This document shows, piece by piece, positions 1 through 64,000 of a stretch of DNA of 64,000 bases. How positions within the stretch are numbered: the first letter of the stretch is position 1; each line of letters begins with the position of its first letter. This DNA comes from Edaphochlamys debaryana (lineage: Eukaryota; Chlorophyta; Chlorophyceae; Chlamydomonadales), in the NCBI GenBank assembly GCA_016858145.1, contig JAEHOE010000033.1, positions 248,001 through 312,000 on the forward strand, read 5' to 3'. The notes under the pieces were generated by a model that ran no database searches, was not told the DNA's origin, and saw nothing but the letters and a program-made list of their open reading frames with translations. The position numbers were made by a program, and so were the translations under genes.

Positions 1-168
1 AGGGGAGGGGAAGGGAAGGAGGGGGCCGGGGAGGAACGGGCGTCCGTCGAGGGAGGCTGGGGCATGAAGGGAGGCGACGGGGTCGCAGCCTCCACGGCAA
101 GGGGGATATGGAGCGCACGGGATCTGTATGCTCCACCACGACCCGGCCCTCCCTTCCCGCCGCCTCAG

Positions 169-3100
169 AACGAGGTACGGCCGATCAAGGCCATCTCAGC
201 AGATCGCCGTACGATCAGCTTCAACACACCCCTTCAGTTCCTTCACTACGGGTGAGGGTCTTGGAATGCCGCGGTACGGCGGGGTCGTGTAAAGGCACCA
301 GTGGCGGGCCCTCTTTTCAGAGCCTCTCGGGCCCTGTCCTCTCTTGCCATCCTTCACCCTCACCTCCTCCCCCCTATCCCTCTCCCCCCCCCTGTCAGGG
401 GCCCTGAGTACCAGACCGAGGTGGTCCTCCTCTCCCGCTCCATCCTGTTCCAGGGCTCCCCCGCCGCCGCCATGCAGGGGCAGCGGGCGGGGGGGCACGT
501 GCGCATGGAGACCAAGGTGGGGGGGGAGGAGGGGGAAGAGGGGGGAGGAGGGGGGAGGAGATAGGTAGGGGAACGGGAAGACAGGGAGACGGGTGAATGG
601 CGGGAAGCAACGGGGTTCTTGACTGAGCAGGGACGGTGCGACAGCCGGAGCGCCAAGCTGGCCACAGAGAGGGGGGCTGCATGTCTTGACACGCGATGAT
701 CGCGGCGACGGCCCCCCGCAAACTCAGGTACGGCCAACCAACCTCTCCCCCCACCCCCCCAGAACGCCCGCATCCGTGGCGCCATGGCGTACCGCATGGG
801 GCAGCAGTACGAGATCGGCAGGTGGGGGGGGAGGGGGGCTCGTGGGGGGGGCTTGGGGACTGATGGGGGGTGGGGTGTTGAGTGGTGGCTTATCGTGGCC
901 CCCCCGCCCATGCAAGGCACGTGTCCTCCGCTCCGAGTGTTCGTGCTCGATGCTGCATGTGAGCCGGCCTCCCCAGTGCTCAAGACCTGGACCCAACGAC
1001 CCCCTCCCCGAGCCCCCGTCCCCCCCCCTCCTAATCCCTCCCCGAGTCCCCGTCCCCCCCCCTCCTAATCCCTCCCCCGTCCCCCCCCCCCCTCCTAATC
1101 CCTCCCCATCGCTCCCTCTCTCCCCCCCACCCCCCCACAGCTACCCCTTCCACTTCCACATGGCCGGCAACGGCACGCTGGCCGGCACCTACATGACTGA
1201 CAACTCGGTGTACAACTCGTACTGGCGGGGTGCGTGCGTGCTGTGCGTGCTGTGTACGTGCGTGTGCGGTGTATGCGTGCGTGCTGCGCATGAGGAGTCC
1301 CAGGCAGCCCCGTCAACGCCCTCTCCGCACCCTCACCCGCCTCACCTCCCCCTCCTGTCCCCACGGCCCGCCGCAGCCTACACGGTGCACGGCACGCACA
1401 GCATGCTGGTCGCCAACAACACCGCATTCCACGTGCACGGCTCGGCCTTCTATATCGAGGTGCGTGACACGCGTGCTGTGCTTTGCATGTTCATGCAAGC
1501 CGCTCGAGGGGCCCTCACGCCTCACTCCTTAACCACCCCCAAAATGCCAACTCTCAACCTCCCAACCGCCCAACCTCCCAACCGCCAACCGCCAGGACGG
1601 CATCGAGGAGCGAAACTTGTTCTCGTCCAACTTCGCCGGCTATGTGCACCCGCTGGGTCGGGTCGACCCCTGCTCCGAGAACGGGTCGGTGTTCGATGCG
1701 CCCATCATCAAGCAGGTGGGGGCTGAGGGAGGGCAAGGGCTGCATGGCTTGAGAGTGCTGCATCCTCACTTCCTTGCTTGGGCCGCCCGGCTGGCTGGCT
1801 CCGAACACCTCCAGGCAACCGCCCTTCAACCCCTCCTTCCTGCCCCCTCCCCCCTCCCCCCTTCTCCCCCCCCAGAGTGCGACGCTCCTGCAGCCGGCCG
1901 ACTGGGCCGCGTCCGGCTTCTACATGAGGTGGGGAGGAGGGGGTGGCAGCTTGTGATCTTGTACCATGGAATGGTGGAGGGAAGGGGGCACGTGGCATGT
2001 GGGGATCCCCCCCCTCAGTTATGTGACGGGAAGACCAGCTTGTTCAGTCCTCCCGCTCGCCCCGCTCTGCCCCCCATTCCGCCGCACCCCACGCCGCCCT
2101 CGTCTCTGCCCCCCCCCTGCCCCCCAGCAACCCCAACAATGACATGATTGGGAACGCCGCCAGCGGGGGGGTGAGCGGCTTCCTCATCGTGCGCCTGGAG
2201 CGACCCATCGGGGTGAGGGGGGGGGGGGGGGTAAGGGGTGAACGGGGGGAAGGGGGTGAGGGGGGGGGGGCAAGGAGGAAGGTTAAGGTGGGGAGGTGGG
2301 AAGGGTTGTTCAACCAAGTACACCCCCCTTGTGAGGACCACTCCCTCCTCTACGCCTTCTCCCACAACCCACCCGCCCAACACCCCCCTCCACCCCCTCT
2401 CTCCGCCCCCCTGCAGCTCAACCGCGCCTCCCCCCTGGAGCCCTACAAGCGACCCGCGGGCCGCATCGAGGGCAACAGCGCCCACTCCAGCGGGTACCAC
2501 TGGGGGGAGGCGGCCACGGTCTACGCAGGGGGTGAGCGGGGGGGAGGACAGGGGGGGCCAGGGGTGGAGGGGGCAGGTGGGGACAGGGGGTGAGGGCAGA
2601 GACACACAGCGGGTGAGGAGTTAGGGAAGAGCAGAGGGAGACAGGGGGTTGACGGCGACAAGCAGGGGGGCGTGGGCTGAAGGTGGCCGCCGCGTAGGGG
2701 GGCACCCTGAAACCGCTCTCAACCGCCAACCGCCAGCTGCCCAACCGCCAACCGCCAACCGCCAGGCATGCTCAAGTTCCAGGACGCGCCCAACGACAAC
2801 CAGCTCATGTACTCGATCACGAGATCCACCTTTGACCCCAGGCAAGGCGGGGAAAGGGACTGGGGGGAGCGGGAAGGGTACGTGGGGAAGGTTTTGGGAA
2901 AGGAAGCGTGCGGGTAGCAGACGCGTGATGATGAACATGCTTTTAGAGTCCACGCTCCCCCAGTGCTGCGTCTGCCTCCAGACTTTGTCGATACTACATG
3001 TTGACATCCCCTTTTCCCATGTGCCCCGCCCCCCCTTCGACCTGAAAGGGACCCCAACAATCCAGACAAGGAGCTCAGCTTCCTGATCAAGAACACCAAG

Positions 3101-5996
3101 GTACGGCGCCGTACTTTTTCCGTACCAACCGTGCCCGCAAGTCCTGGGGCTCGTCGCACGTGGATCCAGTTCCCAAAACTCTCTCACTCAGCAACCCCAA
3201 CTCCCAACGCCCAACCGCCACCCCAGGTCTGGCTAGGCGGCGCGTCCATCTCAACCTATGGCGACCGCTTTGTGGTGGGGCGGGGCGGTGGGGGGGTGGG
3301 GTTGAGGGCTGGAACGGGGGCGTGGGCAAGGAGGGTTGGAAAGGGGATGAAGGTTTGTCGAGGGACAGGACGGGGCCCAGGGGTCGAGCCAGGGGGAGGG
3401 AGTGGCCACGAGCCTCTCCCGGCACAAGCTTCACACCGCCCCGGCCCCGGCCCCTCTTCACCCGCGCCCGCACACAGATCGATGGTCTTCAGTCGTACGA
3501 CGGACTGATGGGTGCCAAGATCCGTGGTGATCCCAACACCCTGATGAACGCGGGTGAGGGGGGGGGCACGGAGCAAGAGTGAAGGCCGCTATCAAGCCCC
3601 CACGCCATGAACGAAATCCTCATCCGCACCCTCACCCCGCAAACTGTAAAGTGCCAACTGCCAACCGCCAACCGCAACAGACATTAAACTTAACACGGGC
3701 AACTCGGGCTATCTCACGGACCAGATCCCAGACGAGTGAGCAATGGGGAGAGATCTGGGATCGGGATATCCCGGGATCGGGGTACTTGCCCTTCCTTTAC
3801 CTCCAGCCCGCCCCGTGCCCCCATCCCCAAAGCCCTGTTTCCCCTCTTCCCCACCTTGCCCTTCGCTTTCCCTCCCCACAGTCTGCCCCTGGGCTACCGC
3901 TTCGGCCTCCAGTTCTACGATACCTTGTGAGGGGGGAGTGGGGAGGGAGGGAGGGGTTACAGAGGGAAGACAGGCCGGGGGGAATGCGCACTGTGGGAGG
4001 GGCTCTCTGGACGGGGTCTGGTGACAGGGCTGACCGGGATCTCCCCACGGGATCTCCCCTGCCCCCCCTACCCTGCCACCGCAGCTACCGCCACATGCTG
4101 AGGAACATCACGCTCAGGTACGACTGCTGCCCCCGTGGCGGAGGATGGGTAGCTGGGGGGCCCGAGCCCCCACCCTGCCGCACACACACACACACACGCA
4201 CACACACGCCGCCGTACACACCCCCGTGCGCTCCATGCCGTACGCCGTACAGGAACATCCCGTACAACCGTACGCGGGAGTGGTACGTGCAGGCGGGCGT
4301 CATCGGGCTCACCTTCTCGGACCGCTTCAAGCCCGGGCACCTGGTCTCCATGAAGGGCGTGCGGTGGGTCAACGCGACGCCGGACGCGCGCGTGTACAAC
4401 CCGCTGGTCAAGTCCGGGTCATGGAGGTCGTACAACTTCTTCGGTGAGTGGTTGACCGTTGGCGGTTGGCGTTGGTTGGGCGGATCTCTGGGGTTGATGG
4501 ATGGTTGGGCCTTCATGCGGGTAGTACCTCCGGTACCTCCCTCGGCCCCCTCCGCCATGATCTCCCCTCATCCTACCCGCTCATGCTGCATCTCTGACCC
4601 CCATCTCCCCACCCGCCCACCCCCCACACCCCACACCCCATTCCACACCCCAACCAGACGCCGACGGATCCTTCTCCGAGCGGCGCCGCCCCACCCTGCT
4701 GGCCTCGTACCACCCCACCAACAACACCGCCGCGGGGCCCACGTGCGTGCCCTCGTCAACGGTCACGTGCCCCCCCTTCAACTGGTGGCTCACGGACGAG
4801 ACCTGCTCCACCGCGCCGCCGTACGGGTGGGACAAGCGTCCGGGGCGGCGGTTGGGCCGAGCGATTCTGGATGCAGGGCGGTTGGGACGAGCGGGACCGG
4901 GAAAGAGGGCGGTTGGGGCGAGCGCTCGCGGCGGGCTCCCACCTTTCTCCCCAACCCCCCTAACGGCCCCTCGCCGCCCTCTTTCCACCCCCTCCCCTTT
5001 GCAGCAACCGTTGGAACATGATCGCCTGTGACTGGTGGGTCGGGCGGGCGTTTGTGAAGGGAGTTTTAATCAGCCGGAGAAGAGGACGACGGCCCAGGCC
5101 CGCAGGCACGCAGTCGGCAGAGCGGTCCGCGGCGATACCCCGGACCGGCCCTGACGCCCCTCCCTCCTCCCCCCCTGTCCTTCCCCCCTGTCCTCCCCCC
5201 CCTGTCAGGTACCCCTGGCGCACCGTGGCCCGCATCGCCCCCACCATCCCCGGCTACACCCTGGACGTGAGACCCTGGGGGGGGGATCGGGGTCAGGGGG
5301 CAATCGCGCAGAGCAAACAAACATTTGGGAGCAACCACGGCCCCAGCCCCTCCCCCACCCCCTCTCCCCTCCCCCCTCCTCTTGCCTCTCCCCCCCCCCA
5401 GACCGACCAGGCCGGCTGGGAGTACGAGGGCACCAGCTACTACGACGCGGGGGCGGTGGCGCAGTTCGGGCCCAAGGGGGCGGCCAGGAGGCAGACCGTG
5501 CTCACGCGCGTCGAGGTGAGGGCGGTTGGCGGTTGGGCGGTTGGGCGGCTGGGTGGTTGGTGGTTGTCTGCTCCCTCGACCCACCCTGCCCACTTTCCAC
5601 CTCTTCTTCCAGCCAGCTTCTCTCCCCTCGCTGCTCCTGCTCATCCCCCCCGTCCCCTCACCTCCCCTCACCTCCCCCCCGCCCCCTCACCTCCCCCCTC
5701 TCCCTCCATCCCCCCCCCCAGTACATCACGGGCCTCACCGGCAAGACCGGGTGGTACGTGCACTGGGCCCTGGGCGCACCCAAGGTCATGGAGATCAACG
5801 TGAGTCAGAGGGGGGAGGGGGGGTAAATGGGGCGAGGGGCCCGGAAAGCAGGGTCCCCAGGTGACTCCCAGGCCCCCACGCCAGCTCCCTCCCGTGCTGC
5901 CCACGAGACACACCCACACGCTCATACCCTCGGAATCACGCTCCCTGACACACTCATCCACCCGAACGTCCGGGATCACCCTCCTCCCCACCCCCC

Positions 5997-6034
<38 letters not shown>

Positions 6035-9000
6035 CCCCCCTGACAGATCGACACCATCCCCCGGGGCACGTCCGTCATCCTCGCCACCCGCTACCCCCCC
6101 GGCACCACCTTCAACGTCACACGGATCAACTCCTGGATCATCCCCAGTGAGTTCAGGCCGTACGGGCCGTGCATCAGGCCGTACACCGGGCCGTACAACC
6201 GCATCAACTCCCAGCTCCCAACTCCCAACCCCCGATTCCAACGCCCAACCGCCTACCCCCGTCCCTCGCAGGTGACTTCCTCAGGCCCGCCAATAATTTG
6301 GCTGCCGTACTAAACAGCCCAACCGCCGAGCTGTACTTCTTCGACGGCAAGGTGCTGTACGTCAAGCTCATCGACACGTGAGTGTTCGCGGATGCCGTAT
6401 CCCGTACGCGGGACGTTTCTGCGGGATGGTCAGACAGGCGCCAGAGGCCGAGGCGCACCAGCGCTTGCGCCAGAGTGCCTGCCCCCTCCCAACCCCACCC
6501 TTGCAACCCTCTTCATCTTCTCCCCCCTACCAAAACCCTTCCTCGACCTCTTCTTCCCCCCCTAATCCTCTGTCGAGACAGCTACGAGCAGCCCTACCCC
6601 GGCCGACCCGCCGTGTCCATCCCGGGGGGCGTGTCGGTGCCCGGCACCCGTTGGGGCGACTACCGCTACCGGGTGGGGTGGGGGGCAGGGGTGGGGAGAA
6701 GGGGGGCTCTTGGGGGGTTCTTAGTTGCCTCGTGGTTCGTTTCGTGCGCATGCTGCTCACCCTAGACCTGGTAGCTCCCGGTGGGACCCCACCGTCTGAC
6801 CACTCGCTCCCGCCCTCCTCCCCGATACCCCCCGCCTGCCCCCCCCCCCCCCAGATCGAGGCCCGCTTCCGCTCCTGCGCCACCTCCCCCGCCCCCGTGC
6901 AGAACGGCAAGAACTTCGCGGCCCAGTTCTGTGCCATGAACGTGAGGGGGGGGAGGGGGGGGAGGGGGGGGAGGGGGGGGGAGGGGGGGGGGAGGGGGGG
7001 GAGGGGGGGGGAGGGAGGGGAAGGAGAGGGGAGGGAGGAGTCATACAGGATGCAGTGGGCCGTACGGTCCTGGCGCTGGATTGGATCGGCTCTCCCCTTT
7101 GCACCCCCATGTCGCTACCCATCCTTCCCGGTGCCAACCCTCCTCCTGTACTCCTTCCCCTTACTGCCTCCCCTTCCCCCTCTCCCCTCCCCCCCCCTCT
7201 CTCCCCCCTGACAGGGCACGGTGGACGACTTCCTCCCCCCCGCCATCACGGCGGCGTACGACCAGTGGCCCCTGCCCTCCTGCCAGGAGGTGGCACCGCC
7301 CTGTGAGGGGGGGGAGGGGGGAGGGGGGGAGGAGGGGGAGGGGGGAGGGGGGGAGGAGGGGGAGGGGGGAGGGGGGGAGGGGGGGAGGAGGGGGAGGGGG
7401 GAGGGGGGGAGGGGGGGAGGGGGGGAGGGGGGGAGGGGGGGGAGGAGGGGGAGGGGGGGGGAGGGGGAGTAGGCCCTGCCGTGTGCGTCCCGCTCTGGGG
7501 CTCGAGGCGCCTGTGGCCTGGGAAGCGGGGGAGCGGCTTAGTCACCTCGGTGTTAAGCTGGATGGCGCATATCCCCTCTTCCCTCCAGCTCGACTCCTCC
7601 CCCTCCCCCCACTACTCGCTCCCGCTAACTCTCAAACACCCTACAACCCCACCCCACCACCCCACCACCCCACCCACAGTCTCGGTGTGCTCCGCGCTCG
7701 GTGTGCCGGCCGCCAACTGCACCTGCACCGCACTGGCGGCCGCGGGGCGGTGCGGCGACACCAACCGCACGGGGCCCTTTGTGGCGGGGGCCTCGGCGGA
7801 GCTGCGGGCGCTGGTGCTCAAGACGCAGGTAGGGGGGGGGAAGGGGAAGACATGTAAGGGGGGGGAAGGAGGGAGTGGGGAGGGAAGGGAACGGCAGACC
7901 TGCGGGTTCCGGTGGATTAAGATGCAGGTGTGTAGGGGAGGAATATAGGAGGGAAGGGGACGGGGAGGACAGTGGCGTTGATTATTGAAAAGGGGGTAGC
8001 AGCGCCCCTCTGCTATGCCGCCCCCCTCACCTCAACCGCTTGTTGCCCCTTTCATCCCCTCCTCCCCTCCACCCCTCCTTCTCCCCTTCCCTCTCCTCCC
8101 CTCCCCTCAGGGTTTCTGCTCGGTCACGTGCAAGCGCTGTACGGAGGGGCAGCCCACGTGCGTGGACATGCCCATGCCATCCGGCCTGGCCAGCGAGTTC
8201 GGTGGGTTTCAGCTCGAGGCTGTCGACACACACACAGCTCGAATGGGTTTGGGCTTTGGGCACTCCCACCTCCCACAGACATGGCTTCACGCAGTTGCGC
8301 TCGCAAGGTCGCGGCACCGTGATACGCACGCGCATTGGTATCACGCACTGAGATCAAGATGCCAAGCATCCCAAGTCGACATTCCAAGCATCCTCTCACT
8401 TCGTCTTCGCAACCCCACCCCACCCTTGGCAGGCAACCGCACGTGCCCCCAGATGGTGAACCCCGGGTACTGCTACGAGGTGGGCCCCAAGGGCTACTGC
8501 GGGGCCACGTGCGGCGTGTGCAACAACCGGGGCCTGCCCTGCACCGACATGGTCAGCCGAACGGGTGAGCACGTGTGGGGTTTGGGGGGGGAAGGGGGGG
8601 GGTTAAAGGGGAACGCGTGGGTGTTTTGTGATGCGTGGGTGTGGTATGCATCGGCCGGGGCCTGCCCTGCACCGACATGGTCAGCCGAACGGGTGAGTGT
8701 AGGGGAGTGTAGGGGGAGGGGGAGAAGAAGGGAGGGAGAAGACGGGGAAAGCGGAGGATAAAGAAGATCGTGGTGCGTGGGGAGGTCGGGTGCAACAGCC
8801 CAGCGAGTTGGGAGGGAGAGGCAGAAGAACAAGGACGGGGAGAGGAGGGCCAGGGAAAAAGGGGGTGGTATGCAGGCCTATCCTTACCCCTCCATCACCA
8901 CCCCAACAGACCCCTGACAAGTCTCCCCCCTTCCCCGGCTCCCCCCTACACCCCCATCCCCCAACCCCCCCCACCACCACCAGACGACTGGAACTGCACT

Positions 9001-11214
9001 GACCTCAAGTCCTGGGGCTCATGCAACTCCGACTGGGTGCTGCGCGCCAAGTACTGGTGGGGCCTTGGGGGGGACGCGCTTGGGGATCGGGATCGTGGGT
9101 AGGGGTGTAGCTGTTGCCCCTCCTGCTCGGAGTGGCTGCCGTGTGCGCTGTCAGGGAGGGGGTCCGAGCCACGGACCGCACAATCCGGCACTCCGGCCTC
9201 GCCACCCGAGCCGTGGCGTCCACCGCCCCCTCCCTTTCTCGACCCCGCCCCCTCCCTTCCCCGGCTCGCCTCCACAGCCGGGCCACCTGCGGCGCCTGCG
9301 CCGGCCCCCCGCCGCCGCCCTCGCCGCCGCCCCGGCCGCCCATGCCCCCCCTGCCCAACCTCTACCCCTCCTCCTTCGACACAACCGCCGAACCGAACGA
9401 CGGTTACCGCATGTACTACGAGGAGTCGGACCCGCCCGCGTCAACCGACCCAACGGTGAGATTTCGTACGGCGAGATGACGTACTGCGCTGCACGCTCGA
9501 ACCAACTACCAACCGCCATGCAAATCCCCAAACCCACAACCGTCCCCCCCTCCAGGTGGTTTACGCCTTCGGCGACCCCTCCGCGGCCTATGGCGGCACC
9601 AAGGGCGGCCTTATGGTCAACGTGATCAAGCGGCCGGGGATCTACGACTGGCACGTGCAGCTGCTGGTGGGGCCCGGGGTGGGCCCGGCCGGGGCCTGCG
9701 GTGGGCCTGCGGTGTGACACGGGTCCCACACAGCAGCTCCGTGCGAGAATGGGCTGCCATCCCTTCCCTCACCTCCTCTCCCGTCCGCTCGTGTCGCCTT
9801 ACCTCCCCCGACCAATCAAACCCCTCTCAACAATACCCTCCCGAGCCAGCCAGCCGCGCTCGCACCTCAACCCCCTCACGCCCACCACCCACCCACCCAC
9901 CCCTTTCCTCACCCCAGGGCCCCGAGTTCGAGGTCGAGACCGGCAAGCTGTACACCTGGTGCCTGTGGATACGCCTGGCCAGCGACTCGCCCGCCGCAAC
10001 CACAACCAACTGGTTCGTGCTGCAGGTACGGCGAGAATATGCACGGGAAGCGTGCGATCAATCCCTGTGACTTCGCGTCAAAACACACACGCCTTGGCCC
10101 CCCCCCCCCGCTTTCACACACCCTTCCTCCACCCCCCAGAACATGACCACGTGGGAGTGGCTGGGCGCCAAGGAGTTCACAATCACACGCACGTGGGCCG
10201 AGTACTGCCTTAGTAACGTGGGCAAGCCGGCTGACAAGGCCATGTACAAGCACATCGCGGGGTGAGTCACGCCGTGGGCCTGATTGGGGCCCTGGTTGGG
10301 GCTTTGTTGGGGCTTTGTTGGGGCCTGGATCTAGGGTGCGGTGGACAGCACAGTGCGGGGTGGATGGCGCGGTATGCGGGCTCGGGTTGAGGTCCGAGTG
10401 TGGGCCGGTGTGGGCCTGGTCAGGCCCTGGGCCTGGTCGGGGCCTGGGGCTGGAATGCGCGTCCTCCCTTTCCCCACACCCTTCTCTCCTCAAGGAATGA
10501 CTCCTGGGTTGAGCAGACGGAGGCCCCACCCTTCCCTTGCAATGTAGTGACCTTGAAAGAAGGAATTACTAAGCCCCCCATCTCCCCCTCTCGTGATCCA
10601 GGTTCCGGATCATCATGGGCGACGTCGAGGCGAAATGGCACATCGACAACGTGCGGCGGCTTATGACTAATGCCCCCTCGCCGCCACCCGCCGGCAGCGC
10701 GTCCGCCCGCCTGGCCGCTGCGCCCGTCGAGCAGCCCGCCCAGGACCTAACCGAAACCCCAACCGTAACCGACACCACAAGCACGGCCGTAACAACCGAC
10801 GCCGTGCCGGCGGTTGCCGTACCCGAGTCTGCCTCAAGCTCGGACGCGAGCACCAGCGCCGACGCCGCGACCTCGACAACCGACACCAACGGTAACAACG
10901 ATAACGGTAATGGCAACGGCGGCGGCGGCGGCTCGGTCCCGACGGCGGCTGTCGTGGCGGCGGCGGTGGTTGGCGGCGCGGTTGCGGCGGCGGTTGCGGC
11001 GGTTGTGGCAGTTGTGCTGGTGCGCCGCCGAAGCCGGAGCCGTTCCCTTGTGGCCCCCGAACCCTCCGGCGCCGCCGCCCTCGCCAGCGGCCTCATCAGC
11101 ACTGGTGCCAAGGGCAGTGCCCAGGGTAGCGGCGGCGGCGGCGGCAGGGAGGTGGCGCTGGCGGAGCGCAATGCCGTCGTGCCGCTGCCGGTCGAGCCGG
11201 CCGGTAGAGCCTAG
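169..11214 (+). CDS. PKHD1/CEMIP-like beta-helix surface protein with ShKT-type modules, 3' part
   Basis: About 36 exons (roughly 1,290 codons) are visible, with the 5' end outside the window. The first exons (169-251, 399-516, 763-821, 1141-1229, 1377-1459, 1596-1715) encode motifs of the right-handed beta-helix region in fibrocystin/PKHD1L1 and CEMIP/TMEM2 proteins: EYQTEVVLLSRSI, MAYRMGQQYEIG and YPFHFHMAGN, then histidine- and asparagine-rich rungs. Exons at 7680-7828, 8111-8211, 8433-8564, 8994-9056 and 9278-9455 form cysteine-rich modules. The last contains the ShKT-like CRATCGAC ending and runs into a [12 protein letters not shown] hydroxyproline-type linker. Exons 9556-9666, 9918-10025, 10140-10261 and the start of 10602-11214 resemble a CBM4/9-like jelly roll (YDWHVQLL, YTWCLWIRL). 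The last exon ends in an Ala/Val transmembrane helix followed by RRRSRSRS, so the topology is probably type I with the bulk outside the cell. Intron 2842-3048 has a GC donor. The family call is firm for the beta-helix and weaker for the CBM. A G8 domain would lie upstream and is not seen. Confidence 0.8.
4182..4210. repeat. (CA)n microsatellite in an intron
   Basis: A short run of CA dinucleotides with interspersed CGCA lies in the intron between exons 4085-4117 and 4253-4443 of the surface-protein gene. Confidence 0.85.
5998..6031. repeat. 34-nt poly-C tract next to a 3' splice site
   Basis: An uninterrupted run of C occupies the polypyrimidine region of the intron whose acceptor TGACAG ends at 6046. 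It is the longest homopolymer in the window, so its true length is uncertain in any sequence read. Confidence 0.9.
6942..7030 (+). repeat. G-rich (GGGGGGA)n tract at a 5' splice site
   Basis: Directly after the donor of exon 6855-6941 the intron is a tandem array of GGGGGGA/GGGGGGGGA blocks. Many G4 runs make an RNA or DNA G-quadruplex likely by composition. Confidence 0.85.
7303..7470 (+). repeat. G-rich minisatellite of GGGGGGAGG/GGAGGAGGGGGA units at a 5' splice site
   Basis: About 165 nt of almost pure purine starts at the donor following exon 7215-7302. It consists of imperfect 9-21 nt units, potentially quadruplex-forming on the coding strand. It carries no coding content although frames stay open on both strands. 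Confidence 0.85.
8527..8697 (+). repeat. Duplicated exon end plus donor site (43 nt, spacing 128)
   Basis: Positions 8527-8569 (end of the exon with LPCTDMVSRTG plus GTGAG) recur exactly at 8655-8697. Between them lie the G-rich start of the intron and a GTG-rich stretch (GGGTGTTTTGTGATGCG near 8629). The second copy has no acceptor in front of it, so it is not a normal exon. Using its donor would retain intron sequence. Confidence 0.85.
10262..10601 (+). repeat. Intron with GGGGCTTTGTT and GGGCCTGG short tandem units
   Basis: The last intron of the surface-protein gene holds degenerate direct repeats of TTGGGGCTTTG (about 10288-10325) and GGGCCTGG/GGCCTGGTC (about 10412-10452). No coding or RNA signal was seen in it. 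Confidence 0.6.
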
Positions 11215-12263
11215 GAGGCCAGGCGACACGGCCGCGGCCTACGGTAATGATGTGTGGTGCGTTGGCAACCGAAACGGAGCTTATGATGGAGATCCATCAA
11301 TGGACAGGGGGCCTCTGTGAGCTCGGTCTCCTCTGCGAACGGGATGGTGGATGGATTTTGCGTGGGTACCGTACTTTGGAACGGGACTGGGGAAGGGCAC
11401 AGCTGGCTTGTACATAGCGTTACGCCGGGGGTATTGTTACCCTCGGGGGCTGCACGTGAGAGCATGCGTGCAGTAGGATGTGCGTTTGGCTCTGCGCCTG
11501 GAGCGGCGCAGGCCCGATACTTCTTCTGTTGGTCTGGAGTTCCGGACAGCACATTGCAACATGTGTGCGTCCGAGCGTGAGCTTACCGTGATGCTTATAG
11601 TCATAGCTTGTTGGAATTGAGTTGGGAAGAAGCCGTGTGATTGATTGCGTGTGCCCTGAAGATGTGCCGGCGCTCTGCGCCCAATTAAAGTTGTACGGCT
11701 CAAGAGCTGCATGTGATCACTTTGGTAGAGCGGGCTTACAGGATTGCCCTTGTGACGCGTGCGCGGTTCCAACCATGCTAGGCGGCTGAGGCGAAGCGAA
11801 CCCGTGATCAAGCGGACACGAAGGATGCCTACCCCTGTTGACTTGAGGGTCAACCAGGGCGTGGTGAGATGCGGGGGGCACAACCCTGCGTGCCTTCTTT
11901 AGGCGATTCATCCGACGCAGTTCATTCGGTGTGCTGTCTGCCCGCGCACCGGACACCACCGTGTCGTCGGCTGCCACTTTTGGCCATTCATTCGTTGCTA
12001 GCTACCGGTACCGGTAGTCGGGATGCTGTTCCTAGCCGCGCATTCCGAAATGATTTGCCACCCGGCTGCTCTGATGCTGCTGAGGCGCAGCTGCTTGACG
12101 GCCCCTGCGATGCAAGCGTGGCTGCTTGTGGGGTGCCGTAGTTGGCGGCGTTGTTAGTGGTAAGGCTGAGGCCCAACTGCTGGTTGGATTCAGATTTCAG
12201 CGCCTTTCCGTACGGCCGTTTGCCGTATTACTGCGGCGCTGCAAGGCGCTGCGGAGGGCGGCG

Positions 12264-12268
12264 TGTAA
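12264..12268 (+). terminator. TGTAA polyadenylation signal of the surface-protein gene
   Basis: TGTAA is the standard chlorophyte poly(A) signal. This copy lies about 1.05 kb after the TAG stop at 11212-11214. The 3' UTR between (11215-12263) shows no long frame that resembles a protein. Confidence 0.6.
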
Positions 12269-12330
12269 CGCAGCGCCCGCGCGGACCCATCCATACCGGG
12301 CCCGCCACCCCCAGCTGCAAGGAGAGAGGA

Positions 12331-12335
12331 TTACA
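12331..12335 (-). terminator. TGTAA polyadenylation signal of TOP6A
   Basis: TTACA on the + strand reads TGTAA on the - strand, about 960 nt past the TOP6A stop. It lies only 62 nt from the opposing signal of the surface-protein gene, so the two transcripts probably end almost back to back. Confidence 0.55.
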
Positions 12336-13255
12336 CGCAACTGACGCAAGCTGATGGCAGTTGGGGCGTCCAGGGAGCAGGGAGCAGGGAATTACGCGAG
12401 CCTTCTATCCAGTTGCCGTGCCAGGCGAAATGCGGCCGGGCATGATGGTCTCAGTGGGCATGGCGGCCGGGGCTGCCGCGGCGGTCACATGCCGGCGCCA
12501 GCCAACCGGGCACACCGTGGACCCCTGGGACGTGTGCGGCTCGCCGTGGGCCCATCTGCCCAGCGCGGTTGCAGCGAATACAGCCAACGCATTGCCCGCT
12601 GCACGCACCAGCTCGCATCGACCTCCTCGCTTCCTCTTGCATCCCGCCAACGCCAACTTCGAGCGTCGTAATTCATAGACAGCCCCTCTCTGCCGCCTCT
12701 TCACCCGCCCACGCGGTCGGCGGCCACTGCCCACATGCTCTGCGGCCGGGTCCGGGGAAGTCCGGGGCCCCAATCCGTTCGCACCCATTGGCACCCAACG
12801 GCCGACCCCTGCAGCCCCCTGGCCCACGCCACAACCAGGCAACATTCACTGCATTGGCACCTGCGTACTCTCACCACTCCTGCCGCAAACACGCTGCTGC
12901 GGGGCTTGCGGTCACTGCCCTGGGTGCCACCACCTGGCATCATCATCTGGCACCAAGTGTTCATATCCCTCGGGGACCCACGGAACCCATGGCCAACCTC
13001 GGCGGTCCCCCACCTCTGCTCAGACGTCCGGAACGACCCTGCGCCGCCTCTGCCCCCCCCCCCCCAGTGCCGGCCCGAGGAGAGCGACAGCCCGACCTGC
13101 TCGCCCCGTGCGTGCATTGCACCTTCGCTTTGACCCCACGGTAACCGAAGCCTCCATTTGCCCCGGCTCGTCCTCCCCCCGCGCCCCCTGCTCCCTTGCC
13201 CCTGAGCCCTGCCTGACACCCGCCAGACGTCTACGCCTTCCCGCGGCCCAGGTCC

Positions 13256-13300
13256 GTGCCTCCGGTCGCGGATCCAGATCTAGATCCAGATCTAGATCCA
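13256..13300. repeat. GATCCAGATCTA tandem repeat over the TOP6A stop codon
   Basis: Three to four near-palindromic GATC(C/T)AGATC units overlap the final TAG (13294-13292, - strand) and continue into the 3' UTR. Confidence 0.7.
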
Positions 13301-16300
13301 GTCGCCCTCCTGGAGCTTGAGTGGCAGGTAGACCTGGCTCAGGTACTGGAATCCGAAGGAGCTTAGCGCCTGTGGGGGGATGGGGGGATGGGGGCGGGGG
13401 TGGGGGTGGGGTTAGAGGATACCGGTAGTATGTGGAGTGAGATTGGAATGCTCTTGGTTGCGCGCGCTACGACGGGTCAAGGCCCCCAAGGCCTCGGTGG
13501 ATCCCGCCGTGGATCTCGCTGGATCTTGCCTGGATCTCAGCCTTGACCCTGGACGAGAGCATGAGCTCCAGCTCCTTGACCCACTCGGGGTTGGCCTTGA
13601 TGAAGTCCTCCTCCAGCTGGGGGGGGAGGGGGGGGGGGGTCCAAAGGGGGGGGAGGGGGGATCAGGGGAAGCGAGGGTTGGGAAGGGAAAGGACAAGGGA
13701 AGCACGCACCGGGTGGGGCCACCGCAGCTCACCAGGCCCTTCGGTGGCTGGCCGGGAAGCCAGCGGCACACCCGCGCACTTCAACTCACCCACGCATGAC
13801 TCATGCATGACAAAGCCCGCGAGCATGACTCACGCATCATGACTAAGCCCGTACGACCCACCAGGCGCCTGCCGGTCTTGATGTCCTCCTCCGTCATGGG
13901 CAGGCGGCACTGCTGCGGGATGTCGAAGCGGTCCAGGTCGGACGGGCGCACGCCCAGCCACTTGATGTCGGGCGTGGTCAGGTTGGACGAGTCGTACGAC
14001 ATGTTCATCGAGCCCTGTACGGCGTACGGCACACGATGGGGGGGTGTCGTACCGTATCTCAGGGGGCGGCTGGGGGCGGCTGGGTGGATGCGGCTGGCAT
14101 GGTGCGATGGGTTGTGGGTGGTGGCAGGGTGGAGCGGAGGATGGGAGGGTGCCGTACCTTCATGTACACGGACAGGATCTTGAGGCCGTACGGATCCGAG
14201 TCCACCAGCGCCAGTACGGGGATCTTGAGCGTGCTCTTGAGCTTCTTGAGGAACAGGCTGCAGGGGGTGGGTACCGGCAGGCGTGGGTTGAGGGGGACGC
14301 AACAGGGCGGTAGGTAGCCTCCCTACCCGGCCCTCAACCACACCCTGACCATACACCAGGCGGCACCAGCCCCACCCCCCACACCCCCCTACCGTGTTGC
14401 CACGTCCGGCTGGCCCTTGGCGGTGAGGATGATGCAGGGGTAGGTGTTGTAGAAGCGGTCCTCGGCCAGGCGCATGAAGGCGGCGTCCTTGGGGTGGGGG
14501 TAGAGGGAGTAGGGGTAGAGGGAGGGGTGAGAGGGGGTAGGGTGTGTGTGGAGGGAGGGGAGGGATGGCAGGGCCCGGGCCGGCTCCCATTTGCAGCTCC
14601 TTGACCAGCCTATGCAGCTATGCTGCACACGCGCTTGCACCCACGCATCCCGAACCCCCCCCCCCCCCCACCTTCTCCACCAGCAGGATGAAGGCGGCGT
14701 CTGAGGTGATGTCGGTCACCTGGGGTGTGGGGGGTGGGGTGGGGTGGGGGGTGGGGGTCGACCTGCGTGACTGGACCATGACCGTTGGGGCCATGGGGAC
14801 ATTAAGGCTGGGGGCGCCTGGTTCACAGTTGGTGCGGCAAGGGGCCCCCACCCATCCCTCCCCCCATCCCCCGACCCCGCCTTGTCGATGTTGGGCGGTA
14901 TGGCCTTGCCCCCCACGCCCATGCGCGTGCAGTCGATGAAGTCCCCGTCCTCGCGGAACTGCAGCCGCCCCACCACCACGCCCTTCTCGGAGGCAACCAC
15001 TGGGGGGGGGGGAGAGGCAAGGGACCTGTCAGGTCCAGACGGGGGGGGGCCCGGCTGCAGACCAACCGCGTGAGCCCCTGTAGTAACCTGCCCCCTCCCC
15101 TCCCTCCCCCCGGATGAGCCCACCATGCAGGCTGGATCTCGTGCACCCCAGCATGCAGGCCAGATCATCCAGTACGGCATCCGACTGGGTCTGGTCCTGT
15201 GGGGGCCGGGCCGACAGGGGGGGAGGAGGCAAGCAAGGGGGTTGGCTAGTGAAGCACGTTGGACGAGGCCCTGAATATCTGATGACATTCGACCCTTCCG
15301 GCTTCTTAGGTTTCCCGCCCCACCCTCGCTCCATTTCTCACGACCCTCCCCCCCCACACACTGACGGTTGCCTGGCTCCCTCGCGTAGCCCTTCAAGCAC
15401 TCTCCCGTCCGCCAACAGCTTGACGCCTTTGCCCAGCTTCTTGATACAAAGTCAGCTCCCCACCTCGAACAGCTTCACGTCCGTGTAGAAGAGGTCACGC
15501 TTGGTGACGTGGATGCGCTTCCCCACCAGCTCGTGCACCAGGCCCAGGATGCGGGCGGTGACGGTGGCCTTCCTGGGGGGGGGGAGAGGGGGCGGGGGCG
15601 TGTGTGTATGGGTGCGTGTCACGTGCCGTGCCCCCCCAGCATCGGGGACAGGTGTCAGTCTCAGGGCGTACATTCCCCCCTTTCCCCCCAAGAGTGCACG
15701 TGACAGCAGCAGCCTCACGGAAGGCCCCCAGCCTTGACCCTCCCTTGAGCTCCCCCCCGACTGCCCTCCCCTCTGCCCTCCCCTCCCCGCCAGCTTCCAC
15801 CACCGGTCTGCTACACTACACCAGAGTACTCTAGGATTAGCGTCCAGCCGCTCTAGCCTACGCCACTATGTCAGCACAGCTCGCCACGCTGGGACCCGCA
15901 ACTGGCATCGACGACGGACCTTCCGCTCTGGACCTCGGTGCGCACCGGGCTCGCCGGCCGCCGCCTTATCGTTTCCTGCTCGAAAAAATACCCCTCCCCT
16001 CCCCTCCCTCCCCCCCCTCCCCTCCCCTTCCCTGCCCCCCCTCCCCCCCCCACACGCCTGCAGGTGGCTGTGTTGGCGAAGGGGCGCTTGGAGGTGGACT
16101 CCCGCAGCACGATGCGGTCCAGCTCGGGCACATACATCTAGGGGGGGGGAGGGAGGGAGGGGGAGGGAGGGGGAGGGAGGGGGAGGGAGGGGGAAGGGAG
16201 GGGGAGGGACCTGTCAGGGGGAGGAGGGAGGAGAGGGGAGATGCCCTCCCGCAGCACACCGCTCCTCGGAGGATAGGGGGACCGGGACCCAGGAGATGTT

Positions 16301-18021
16301 GCGAGACAAGCGGTGAAGGGTTGAGTGCGAAGGGGAGGGGCGGGCAGGTGCCAGCCCAGCCCAGCCCGAGCCTCTTGCAACGCCCCCTGCCGTCCCACCC
16401 CTCCCCCCTCCCAGCAGGCTTTCTGCCGAGCTGACATCTGCCTGACTTACGTTAGCAGCCCTAAACTCCTTCGTTTGTAGCCCGAAGGCGTCGGAGGGGA
16501 CACATCACCCCATTCGCTTTTCTCGTTACTTATTCCTAGAGTTCGCACACACCCCACCTCAGGCTTCTCGGGCTTTCGGTTCCGCATCTATGGCTGGCCG
16601 GCTCTCCGCCGCGACCACGTTTCCCAGGCTCGTGTAAGCCAGGACACTCCAGTGCCCCTATCCACCACCTTTCCCCCGCATTGCCCAGTACCCCCCCCCC
16701 ACACACACACACCCGCCCGCACCTGGTTGCCCTTGGCCCGCGAGGGCACGTCGAAGGCGAAGCCCTCGCCCTCCATGATGCTGGCGGCCACGTCGTACAT
16801 GGCGGTTTCGATGGCGGTTATAACCGCCTGCTCGTCCTTGTCAATCACCTGGTCGCGCGCCGGGCAGTTGGGTCGCAGCGGGTGGGGTGGGGGGCTCAGG
16901 GCCTTGGGGGCAGGGGGGGGCTGAATGCATTGGGTAGCGGGTGGAGAAGGGCAGAGTACGGTACATGACAAGGCAGGGGGGTTGGGGACATGCGCCGCAA
17001 CCTCGCTAGCCCTCCCGCACGCGCGTGACGCCGTACCTCACGGCAGTTGTACGGCAGATTGAGCTCGGTGAGCGTCCTGGGGGCGGGCAGCGAGAGGCGA
17101 TGCGGGGAAGAGAGACGTCAGCGTCCACACCCACACCCCACATGGTGGCCCAGCTTCCCTCGTCCCCTGCTAGCCCCCGCCCCCGCCCCCCTGACGGGGT
17201 GCTGAACCCGGCCCTCCCCTCCCCTGCCGTGCAGTGTGAGGCTAGGCTGTGACTCATCAGCACCATCCCAACCCCCGCTGGGGCTTCGCTCATTGCGCTC
17301 CCTACCAGCGCCCCCTCCCCCGCCCCCACGGGCCACAGACCCTTCCTGGCCACAGCCACCCCGCATTGTGAGGCCGCACATCCTCCCTGGTTACGGTTCG
17401 CGGTGCGGTGCCCAAAGCAAACGCCCTGCCGCCCCCCCGGACCGAGTGGGGCGGGGCGGGGGCTGCTGTCCGGTGCACCCAGCGGGGAGCGACACCCCAC
17501 ACCGCAGAAGCCGCAACCCCAACGGTGAGCAGCAGTCGACAGGCTACTAGCACGATAGCAAGAGAGATGCTCACTTCTCGACCTCCTTGCTGTTCTTTAG
17601 CTGTGTGGCGAGGGCCACGACCTTGCGGAGCACATCCTGCCGGGAGGACGTTTTGGGAGTCGAAAGTTGCTGCAGTGAGATGGCTGGATGTGGGGAGGGG
17701 CAACGAGGTAAAGGCGTGAGGAGAGCGGGTAGGAGGGTGGCTGCCAAGGGCGTGATCGCTTAAGGGAGCAGGGGGGGAAGAGGGGAGCGTGGGGTGAGGA
17801 AGAAGGGGACGGTTTGGGGGGCGTTGCAGGGGCTGCTGCGGCGTTGCCCCCGCAGCTGTCGAGAGCTGGCGCACCCCTCTGCAATGCACCTGCCCTCCTT
17901 CAGTGCTTGCAGCCCGTGTCACGCCCGAAGACCTGCCCCACTGCCTCACCTCTGCTGCTCGAATCTTCTTGCCCTTGGCCAGGGCGAGAGCCTGCGCGTC
18001 GGCCCCGCCCCGCTTGGACAT
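13292..18021 (-). CDS. TOP6A: DNA topoisomerase VI subunit A (SPO11-like, plant TOP6A type)
   Basis: The model is complete with 14 exons: 18021-17950, 17636-17575, 17076-17037, 16848-16723, 16137-16058, 15572-15464, 15196-15124, 14999-14881, 14719-14672, 14487-14393, 14257-14158, 14014-13862, 13616-13530 and 13369-13292. They total 1,242 nt (413 aa), close to the plant protein. The protein is the DNA-cleaving subunit of a type IIB topoisomerase that acts with TOP6B; in plants it supports endoreduplication, and its paralogue SPO11 makes meiotic breaks. The catalytic tyrosine is Y156 in [12 protein letters not shown]. The Toprim metal ligands are E192 (EKGVVVGRL) and D294/D296 (LVDSDPYG). Further family signatures are [31 protein letters not shown], and a C-terminus ending in [12 protein letters not shown]. 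Three introns need GC donors (after 16058, 14881 and 13530); only these keep the family reading frame. The match to TOP6A rather than meiotic SPO11-1/2 is clear along the whole length. Confidence 0.95.
16141..16207. repeat. (GGGAGGGAGGGG)n tract
   Basis: Purine-rich 12-nt tandem units on the + strand form the polypyrimidine tract before the TOP6A exon that begins at 16137 on the - strand. Confidence 0.8.
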
Positions 18022-18394
18022 TGTGGGAAGGCGTGAGCGCTCTGCAAGCCTTTGCCTGCTCGCGTCACTGCTGACGTGATAAATGTGCCGTGTGGAGCAG
18101 CCTTAGTACCGGAGGAGACGCCCTCGCGGCGAGCCAAGGAATCGAACCACTTTCGCGCGCTTTGCACCGGCGCAATGGGCTTCCAGAAGTAACGTGACGG
18201 GGTTCTGCTTGGACCAGTATAGACAGCGTGCTAGGTGGCAGCCTGTGCTCGGGCAAAACGGGAATGCTGTGCACCCAGCTGCATGAGAGGGCTGGGCCCG
18301 GTAGAACGCCATAGCAGCGTGCCGCAGCATAATTCGTCATAGTCATAGCATAGTTGTCCCTTCCTCGCAGCTAGGCAAGCACATTGCAGCGAGA
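18022..18394. promoter_or_regulatory. Divergent promoter between TOP6A and the RRM gene
   Basis: Only 373 nt separate the two start codons, so both promoters and both 5' UTRs must share this stretch. It is less GC-rich than the flanking exons, contains ATAGTCATAGCATAG near 18338-18353, and has no clear TATA box. Confidence 0.55.
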
Positions 18395-21300
18395 ATGGGT
18401 GACCGTGACAGAGACAGAGGCCGAGACTATGAGAAGCGCTACGAGGACGAGTTTCCGCCCCGCGACGGACGTGATAGGGAGCGAGACAGGGGCGATGATA
18501 GGGGATACCGCGGCAGGGACTATTCGCCAAGGGGCGACCGCGGAGCGGGGCCCTTCGGAGCCCGCAGCTATGTCGAGCGCAGCAGTGATAACAAGATCTA
18601 CGTTGGCGGCCTGGACTTTTCCGCCACGAAGGACGATATCGCGGATACGTTCAGCGAGGCCGGCAAGGTCAACCTCATTCAGCTAGTTGTGGACCCTCAG
18701 ACTCAGCGCAGCAAGGGCTACGCCTTCGTGACCTTTGGCGATGAGAAGGCCTACGAGTACGCCCTCAAGCGGGTACGTTTCGGGCAGGCCGTGCGCTCGG
18801 CGGCTTGCTGGGGCAACGGGTCAGCGGCATGTCTCCTCCTCTGTTGCCCTGTAGATGGACGGCGTCATGATCAAGGGTCGCCCTGTGCGGATCAACAAGG
18901 CCCTCAACGCTGAGGAGAAGGCCGCCTGGGAGCGCGACCGGGGCATCCACAAGGGGGACGACGGTGGGCGCTACTCGGGCCGCCCCTACGGCGACAAGCC
19001 GCACTACGAGAAGCCGCCCGGTCCCAAGGTCAAGGGCTACCGCATCACGCTGTCGGGCCTGCCCGACACCTACACCTGGCGGTGAGCACTTGCATGCCAA
19101 CCGCATCCCGAAACTGTGCGCGTGGCTTGCGCCGCACGGCGGCCTTGAGGCGGCCTGGCGATCGCTGCTGAGCTCTGTCCTGTGACGCCCGAAACCTGGT
19201 GAGGCCTGAAACCTCCCTGGGCCCTCCCGTAAACCCTGCTCCCAAACCCTCATCCACCCCACCCCACAGGGAGCTCAAGGACTTTTTGCGCAAGAACACG
19301 TCGTCTCAGCCCACCTATGCCAACATCGACCGCCCTGGCTGCGGGTACAGCTTTGGGTTTGGAACACGCGCGCTTTGGATATTGGCTCCGGGGTGACGTG
19401 GCAGAGGCTCGAATTGTCTTGATCCATCCGTCAAACCTACTTGGCTGGTTCTCTTGGCCCCAACGCACGACTGGGTACCTACGCCACACTCTCTGGACTC
19501 ATCTGCGCCGTGTATACCTTATGCCATCCTGGGTTGGCGCTGGTTACGTGGCTTTCACTGGGCTCTGGTCGGGCTGAAGCGCTGGGCTCCCCGTCACGGT
19601 TCAGCCGACAGCGTGGGACGAACTTTCCTGAGGCTTCGTTATCGCTGGCACTTATCAGCAATATGGACTCCTAGGCAGGCGCATATTCTTAGCGTCATCC
19701 GGGGCTCTGGGATCCCGCCTACCTGGTCGAACCTCTGGCCGCCTTTCCGGGGCAGCATTGGCCTTCCTGAGCACCGAACGCGCTGGTGTTGGCCCTGTGG
19801 TCTCTGGCTTGGGTCACACAAATGCCACACTATAACTTGCTAGCTCACCTGGTGCCGTTACCTGGACCCCCTAGGTATGGGCCCGCCTGCTGCACCCCGC
19901 CGTGTGCCCCCTGGCCGCTCCCCGCACAGCCCCTGCCTCCACCCCTGTGCCCGTCCACCCCGCCCCCCACCCCCGGCCTCACCCGCTGCCCCCCCTTTTC
20001 CCTCTCCCTCTCCCCCACCTCCGCTCCCTCCCTCCACGCAGTGTGGGCGAGTTCCCCAGCGCCTCGGAGCGCTCCCATGCGCTGCGGGTGCTGGACGGGC
20101 TGGTGGTGGAGGGCTGCAAGGTCCGCTGCGAGCCGCTGGTGGGTGGGGGCCGTGGGCGGGTGGGGCCGGGAGCGGGGTGGGGCCTAGGGGTGGGGCGGTG
20201 GGGGCCGTGGGAGGGTGGTGTCGCAAGGGGGCCTGGTAGCGGGGTGGGAGCCGCTGGTGGGCCTTGCAGCGGGGTGGGGTGGGGGCGGGAGCGGGGGGGG
20301 GGGGACTGGGAGTTGTGGCCGTTGGTGGGGGGCGGGCTGAGAGGAAGGGCTGTTGGGTAGGGGCTGGGAGGGCGGGGCCTTGCGGGTGGGGGCAATGTCA
20401 GAGGCAGGCTGGGTGGCGAGGCAGGGGCATACGGTGATGGCCCTGCCTAGTCTCGTCACCTGAGTCCCTCATCTCCCTGTCCCCTGATCACAGGAGGCCA
20501 CCGACCCAGATCGGGATCGGGACCGTGACTACGACCGCGGGTACGACTCCCGGGATCGCGATCGCGGGTACGAGCGGGACCGTGGGTACGACGACCGCGA
20601 CCGCGACCGCGACCGCGGGTACGACGACCCCAAGGGGTACGGCGGTGACAAGTACGGCGGCAGCCGTGGCGGCGGCGGCGACCGCGGGTACGACCGGGAC
20701 CGGGACCGCGGGTACGACGACCGGTACGGCGGCCCGCCGCACGAGAGCGGCCGCGGCGGCGGCGGTGATCGCGGGTACGACGACCGTGGGTACGACAAGT
20801 ACTCGGACAAGTACGGTGGCGGCGGCCGCGGAGGTGAGGCCGGCTCCCGCTTGCGCTGGCGGGCCCTGGGAGGGATCAGGAGAGCAGGGACCACCAGGGG
20901 CAGGGGGAAGCGGGGGGGCCTGGTGGAGCTCACACACAGAGAGTGGAGGGGGGGCCGAGGCGGCAAAGGCCGACATCAAGCGTGGAGGGGCGGGAAGCAG
21001 ATGTAGCGAGCAGGCGGGCCTAGGTGGACGGGAACCCGGGATGCCGGGATGCCGCAGGGAGCTGGCGGGGGGCAGAGGGTTGGCTGCGGGCTTTGGGGTG
21101 CACGGGCGAGGCGCATGGGGCCAGGCAGCGCTACAGCAGGCACCTGCGGGGTGCATCGCTTCCCAGCATCCTGAGGGGGCGGGCGGCCTGAACCGCAGAC
21201 TGTCTGGAGGTTCCCCACCCAACCCCTGGTCTGCGGATCTGACCCGCAGGCGGCTACGAGGGCGGCGGCGGCAGCGGCGGTTACCGGGAGGGCGGCGGCA

Positions 21301-22170
21301 AGGAGGGATACCGCGAGGCCCCCTCTGGCGGCGGCGGCGGGGGCTACGGCCCCTCCGGCGGCGGCGGCGGCAGGGGGTACGACGAGCGGTACCCTGAGAA
21401 GTACGGCGGTGGCGGCGGCGGTCGGGGAGGTGAGAGTGAGAAGCGCCTGGGTCCGGGGACAGGTGCAGGCCTGCCTGGATCTGGTTCTGGATCTGGATCT
21501 GGGGCCACGCGTCTACATTCCTGCTGCCAGCACCCCGCCCGGCTCCGATTCCGTGCCTCCACACTCACCCTGCCGCTCCCTCCCCCTACGCTTCATCGCA
21601 CGTTGACCCACAGGCGGCTACGACGAGGGGTACGAGCGGGGCTATGAGGGCAAGGGCGGGTACGAGGGCGGCGGCCGGGGCCGGGAGCCGGGCTATGGGC
21701 CACCTCCCAGCAAGGGCGAGGGCTACGGCCCCCCGCCGTCAAAGGGCGACTACGGGCCGCCGCCCAGCCGTGACCGCGGCGAGCCCAGCGGGGGTTACGG
21801 CGGCGGCGGCCGCGGCGGCGGCGAGGGCTACGGCCCCCGGGACGGCGGCCCGCCGCCGCGCGAGGGCGGCTCGTACGGCCGCGGCGGGTACGACAAGGGC
21901 TACGACGGGTACGGCCCCCGCGACGGTTACGAGAAGGGGTACGACAAGGCCGGCCCGCCGCCGGCCGGGTACGGCGGCGAGCGCTCCGGCCGCCCGCCGT
22001 CTGCCGGGGCGCCGGCGGCGGGGCCCACCACCAGCGGCGGCGGCCGTGGCGGCGGCGGCTACCCGCCGGACGACCGGTACGACGGTCCGCCGTCCGGCGG
22101 CCGGGGCGGACCTGACCGGAGCTACCCCCCTGCTGCGCGCTCCGGCTATGACCGTGCGGCGCCCTACTAG
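18395..22170 (+). CDS. Two-RRM SR-like RNA-binding protein with long RGG/GY-rich tail
   Basis: Seven exons (18395-18772, 18855-19081, 19270-19344, 20042-20138, 20494-20833, 21250-21429, 21614-22170) give 617 aa. The N-terminus is DR/RD-rich. RRM1 (about 67-145) has RNP2 IYVGGL and RNP1 KGYAFVTF. The second domain (about 187-258; YRITLSGLPDTYTWRELKDF, NIDRPGCG, GEFPSASERSHALRVL) resembles the pseudo-RRM of SRSF1-type SR proteins. From residue 260 the tail is low complexity: DRDRGYD repeats, then GGGG, GYGPPPSKG and RGG blocks. Such tails bind RNA weakly and drive condensation. The likely role is a nuclear splicing factor or hnRNP-like protein. It lacks a classical SR dipeptide tail, so I give no orthologue name. 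Intron 3 is unusually long (697 nt) and sits inside the second RRM. Confidence 0.85.
19345..20041 (+). other. Long, compositionally distinct intron inside RRM2
   Basis: From about 19345 to 19860 this intron is clearly less GC-rich than the rest and lacks the G-rich/C-rich ends of its neighbours, before a normal C-rich acceptor region. I found no C/D box pair or H/ACA pattern that would support a snoRNA. Confidence 0.5.
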
Positions 22171-22671
22171 GTCCATGCATGGGCACTCAACTCGTGGCAT
22201 GAATAATGCAATTACCGTAGCTTAAGGGGCAGAGGGGGAGGCATCCACTGGCGCCCCGCCTTCTCCTGCGCGGGGGCCGTGCACTGTCGTGGCGGGGCTG
22301 TGGGCCCGGCGGCGACAGAGACGGCGGCCTGCCCTGGGAGGGGACATGGGGAGGGGAGGGGGCAGGGGGAGGCAGGAGTCGGGTAGTGATAAGTCAGGCG
22401 GAGGTCGAGTAATAAGGGCTTACTAATGCCTCCGCGGCGCTTCGGGGCAGCCGGAGCCGGCATACAGGAGACGGACACTACTGGGGGGCTGGGGGCGCGG
22501 ACTGAGGAGGGGAGGAGGTGGGGAGCTTCTAGTAATAGCGAGGGGGCGACCAGGCAGACAGATGCGCAGGGCAGGCACTTGCGGGCCCATGCAAGCCGTG
22601 CATCGAAATTAGGCGCACAACTCATGGGGTGCATTGCCCGGCCTTCACTTCCAGTCGGCGCAGAGTAAGCT

Positions 22672-22676
22672 GTAAA
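22672..22676 (+). terminator. TGTAA polyadenylation signal of the RRM gene
   Basis: TGTAA lies about 500 nt after the stop and 162 nt before the next start codon, so the RRM gene's 3' end and the SURF4-like promoter are tightly packed. Confidence 0.55.
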
Positions 22677-22837
22677 GCCCCCGCGCTTGCGCTTTTCGCC
22701 CCCTGAGCGCCTCGTCGCCGCACAGCTCCCCTCCGCCGCCCGCGACCGCAAACTTCTCTTCCCTTCCCCAGACACCTTCAGCCGCAGCCACACGCAGCAA
22801 CCGCTCATCACCAGCCCCTTGACTCCGCAGCGCCGCA

Positions 22838-25800
22838 ATGCAGACGCCGCCCAGTCAGGGCCGGCCGCCGCCCGGGCCCTCGGGCGCGGGCGGCCCCGCC
22901 CCCACAGTCTCCCCCGACCTCTCCTCGGCCGCAGCTCCCTACAGCGAGATTGAGCCGCTGCTGCCCCGCGCGGGCAGCTACGGAGCCGGCGCCGGCGGTG
23001 GTGCCGGCGGGGGCGCGGCAGGGGGTGGCCGCGGCGCTGCGGTCGAGCCCCCCGCCGGGCCGCCGCCGCCGCTGCAGCCGCCTGCGCGCGCGACCTTCGC
23101 GATGGCTGCGCCGGCGGGGGCCGGGGCGCCGGGGCGCGTGGGAGGTGAGGCGGCGCGGCGGGGGGGGCGGGGAGGGGCCCACGGGTCTGACGGGCGCCCT
23201 GGCTCGGTGGTCTTGCAAGCGCTGGGTTGCAGCGAGGGATGGGATACTGCGAGGGAGAGGGGGAGGCCAGGGGTTGGGGTGCAGTGCCCCTTGAGCGTCC
23301 CCCACGGCCCGGCAGCTGAGTCGGTCTCCTGCTGTTGCTCCCCGCCCCTAACCCCCCCGCTCCCCTGCTTCCCCCCCCGCTCCCTGCTTTCCCCCCTCCC
23401 CTGCTTTCCCCCCTCCCCTGCGTCTCCCAGGCCCCCATGCGGCCGGATACTGGGCCCGCGCTAAGGCCAAGGCTCAGGTGGGGGGCGGGAAGGGGCCGAG
23501 GAGGAAGGAGGGACACGCGCTTGGGCCCCCCACCCTTGCGTACACTCTGGCCAGCCCTGCATTCCCCAATCCTTGGGTGTCCCCTCCCCCGTCCCCCGAC
23601 CGCCCCAGGCCCAAATGAGTGAGGTCCGGCGGGAGGCGGCTGGCAACGTGGCGGCAGTACGGGAGGCGGCACAGGTGGGACCGACTGGCGGGGGGAGGGG
23701 GGCCCTCCTAGGCCTGCGCCCCGGCTGGGTTCGCTTGCGGGCCGCCACACCCACGCGTCACGAAACCCACACGCCCCTCTTCCCCTCCCTCCACCCCCCT
23801 CCTCCTCCCCAGGAGGTGGTTGCCGCCGACGCCTCCCTCCGCCAGCGCCTGAGGGCGGCCGCGGGGCTGGTGGCGGCGGTGGACAGCGGCCCCCTGGCCA
23901 AGTGGGGGGCGCGGGGGCTGGTGTGCGCCTTCTACGTCAACCAGGTGGGGGAGCGGTGGGAAGGGAGAGGGGGGCTTCCAGGAGCGTGTGTGTTTCCTGG
24001 CGCGTGGGTGTTGCGATGCGCTCTCCTCTTTCCCAGGACGGGCGGGGCGGGGCGAGTTGAAGGAGTTGAAGGAGTTGCCAAGGAGGACCAGCACACATAC
24101 ACAGTGCCAATGCACCCCCCCTCTGGGACTTTCCGCCCGGGCCACCCGCGCAAGCCCACACCCCACACCACCTGCAACCACTGACATGACCAGTCCACAC
24201 CCCACCCCACCCCACCCCACGGCAGGCCGCCGAGGCCATCGAGACGTGGGCCCACCTCAAGGACAGCCCCGTGCGCCGCCGCTGGGCGAGCGACCCGGAG
24301 CCCCCGCCCCTGGCCTTCCCCTGGATCCAGGTGGGGGTGGGGTGGTGGCGGGGGCTTGGGGCTCGGGGGTTGAGGGGGTGGGGGCGATGGAGTGTGCAGC
24401 TGCCTGTGTCTGGGCCCCCAGCCGGGAGGGGGATGGAGGGGTGGGGGGGATAGGGGGGAAATGACCCGGGGCCGGGAGCAGAGAGGTGCTTGATGACCTC
24501 CGCCGGGGTGCCCCATGCGGCCATGATAACGGCGGTCAGCGAGCAAGGGACAGCTTCTCTTCATTGCCACGTGTGCGTGTGGGGCTCACCGCATCCCCTC
24601 CCCCTGCCGCCCCCTCTACTAACCTCGTAACCGAGGGTCCATATGACTCATATCAAGGCAATCCTTACCTCCTCTACCTCACCCCCCCCCCCCAGGTCTC
24701 CCTGTGGCTCCCCCTGGCCCTGCTCTGCCTGCTGGGCCTGGGCGTGCCCCTCACGGGGGGGGCCCTGCTGGCCAAGACGGTGTGGGAGGAGGCGGCGATC
24801 ACGTGGCGCCAGGTGGGGGGGGGGCAGGGGCAGGGCAGGGGGAGAGGGGGCAGGGGGGAGGGGGGCTCCGCTTACGCGAGTGGATAGGTGAGGGCCGAGG
24901 GGTGGGGACGGCGGGGGGACGAGCGATTGAATGAGCATGGCTGTATGCCGTGTATGAGGCAAGGGCGTGGTGAGGCTGACGGCTACAGTGCGTCAGTGCC
25001 TGAGCCCCTCCCCCGCATATCTCACTCCCCTGTTCCCCATCTGCACCTCCAGATCGTGACCGTGATCTGGTACGGCAGCCGACCCACCGAGATGCTGGCC
25101 AAGCGGCTTGCCATTGTGAGGGCCTGAGGGGGGGAGGGAGGGGGGAAGGCGAGTGAGGGAAATGAGGCAATCAAGGCCACGGCCACGCAGGCAGTCGCCT
25201 GTGCCCCAGTGGCACGCGTGTCACGAAACACACACGCTCTTCCCCCCTCTTCCCCCCTTTCCCCCCCCCCAGGTGGGCTCCACACTCCTGGTGGTGGCTC
25301 ACAGCGCCAAGGACAGAGCCCGCATGCGCAGCTACGCAGGTGGGGGGGGGGAGGGGCGAGGAGGGGGGGCAAGCGCAGGGCCGACATGTGTATGTGTAAA
25401 CTTAAAGGCCAGCGCGGGTCGGAGTGCAAGCAGATGGCTCCACCCCCTACCCGCTACCCCCTGCGGGGCTGCAAGCCACTCCCCACCCAATCCCCGCCTC
25501 CACCCCCACCCCCTCCAGGCATGCTCCTCTCCCCCGACCGCCCCTCCTCCGGCCCCTCCCGCCGCCGCTCCGCCGCCCTCCTGGCTGGGCGCCTGCTGCT
25601 GGCCTGCCTGCTGCTGTTCGCGGGCTGGAGCCAGGTGGGGGGGAGGGGGGGTGGGGGGGAATGAGGGGGGAAACGTGTGTTTAGGATGCGTAGGGTGGGC
25701 GCGTGATACGTATAAGTGCAGTTGTGAGCAGACAGGCCGCGGGGAAGAAGCCCCAGGCAAACCCGAAACCCCGAAGCAACGGTCCCGACCCGGTCCCGAC

Positions 25801-28800
25801 CCGGCACCGATGGCAAACCTGACCAGCGACTGGCCGGCGGACGCGCTGGGCGTGTAGAGCGCTCCACGGAGTAGTAGACGGAGCGGAAAAGTGAACAGCG
25901 CTAGGCGCCAACAGGCGCATGCCCGCAGCAGCGCGACACGCCCAAACGCCCAACACCGCCCGAAACACACTGTTACTCACCTGAGCGGGAGTCCAAGAGT
26001 GCGGGGCGGAGAAGAAGCGTAACATGAAAGGGTGAGGAAGGGTGGGCCAAGAGGGTGTTAATAGCCGCGAAAGTCGCGGGCAGTGTAGAGTGAAGAAGGA
26101 CAAACACCTAAGCGCTAGCTGCGGGCTGAGGGGGGTTGCGGAGGCGAGGGGTGATAGAGGAGTTGAGGGGAGAATACGGCAATGTGCGGAGATGAGCGTG
26201 CTCGCTTCCGCGCAGGCAGGGGCATCCCACAAGGGGGCAGGGGCCAAACAAAGGGTTGTGTGTGTGCGTGCTAGGCAACCGCGCGTGGGCTCCAAATGAG
26301 CTCCCCGCGACGCGGCAAGCCGAGTCCTGCCACGGCGATAAGGCCGACCGGCGGCGGCGTGCGGGTGCTGGGGAGGGCAAGCAACCAGGGTAAACAGGGG
26401 GCAGAGGGGGGCAGAGGGGATGCCCCTGGGGTGTGATGGCTGTGCGAGTGCGGAAACGTGTGTGTATTGCGTGTCGGGGGCGGTGCGGCGCCTGCTGCTG
26501 GCCTGCCTGCTGCTGCTGTTCGCGGGCTGGAGCCAGGTGGGGGGGAGGGGGGGTGGGGGGGAATGAGGCAGCATCACCACCTAAGCGAAAGGCCGCCCCA
26601 AAGCGTGCGCCGGCACTGGCTGAGGACCTGTGATGGCGCTTCCGTTTCGGTTTCGGATCCGGATCCGGATCTCTGGCGCCAAGATCCCGGGTCGAACTGC
26701 AGCAGACGGGGCGGGACCCTGACGCCTTACGGGGATCACGATAACGATAACGATACCAATGGCAACATTTATGTAATGTAACAATTAATGTAACAAGAGC
26801 AGCAGGAACCGCCTCCCGAGGGGAGCCAAGGTGGGTTTTGGTGCGGCCCGGGTGCGTGGGCTTGGTCTTGGGTTTGGACTTGGGCTGTGCCCTGGGATGG
26901 AGCGCCCTCCCGAGGACCAGGCCAAGGCCAAACCCAAGCTCAAGCCCCGGCCGAGTTGTGGGATCTGGATCCGGATCCCTAGGCCGATCCCCAGCGCAAG
27001 CCCGGGACCTAGACACGGCCACATGGGTCGGGAGCCACACGGAATGTGGGGTTTTGGGTCCCTCAATGTCAGTCTCGGGCGCCTGTCCACAAACGTGTGC
27101 CCCCGCACCCCCTCTCGTGCCCCTTCTGCCCTCACCCCTCCCCCCCTTCCCCTCCCCCAGCTGCGGCGTATCGCCCACCGGGGGGGCTCCCTCTGGACCG
27201 CCACCCCCCTCACTCCCCGCCAGGTGGGCAGGGGCAGAGGGTGGGGGGCACTGGGTGGCAGGCAAGGGCCGGTTACGGCAACGGTTGCTTGCCCCGGGCG
27301 GTGGGGCGGGGGGCAGCGGGTGGGGGCTCGGGGCCCGTGGGGCTGAAGGGCGGCACGCTCCAGGCAGTACACAATGCGTGTGACTCCATCCGCGTCACGT
27401 GCCTCCTTGCTCCGCGCCCTCGCGCCCGTCCTCTGGCCCCCCTCCTCGGCTGGACCCCCCCCCGAATGGCTTGTGCCCCCCCCCCCTGTGCGCCCCCACC
27501 CGCAATGACCTGCTGTGCCACACACCCGCTCCAGCGCTCCCCACCATCCCCAACCCCTTTCGCGTCGTCCGCATCCCTCTTCTTCTCTTACTCCCAGTCC
27601 TCATTCCCCCTCCCCCCCCCTCCCCCTCCCCCTCCCCCTCTCCCCTCCCCTCCCCTCCCCTCTCAGCAAGCCGACCAGGCCGTACGACAGGCGGCAGCGG
27701 TCCTCTCCTCGGCCAGCGACGCCGCCGCCGCCAAGGCCGCCGGCGGCGCCACCGATGCCGGCGGCGCGGCGGCGGTCGGGCCGCGGTCCACCGGCGGCGC
27801 CGCCGGCGGCGGTACGGCAGGCGGTTACGGTTTCGTACGGCACCACTACGGCATCCCGGACTCGCACGACAACAACTGGCAGCTGCTGGAGCTGGCGCTG
27901 TGCCTGCCCCTGGTGCTGGGATGGCAGGTGAGGTGCCGTACGATGCCGTACTTGCCTCTTGTACGGTGTGGGGATGTGGGGTATCCTGCCTCTGTCCTCA
28001 TGCGTCGCAGCTCTCCACGTATCGGAACTGCGCTCGCCTTGAACCCCTCCCGCTGGGACCCCCGGCTGACCCTCCAGCACCCAGTGCCTTTTCCCTTTCC
28101 CCCTGGCCCCCACCTTGTCGCCTAGCCATCTCCCGATCTGCCCTCCTCCCAATTCCACTGCAGCTTCCCTACACTACCTCACCCCCCACGCTGGACCCCT
28201 CTTGCCTCCCCTTCCCCCCCCCCCCCTCGTGCCTCCTCCCCCCCCCCCAGACCTCCCTGGTGTGCCGCCTCCTGGCCGGGGTGCTGCTGCTGGAGGCGGT
28301 CACGTGTTGGCCCTTCTGGGCCTGGTTCTGGCCCTCGTGGCACGCAGGTGGGCCCGGGGTGGGCCCGGGCGGGCCCGGGGGGCCAAGGGCCTTACGGTGG
28401 TACTCCCCCATGACTTTCATTTCCCCTCGCACACATGCCATGAGGGAACAGGCGATCTTAGACTGCAGTCCTGTTCTCTAGAAGTTAGGTCTCACGTATC
28501 CATCTTTCCCCTGCCTTCCTACCCTCTCGCCCCCGCCCCAGCGGCCCACGCCCGGCAGCACTTTTTCGTGGATGGGGCCGTGGCGGGGGGGCTGGTGCTG
28601 CTGCAGGTGGGGGGCCTGAGGGGGGTGTCAGGGCTGCGTGTGTGTGTTTTGGCACGCCTCAGGGGTCCGGCAGCACTGGTATGCTTGCTGAGGTGGTGCT
28701 GGAGGCGCGGGAAGGGGGGGGAAGAGGAGGGATGAGAGATGGGAGGGAGAGCAGGCCTGCAGAGTGCAAACCTTCGTCCACTCTCGTTCGCCCCCTGCCC

Positions 28801-28933
28801 GTCTTCTGCGGCTTCTTGCCACGTTGTTCTCGTCAAACCCCTGCCCATCTCCCCCCCTCCCCCCCCGGACCCTCAGGCCCTGGGCCCCGGGTCCTACACA
28901 GTGGACCGCCTGCTGTCCGGCAAGGCCGAGTAG
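22838..28933 (+). CDS. SURF4/Erv29-like ER membrane cargo receptor
   Basis: Fourteen exons (22838-23144, 23431-23477, 23609-23674, 23813-23944, 24226-24330, 24696-24812, 25053-25115, 25273-25339, 25519-25634, 27161-27223, 27667-27927, 28251-28347, 28542-28606, 28877-28933) give 520 aa. The first 100 residues are Pro/Gly/Ala-rich. The core matches SURF4 in order: an amphipathic segment (LVCAFYVNQAAEAIETW); hydrophobic helices (VSLWLPLALLCLLGLG, VGSTLLVVAHSA, AALLAGRLLLACLLLFAGW, LALCLPLVLGW, LVCRLLAGVLLLEAV); an aromatic WPFWAWFWPSW; and the conserved end HARQHFFVDGAVAGGLVLL...ALGPGSYTVD. SURF4/Erv29 carries soluble cargo from the ER into COPII vesicles. The human protein is 269 aa; the extra length comes from the N-terminus and an Ala/Gly insert encoded at 27667-27840. 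The usual C-terminal dilysine ER-retrieval motif is not evident (it ends SGKAE). Confidence 0.8.
25589..26568 (+). repeat. Duplicated exon end plus donor site, spacing about 0.9 kb, inside a SURF4-like intron
   Basis: The last 46 nt of exon 25519-25634 and the first 30 or so nt of its intron (25589-25666) recur at 26488-26568. The second copy has one extra CTG, which keeps the frame of the Leu run. It is preceded directly by GTGTGTATTGCGTGTCGGGG (26460-26479) and has no acceptor AG at its left edge. The intervening 0.8 kb is unrelated and non-coding, with GGATCC(G/A)GATC and AACGAT simple repeats. Confidence 0.85.
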
Positions 28934-31159
28934 GGTGGGGGGGGATGGACCTGACAGGGCCAGACATAGGGGGGGCAGGACCTGACGGGGGACCTGAGCC
29001 CAAACGCTGGGGCCGGTCTGCGGGGTTGCGGGGTTGCGGGCTTGCGGGCGTGCGGGGTTGCGCTGGATTCCCGTGAGTGCGGGCCACTGGGGCAGCGCCA
29101 CGGAGGGCGGTCGGGAAAGGGGGAAACCGATGGCACGGCTTGTTGATGTTGTTGTGCAAGGTAGTCGGGTCTGTGGGGATTCATTCTGTACATACGGCCC
29201 GCATACGGGCTGCTGTCTGAGCCTCTGAGGCAGCGCAATCTGACGAGGGTCAAGGCTTCACGGGGATGGCGGCGGGGCTGCAGGGGGTGAAAGACGAGGC
29301 GGCTTCAACCCTAGGGGGCAAGGTTGAAGTCTAATGGTCGAGGGGTGCGGGTTGGAAAGGAGGGCAGGGGCAGGGACGCTATGCATGGCCCGAGGCTTGA
29401 CGCTTCCGGGGCTTGACGAGGCCGCCTGGTGCTACAGTCGTGCTCTGGGGTCGGGACCTGGCGCGGATGCGATGGGTTCACAGAGGATGAAAGAGGCACT
29501 GTCGTCTGAGGTTCAGGGGCAAGCGGACATGAGCCGGTGCGGGGAGCCGGCAGTGTGCGTGGGCGGCTGTCCGGGTCATGGGGGCAATGCAATGTGCAGC
29601 TAGCCGGGTGTGCGGCATGCCAGGGGGTGCCCGTGCCCGATGTGCATGGTCCGAGGCCTGACGAGGATGGCGGCGGGGCTGCAGGGGATGAAAGACGAGG
29701 GTATTATAGAAAGACGCTGGTTGGAGAGGAGGGCAGGGGCAGGGAAGCAGGGCGGCACGGGAGGGGAAGCCTTGACGGTCTGCCTTGGCGTAGAGCGCGT
29801 GAGGCACGGCGACAGGGAGTGGGAGGGAGATTCAAGGGAGCAGGGGAGAGTTAAGTCTGTGAAAGGAGGGGGGATCGTGTGGGGACGGACCCTGTTGAGG
29901 ACCAGGGGAGGGCGAGTCCTGCCGACCCTTGGGCCAAGTGGGGCCACGCACTGTGCGCTCGACCGCCGACGGCTTTCAAGCGACGTAAGCAAGTTGAGCC
30001 TACGAGATTGCGGCAGAGTTGAACTGTGCCAATGCGCTCAACGGGGCAGTTCTGGCACTGCTGACACGCGTGACGTCGCGGCGTTGACCGTGCCTTGGTC
30101 GGCGAGACCGTGCTGCAGAAGGCCCTGTAACCGGAGCGCCACGCCCTTGTCAGAAAGCCCGTGTTGTGCCGCTGATGCTACAAGGTATCTTGGGAGGAAG
30201 GTGACGCGGCCGGGAAAGTGCGGGGCGCTTCTTGCCCGACGCTTGGGTGCACTGGGCGCGATCCCGCCTGGCTCGGCCATGGGATAGGAGCCCCGGACTA
30301 AACTGCGAATGAGGAAGCAGTTGACTGAGCTGCACGCTGTATCCCTGTAGCCGCTAGACAACTTCGCCTTCGCGGCACCGAGCTGCAAGGCCGCCAATTC
30401 TAGCGATCGTCAAGGCTGCAGCTCTCTGAAGCAGCTTGGACGAGGACTAGGCACTCACGAGGACACACCGTGCTGCTTAAGGCTGATGGCCTGAGCCCGG
30501 GCACCTGAGCCCTTTCCGCGGAGAAGCCTCGAGGTCAGTCTGGCATGTGCTCTTCTCCTCCGTGTGGCCTTGCGAAACAGCACCGCCTGGCTTGGACCTT
30601 GTGACTGGAGCCAGCCTTGGACTGGAGGCCGTCTCGTGGGCTGGAGAGGCACGCAACACCGGAGGTTGCATTTCGGCACTGTCGGGGATAAGGGACAACA
30701 AACAGCTCGTGTGCTGCATGCGGAGGCCATATCGCAACCTCAGCAGCAGGATTGCGGGGCCGGCCAGGCAATTGCGCCGACAAGGCGGCGCCGTGCCCCT
30801 CGCGGGTTTGGTCCGCCAGCCCCTGAGCGCCTCCACGCCTCGGCCGCAGCCTCGCCTCATGCCCCTGCCCTTTCGAGGGCTTTCGGAGGCTTATAACTGT
30901 CCAGCTAACTCTGCATGGTTTCTATGAGGTCCCGGCCTAGACGTACCACACCCCGGCACAGGCTCTGAGGAAACGCTCCCATTCGGCAGCTGTCGCAGCT
31001 GTCTCACGGCTGCCCACCCCGCCCCCACACTACGCCCCAGCCGAGCCTGCTGCCTTCGTTCCCACCCCGCGCCTCAACCCCCACCCCTCTGCATGCACCC
31101 TCCCCTCCCTCCCCTATCCCCCAGGCCTTGCTTCACACAGCACCCTCCGCATCCTGCCC
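28934..31159. other. Intergenic region: SURF4-like 3' UTR and importin promoter
   Basis: There are 2.2 kb without a convincing gene. A TGTAA at 30126-30130 could end the SURF4-like transcript, although 1.2 kb is long for a 3' UTR. The part from 29800 to 31000 has more even base composition and no conserved frame. C-rich sequence and CAG just before 31125 could be either an acceptor of a 5' UTR intron or plain upstream sequence. Confidence 0.5.
29265..29745 (+). repeat. Imperfect direct repeat of about 110 nt, two copies
   Basis: A block beginning GATGGCGGCGGGGCTGCAGG, continuing through GATGAAAGACGAGG, then GGTTGGA(A/G)AGGAGGGCAGGGGCAGGGA, occurs at about 29265-29373 and 29665-29745. A second shared piece, TGCATGG(C/T)CCGAGGC(T/C)TGAC, lies at 29382 and 29642, so the order of the two pieces is rotated between copies. 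Confidence 0.65.
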
Positions 31160-34100
31160 ATGCTGCTGGGTCTGGGCGGGCCCCCGGGGCTGGGGAGCGC
31201 TCCGCCGCACCCCACCGTCCCGGAGCCCCAGTCCGTGGAGCAGATCCTGGCCACGATCCAGGTACGGCAGTGCCGTACGGCGGTGCAGTCCGACAGGGCG
31301 GTACGGCAGGGCAGTACGCCTGTACAGCAGCAGCCGTGCCGGAGCGCTGAACGGTGTCGGCAGCGCTCGTCCTCCTCTGCAAATCCCTGCCTTCCTTGCT
31401 TCCCCTCCCCTCTTTCCACCCGGTCTCACAGCACCTGCCTCCTCCCCTCCCCTCCCCCTCTCCCCCCTTTCCCCCCCCCCCCAGGCCGCCCTCTCAAACG
31501 ACCGCGCCACCCGCACCCAGGCCGAGTCCCTGCTCCACGGCTGGGAGGCGGACGCGGCGCCGCACTTCCTGTCGGGGCTGATGCGCATCGTGGAGCAGCG
31601 GGACAGCGTGCCGGAGGTGGGGGCGGGGGGGCGGAGGGGTTTGGGAGGGGGCGTGTGTGTGTATTGGGAGGCGTTGGGGGGTGGGAGGGGGGCGTCTGTA
31701 TACATGAGGGGGCATTATGAATGCCTCCAGCCCGGCCAGGCAGAGGGGTTCGGCCCTTCCTCTGCCCAGCGGTGCGCTCTGCCTCTCCGCGTGCCGCAAA
31801 ACACACCCTTCCCTCCCCTCCCGCCCCCCCCCGCCCCCAGCCCATCCGCCTGCTGGCCGTGGTGGTAGCCAAGAACGCCGTGGGCTCCTCCTGGCGCAAG
31901 ACCCTGGGGTCGCGGGAGTGGTCCCGGGTGCCGGACAGCGAGAAGGCGGTGGTGCGGGAGGGGGCGCTGCAGCTGCTGCTGCAGGGTGGGTGGGGTGGGG
32001 GGGCTGGGGTGGTTGGGAGGGGGGGGAGTGTGTTTTGACACGGGGTGGTGCGGGTGAGATGGGGGGCGCTGCAGTTGCTGCTGCAGGGTGGATGGAGGGG
32101 GTAAAGGAATGAGGGGGATGGCGGGTGCTCGCTCACCAGTGCCCGTGCTTGGAGCGGACACGGCGGGGCGGCCTGGGTTGTCGCCAGTACCTCTGCTTGG
32201 CACGGTGGACTCGCCATGCTCATGACGCCCTTCCCCGCCCTCCCTCCCCCTCCCCCCCCAGACCCCTCCGAGCGGGTGGCCCTTCAGCTGTCCCTGCTGG
32301 TCACCAACATCGCCCGATTCGACTTCCCGGGGCGGGCGGAGAACCTGCTGCAGGTGGGGCGGCGGGGGCTGGAAGGGGGTGCTGCAGGTGGGGGGCTGGA
32401 AGGGGAAAGGGGGGCGGTGGCGGGGGTTGGAGGCGGGATGGGGCGAATCACAAACTGCAAGTGGGGCCGCCTGAGGGGGGAAGGGTTGAATCCCTCCATC
32501 ACCGCCCCCCCCCCAGGTGCTCCTGTCCGCCGCGGCGCTGGACTCTGCGCTGCCGCCCCCCGCCAAGCTGCGGGTGCTCAAGGCGCTGAAGCGGGTGCTG
32601 CAGGTGGGGCGGTGGGGGGTGGGGGGAGGGGTGGGGGGTGGGGTGGGGCCTGGGTGGCGGCTGGGTTGGGCGAGTGGTTAGGTGAGCCCGCATCTTCTGG
32701 TCCGGAATTTCAGTTGGCATGCACCGTGCCAGGGCCCGGGCTCTGCTGCGCCCGGCACGTGTGTCGTGTCACGAAACACACGTCTCTGAACACCCCGCCC
32801 CCCCTCCCTCCACTTCCCCCCTCCCCCCCCAGGGCCTGGGCTCCAAGCGCTTCGTCATTGAGGCGCCCACGCCGGGGCCCGCGGGGGTGCTGGCGCTGCC
32901 GGGTGGGGGGGCTGGGGTGGCGGGAGATCGCGGGTTGGGGGCGGGACGGGTGGGTGCCGAAGCTGTCAAGTGACAGGGCAGGGCAGCGCAGAGCGAGGGG
33001 GAGGTTGGTTGCAAGGGTAGGGCAGCGGCAGGGAGCGGGGTGGGGTAGGGTGGGTGTGTTTAGCTGGGCTAGCCCATCCCACCTTCGCGATCCCGCTCAA
33101 CCTCGAACGGCCCCTGCCCCCCTGCCGCCCTCCTCTCCCGCCCAGACCTGTCCGCGCTCTCTGCCCGCATCACGGCCGAGCGGGCCCTGTTCAAGTCCCG
33201 GCTGGGGGACTGCTTCTCGCCGCTTCATGCCATGCTCACCAGGACCACGGCGGCGTTCTGCGAGGGTGGGGCTGCGACGGGGGCAGGGGGTGGGGGCTGG
33301 GTGTTCGGTGGAGGGGGCGAGGGGGATGGGCAAGGCTACTTACGGGGTGGCGAGGCGGGGGGCGGAAAGTCCGCGGCAAGCTGACGTGGGGGGTCCGGAG
33401 GCTGGGAGGGGGAAGGCGGGCTGGGGGAAGGGGGCTGGGGGAAGGGGGGCTGGGGGAAGAGGGGGTGGGGGTGGCATTGACACACGGCCCAGCAGCGTCC
33501 GCGGCAGAGCCGCTGCCCCTGTCCTGGCCATCGGACGCGACCGCACCCTCCACCTCCTCCCGACTACGCCCTTCTGCGCCCCCCTCCGCAGGCGGCGCCG
33601 GCTGGGAGGCGGCCGGGCCCTACGCGGCCGCCGCCGCCGCCTGCCTGCAGGCCCTGCTCTACCTCACGCCCCCCTCGGCAAGCCAGGTGGGGCCTCAGGG
33701 CGGGACCGGGACCGGAGCCGGGTTTGGGTTCGGGTCTGAGCTCAATCGTGATGGGTTTGTGGGCGGGGGGGGGGGGTTGTGTCGTTGTGACGGCGTGGCC
33801 GCGCTAGGGGTAGGGCGCTGGCGAGGGGGTGCGAGCAGTCAGGACGCCCTCCCGGCCCCATGTGCTCTCCCTTTCCCCACCCACCCCAACCCCCTCCAGG
33901 ACGACCTTCCCCCCGGCACCGAGGACGTCCTCCACGCCATCCACGGGGGCTGCTCGGCGGTGCAGCGGGGGGCGCCGCAGGGTGAGGGGGGCCTGGGAAG
34001 GGCGGGGTGCTGGGTTCGGGCGAGGGGGGTGGGCGTGGGGTCTGGGGAGGGTGGGGCGAGGGGAGGGTGAGTCATGGGGTCTGGGCATATGCTGGGGGCC

Positions 34101-37100
34101 CAGGGCGCCCGTAGGGTTTAAGGCGCCCTTGGGGGCGCCTCCGCCTGTGTCTCCATGGACCATGGATGCACTTTCCCCGCATGCCCACCCCGTTTGACAT
34201 CGAGCGCTGTCCCGTCTGTAACCCGCTTGGAACGTCCGATGGCATTACTCACCGCCGCCGCCGCCCCGTACGTACGGTGCAGGCGTTACGGCGTCCGGCC
34301 CGTCCGCCGCCGAGCTGTGGTCGGACCAGGGCGGCAAGCTGTACGAACGGTTGGCGGCGCTCGCCATCGCCTACCTGGACTGCGCCGCGCTGCCGTTCGC
34401 GCAGTACGTGCCGTACTTCCTGGACTTGTTCGTACAGGTACGGACCGCCCTCCGTCCAGTCTCCCTGCTGCCAGCTGCTACGTCCCCTCCCTCCCTTGGA
34501 GCTGCCCCACATAGAGCTGCCTCCCTCACGCTCGCCACCGACGCCTCCTGATCTCCTTTGCATCGCACTCTCGGAGGCCCCACTATAGCCATCTAACCGC
34601 TCCATCCGGCCATCCCACAACAGCCCTTGCTCCTCATCCTGATTCCTTCCTCTCCTGATCTCTTCCCTGTCCACCCCCTCCCCCCTCTTAGTCAGCCCTG
34701 ATCGGACTGGACGCCGCCACCGTCCGCGCCATGCGGCCCAAGCGGCGCGTGCTGCTCGTACGGTTCATTAGTAAGGCCTTACTCAGCCCGTACTACCGAC
34801 AGGAGTGGGTGGAGGCGCCCGTGCCGGGTGAGCAAGGGGGATGGGTATGATCAGGGCTGCTCGTGTAAACCGGAGAAACAGGGCGCGGCTGAGAGCCGGC
34901 CAGCCTTAGATGCGGAATCGAATGGGTGTGGAGGGAGGGGGGGGGGGCGATTGCAGGGGAAACGCAGGTACCCACGGCTTGGACCCCCCTCGCCCAACCC
35001 TCCCTCTCATCCCCCCCCCTCACGCCTCTCTCTCCCCCCCAGCCGGCCTCCCCGCCGAGCCCCTCAACCGGCTCATGGAGAGCCGCGCGAGGGCGGCCCG
35101 GGCGCACGCGGCGCTGTCGGGGCTGCTGTCGGGGCAGACATGCGCCAGGTGGGGGAGTGAGGGGGAGAGGAGGGGGGTGAGGGGAAGATGTGTGTGTATT
35201 GCGTGTCAGGGCGGGGCGGCGGGGGCTGCTGTCGGGGCAGACGTGCGCCAGGTGGGGGGGGGGGGAGGGGCTGGAAAGGGCGGGATGTGAGGAGCGAGCG
35301 GAGCTGAGTGTGGATCGCGGCAGCCCAACGGGGGTTGGGTGGCCATGCAGGAGCAAGCAAACAAGGGGCGGGAGCCAACGCCGACTCACGTTCCGACCCC
35401 TCCCCCTCCCCCCCCCCAAGCCTGGTTGAGGCGCTGGTGGCCAAGTACGTGGCGCTGAGCGGGGAGGAGCTGGAGGAGTGGCGGGACGACCCGGAGTCGT
35501 ACGCAAGGTGCGGTACGGCAGCACGGGTGCCGCACTGCCGTACAGCGAGATTGCAGCGGGCTTCGAGCTCCCTCTCCGTTTGCAGTGATGGGGCGCAAGT
35601 CCCTTGCGCGCATTGACAAATTCGCCTCCAACTCGCACATCATCCCCCCCCTCCCCTCCCCCCCTGTCAGGACCATGGAGGTGGAGTCGGGCCCCGACGC
35701 CGACACCCCCCGCCCCATCGGCGTGGGCCTGCTGCTGTGCATGCTGGAGCACGGGGGGGAGGGCGTGGCGCTGGTGCTGCTGGGGCTGGCGGCGGCGCTG
35801 CAGGTACGGCAGATCCGGAATCTGTCGTACATCTGAAGACCTGGAGATGTGGAGATCTGAACCTGCAGCCTGGCTCTGCGTCTGCATCTGTGTCGCTAGC
35901 TGTGGGCTGGTCGCTAGCGGTGGAAAGTGACCCTCCAACTGGGCTGACTCCCTGCCCTCTGCCCTCTGCGACCCTGGGGGGGGCCCTGCAGGGGCGGCCG
36001 CCGGAGCCGGAGGCGCTGCTGCTGAGGGAGGCGTGCTACCGGTGGGGTGGGGTGGGAGGGGGGGGGAGGAGGGGGGGGAGCGAGAGGGAGCCGGGGAGGG
36101 AGCGTGCTGCTGCCTCAGGGGGTGTTACCCGTGTCTGGTGGACATGGACTCCCCGCAGCCCCTCAACACAGCTCCCCCCCCCCCCATCCCCCCCCCCACA
36201 CCTCCGCAGCTGCATCGGCGAGGGCTTCAACCACGTGTCCTCCCACATCAACTTCGCCGCCTGGTGCGTGCAGCGCGCTTGCGTCAGGAGGCAGCCCCCG
36301 GCCTAGCCGCTGAGGTCCTCGACCGTGCCCCGATCGCCGCATGCTCGGTCCACACGCCGTACTCAACCCCCATCCGTACGCTGCCGTACAGGTACAACGC
36401 CGAGCTGGCGCCGCTGCTGACGGCGCACGCGCCGCCGCCGCCGCCGCCGGGCGCCGCCGCGCCGCCGCCGCCGGCCCCCATCGGCGGCGGCAGCGGCGAG
36501 GCGGCGCTCATGGCTGCCGTACTGGCGGCGCGCGCGCTGTGGCTGCTGGGCGTGTGCGGCGGGGAGCTGCCGGGAAGCTGCATGCCGGGGGCGTACCAGC
36601 TGTGTGTGTGCTACCTGGCCTCAGAGGACGTGGTGGTGAGGGGGGGGAGGGGGGGTGGGATGACTAGTGGGGGGGAGGAAAGGACGAGGGGATGGGCGGA
36701 GGAGAGGAAGAGGGATGAGGGGGAGGAGCGGGAGGGGGAGGGTGGCACCGGGACCGGGTAGTGAAGCACGGCGTAACGGCGCCGGGCGTGAACGGCACGA
36801 GGAAAGAGGGAAAGACGGGAAGAGAAGGGGAGGGAAGAGAAGGGGAGGGAAGAGAGTGGGGAAGGAAGGGGCCACGGCGTGGTCTCTGGTGCAGCTTCTG
36901 ACCACAGCCCGGCCCCACCGCGCACTCCACCCTGTCCCTCCCCCCCCCCAGGTGGCCCTCTCCGCCGTCACTGCGCTCCTGGGGCTGCTGTCCCTGGTGC
37001 TGGACGACCAGGTGGGGGGGGGGAGGGGAGGGAAGGGGGGGTCATGAGGAGGACAGGTCCTGATGGGGAGGAGCTTGTGCGCCCCCTCTTGCCATGCGCT

Positions 37101-40100
37101 GCCCAGCTCGCCTTGCACCACACCCCACGCGTCACGAAACACACAGGCTCTCCCCCTCCTCTTCCCCATCCCTTTCCCCCTCCGCAGGCCGCCCTGGAGC
37201 AGCTCCGCGCCACGCAGCGGGCGGTGCAGGGCCGCGGGGGCGCGGGGGCCGCGGGGGGCCTGGTGGGGCGCGTGGACGCCATGCAGCTGGCGGAGAGCGC
37301 GGGGGCGGGGGGGGGGCGGGGCCGGGGGGGCTGGAGGCAGGGTCGGACGGCGGGCAGGAGAACGCGGGTGAGTGGGGGGCAGGGGGTGGGGAGGGGGAGG
37401 GTTGGGGAGAGGAAGGGGAATGAGGGCGGGGCGCGGGATGCAGGGGGGCGCAAGAAGGTCTGGAGGGGGTTGCGCTGGCAACTGCCTTGGCGAAGCCAAC
37501 CGCTCGTTCTGCCTTGTTCTGCGGTATGCCCCCTTCTCTCATTCTCCGCCCCCCCCCCCCCCACTTCCACCCCCACCGCCACCCCAGGGGCGATGGCGGA
37601 GGCCTCTGCCCGCGTGGAGTCGCGACTGGGCTCGCTCCCCCCAGAGGTGGGCCGGGGCCCGGGGGAAAGCGGGGGTGCCCCTGCTCCCCATGCTCCGGCT
37701 CTCCCTGCCCTGCCTGGGCGCCGTCCCGGGTGGCACAGAGGAAAGCGACAGGGGAAAGCGGGCGCCCCGCGGTTGCCCCCGAGGCAATGGCCCCCGGGAC
37801 ACGTTCCTCCTTGTCGGCTGGGCTCCTGTGCCACCGCCGCGCCCAGTCCCAGACCCTCGCATGTCGGCACTCCCGAACACCAAACAGTTTCCTCGTCCCC
37901 CCCCCCCCCCGGCTGTAACCCCCAGGTGGTGGCGGCGGCGCTGCTCAACTGCTTCGGACTGCTGGCCCGGCTGCGGCAGGTGGGTGGAGGGGTCAGGGGG
38001 GAAAGTGGGGGTGGAGCGTGTGGGTTTCGCGTGTCAGCAACGGGCCTACGGCCCGGGCACGGCTGCTTCGGACTGCTGGCCCGGCTGCGGCAGGAGGGGA
38101 CAAGGAGAGAGAGGAGGGTGCAAGGGTACCGAAAGCTTACAGGCGATTAGGGCCGTAGGCCCGCTCGAAAGCGGGGGCCTGCCGGCCACGGCGTGTGAGG
38201 AGCAGGGCGGCGGCGAGCGAGGAAAGGCCGTGCCCTGGGGCCTGCGGCTGCCTCGGCGCGGCTTTGGGTCTGCGGGCAGTGGCTGTTTCCCCCACGTTTG
38301 TCACGAGCACTGCCAAGAGCAACCCTCCAACCAACTTAGCAACCACCAACCGCCAACCGTGCCCCAGGTGGAGAGCATGGTCCGCGTGCTCCAGCTCGTG
38401 TCGGTGCTGGTGGAGGTGAGGGGGGGGGGGTAAGAGGCCGGTGGGGTGGGGAGGGGGGGCAAGGATGGAGGGAGTTCACACTGAGGGGCGCACTCCGGGT
38501 GCGGGCGTGCCTGGGCACGATCCGAAAGAGGGCAGGAGGCACAGGTGCACGACGGGTGGGGTGCTTCCGTAGCCGCCTTCCCCCCACGCGTTTCGTGCTG
38601 ACCAGGAACGCACGCTGTCTTCCCGCCATCTCCTCCCCTTCCCTTCCGCCCTCCTCCCCCCTCCCCCAGGCCTTAGGCGAGCGCATCAGTCCGCACCTGG
38701 GCATCATCGCGGCGGGGCTGCCGCAGGTGGGGGCGGAGGGGGGAGGGAAGGGGGTGCGAGCGGGTTTTACAAGCGTGATTGTCTCGCGGCACGCCGGAGC
38801 TGGGGAAGGAGGAGAACGGCCCTGGTGTCATTATGGGTACCCAGGCCTGGCGACTGGTGAGAATACCCTGCTTCCCGGCGGCCCCTAACCTGGCCGCCTC
38901 CCCCACCCCCCAACCCCAACCCCAGGTCTGGGCGCGCGCCGAAATGCTCTCGGCCGCCTCCGCCGCCGCCGAGGACGCCGCGTCCCTCCTCGACCGAGAG
39001 GCGTCGCGGCGGCGCGCGTCTGGCGCCGCCGCCGAGCCCTCCGGCGGCGCCGCCGCGCGCAGCAAGCCGGGGGCGCTGGCCGCCGCGCCGCCGGCCAAGT
39101 CCGGGTCCGGATCTCGGGAAACCGGGGAGGCGGGCGCTGTCGTACGGTTACACTCGGCCCTGATTGCCGTACTCACGCACCTGGTCGGCAAGCTCCGTAG
39201 CGTGGCGCTGGAGGATGCCAACATCTGCGGCGTGGTGTTCCCGCTGCTCAAGTACTCGACGCGGGTTGGTGAGTGCTTGTTGAGTGCTTGTTGAGGGTTT
39301 TTTGTTCTGAGCCGGGCCGGGGCGGGAATGGTTGAGGGTCGCGAAGGGGCAGGAGCGCATTAGGCGAGCGCCGATTGCGCCCAACTAGGACCCTGGAAGA
39401 TGTTTGGCAAAGCTGTTGGGAAGCGAGGGGAGGGGCAGTCTCGAAGGGGCTCAGTGCAAGACGGGTGCAGCACCGGTCGCAGACTCGACATGGGCAGGGG
39501 TGCGGGGTGGGTTGCGAGACACGGCTCTGGCCGGGAGGGGGACATATCGTCCTTTCACCCACCCACCACCCGCCCGCAAACCCACAACCTTTCCCCCCTT
39601 TCCCTAACCCCCAGGCTCCCCCGAGTCCGAGGTGCTGGTGGACGAGGCCTGGACACGCACACGCAATACACACGCTTTGCCCCCTCCCCCCTCCCCCCCC
39701 CTTCCCCCCCCAGGCTCCCCCGAGTCCGAGGTGCTGGTGGACGAGGCCTGGACACGCACACGCAATACACACGCTTTGCCCCCTCCCCCCTCCCCCCCCC
39801 TTCCCCCCCCAGGCTCCCCCGAGTCCGAGGTGCTCGTGGACGAGGCCTGAACACGCACACGCAATACACACGCTTTGCCCCCTCCCCCCCTCCCCCCTCC
39901 CCCCCCCTCCCCCCCAACCCCCAGGCTCCCCCGAGTCCGAGGTGCTGGTGGACGAGGCCTGGACACGCACACGCAATACACACGCTTTGCCCCCTCCCCC
40001 CTCCCCCCCCCTCCCCCCCCCTTCCCCCCCAGGCTCCCCCGAGTCCGAGGTGCTGGTGGACGAGGCCTGGACACGCACACGCAATACACACGCTTTGCCC

Positions 40101-43100
40101 CCTCCCCCCCTCCCCCCCTCCCCCCCCCTCCCCCCCAACCCCCAGGCTCCCCCGAGTCCGAGGTGCTGCTTTGCCCCCTCCCCCCTCCCCCCCCCTCCCC
40201 CCCCCCTCCCCCCCCAGGCTCCCCCGAGTCCGAGGTGCTGGTGGACGAGGCCTGGACACGCACATGCAATACACACGCTTTGCCCCCTCCCCCCTCCCCC
40301 CTCCCCCCCCTCCCCCCCAACCCCCAGGCTCCCCCGAGTCCGAGGTGCTGGTGGACGAGGCCTTCCGGCTGTGGTCCGTCACCATCGCCTCCCTGCCCGC
40401 CGTGCCGCCCCCCCTGAGGGAGCTGCTGCCCAACGCGGCGGCGCTGCTGCGGAGGGGCAGGGACGCGGCGGCGCTGCTGCCGCTGCTGGAGGTGGGGGGC
40501 AGAGGGGGAGGGGGGTGGGGAGGGGTGGGGGGAAAAGCAGGCAAGAGGAGTTCTCAGGGCCAGGGGAAGGCCTAATGTCACCAACTGCACCAACCGTTAC
40601 CAAATTGACACCAACCGCCAACCGCCACAGGCCTACCTGCTGCTCGACGCCGCCGACAGCCTCCAACCGCTGGCGGCCGACATGGGCCGCGCGCTGGAGG
40701 CCTCGATCAAGTCAACCGCCGCCGCCGTACTCTCGGCGGTTGGCGCCTCGCCGACGCCCCAACCGTCAACCTCCGGCGCGCCCGCGACCCCGCCCGGCGC
40801 GCCTGGGACCCCGCCGGGCCCAGGCCAGGCCCTGTCCCCGGGCCTGCCCGGGACCCCCGGGCCCAACTCCTCCATGGGGGGGGGGCCGGGGGCGGGCGTG
40901 TCCATCCCCCTCTCCGCCGAGACACCCGCGGAGGCTATGTCAGCGGCGGCGCTGGTGGACGTGTTACTGCAGCTCTTCCCGCCGGGCGGGTCCGCGTCCG
41001 CGAGCCCCGCGCAGGTACGGCGTGTGTGGTACGGCAGCGTGTGTGGTACGGCAGCATGTACGGATTGGGGGGCGTGTGTTTTGGCGTGCGTCTTTGTCCG
41101 GCACTCGGCTTGGCCAGGGGCGTTCTGGCGGCTGGCTGCGGCCGGCGGCCTGGTCTGGGCGTGCCGCGCCGTTGCCGACGCGTCACGGGGAAAGAGGCAA
41201 CGGCACGGGGAAAGAATCAGCAGGCCGAAGCCCGTCATTAGAAGCCGCTTTAGCCCCCGAACTCCCTTTTCCCTCCCCCCTCCCCCCCCCCAGCACGGCC
41301 CCGTGGTGCAGCTGGTGGCCCCCGCGCTGCGGCAGATGGCGGCGCTGCTGGCGCACCCCGCGGTGCCCTCGGCGGGCCTCAACGTGAAGATCATCAACAT
41401 CTTCGAGGGCTTCCTGGAGGTGCGTACGGCACTGTGTACGGCATCATGTACGGCGTCGTAAACGGGCATCTAGGTGTCTTAGGTGCGCGGCGGCGACTCT
41501 GGGCTCAAAACGGCTGGGTGCCAGGTTGGCTTGGGCCACCCTGACCCCGCCTTCTCACATCCTAACCGTCCCTGTCCCTCCCCCCTCCCCCCCTCCCCCC
41601 CCTGTCAGGTCCTGGGCCGCCTCTGGCTAATGTCCCCCACCACCTTCCCGGATCTGGTGGCGGGCCTGGACGCATCGGGATCCGCATCCGGCGGCGGCGG
41701 GCCGGTGGCGGAGGCGGCCGGCGGCGCCGACGGCGGCGGCGGCGGTGCGGCTGTGGACCGGCTCCTGGACCGATGGCTCACCATTGCCTCGGCGCGGTTC
41801 CTGGAGGAGGTCGTCGGTGAGTGGCTGAAAGGGGGGGGTAAAGGGGTGTTGGAAACCGCGCGGGTTGCCTGTACAGGGGGGAGGATTGTCTGGGACTGAG
41901 TGGTTTGCCTCTGCAGTGAGCAGGAGCAGCACACGGCAGCTTTGGCGGGAGGGGGAAAGGGGGGAAGGGATGGTGGGGCCGCAGACACGTGGCCGGCCCG
42001 GCGCGGTCCATGGAGGGGTTCGTGGGTGAGTGCCCTTGAGGGGGCCGGGGAGGAGGGATGACGAATTGGATACTGATGGAGCAGGAGAGGGCTTGGCGGG
42101 GGGCTGCAGGGGGCGGAAGAGGAAGGGAGGGGTGCCGCCACGGGGTGCCGCCGAGCGCTTGACGCAGGCGGGGGCGGGCGGGGGCCCAGCCAGGCGGGCT
42201 CCCAGCAGCCGCGGAGCGGGCAGGCAGCAGGGCCGCCGGCCGCCTCCACCCTTCGTTCAGCACCGCTCGTAGCTTCAGGACCATGTCCATGCTCAGCGCC
42301 GCCTCCCCGTCTGACACGCACACGCAATACACACCCGTTCCCCTCCACCCCCCCTCCCCCCGCCCCCCCAGGCGTCAAGACCATGTCCATGCTGGGCCGC
42401 TTCCGGCGCCGCATGGCCACGCTCTCCCTGTCCTCGCTGCTGCTGGCGGGGGCCTGCCCCGCACTCACGGAGCCGGGCAAGCTGCTGCGGCTGTGCAGCC
42501 TGGCGGTGCAGGTAGGGCGAGGGACGGGGGGGAAGAACGTGTGTGCTTTGCGGGTTTTGCGGGTATCGGGCACGTTGGGAGGGAGCCGGGCAAGCTGCTG
42601 CGGCTGTGCAGCCTGGCGGTGCAGGTAGGGCGAGGGACGGGGGGGAAGAACGTGTGTGCTTTGCGGGTTTTGCGGGTATCGGGCACGTTGGGAGGGAGCC
42701 GGGCAAGCTGCTGAGGCTGTGCAGCCTGGCGGTGCAGGTGGGGGGAGGGACGGGAAGGGAGGGGCAATCGCTGCCGTAGACTCTACTAGTCCGACGAAAG
42801 GAAGGGCAAGTAGGGGGAACGGGCACGGAAGCTGAGCTCACGGATGGGAACGGCTGCGCTGCTGATCAGCCGGATCACTCGCACACATACCGCGATGATC
42901 TTACCCCTCGCTCTCCCCCCCCCCCAGGCCCTGGCCGACGATGCCGAGTTCGCGGCCGACCAGTCCGAGCTCGACTCGCTGGACTTCGCCGCGGACCTGG
43001 CGGCGGACACGGTGGGGGGGGAGGGGCGGGGGCACGGAGACCAGGAGGGGCACGGACACAGGCCAAACGAAGCCATTGCTGCTCGCCCGCCCTTCACCTC

Positions 43101-44296
43101 CATTCCTTAGAAGCCGTCTTACCTTTCCCCCCATTCCCCGCGATTCCGCTCAGCAACGAACACCCCCCTCCCCCCCCTCCCCCCCCTGTCAGGTCCTGGC
43201 CCGGCGCCTTGCCATCACCCGGGCCGACCCCGTACGGAAGGTGGACGTGCACGAGGCGGTGCGGGGGCTGCTAGCCAAGGTGGGGGGGGGGGCGGGGAGG
43301 GAGAAAGAGGTGGAGAGATGGAAGGGGGAGGCAATAAAGGGGAGGGGATCGGGGGTCGCGGCAAAAGTGCGGACGATGGTAAGGCAAGGACGCGATCCCT
43401 GCCTGCTAGCGCTAATTTCTGTTCTCCTCTCTCCCTCTCCTCACCTCGTCCGCCCCCCCTCCACCCTGTATGTACCTATTAATGCAAGGATTCCCTGGCG
43501 TCGGCTCGATCCCGCTCAGTACCAAACACCCCTCCTCGCCCCCCCCTGTCAGGTCTCTGAGCGGGCCGGGGGCCCCGAGGCGCTCCTCGCGGGGCTGGCT
43601 GCGCACGGGGCGGGGGAGCGGCTGCGGGGTCAGCTGGCGGCGGTCATGGCGGGGAAGAAGCTGCGGGCAGGTGCGTGGGTGAGGGAGGACAAGAAGGGGA
43701 AGAGGCTGCGGGGAAGAGGCTGCGAGCAGGTGGGCAGGGGCAGGGTTTCGGTTGGGGCGTCGTGTGACCAATGAAGAATAGGCCAAACAACCCGGAACCC
43801 GCAGCAGTAAGAGCCTGGGGCAAGCTCGGACACAAGTGGCGACGTAATGGGTGTGGCCTGCTACTGTCAGCATTGCCATTTTGCAGAGTACGGCTCACCA
43901 ACAGCAACCAACATGCCAACCCCGCCCCTCGCGCCCTCCCGCCTTTCGCTGCAGGCGGCGCCATCGACGGGGAGGAGGGCGACGATGACTCAGCCGACCC
44001 GGCCGATGACGATGAGCTGTACAACATGCTGCCGCAGGTACGGCATACCGTACGGCATACCGGTCGTTGCTGCACATGCGGGTGCAAAACGCCTAAGCCC
44101 CCACGCCGGCCCTCCCGCCCGCCTGCCCCTCCCCGTCACCTGTACTGCCCCCACCTGCCCCCTCCCCCGGCCACCCAGCCCCTACCTGCTCCTCCCGGCC
44201 CCTTCCTAATCCTCCCCCCTCCCGGCCTCCTGCCCCTCCCCACAGATGAGCGAGGGCGGTGTGCCGTTCGCATCCTCGGGCTCCACCCCGGACTAA
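31160..44296 (+). CDS. Importin-11 / KA120-like nuclear transport receptor (karyopherin beta)
   Basis: There are 34 exons (first 31160-31261, 31485-31616, 31841-31985; last 43553-43670, 43955-44037, 44246-44296) and about 1,369 aa. Karyopherin-beta receptors carry cargo through nuclear pores using HEAT repeats and RanGTP; importin-11 imports ubiquitin-conjugating enzymes and ribosomal protein L12 in animals. The N-terminal importin domain is visible: SVEQILATIQAALSND, LLAVVVAKNAVGSSWRKT, QLSLLVTNIARFDFP, LKRVLQGLGSKRF. The diagnostic importin-11/KA120 motif is LVAKYVALSGEELEEWRDDPE (exon 35421-35507). Later helices include KIINIFEGFLEVLGRLWLMSP and an acidic C-terminal segment, DGEEGDDDSADPADDDE. 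The protein is longer than animal importin-11 (975 aa) because of Ala/Gly/Pro inserts at 36420-36500, 38960-39130 and 40735-40910. The start at 31160 is the only ATG before the first helix. The junction 37341/37588 needs a weak GTCGGA donor to keep frame, so it is the least certain. Several exon edges are duplicated (listed separately). Confidence 0.82.
31948..32091 (+). repeat. Duplicated exon end plus donor in the importin gene
   Basis: The end of exon 31841-31985 (GGTGGTGCGGG then GGGGCGCTGCAG(C/T)TGCTGCTGCAGGGTGG) recurs at 32044-32091 with small changes. The copies are separated by a G-rich intron start and AGTGTGTTTTGACACGG (32027-32043). Confidence 0.75.
35118..35258 (+). repeat. Duplicated exon end plus donor in the importin gene (spacing 103)
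   Basis: The exon end encoding GLLSGQTCA and its GTGGGG donor (35118-35155) recur at 35221-35258 with one substitution. GTGTGTGTATTGCGTGTCAG (35190-35209) lies just left of the second copy. Confidence 0.85.
37949..38094 (+). repeat. Duplicated exon end in the importin gene (32 nt exact, spacing 114)
   Basis: The 32 nt encoding CFGLLARLR (37949-37980) recur exactly at 38063-38094. GCGTGTGGGTTTCGCGTGTC (38017-38036) lies just left of the second copy, whose donor has been lost (AGGAGGGG replaces AGGTGGGT). Confidence 0.85.
39615..40360 (+). repeat. Eight-copy tandem array of an acceptor site plus exon start
   Basis: Copies of CAG followed by GCTCCCCCGAGTCCGAGGTG begin at 39615, 39714, 39813, 39925, 40033, 40146, 40218 and 40328 (periods 99, 99, 112, 108, 113, 72, 110). 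Each unit holds 12 codons of exon start (GSPESEVLVDEA), then ACACGCACACGCAATACACACG, a C-rich tract, and the next AG. Only the last copy continues into the real exon (40328-40491). The third copy has a TGA after GAGGCC, and the sixth lost the motif. Confidence 0.92.
42272..42405 (+). repeat. Duplicated exon start upstream of an acceptor in the importin gene
   Basis: The start of exon 42372-42511 (GTCAAGACCATGTCCATGCT) has a degenerate copy at 42272-42308. Between them lie GACACGCACACGCAATACAC (42314-42333) and a C-rich tract ending in CAG. The arrangement is the mirror image of the donor-side duplications. Confidence 0.75.
42471..42741 (+). repeat. Three-copy tandem array of an exon end plus donor site (period 113)
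   Basis: Units at 42471-42583 and 42584-42696, and a partial unit from 42697, each contain AGCCGGGCAAGCTGCTG, the exon end TGGCGGTGCAG, a GTAGGG or GTGGGG donor, and GTGTGTGCTTTGCGGG. Because 113 is not a multiple of three, only the first donor (exon end 42511) keeps frame with the next exon at 42928. Confidence 0.92.
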
Positions 44297-45719
44297 CAGG
44301 CTCGCGCCGGACCGGACCGGACTCCGGACTCCACGCCCGTACAGCCCTGCCGGCCGGGCGTGGCGCTGCTGGTTTCCGGACTGCTCCGGACTCGGCCGCG
44401 TTCCGGACTGCGGCATCCGGACCGCGCCACACTCCGGGCTGCGGCACACTGCAGACTCGGCCGGACTGGACGTGGGCAGTCCGGGACGCAGGGGTACTAG
44501 AGCGCACGAGGGTTGGGCGCACGGGTGGGAGCACCAGCGGGGGTTGGCAAGGAGGGGGCAGTTGTGAGTGATCAGGGCTGAGAGGGGGTACGGGGGAGGT
44601 GGGGGGGGGGGGGGCAGGGCAGGAGCGCATGGCGAGGGAGGGGGTAGGCGTGGGAAGGAGGGGAACCGAACATCGAACACGCTAGCCTGGACTGCGTTGG
44701 TGGGGTGGATGTGGTGTTGAGCGGCCGGTGTGTTGTGTTGTGTGTTGGGGATGGCCCTCTGCTGTCGGACGGCCACCTTGAGGCTTCAGCACGTGCTGTC
44801 AGGGGGCGGCTGGGGACGCAAGCAGGGTGCGGTGGTGATGGCAAGGAGGCCAGGTAGTGCATGCAATGTGCAGCTACCGGTATCCGGGTCTACGCCCCAC
44901 CCAGCCGACAATGCGACGCCGTGGGCCTCTCCTATGAGGTCCCGTATCTGCCTCGTCCACGCACACCGCTCCGAGTGGTGGTAGACAGGATGTGGTCTGT
45001 GGTGCTCGTGTGGCTATGCCCACGCTGATGAAAGGACATGCCTGGGCGCCGCAGCTCACATAATGCCATGGACTGGCGACTCGGCGAGCTTGCTCAGAGA
45101 CCAGCGTGCAAGCGGTTGGCAAGGCACACTAGCACGAGGCAGGCATCCCGCAGGACGTCTCCTCGTTGCCAAGGTCGCCGTTAAGGCTTCAGGGCAGGCC
45201 TCTGGACCATTCCAGTTGGAGAGATGGGGGCAGTCCAGCGGCTGGAAAGCCACACGCACAACCATCCTCACCAAACTCCGTGCGTCTTCGACGCTGCGTG
45301 ACTGGCCCACGGAACCGCGCCTTGGCTTCTACTAGGCTACCACTCCCCCCCCCCGAAGCCCCCTTCAGGAACCCACAACCAGCTGGGTCCTCCCCTGCGT
45401 TCACTGCCCAGCGTGTGGCTCCTCCTACTTGCCCCCCCTTTCAATCATATCTACAGCTGAGTTCCTCCCAACGCCTGCAACCCGAATCCTCTGCCCGACA
45501 TCGCCTTGCTCCGTACGTTGATGCACTGCAGCATGCGCTCTCTCCCTCTTCGTCTCTGGAATGATTGAGTTTGACGACCGAGGAGAGCCTCGGCCGAGGC
45601 CATATGGTTCGGGACCGTTCCGCAATAGCGCAAGTTGGGCCTGATCGGGCGAATGAAGCTTAAGGAGCGGGCAGCTCCACAGACCCACACGCGCCTCCGA
45701 TGCGGGGCCGCCAGCCACG
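44297..45719. other. Intergenic region between convergent importin and methyltransferase genes
   Basis: There are 1.4 kb, presumably two 3' UTRs. No conserved frame and no clear TGTAA were seen for either gene. Base composition becomes more even after 44700. Confidence 0.5.
44310..44480. repeat. Degenerate CCGGACT/CCGGACC minisatellite
   Basis: TCCGGACT-like units recur about ten times (for example GGACTCCGGACTCC, GCTCCGGACTCGG, TTCCGGACTGCGG) directly after the importin stop. Confidence 0.65.
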
Positions 45720-48560
45720 TCAGCACCTCGCCAGCACGATGGACTGGTGCGTGGTCATGCCGTACTTGGACGACAGATCCGCCGCAGTCAGCAGTACGGC
45801 ATCCGTCCAACCGTTGTCACGCACCCTACGAGACACGGGCAGGGGGGGGGGGCGCATTAGAGTCAGCGGCCAGCAGCTGTGCCCGCCCCGGGTACTGAAA
45901 CGGCTGGCTCCTCAAGGGGTGACTCTTAGGATGCCAAGGCGGCCACAGTCAGTGTTCTGATGGGACTGAACGGGGTGACGGCGCCACGTCTGCCACAGGT
46001 ACCCTGTGCAAGCCTCAGTTCACCCCCTCCCTCAGGGCATCTTAGTCGCCCACGTCCCCCCCCCAACCACCGCCAGCCCCCTCCCACCCCCCTCCGCCCC
46101 CTCCCCCTCCCCACCTGGCCAGCGTGTCCGTGTCCTCCTCGAAGGTGGAGTGGAACAGCCGAGTGCCCCCCGCCGCCAGCGAGTCCCTCCAGGCGGGCGA
46201 GGGGGGCGTGGTGACCAGCAGCAGCGAGCCGGGGGGGGAGGCGGAGCGCAGCAGGCGCAGCAGGGCGTTGCCGGCTGCGTGTGTGTGTGGGGGGGGGGGG
46301 GGATTGAGGGGGTTGGGAGGGGGGTTGAGGGTGTGTTTAGACACGGGGGCCGGGCACGGAGGCGGAGCGCAGCTGGGCGTTGCCGGCTGCGTGTGCGTGT
46401 GGGGGGGGGGATTAAGGGGGTTGGGAGGGGGGTTGAGGGTGTGTTTAGACACGGGGGCCGGGCACGGAGGCGGAGCGCAGCTGGGCGTTGCCGGCTGCGT
46501 GTGTGTGTGTGTGGGGGGGGATTGAGGGGGTTGGGAGGGGGGTTGAGGGTGTGTTTAGACACGGGGGCCGGGCACGGAGGCGGAGCGCAGCTGGGCGTTG
46601 CCGGCTGCGTGAAGGGGTGGCTGCATGTGTGGCTTGGGACCCCCATGCGTTTGGCACCCATGCTCCCCCACCTCCCTAGCAGGCGCCACGTCCCGTCCCC
46701 CTCCCCAACAGGGCCCCTCCTGGCCCCCAACCCGCCCACCCTCTGCGGACAGGTAGCCGATCAGTCCCTCAGCCACCCACGCCGAGGGGCGGGCGGGGTC
46801 GTGGCCGGCGGATGCCAGGGCGGCCATGGCCTGAGGGGGGGGGGGCGGGGTGGAGAGGGGCAGGACAGGCGGTGGGCTTGGCAGCCATCGACCTGCTGAT
46901 GCCCTCGTTCTCGTTCCTCGGCCGCCTCGGACCCTGAAATTACGGTATACATGTCTCACCTCATCCGGCCGCCCCAGGTCCGACTGTACGAACACCCGCT
47001 CCACGCCGGGCCCGGGCGGGCCCAGGATCCGCGCCTTGAGCGCCTCCGTGGATCCTGAGTCCAGCTCGTACACGCGGAACGGAGATCCAGATCCCGCCGA
47101 GGGAGCCAGCGGAAGCCGCCAGGCGCGTGCGTCCAGGCCGGCCCCGACTAGCACCAGCTGGTGTGGTGGGGGGGGTGGGGGTGGGGGGGGTGGAGGCGGG
47201 CAGGAAGAGAGCAGGGGGAGGGGAGAGCAGGCGCAAGTTGAGGCACGGGTACGCAAAGTGCTATACCGCGATATCCGATAATCCAAGCATCAACCACGAG
47301 CACGAGCCATGCGTTGCTTATTTCCACTCCCCTAGGGTTAAAGCAAAGCGCAATGCAGCGCAGAGCACGATGGCACGCTTGGCGCCGGACTCCCCTATGG
47401 TAGCGAGATGTGGAACTCTGCTCCCGCACGCACAGCCCCCTGCTGACGGCCGCACCTGGCGGAGGCCCTCGCCAGCGCTGCCGCCGCCGCCGCCGTCCGC
47501 CGCCGCCGCCGCAGCGGCGCTGCCCCTCGCGACCGCCTTCGGGGGGGGTGCGGGGGGGGGAGGGTCAAGGTGGTGGGGAGACGGGAGGGGCGGAGGGGCC
47601 AGCGTATGCCGCTTACAGTGGGCGGGACCGGGCGGTCAACCCAGGACTCGAGGCGCGGGGATGGGGCCCCGGCGGGTTGCGGAAGGAATGCGCCAACCCC
47701 AAGCCGCACTCCCGGGTTTTCCCTTGCCCTTGTGTCACAATCTTGGGCCCCGCCCGCCCTCCCTCCTACCATCGGCCCCCCATCCGCCCTCCCTCTGGCC
47801 CCGGTCCCCCCTCCCATCTCTCCCTTCCTCCCATCCGCCCGCCCACCTGCATCAAGTGCTCGTCCACCTCTGCCGTACGGATGCCCACCACGCCCACCAT
47901 GACGGCCGCCTTGCCGTCCGGGGCGGCCTGCTCCTCGGGGCTCAGGCACCTGGGGGGGCCGGGCGCGGTAAATGGGGACCGTTGAGGTCGGCGGTTACGA
48001 TGGGGCGGGGTGGGCAGAGTGCCAGCAGAGACCGGCGGAGGACCTAGCCCATCACGGCAAGAGGCCCAGGGCAGCCCCAGGGGAGGCCCAAGGAAGGATG
48101 GGCCCAGCATCGTGTCGTACGCGGACTCACGTGTCTACGATCAGTTGGTCGAAGGATCCGTCATAGCGGGGGGAACCGTCGGGTCGGGGAAGCAGCTTGG
48201 ACGCCTGCGCCCTCCAGCGGGCGACCTGGGAGGTCAAGAGGGTGCGGTGGGGGTGGGGTGGGGGTGGGGGTGGGGGGGTCAGCGTGGCTCGTGGGAGGAC
48301 AAGGCGGGACGGGGTGGGTTTGCGTAAGGGTGGGAAGGAGACACGGAAGAAGGGTGTGGTGTGGAAGGGCACGGGCTGGTGGGGGTCGTGGTCCGGGTGA
48401 ACGGGTGTGGCCGCCGCCCCTGGGCCCCCCCAGCGTTGGCACTCAGCCGCGGAGCCGTCTCGAGGTCTCAAGCACCGGCACAGCTCACCTGCACAGCCGT
48501 CGCCTCAACGTCCGTAAGCTGCGCCTTCACGCGGGAGATCCCCCCATCATCCGCGGCCAT
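45720..48560 (-). CDS. SAM-dependent methyltransferase, LCMT/PPM (TIGR00027-like) type
   Basis: Eight exons (48560-48489, 48225-48131, 47949-47847, 47536-47456, 47157-46960, 46830-46740, 46274-46115, 45825-45720) give 301 aa, the usual size for this family. The SAM-binding motif I is VLVGAGLDARAWRL (residues 119-132). The acidic ribose-contact region is VYELDSGS. The conserved post-motif AEGLIGYL is at 203-210, followed by PPGSLLLVTT. The C-terminal GWTDAVLLTAADLSSKYG matches the family ending. These enzymes methylate carboxyl groups; LCMT acts on PP2A and the bacterial relatives on polyketides or unknown substrates. The substrate here cannot be inferred, and no transit peptide is obvious. 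Exon 4 is an Ala/Gly repeat. The acceptor of exon 7 is followed (in + coordinates) by three extra copies of the exon edge. Confidence 0.85.
46236..46610 (-). repeat. Four-copy tandem array of an acceptor site plus exon start in the methyltransferase gene
   Basis: On the + strand CCGGCTGCGT, the complement of the acceptor ACGCAG plus exon start CCGG, occurs at 46271, 46383, 46491 and 46601. Each copy is joined to GGAGCGCAG...GGGCGTTG, and the copies are separated by G-rich DNA and GGTGTGTTTAGACACGGG. On the coding strand this reads exon-start copy, CCGTGTCTAAACACACC, C-rich tract, CAG, next copy. The three upstream copies share a deletion in the Leu/Arg codons that the real exon lacks. Confidence 0.9.
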
Positions 48561-49722
48561 GGTCGCGACAGCGAGAGCGCTTCTCGTGGCGGATTGGTGT
48601 GTCAATTGAGACGTGTGTGGTCACACCCTACCTCACAGGGGCCTACAGACTTAAGAGCGGGCGTCGCGCGCACGCGAGGAATCCGCTGCGATGCTTACGC
48701 GGTGTTTACGCAAGGTCGCGGCCGAGTTGTGTGCGACCGTATGCAGCTGTATATGCGGATGTATGCAGCGTTCACGCACGGCTGAGGAAGGGTGCCTGAT
48801 GTGTCGCGGCGAAGCTGCTTATTGGCCCCGCCTTGGCGGCCTTGCTCACACGCCACGAACCCACGAGCGCCAGCCCCAGGGGCCCCCAATCCCCCCCCCC
48901 GCGGCCCCGAACTCCCCGGTAGCAGCCGCGCGAGTGCCTGGTCATCGTATAAATTGCATCTGCGAAGGTGGAAGGCATCCACCGAAGCCGGCATCCCCGG
49001 GCCCTCCGCCATGTCGGCAGTCGGAGGGCACGCCTGGCTGGGCTAGGGAACAGGTCGAGAAAGCCAAGGCAACCCCAAGTCGCCTCCAAAGGCCCTCGAC
49101 TCAAGAGCAGGGTGTCCCTGGGCCCTGTGCACCTCGCGGCATGTCCATGCATGGCGACACGCGGCAAACGAGCACGCGACCCGGTCACAAGATCGTGATT
49201 AAGCGCAAAACGATTCATTGTTGTTGCAGCACGTTGACGGACTGGTGGGACGCGTAAACGACTTGGCCCGACGTCGCCGAGTCGTCGGAGTCGTCGGAAA
49301 GCTTCGCGACGTCCGAGGGCTCCCCGACGGGTTGTTAAGCCAGTTCATCGTTTGCTTATACCTCAGCGCGGTGCTCGCATCCAGGCAAGTGACGTCCCGA
49401 CGTCGCGCGGACCTGTGCAAGCAGCAAGCGACCGGCCGTCGCGCGCGGCACGCAGGCGAAGCCCGAAAGAAAGAGCATGGAATGAAGTAAAGCGTGGGCG
49501 TAATGGGTGGCACAGCCGCGGTAGTGCAAGCCCCGTCATGCACACGGCCTACGTTCACCTTTACGATTGGTTTACTCTACATACAAACGCTTTGCCACAC
49601 GGATTCAGCTCAATTGGCCGTGTTGGTGTGAGCGGCCTCGCCTACGCGACGACCACACACAAAATCAGCGATTCACCTTTGCGCGTTCTGCTCGAGCGAG
49701 GGATCGTTAGTCGACGCCGACA
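48561..49722. promoter_or_regulatory. Divergent intergenic region between the methyltransferase and GDT1-like genes
   Basis: The 1.16 kb shared upstream region has lower GC than the genes. A TATAAA lies at 48949-48954, too far from either start codon to assign. The 119-codon - strand frame at 49199-49558 resembles no family I know. Confidence 0.45.
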
Positions 49723-52700
49723 ATGGCCACGATGCAGCTCAGTAAAAGCGTAATTGCCCGGCCACCGGCGTGCACGAAGCTCAACGTCTGGCGCCCGGTG
49801 GTCCATGGCCTTCGGCACCCCCGCGCCGCCGGGCGCGGCCTCGCGACGCCTTGCGGACTGCCGTCTCCGTTCTCTATAGCACCATCGGCTGATAGGACGA
49901 CGCAGCCGGGCAAAACGGTCCAGGTATGCAACACTCGACGGAAGCCGGGTCGGAGGGGCTCCTTGCGACACGTCCCGGGCGCCGTTCTGGCCAGTGTCGC
50001 GAGGTCGCCGACCGCGTTTCGCGCCCTTTGCAGGAGCTTTCCAAGTCGCTAGCGCAGCAGCTGCCTGGGGGACTGCTCACCTCTGCGGCCGCGGTGGCAC
50101 TCATGGCATCCCTGGCCATGGGCCTGCCCGCCGAGGCGGCCGCGCCGGCCGCGGACACTGCGGCACTATCCATCCCTGGTAAGACGCCCCTTCTAGTCTC
50201 GGCCAAGCGCTGACTAAGCACGGAAGCTGTGGGTGCAGCAGCGCACGGAGGCGGGTATCGGTGCGGCCCCCGCGTCCCAACAGCAGGGCCTGCTTCTGCG
50301 GCGGTGGCCCCAAAACCGCCATGCGTCACCCCGCCTAGATCTACTGTCGCCCCGGCTTGCCCTGCTAGATCTTCGGGGTCGGGCCGCTGCTCAACAGCCG
50401 AGGGGCTCAGCCGGCAGCTGTTGGCGCTGTTTGGGGGCGCTCCAGTGTCTGAAGGTGGTGGCGTAAAGGTGCAGCGGCCGCGAACCACCGCCGCCCAGGC
50501 CCCCGGCTCCCTGCGAACCCGGACTCCGTGGCTCGCGGCACCGTGCGGGGCCCTGGCCTGATGCCTCCTCGCGTCCTATACCAGCGCAGACCGACGCCGA
50601 GCCGGGCAGTCGTAGCCGTGTCCAGGGCCGGCAGACAGGGCTGCATTCTCGGCCCCGCAAGTCGCAGCCCCGCAAGCACCTCTTTCCGCTGTAGATCTTG
50701 GCCTGCCTGCCCCTTGCAACCGCTTCAGCCCGCGGTCCTTGACAGCTCATGCACCAGGGGCCAGCCCCCCGGCCCCCGCACCCAGCTCCACCCAAGGCCC
50801 CAGCGCCTGTAGCAGCAGGCAGCCCCCGCTCAACCCCGGCTCGTGTCGCACTCCACGCCCTCATCCCCCTCAACCCTGCCCCCTTCCTCCCTACCCCACC
50901 CTGCTCCGCTTCTCACCCTCCCCTCCCCTCTCTCAACCTCCTCCTCCCCTCCTGCCTCTGTCAGGTATCGTGGGCGACTCGCCCCTGCGTGAGGGCGCCG
51001 TGTCGGGCTTCCTGCTCATCCTGTTCTCGGAGCTGGGCGACAAGACCTTCTTCATCGCCCTGTTGCTGGCGCTCAAGCAGCCCAAGGGCCTGGTGTTCAC
51101 CGGCACCTTTGGCGCGCTAGCCATCATGACGGTCATTTCGGTGCTGCTCGGCCAGGTCGGTTGGTGCGGTTGGTGCGGATGGCGCGGTTGGCGGTTGGGG
51201 GAGTTGGGTTGGAAGGAGAGGAGGGGAGGAGGCGGGGGAAACGGGGGAGGAGGCGGGGGGCCGGGGAGGTGGCGTGAGCGTGCACCTTGCGACGACCCAC
51301 TCGCCTCCCCGCCTCCCCGCCTCCTCCGCCACCCCCGCCGATCACCGCACGCTGCTCCGCCCCTGGCCCTGGCCCTGCGGCCCCCCTCCACTCCCGGCCG
51401 CACGCTGCACCGCCCCCCGCCCTGCCCCCGCCGCGTTGCGCCCCCGCGGCCCCCGGCCCTCGCCTGGACCTTGGCTCCTGGTCCCCGGTACCTGGTCCCC
51501 GGTACCGACGGCCCCGACGGCACGGCAAACGCCCCGCCTGCCCGCACTGCTGCCCGGATTGCATCCTCGCGCCTCGTCCATTGCCACCCACACGCCACCC
51601 ACTCGGCGCATCGCACACGGCTGCCTCTCGTCCTTCCTACAACCCCCTGACGCGCCTGCAACCCCTTCTGTCCGTGCCCTGCCCGGCCTGTCCCCACGTG
51701 CGTGCTTGCCTCTCTGCATATGCATATGCATACTTGATGACACTCTCTTTTCATGTTGCGTCGTGTATGTCCCGTTCTGTCGGCCTGTGCACGCGCGCTC
51801 GGTCCACCCGTGTGCCGTGCTGTGTCCGGGCGACACCCCGCGACCGCCTTGATGCTGCGACACTTTTTTTGTGCGCATTGTCGTACATGGATGCGCATCA
51901 TATGTCGGATCGTACGTTTAGATCGTGAATGGCGGCGTGCAGGTGCTGCACCAGGTGGACGAGCTCGTACCGGAGAACGCCGCCGGCCTGCCGTACGACG
52001 ACCTGCTGGCGGCGGCGCTGCTGCTGTACTTCGGCATCAAGACGCTGCTGGTGAGTCATGGAGCTGTACGGCAGGGCCTGCGCACGTGGTTCCTGCCTCT
52101 AGGCGCTTTAACGCCGCAGCGCCCTGTGCGGCTGGGGTTGCTCCGGTGTCAGAGGGCAGCGTCTGCGCCTGTCCGGACGGAAGGGACAGGAGGTGGCCTG
52201 CGGCTGCCTGAGGTCTGGGCTGCGCTTGCTGTGCGGGTAGGGGCGTGCCCTGAAGTCCCCCTTCCTCCTTCCCTCCCTCCCTCGACGTCAGGATGCCAAG
52301 GACGCTGATGAGGCGGCCGAAGAGGAGAAGGAGGAGGCGCAGGTGTGTGCGCCCCCGCAGCTGCTCCCGGAATGCGTGCGGAGTCATGCTGTTATGGGGT
52401 AACGAGGAGCCCAGGGGTGGACGAGGAGACGGAAGGCGCTGAAGGCGGCCGGGCCGGCATGGGGGGGGGTAGGGAGCAGGTTACCCAACCCGGTTGTGCG
52501 AGGAGGCCATCGTCGGGGTGTGTGGGCAGGTCCAGGACCAGGCTGCGTCAGCACCTGGGAGCCGGCGGGGAGCAGGAGTGGCCCGCTGGCTGCAGGGGGA
52601 GGTGCACTGGCGCAGGAGCTTGCCAATGAGCGTGTCGAGCTTACCGGGTCCGCCGCCCCATCCCTGGGCTCCAGAGTGTGCCGACCCGGCCACCCACCTG

Positions 52701-53089
52701 ACTCCCCACCCTCCCACCCCTCAAACCCGCCCACAACCAACCACCCCTAACGAACCACCAACCGCCAACCGTCGCAGGACGTTGTCGACGGGCTCAAGAC
52801 CACGGGCCAGGACGCGCTGCGCCTCATCCTAACCACCTTCACGCTCGTCTTCGCGGCCGAGTGGGGCGACAAGTCCTTCCTCGCGACCATCGCGCTCGCG
52901 GCCGCCTCCTCCCCGCTCGGCGTTACCGCGGGTGCGGTCGCGGGCCACGGCGTCGCGACCGGGCTCGCGGTCGCGGGCGGCGGCCTGCTGTCGCGCTACT
53001 TCTCGGAGCGGGTGCTGCAGTACGTGGGCGGCTCGCTGTTCTTGGTGTTCGCGGCCGCGACGCTCGCGGACCTCTTCACCAAGGTGTAA
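49723..53089 (+). CDS. GDT1/PAM71-like chloroplast cation (Mn2+/Ca2+) transporter, UPF0016
   Basis: Six exons (49723-49923, 50034-50178, 50965-51155, 51943-52050, 52292-52342, 52778-53089) give 335 aa. The UPF0016 family signature, two E-x-G-D-(K/R)-(S/T) motifs in inverted-repeat halves, is present as ELGDKT (138-143) and EWGDKS (260-265), each in a hydrophobic segment. The halves are joined by an acidic, charged loop (DAKDADEAAEEEKEEA). The first 67 residues are basic and Ser/Thr-containing, as in a transit peptide; a second hydrophobic stretch ending AEAAA (about 88-105) suggests further sorting. In plants PAM71 (thylakoid) and CMT1 (envelope) supply Mn2+ to photosystem II, and the Chlamydomonas homologue is CGLD1. 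Which membrane this copy serves cannot be told from sequence. The 787-nt third intron has no notable content. A TGTAA about 830 nt downstream (53924) may end the transcript. Confidence 0.9.
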
Positions 53090-54393
53090 GAAAAGGAAGG
53101 CATGGCAGCATGTATGGTTGGGCGGATGTCTGGAGGTGGTGGTGGAGCGGCCAGGGGATGGCGGCAAGCGTCATCAGGGGGGCTGCGGGGGGAGCGACTC
53201 CGGACCCGGACCCGGGCCTGACCAGCCCTGGGGCGTGGGGGCGGGCTGGGAGGGTATGCGCTCTCGGGGCGGGAGCGCCGGCGACCCTGGAGCGGCGCGG
53301 CTCCGGACCCCTGGGTGTGGGCTCAGGCCTCAGGGCTCAGGGCTCCATGACACCAGCGGACGTGGTGTTCAGAGTCAGGCTGGACCTCGAGGGGTGGCTT
53401 GCAGGCCCTTGAGGCGGAGCTTGGGAAATTTTGTGACGCTTCGCTGGCCTCGCCGCGCGCGCGCCGCGCCCGTTGTGAGCTTTGGTGTGTCGTACGTGTC
53501 GTACATGACGTGCTTGCTGGTGGTGTCGAGTCTGCACGGTCATGCTGTGAGCTGGGCTTGGTGGCCTGTGCTGCGTTTGCGGTTCAGGGCAGATGAGTTA
53601 GTAGATAGGGGCGCCGCGGGGGGTTAGCGGAGTGGACGTGCCTTGCGGGACAAGGGCGCGAGGGAAAAGGGCTGGAAAGTGCGTGTTCTTCTCGCAGGGA
53701 GGGTCGGGTAGAGGGAATGCGCGCGGGGGTGTGGGCCGGACGAGCTCGAAGCCGCCAAAGCCTGGGACTGAGGACGGCCATAGCCGCCCCCACGCTTCAA
53801 GTGTACTCATTACGGGCTAGTGATGTTGTTGGTCGCCGGACGTGGCAGCCGAACAGCATGTGTCGTTTGGCTGTGCTGGGTGGTTGGTGTCCGCCAACCC
53901 TGCGTTGACGGTCATGGGAGAATGTAACGGAGTCGACTGAAGGGCACGCATGGCTCAGTCCTCCTGACCAGTGGACCCTCTCTCCCCCAGAAGAGCACGC
54001 ATGACTCAGCCCCTCCTGAACCGTCCGGCCTTGCTGACCAGCGGACCCCTTCTCCCGCGCAACGCGTGGGGGCCCCGTGCTTCCGACGTCCCGGGAGCAG
54101 GCGGCGAAACCGGAGGCTCTGGGTAGTCTGGGGGGATGACTTGCGGGAGGTATGGAGCGTCAACCGTGGACCGGGGATGGAGCGCAGACCGGAGACACTC
54201 TGCGAGGGTCTGCGTGGGGCAAGGGGGGGCTGGCGGGTGCCTGCCCCGGCGTGGAGGGGCTGGAAGCGGGGAAGCCATCGGATCATATGCCCGCAGGAGG
54301 TATAGCTCAACACGCCTTTGGCACCAACACCACTTTCATCGCCATCATTTCCACCATCTGCCGCGACCAGAAGCAGCTGTACACTCTGCGCGA
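53090..54393. other. Intergenic region with a short direct repeat
   Basis: This region holds the 3' UTR of the GDT1-like gene and the upstream region of the ankyrin gene. A repeat of about 55 nt, GCACGCATG(G/A)CTCAG followed by CTGACCAG(T/C)GGACCC, occurs at about 53944-53990 and 53996-54050. No gene was recognised. Confidence 0.55.
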
Positions 54394-56357
54394 ATGGCAA
54401 ACGCAATGGCAGCGGCTCCTGCTGCCTCTGTGTGGCTGCCTGACATAGTGTCCCGCATCTCCAGCTTCCTGCCCCGCAATTTCGTGGCCTGTACGCGCCG
54501 CGTGCTGGACAAGGCCACCGCGAGCCTGCTCATCAACCATTCCACGGTTCAGCTCTCGCAGCCAGCACCTCGCTGGGCCTTCGCAGAGCACTGGCTGGCT
54601 CCTGAGGCCTGCAGGAGCCTTACTCTCAAGCAGAGGCGCAAGTTGGCGGCCTTGGTCGCGGCCAGCGGAGATCTGGCCAACCTTCAGGTCGCAACCCATG
54701 CCGCCGGCTGCGCGCTCGACGAAAAGGTGCTCGAGGCCGCTGCAGGCGCTGGCGCCCTCGACTGCTGCATGCACATCGTCGCGGCGGTCCCCCTGTCCGC
54801 TGACGGGCACGAGGACGACGACGAGTTCGACGTGTGGGCGGCGCCTCTTACGGCCGCGGCTCTTGGCGGCCACCGCGCCGTGTGCGAGTGGGCCCTGACG
54901 CAGGGCGCGCAACGGCGCTGGTCGGCTGTAGCCGCGGCGTACCGCGGCGGCCATCCGCAGCTGGCAGCGCTGCTGGAGCCAGGGCTGGAGCCGGAGGCGG
55001 AGCCCGACCCCCGGGAGCGGGGGGAGGTGCTGGCGGGCGCAGGGCAGGGCTGCGACCTGGAGGTGCTCAAGGGCCTGTGGGCGGCGTGGGGCGAGGAAAT
55101 GCTACAGTCGGAGGAATCACGCTACAACATCCGCCGCCTGGTCTCCGCCACCGTGGGCAGCCCCACGCCGGACTGGGAGGCCAAGGCCGAGTTCTTGTTC
55201 GCCCACGGCCTGGAGTTCAATGCCTTCGTTGCCTATCGCGTCACCCGCCTTCCGCCCGAGGTCGCGCTGCAGCGCCTCGAGTGGGCTTGCCACAGGGGCT
55301 TCACCCCCAGCGAGGGGAGCATTGAGGGGGCGGTCCGGGCAGGCAACCTAGCCGCCGTCCGATGGATGCTGGATGCTCGCGGGGATCTCGGTCGCGGCAT
55401 TCGCGCGGTCCGGACCGAGCTGTGCCAGGTGGCCCCTCTCGAGCTGGTGCAGCTGGTAGTGACTCGGGGGTACATCGCGCCCGGGCAGGCTGTGAACAGC
55501 GCTCTCGAGGCTGGCTCGCACGGCATGCCGGTCCTTCGATGGCTCATCGACACTTTTGGAGCGGAGGTGCTGAACCCGAGCCACAGCGTGGGCCTGGAGG
55601 CAGGGAGCACCACGCACGGATAGGACTTCGAGACGGCCGCGTTTGGGGGCTGTGTGGAGGCGATGGACCTGGTGATCCAGCACGGCGCGGCCTACGGGGT
55701 GGCGTTCACCCCTTGGAGCTGGATGTTCGCGGCCCTGTCCGGCAGCGAGGCGGCCCTGGATTGGCTGGAGCAGAGGGGCTGCCCGAAGCTGGTGGGTACC
55801 GTATGTATGGGGGTCCTGCGGACCTCCCGGTAGTGTTCCGGGTGTTGTACACCCGCGGCGGGGTTCCTCACCACCCCATCGGACCATCGCCACCAACTGC
55901 TCCAGACCTTCTTACCTTATCCACAACCTTGAGCTCAACTTACTCCCGCCTCCTGAACCGCTCCTGGCGTCACCCACAGGACGACGGTGGGCCCCTCGTC
56001 ATGGCGGCAAGGCACAACGACGCCCGAACGCTGCGCGTCCTGCGCCGGCTGGGGCTGACGTGGGGCGAGCCTTCTGGCGTGAACCCGCACGGCACACTCG
56101 CCAGGGTCGTGGGCGACGGGGCAAGCCTGGGATCGCTGCGCTTGATGGTGGCGGAGGGCTGCCCCGTGGACTGGGCGGCGGCGCGGGAGGCGGCGGGGTG
56201 GAGGCAAGCCGCACGACCCCACTGGGCGGACGAGGTGGTGGCGTGGATTGAGGAGGAGGAGGCAAAGGAGGCGCCGGCGGCCCCCGGTCTTATTCCGCTG
56301 GGGCGCGGGCTGGGAGGGGCGGGGGCGCGTCCGGGCAAGAAGCAGAAGCGCGGGTAG
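54394..56357 (+). pseudogene. Ankyrin-repeat family gene with an in-frame TAG
   Basis: Two exons are visible (54394-55791 and 55980-56357). The start, an F-box-like segment with VWLPDIVSRISSFLPRNFVACTRRV, followed by degenerate ankyrin-type helices (LAALVAASGDLANLQVATHAAGCALD, LTAAALGGHRAVCEWALTQGA), matches a large algal family. In exon 1 codon 410 is TAG (55621-55623). The same frame then continues for 56 codons with normal repeat sequence (DFETAAFGGCVEAMDLVIQHGA) and splices in phase into an exon ending GARPGKKQKRG. No plausible intron removes the TAG, since a 57-nt or shorter one would be needed. I therefore read this as a recent nonsense mutation, a sequencing error or readthrough, giving either a 409-aa truncated protein or a full one of about 590 aa. 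The function is unknown; such proteins mediate protein contacts. Confidence 0.65.
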
Positions 56358-56669
56358 GGGCAGGGGTGGGGGTGGGAGTGGGGCTGCAGGGGGTGGGTGC
56401 ATCGGGAGGTGGCGCTTGGTTGGGGCTTGTTGCACGGGCGACAGGGGGGAATCTGGTGAGCGGGCGGTACGAGAAGATCACCGCGGGTCTGCCCGGAACG
56501 AGTTGTCACGGTTTGCAGAGGGCCGAACACGGGTGCTGTAGTCCTGGAGAGCCGGGATGCACTGGCATTGTCATGGTGGGCAGCTGCCGGCAGCAACGCG
56601 GGTATTCGGCGGGGTGGGCGTGCAGAGGGTAGGCGGGGTGGCATCCGGGTTGGGGTTGGTCCAGGGGGG

Positions 56670-56826
56670 AGCTGTCGCAGTGGCCCCGGGTCGCAAGGCT
56701 GGCGGAGCAGCTGGCAAGGATCATTGAGGGGGAGGCGAAGGAGGCTGAGGAGGTCGCTGTGACGCGTGCTCTTGTGCGGGAGCGCAGGACGGCGGGGGCA
56801 GGCGCCCGCCCGGGCAAGAAATGGGT
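56670..56826 (+). pseudogene. Relic of a second ankyrin-family 3' end
   Basis: Read in one frame, this stretch gives AEQLARIIEGEAKEAEEV then AGAGARPGKKW. That parallels ADEVVAWIEEEEAKEAPAA then GGAGARPGKKQ at the end of the intact copy 350 nt upstream. No start, repeats or stop in the proper place remain, so it is a tandem-duplication remnant. Confidence 0.6.
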
Positions 56827-57853
56827 GGGGGTGGGGGTAGGGCTGCCGGCATGGGATGCGCTGCTGAGGATCGGGGTGCTTGGCCTGGTCCTGGCTTCAC
56901 CGGTTGGATGTTGCGTGTTGGGTGTTGTGGTGCCGCACATTAGTGAGCGTGTGGTGAGCGTGGTTGGGAGCATGGAGGTGCGGGCGTGGAGGTGCCCTCT
57001 TGTAGGCAGTGGCGTGGGGGGCAGGGTACAGCCCGGCGGAGGTCTGCCCCGGTCGGAAGAAGCTGCTGGGCCTGCATTGGGCAGACACGATTGTGCAGAG
57101 GGGAGGCAAGGCGTGCTGGCGTTTGGACGGCGGTATGTTGTGTGTGCGCTTGTTGTGCCCAGGGCCTGGCCTTTGCGGTGGGCGGATGGGGCTTAGTGGG
57201 GCGTGTTGCCAGGTCCTGCCGCCGGCACTGAACCACCGATGGGCTGTGCTTTTGAGAGAGAAATGATTTGACCCAAATACAATTTTCCCCGGGGCTCCGT
57301 CGGACCGAAGACTTACTGCTTCTACATGCCTCCACTGATCTACCCCCTTGGACCATGGCGCAGCTGGGGAGGGGTTCTGCTGAGGGGGTTCGAGAGGGCA
57401 TCCCGGGCGGTGGGGCAGCAGCGCTTTCGTTCTAGGTGCAGGGGGGTGGGGGACTGGGGGCGGGCAGGACAGGAAAGGTGGTACTTGCAACGGAGAGGGG
57501 AGGGGGTGGGAGGCCCGGGTGGAGGGGGGGAGAGGCGCGGGGGAGACAGCGCGGAACCGTGCACGCCGACACCAGCCTGGACGACCAGCGAGCTACAGCG
57601 AGCGGCGTCCCAAAACCCGCGCCACCGCACTGCAACGAGCCCTATACAAGCAGTCATGGAAGCGATGCCGCTTTTGCGCGCTTTTTACGGCGCAATCGCG
57701 GCGGTTGGTCAAGTTGGGCCAATCCCGGCTCTCGGCGCTTGCATAAAAGCCAGCTGCTCCACGCCCGCAAGCTTGCTGTGCGCTTTTTCCTTAAGCGACA
57801 ACCGACCACCTAGCCCTCAACCCTGCCAGAGGCCAGGCGCCAAGCACTTGCTA
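56827..57853. promoter_or_regulatory. Upstream region of the B12D-like gene
   Basis: CATAAAAG at 57742-57749, about 105 nt before the ATG, and CTATACAAG at 57642-57650 are TATA-like. No conserved protein frame was seen in the 1 kb. Confidence 0.45.
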
Positions 57854-58522
57854 ATGGCTCCGTTCAAGCTCTTCAAGCTCCCCGTCGACGTCTACTTCCT
57901 GCTGGTGCCCGTGACCGCTGGGCTGATGGGCATGGTCGCCATGACAAGCCGCATTCCGATGCGCGACCCAGAGTGAGTCGCACTGACTTCGGGCGCAGGC
58001 GTTAGCGGCATGCATGTTCCGGTGCTCGCGCTTCTGGGGCCAGGTAGCGGCCCCACTGCCTGAGCTAGGCTATGCTGGTCAGGCCTGCGTCTGGGTTCGC
58101 TCTTTTCCGGCCCCGGTGCTGACGAGGCGGCCCTGCATGGCGCCCGAAACGCCGCTTCCGGAACCGCTTGCGCTTTACGCCCGGCTGACCCTGTTGCTGC
58201 CTGCAGGGCCACGCGCGATCCAGCCTTCTACGAGGACGAGGCTCACGCAGCTGCGGTTGGGCACCAATACGAGAACGGCATCCGGCAGATGTTTGACGCG
58301 CGGATCCGCGCAAAGAAGTTCAGCGTCTTCAACAACGAGGTGTGTCGAGACCTGCGTTCGCTTAGGTTGGCTGAAGCATGCCCAAACACGCTACACTGTG
58401 TCCTGTCCGCAACCTGTTACGCCGCTGCCAGCACCAACCGCACCCTCCCGCCACGCTTTCCCGCCCCCACAAGCCCCCCCCCCGCCTCCACCCCCCGTTA
58501 CCCGCAGATGGACGTCAAGTAA
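57854..58522 (+). CDS. Small B12D/MLRQ (NDUFA4-like) mitochondrial membrane protein
   Basis: Three exons (57854-57972, 58207-58339, 58508-58522) give 88 aa, with perfect GTGAGT and good GTGTGT donors. The protein has a short basic N-terminus (APFKLFKLPVDVY), one membrane helix (FLLVPVTAGLMGMVAM), then a hydrophilic tail (RDPEATRDP, GHQYENGIRQMFDARIR, FSVFNNEMDVK). The length, single N-terminal helix, an NP/DP-type turn and a Tyr/Arg-rich tail fit the plant B12D/NADH-ubiquinone MLRQ-like family (about 88 aa), linked to respiratory complexes. Overall identity is low, so another small respiratory-chain subunit is possible. The last exon encodes only four residues plus stop. A TGTAA at 59013-59017 is a good poly(A) signal. 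Confidence 0.6.
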
Positions 58523-61141
58523 ATCAGAACTATCGATGCCTCTGGTGGCTCCAAGCGTCTATAAGCCTTGGACCCCCGTTTGTACCTGGCATACTCGTAT
58601 ATCCTACAGCGGCTGCGCTGAGTAAGCTGGCTCAGTAGAGAAGCTGTTGTCGTAACGCAAAGTCGGGTGTTTCCCGGGCGATTCTGTATCAGACTTTCAA
58701 CGTATTGTATCCATCGAGTGGCCCAATACACTATGCTCGTATGGAGGACGGCCTGTCTAGTCTTGTTTTGGCCTACTGGGCGGTAGGTTCGATCTGCATA
58801 TTCCATTGATTGCGGGTGCCGTTGCCGCAAGTGCCATCGGTCTTGCCAGTCTGGCTGGGATCAGGGAACACACAACAGCTACACGACACAGTGAGCTTCT
58901 CTGATGTAATAAGATGAAGTTGTACACCTTTGTTTGGATGGTGCTTGTTAATTTTGGGTTGGTCGGGGTGCTGACTGATGGGGCGGGGTTGGAAGGGTGG
59001 TTCGTGTTGACCTGTAACGCGGATCTGTACGGTAGCACCCCGCGGCCTGCGCCAATCTGTCAGGCGGGCCTGGCTGCTTGCAGCTGCTCTGCCGACCGGT
59101 GCCTGCGAGGCGCACCAGCAGCCACCTACGTGCTGTGGGTGCATGCAGCCCCAGCGCTGCACAGCGTCCGTCCACCAGGGGGGTGGCCTCAGAGGCACGC
59201 GCTAGCCGAAGGGCGAGAGGTATGGGGAGGGCCCCCAGGAGAGGAGGATGCCATGGGTCAGCTCTGATGTGATAACGCACGGGGTGATAGCGAAAGGCTG
59301 GCCAGTGGCCACACCCCCCAAGAAGGCGGGGCAGCGGAGCGTCCAAACACCGCAGGGCAGGGCAGGTCCACCAGTCTCCCCCGTGGCAACATGCCCGCCA
59401 ACCCTGGCTCCCCCCTCCCTTCTCGTCAAATCCCCCCTCCCGGTCAGCCTAGCAGCTGCTATCTCCGTCCTCGTCGTCGTGACTACGCCGCGCAGCCCTG
59501 CGAAGGTGCGACCCAGCCTCTGGGGGCCTGGGGCCGGGGCGCACGCAGCGCACTCCGCAGTCCGCCGTGGCGCCAGCCGTCCCCGGGCCCCAGGCGGCCA
59601 GGGCTGCGTTGCCCTCCTCCCCTGCTTCTGGGAGTTTTGGCCCTTCTCCCCGGCTGGCTAATTCGGTTGACAAATAAGGGCGCTCAGCGTCTAGACCCCC
59701 AGGGTCGCCCGTCGCACCCCCTCCTTGCTTTCTGCTCCTCCTGCCCCGGCCTCCCGGGAGGCTGCACAGACGAGACTTCGGGCTCCAGCGTCCTTATGCT
59801 AGCGGCAAGCCGGCAACGTACGAACGGAGTGGCGCTCGGCGCCCTACGACGTGCACTGGGTCAGGTCGGGGCAGGGGTGCCACAGCCCGCCCTCGCACAC
59901 CACCTGGATGCGCCACACAGTCGCCACGCAGCCGACACCCTTGGGCCGTACGCTGCGTGGCCACTAAGAGCATAGTGACCCCTGGGCGGTTACCGCCTTA
60001 CCCTAACTCGTTGCTTTAACTCGTCGCATACCAGCTGGTGGGTCAGGCCCGGCTAGCTGCATATTGCTTTGACCCCTGGGCCGTGCTTCTTGCGTGCTAT
60101 GCGGAGGCCATGCCGCGATGCCTCACATGCCAGCCGCCCAGCCGTCCCTCCTTCCTGCCGTGCTGACACGACAATAAGCGGAAATCAACACCGTCTCATT
60201 ACAAAGCGGCTTCGTCTGGGGAAAGCCATCTCACGCCAGTTCCCAGCCGGGGTTGTCACCTGGCCACCTCCCCACGCCCCACGCATTTCAGGGGAACCTC
60301 TCCGTGTTACGCCCCCAAGCCCTCCCTCTTGCTTGCACCGGTATCGGGGACTCCCTCCCAGTCGCCTGCCATGCCCCACAATCTCTGCGCCAAGCCTCAG
60401 CGCTCTCTCCAGGCTGCACAGGCGCCGCCCGCATCTCCCCGACGTATTGTAGGCGACGTCAAGCCCTAGCCCATTCCCACCTTGCCCTCCAGCCCTGCGT
60501 CCGGCACCCCCGCTTAGGAGAGCGATACTTTGCACATCCTATCGTAGATATGGGCGGAAACGAAATACGCAGTTATATCCTGCAGCCACAAAAGGGGAGC
60601 CCCGTAACCAACCCGGGCGCGTGTTGCCCTTCCTTGACACTAACCCAATTCCCAGAGCCCGCAGCCCAACCCCGCTCAGAAGTGCACTACACATAAGTGC
60701 ACTGCACGGCATTCCTCCCCCATTGTGCCCCATCCCCCCGCAGATTATAAGCCGCGTGGCCATACCGTAGATAAGCACGACAGACGGAACTTTATTTGCG
60801 CATTGCGAGGGGGCGGGCTTAAGCTTAGGAGCCGCGCCGGCCCTCGCCCGGCAGGCAACCAAAATCAGGGCGACGGCCCAAAGCAGGTCCCCATCAGTCA
60901 TCGAGCTTCACGCTACGAGCGGTTCCTCCAGCTCACCATAACGCCCCCCTCACACCCACCCACCACACCCACCCTCACACCACACCCATCCCCACAAACC
61001 CAGACAGCTGACACCCTTGCCACCAAGCCCCGCCAAGGCGCCGCAACCGCAGGGCCCGCTGCAGGGGCCCCACCCCAAGCCCGCACACCCCCAAAGCCCC
61101 TCACCCCCCACCTTTGCGCAGGTTCGCGCAGCTTCCCCCGC
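58523..61141. other. Intergenic region between convergent B12D-like and COP1 genes
   Basis: These 2.6 kb contain TGTAA at 59013-59017 (+) and TTACA at 60199-60203, which is TGTAA for COP1 on the - strand about 940 nt past its stop. Open frames at 59391-59975 and elsewhere have no recognisable domain. Nothing else is supported. Confidence 0.5.
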
Positions 61142-64000
61142 TCACAGCTGGAGGCCCAGGAGCCACACGGAGCCAGCGCTGTTGGCTGCGAGGAGGTGGG
61201 GGCTGTTGCGGCGCCACGTCAGCGCGGTCACGAAATGCTGAGGCTGGGCCCCGGCCGCCGCCGGCGCCGCCGCCGCCACGGGCGACGGAAACTTGTACGA
61301 CAGCGCTGGCTGCGGGATGGACCTGTAGTACACGAAAACCTCGTGGCTCTCGGAGCCGCAGGCGATGTAGTCTCCATCCGTACTCAGTCCGACAAAGTTG
61401 CGTTCGTTCACGTGGCCCGAGAACGTACGTACGACCTCCGCGCCGCCGCCCGAGCTGTCGGACCCGCCGGCGCCGCTGGGCGCCGCCGCCAGGCCCGCGC
61501 CGCCGCCGCCGCCAACCGCCGCCGTTGCTGAGGATGACGCGGACAACGACCACAGCTTGAGCGTCGAGTCGGTTGAGGCCGTGACGAGCTCGTTGCGGTT
61601 GGAGAGCCACCGCACGTACGACACGGCCTTGCGGTGGCCGAGCAGCGTGTGCAGCGGCGCGGACGGCTGCCGTACGTCGTACACCACGGCGCAGTGCAGC
61701 GCCGAGCCAACCGCCAGGAGGTTGGGGTCGGTTGGGTGCCACTCCACGCAGCACACGTTGCCCCGGAGCTCCAGCGCGAGGCAGCTGCTGGGCTGGCGCG
61801 TGTTCCACACCTGCGCGTAAATGCAATGGCGACACGGGAGAGAGTCAGGTCAAGCAGCGGCGAAGACAAGGATGCGACATTTCGCGATGACGACAAGGGG
61901 GAGCGTGAGGTCAAGCAGCAGCGAAGACAAGGGAAGGACGCAAACTGGAGCGTCAGGAGTCAGGAGTCAGGCGAGAGAGACAGAGGCGGAAGACCATGTG
62001 AGGATGAGGCACTGCCCTGCGTTGTGCCGCAGGGAAAACGGCCAGAGCTGGCGAGCAGGCCCGCACCCGTGGCGCAGCGTACCATTGGCCGTTAGCGAGC
62101 GGGTGGGCGGGCTGGTGCCGCGAGGGAGGCATTCCTAGCCCCTTCCTGTCGGCCCCACTTTCCCGCCCAACCCCCCAGGACAGCCCCCAGCCCCGAGCCC
62201 CAGCCCCCGCTCCCACCTTGACCATTCCGTCGTCGCTGCCGCTGGCAAAGGTGTGGGGGGAGGCGGGGGAGAAGTCCACCCCCCACACGCGCCGCTCGTG
62301 GGCCTCCCAGTCCTGGACCTGGGGTGGGGCGGGGAGGGAGGTTGGGTTGGTTGGGTGGGTTGGATAAGCGGCGACGCGTCGAAGGGCGTGAGCTGGAGAA
62401 GGGCACGAGGTGACGGGACCGGGAGACCGGCCCGGCACAGCCCTGGCCCTCCCCGAGTGCTCCGTCCTTCCTTCCTCCAGACGCCCGGTTGATATCAAGC
62501 GCGCAGCCAGCCCCCGCTCCCCCGCACCTGCATGCCGACCGCCGTGTCCCACAGCGTCACGCCGCCCTGGTCATAAGATGCGCGGGGGAAAACACGTGTT
62601 AGCGGTCCGTCAGGCATACGGCAGCCACGGGCCTGTCCGCTGGGCAGACATGAGGCGCAGGTCGCAGCAGGCAGGAGGAAACACGTTAGCGGTCCGTACG
62701 CCAGCCACATGCCTGTCCGCTAGGACCCAATCAGCTTGACAGGCCACATGTCAGGTCAGTACCGGTACATTCGGCATCAGGCCCAGCCCAGGCCCAGCCC
62801 GGGCCCAGCCCAGGCCCACCTGGTAGTCTGCCGCCAGCAGGTGCTGCCGCTCGGCCTGTGAGTAGCTGAGGCAGGAGAGCTTGGTGCGGCAGGACAGCTC
62901 GGAGGCGGGGCGGGCGGGGGCGCGGGAGGCCAGCAGCGCCTGGGGGGGCAAGGGGGGGCCGGGTGGGGGCGGGGGGGGGCAGGGGGGGCGGAGGGCGTGT
63001 CGGCACGCGAAGGATATGGGGGAGCAGGGGTGGGGGGGGGGCGGAGCGGGTGGGGAGCTGGAGCAGGTGGTGATGGGTGGGGTGGCGTGGGGTTGGATGG
63101 GGTGGAGGGGCCGCGGGTCGGAGGAGGCGGAGGCCGCAGGAGGCCTGTGTACGGCAGCGCACCTGATAGTCGTACACGAGGATCCTGGGTACGACGCCCG
63201 CCGTCGCGAAGAGGGTGTCGGTGAGATCAAACTCGATGCTGGACAGGATCTGGAGGCCGCCGGCAGGCGTTCCGGTTGTGGCAGCGCCGCCGCCGCCAGC
63301 ACCAGCCGCCGCCGGCGCGCCGCCACCCGGCCCCGAGCCCGACCCAGTCCACCTCGGGATCTCGGCCAGCATCTCCAACCGACTGTACTGCGTGGCGGCC
63401 GCGAGTACGGCACCGAAGATCGACAGATCCGGATCTGGCTCAGATCCCAACCGCCCGCCGGCGGCGAGCGCGATAGCGCCCGTGCCCGTCGCGGCCAGGG
63501 CAGCCGCCGTGCCCACGCCGACCCCGCCACCCCCGCTGACCAGAGGCGGGTGACGGTCACACGCGCACGTGCCGCCGGGGCCCTCGGGCGCCCGGTGGGG
63601 GTGCGCGCCGCCACACGCCTCACCCTGCGCTGACTCTCCCCCCGGCCCTTGCCCCTGCCCTGGCCCCGGCCCCAGCGGGTACCCCGCAGCTCCCGCCTCC
63701 CCGCTGCCGCTGCCGTTGCTGAGGCGCGCAAACGCGCTGAGCCCGGCTCCGGCACCCTCGCCCGCCGCCGCGCCGGCTCCAGATCCGCCCGCGTCGGGCG
63801 CCAGTCCGGCCCCGTGCTGGCGACCCAGGTTGTCGGCCCAGGGGTGGTGCCCGAGAGCCTGGGCCCAGTGCCCAGACGGCCCGTGCAACGCCGCCGCCGC
63901 CGCCCCTTCGGAAGGGGCGCTGGGGTCCGCTGCGGCGGTGCCGTGCCCGTGTCCGTTGGGGAGGGCGTGGGGGAGGGCGTGCGGGAGGCCGTGGGAGAGG
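61142..64000 (-). CDS. COP1: COP1 (constitutive photomorphogenic 1) E3 ligase, C-terminal WD40 part
   Basis: Five exons are visible: beyond the window edge to 63163, then 62939-62820, 62566-62528, 62318-62217 and 61810-61142, with the TGA stop at 61144-61142. The order of motifs follows COP1: TQYSRLEMLAEI, SSIEFDLTDTLFATAGV, TKLSCLSYSQ, GGVTLWDTAVG, WEAHERRVWGVDFS, ASGSDDGMVKVWNTRQ, CCVEWHPTDPNLLAVGSA, GHRKAVSYVRWLSNRNEL, ASTDSTLKLWS, GHVNERNFVGLSTDGDYIACGSESHEVFVYY, and NSAGSVWLLGLQL at the end. COP1 with SPA proteins is the substrate-receptor/E3 module that marks light-signalling factors for degradation; the propeller binds VP-motif substrates. In Chlamydomonas it controls high-light responses. 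SSIEFD and TQYSR favour COP1 over SPA1, but the RING and coiled coil lie outside the window, so SPA1 is not fully excluded. Gly/Ala-rich inserts occur before the first blade and inside a later one. Confidence 0.82.

Follow-up and report, generated by a model that had tools for sequence, protein, structure and literature searches.

Duplicated splice junctions in Edaphochlamys debaryana: probable target-site duplications of retro-insertions beside G-rich intron ends

The window analyzed here, a stretch of 64,000 nucleotides on contig C33 (991,671 bp) of Edaphochlamys debaryana, contains four genes in which an exon edge is repeated together with its splice site. Their Pfam content is unrelated (CEMIP/G8, SURF4-like, importin-beta N-terminal and leucine carboxyl methyltransferase), and the importin-11-like gene model matches the NCBI protein HYH03_007693 (Edaphochlamys debaryana) with 94% identity over its full length. 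An additional minus-strand gene at 13292-17143, which carries the short motif discussed below at 15602, encodes Spo11/topoisomerase VI A domains. A previous sequence-only reading had listed nine places at which an exon edge and its splice site are copied locally, and such copies were seen at all nine. Eight of them are given here, while the ninth, at 25588-26568, is described below as the type case.

8527..8697, plus strand: donor-side junction duplication, unit 128 bp, CEMIP/G8 gene
31960..32095, plus strand: donor-side junction duplication, unit 102 bp (96 by a second aligner), importin gene
35119..35258, plus strand: donor-side junction duplication, unit 103 bp, importin gene; single copy in four relatives
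37949..38098, plus strand: donor-side junction duplication, unit 114 bp, importin gene
39608..40363, plus strand: acceptor-side array, about 7 units of about 99-112 bp, importin gene
42274..42404, plus strand: acceptor-side junction duplication, unit 98 bp, importin gene
42469..42754, plus strand: donor-side array, 2.5 units of 113 bp, importin gene
46255..46611, minus strand: acceptor-side array, about 3 units of 108 bp, methyltransferase gene

The annotated protein of E. debaryana contains one copy at 35118 and one at 42471, as do its counterparts from C. incerta, C. schloesseri, V. africanus and C. reinhardtii. At 39615 the annotated E. debaryana protein comprises 17 extra residues that are absent from the same four relatives. 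Since all four relatives have a single copy at 35118, 39615 and 42471, the extra copies at these places are intronic. The 17 residues of HYH03_007693 (GSPESEAPPSPRLPRVR) derive from the array at 39608-40363 and probably represent an annotation error, a caution that array copies can slip into gene models. Within 42274-42754 a single exon has both of its edges duplicated, each outward, and an exon in locus L037 shows the same arrangement.

To place these duplications in a wider context, gene models were obtained with a purpose-built small HMM gene finder, trained on 302 kb of the same genome. The 302-kb sample comprised 84 kb of C33 including the window, 60 kb of contig C118 chosen for its array, 11 loci chosen by motif matches and five loci (50 kb) chosen blind to the motif. 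It yielded 527 introns with a median of 218 nt, next to a median of 198 reported for E. debaryana (PMC8226300). Introns start G-rich and end C-rich. Exclusion of 40 introns of the C118 array left 487 introns, and 970 intron ends had enough exon for testing. A copy of the last 50 exon bases was found near 72 of these 970 ends, while none was found when exon edges were exchanged between genes (0/970). If inserts of up to 1 kb were permitted, 79 ends were obtained, which fall into 43 places (28 donor-side, 15 acceptor-side); one of these clusters is probably false (C33 20833, an RGG-repeat coding exon) and a few long-distance ones are doubtful (e.g., C118 32968), all being retained in the counts. 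The duplication unit over the 43 places has a median of 114 bp, with 101 and 128.5 bp as the other quartiles. A scan for local repeats with a spacing of 40-300 gave 113 cases. A predicted junction is crossed by 41 of them; 40 fall within introns, 14 within exons and 12 between genes, 5 link an exon to an intron and one links an exon to intergenic sequence. Among the five motif-blind 10-kb loci 2 of 65 introns carry a duplication, which is thus not peculiar to the window. An assembly artifact as the source is not supported, since the assembly is based on long reads (142.14 Mb in 527 contigs, PacBio with Illumina correction; PMC8226300) and since units within arrays vary. The genome searched in this study comprised 141.9 Mb in 502 contigs.

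Some duplications form long arrays. Two are very long: L012 (C118:273423-277496) has 39 units of about 107 bp, and in L035 (C9:844343-847752) the motif occurs 29 times on the acceptor side at intervals of about 122 bp. On C9 there are also five motif copies on the donor side, at 129 bp. Units differ in the length of their G-runs. Eight consecutive units of the C118 array reappear with their variant codes at lags 11 and 13; the array therefore expanded through duplication of several units at a time, not through independent insertions. A different word, GGTTGGCGGTTGG, occurs at intron ends of C118 and C33 in eight separate 2.5-kb bins and resembles a short tandem repeat.

The short motif was scored by its core, GTGT followed by TTTTG, TTTCG, TTTAG or ATTG, after masking of most array repeats. 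Of the matches no farther than 110 nt from an intron end, 41 point inward and 8 outward (p = 2e-6), so that the GTGTGTTTTGCGTGTC-type motif reads inward from both intron ends and its strand is, as had been proposed, set by the splice side; this orientation is a direct observation. Elsewhere, intron interiors contain 10 matches, the 72 kb of intergenic sequence 8 and the 79 kb of exons 2. The reversed motif, employed as control, gave 3 inward, 2 outward, 8 interior, 2 intergenic and 2 exonic matches. At the intron ends of the five motif-blind loci the motif was not found (0/65, half-intron count). The mirror arrangement of donor and acceptor sides is real as well: read outward from the exon, both sides present splice site, G-tract, motif and exon-edge copy in the same order. 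The motif, described earlier for each spacer, lies between the copies in 19 of the 43 duplications, whereas 24 lack it there. The comparison of these 19/43 duplications with 35/891 other ends (Fisher p = 3e-14) draws on a pool that includes the motif-picked loci; the same comparison gave 8/12 against 13/422 for C33 plus the five motif-blind loci and 4/17 against 13/215 for C118 (p = 0.03).

Introns without any duplicated edge carry the motif too. Of those listed previously, it was read in the sequence at 10081, 25216, 28638, 32769, 37133 and 41068, while it is weak at 5912:

10079..10088, minus strand: motif in single-copy intron, acceptor side
25224..25233, minus strand: motif in single-copy intron, acceptor side
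28641..28651, plus strand: motif in single-copy intron, donor side, preceded by a B-like end (see below)
31617..31840, plus strand: intron with the motif inward at both ends; exon-edge copy not found
32772..32781, minus strand: motif in single-copy intron, acceptor side
37135..37144, minus strand: motif in single-copy intron, acceptor side
41073..41083, plus strand: motif in single-copy intron, donor side

Introns with the motif at both ends, such as that at 31617-31840, amount to only 4/487, for which reason RNA pairing between intron ends was rejected as an explanation of the motif. Throughout the genome the subfamily GTGTTTTGCCGACGCGT has 79 copies (control 0), partly in local runs with spacings of, e.g., 109, 114-116, 129 and 134 bp. 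The form GTGTGTNNTGCGTGTC, recognized first, has 59 copies against 7 in the control, 38 of the 59 within one C118 array. The looser CGTGTGTTTYG gave 395 matches against 190 in the control; thus about half of its matches are background.

The most informative case is the duplication at 25588-26568, in which an insert between long direct repeats is directly visible. The repeats are labeled here as copies of a putative target-site duplication (TSD):

25588..25666, plus strand: TSD copy 1, 79 nt, with exon edge (to 25634), donor and G-tract
25667..25676, plus strand: GGGGAAACGT, between TSD copy 1 and element A
25677..26450, minus strand: element A, dispersed, 774 bp, fixed end at 25677; RNA sense taken as minus strand
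26451..26486, plus strand: 36-nt piece with the motif GTGTGTATTGCGTGTC, between element A and TSD copy 2
26487..26568, plus strand: TSD copy 2, 82 nt, with one additional CTG

The spacer had been described as G-tract plus motif; the motif is indeed present, yet most of the spacer is the 774-bp dispersed element. Its end at 25677 would correspond to the 3' end of an RNA, and GGGGAAACGT is possibly the cDNA of an RNA tail, because it is missing from TSD copy 2. GGGGAAAG words point inward in 47 cases and outward in 4. Together with the extra GGGGAAACGT they suggest RNA tails with C-rich ends able to pair with the G-tract, but the words would also fit ordinary C-rich acceptor tracts.

Element A is dispersed: among 185 candidates 40 were scored, with 94-100% identity and the window included, and exact copies of its end number 122 in the genome (control 0). 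Its far part gave only 15 matched stretches including the window, and three of the others (on C49, C141 and C108) extend to the far end seen in the window. Eleven copies were read, counting L042 and L044 as one copy and L003 and L038 as the window. All 11 match from query base 1 over lengths of 68-774, one of them running off the fetched stretch; the query start was chosen by hand, and a query begun 9 bases earlier gave starts at 1-12. With this fixed end and variable length, as observed, element A shows a one-sided truncation pattern and behaves like a retro-insertion. Direct repeats flank 6 of 10 testable copies (79, about 51, 40, 21, 17 and 11 nt), of which the 17-nt repeat was found by eye and overlaps the element end by 4 nt and the repeat of about 51 nt lies within a small array; at the other four none was seen. 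As judged by eye, the fixed end of 8 of the 11 copies is directed toward a donor or acceptor no more than about 110 nt away, while no exon edge was recognized beside the copies in L043 and L047. In L046 (C12 near 1239216) the fixed end abuts an apparent exon start on the other strand, where element A may supply the acceptor AG. Inspection by eye revealed neither inverted repeats at the ends of element A nor, within its 774 bp, a long open reading frame readable as reverse transcriptase. A DNA transposon or MITE was rejected, given ends that are not inverted repeats and repeat lengths that vary from 11 to 79 nt. No known RNA family of Rfam, Pol III type heads (tRNA, 5S, 7SL) among them, matched at gathering score in the window; therefore element A is not classed as a SINE.

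A second fixed end, B (GTGTTCAGGGCTGCTC), has 247 copies in the genome (control 0). Forty of 211 candidates were scored and, the query's own place aside, their matches begin at positions 1-11 of the 125-base query and stop at 47-75. Pieces are also chained, as judged by eye: A is followed by the motif in the window and in L041, a B-like end by the motif at 28638, at C33 -4135 and in L021, and L021 near 3140-3233 shows the order B-motif-A-motif. A genome search for RVT_1 domains gave 712 candidates, 150 of which were scored; many have long open frames and none is linked to the ends studied. When 76 of the 150 listed RVT_1 places were compared with 50 A and 100 B places, one pair lay within 12 kb and in the wrong orientation, so that a partner reverse transcriptase beside A or B was not found among the places compared. 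Penelope-like 'Chlamys' elements were considered as possible candidates.

One arrival can be observed between two paralogs on C118, which share 97.0% identity over 6,981 aligned bases and differ by eight internal gaps of at least 15 bases. Two of the eight are junction duplications in copy A, of 98 and 109 bp. At the first (98 bp), paralog B contains neither the second copy nor the motif, whereas paralog A comprises the old G-tract (with an internal loss), a 37-nt piece ending in CGTGTGTGTTTTCCGTGACG and the exon from 30 nt upstream. Thus, the motif arrived with the duplication. A source of the 37-nt piece was not found in the sampled loci. At the second (109 bp), the motif is already present in B, and the new copy in A breaks inside the motif and carries GGGCGGGG; slippage or repair fits this event as well as retro-insertion does. 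Since these duplications differ between paralogs of 97% identity they look recent, and the evolution of intron ends might consequently be tested by strain comparison.

How did these structures come about? We consider it probable that the junction repeats arose as target-site duplications in the course of target-primed reverse transcription. The G-rich strand would be nicked a few tens of bases into the intron, and its 3' end would prime cDNA synthesis on template RNAs with 3' ends of the type ...AAACACACG plus a C-rich tail. Synthesis would proceed away from the exon, and the copies would mostly be incomplete, while several could be joined end to end. The cut in the second strand would fall as far as about 100 bp back, in many cases some 35 nt within the exon, and fill-in would leave exon edge, splice site and G-tract repeated on either side of the insert. 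With a repeat long enough to cross the junction, the exon would keep a complete splice site beside it and the insert would be spliced out; with a shorter repeat, lost within the G-tract, the motif alone would remain in the intron. Some repeats would have grown into arrays later. As the G-rich strand runs outward from the exon at either splice site, insertions at donors and acceptors would be mirror images. Hence, if priming occurs on this strand, the orientation, the mirror symmetry, the copied exon edge and the motif in single-copy introns all follow from one rule. The RNA templates (including the short motif as reverse-transcribed RNA), the nicked strand, the priming by tails, the enzyme and the splicing at the outer copy are what we infer here. 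For LINE enzymes, switching from one template to another and strand cuts staggered over long distances, 126 bp in the case of R9, have been described (PMC6895275). Several observations fit target-primed reverse transcription badly: the 24 of 43 duplications that lack the motif between the copies, motif pieces that are always short with a long copy of the motif RNA not found, four element-A copies without visible repeats, and a partner enzyme not found among the RVT_1 places compared.

DNA repair without reverse transcription would start from offset nicks that flank the G-tract, followed by fill-in and polymerase-theta-like end joining with filler copied from other loci. Duplication plus filler is its expected product, reportedly in plants (Schiml et al., 2016), and the variable, GC-rich filler past the motif, the second paralog event with GGGCGGGG alone as filler and the missing motif in 24/43 duplications would all agree with it. 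Yet the filler stems from families with one fixed end, the other end being truncated, always inward, and 774 bp would be long for a filler, so that we regard repair as an unlikely explanation. Replication slippage, in which a new G-rich strand folds, slips back by about 110 bp and recopies the junction, may well account for the growth of arrays and for duplications that lack the motif, as the duplications adjoin G-tracts on either exon side, many have no insert and G-run length varies within arrays. It leaves unexplained how dispersed exact motifs and element A came to lie between the copies and how 37 nt missing from paralog B arrived with the copy; as a general account, slippage is therefore quite improbable.

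The sequence-only reading had considered an introner-like origin. As introners with terminal inverted repeats, the introns themselves would be inserted DNA transposons and the motif their inverted end. Although some introns (that at 31617-31840 and two more) do have inward motifs at both of their ends, only 4/487 are of this kind; the intron is older than the insert in the one paralog pair available, as paralog B has the intron without the duplication, and past the motif no sequence is common to unrelated introns at the places compared. What is shared is an insert inside the intron. Because the introns already existed, this is not an introner, and such an origin, rejected on the one-sided motifs and the paralog comparison, is hardly credible. 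That reading had also pointed to an element or repair process that recognizes intron ends. Its templated process is supported, as dispersed sequences with a fixed end were copied into sites, inward from the exon edge, with one arrival visible between paralogs; the introner-like nature is not. The strand dependence would need no factor that recognizes intron ends if cDNA is primed on the G-rich strand.

Beyond target-primed reverse transcription as such, one might speculate about a retroelement system that lands at G-rich exon borders, where the C-rich 3' tail of an RNA pairs with the G-tract and a long junction-spanning TSD rebuilds the splice site, so that every insertion near an exon would be spliceable at once. 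We hold this to be conceivable but doubtful. In its boldest form the templates would include spliced-out introns, whose C-rich 3' ends carry the motif, feeding back to lengthen intron ends. Under the main reading, target-primed reverse transcription, short copies resembling retroelements appear to insert beside exon edges and to duplicate the splice site in doing so; the added DNA thus comes to lie in an intron and leaves the protein intact. Mobile DNA could in this way settle a few tens of bases from coding sequence at low cost, with its own duplication restoring the splice site. For the Chlamydomonas lineage this would provide a concrete origin of longer introns, of spare splice sites and of minisatellites at junctions. 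As a signature, the repetition of an exon edge across its own junction can be searched for in any genome.

Tandem duplications from offset nicks, of the polymerase theta type, comprise a direct duplication with filler between the copies. The filler between copies is shared with our cases, in which it comes from dispersed families with a fixed end and an orientation. An account of junction-spanning retroelement TSDs in this lineage was not found among the titles and abstract openings of the open literature, where introners and long TSDs are treated and direct repeats of 4-30 bp near splice sites are described (PMC11782384). The non-LTR retroelement R9 of rotifer rDNA likewise has a very long stagger of 126 bp (PMC6895275), a likeness of working only: R9 is rDNA-specific according to its published title, whereas here exon borders are hit, the repeat at element A measures 11-79 nt and a splice site is rebuilt. 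Green algal LINE/SINE pairs (RandI, L1, RTEX; SINEX of Chlamydomonas) likewise include non-autonomous members with fixed 3' ends, and some of the LINEs end in (CA)n tails (PMC3747384); the putative tail here is CACACG in a G/C-rich context. The word 'introner' is absent from the report on the E. debaryana assembly (PMC8226300). Introners are likewise repeats in introns of many genes, and their TSDs may include splice sites (Gozashti et al., 2022; PMC9860276). However, introners create introns and have TSDs of 3-9 bp (PMC9860276), whereas in E. debaryana existing introns are lengthened and the repeat comprises up to about 80-100 bp of exon plus intron.
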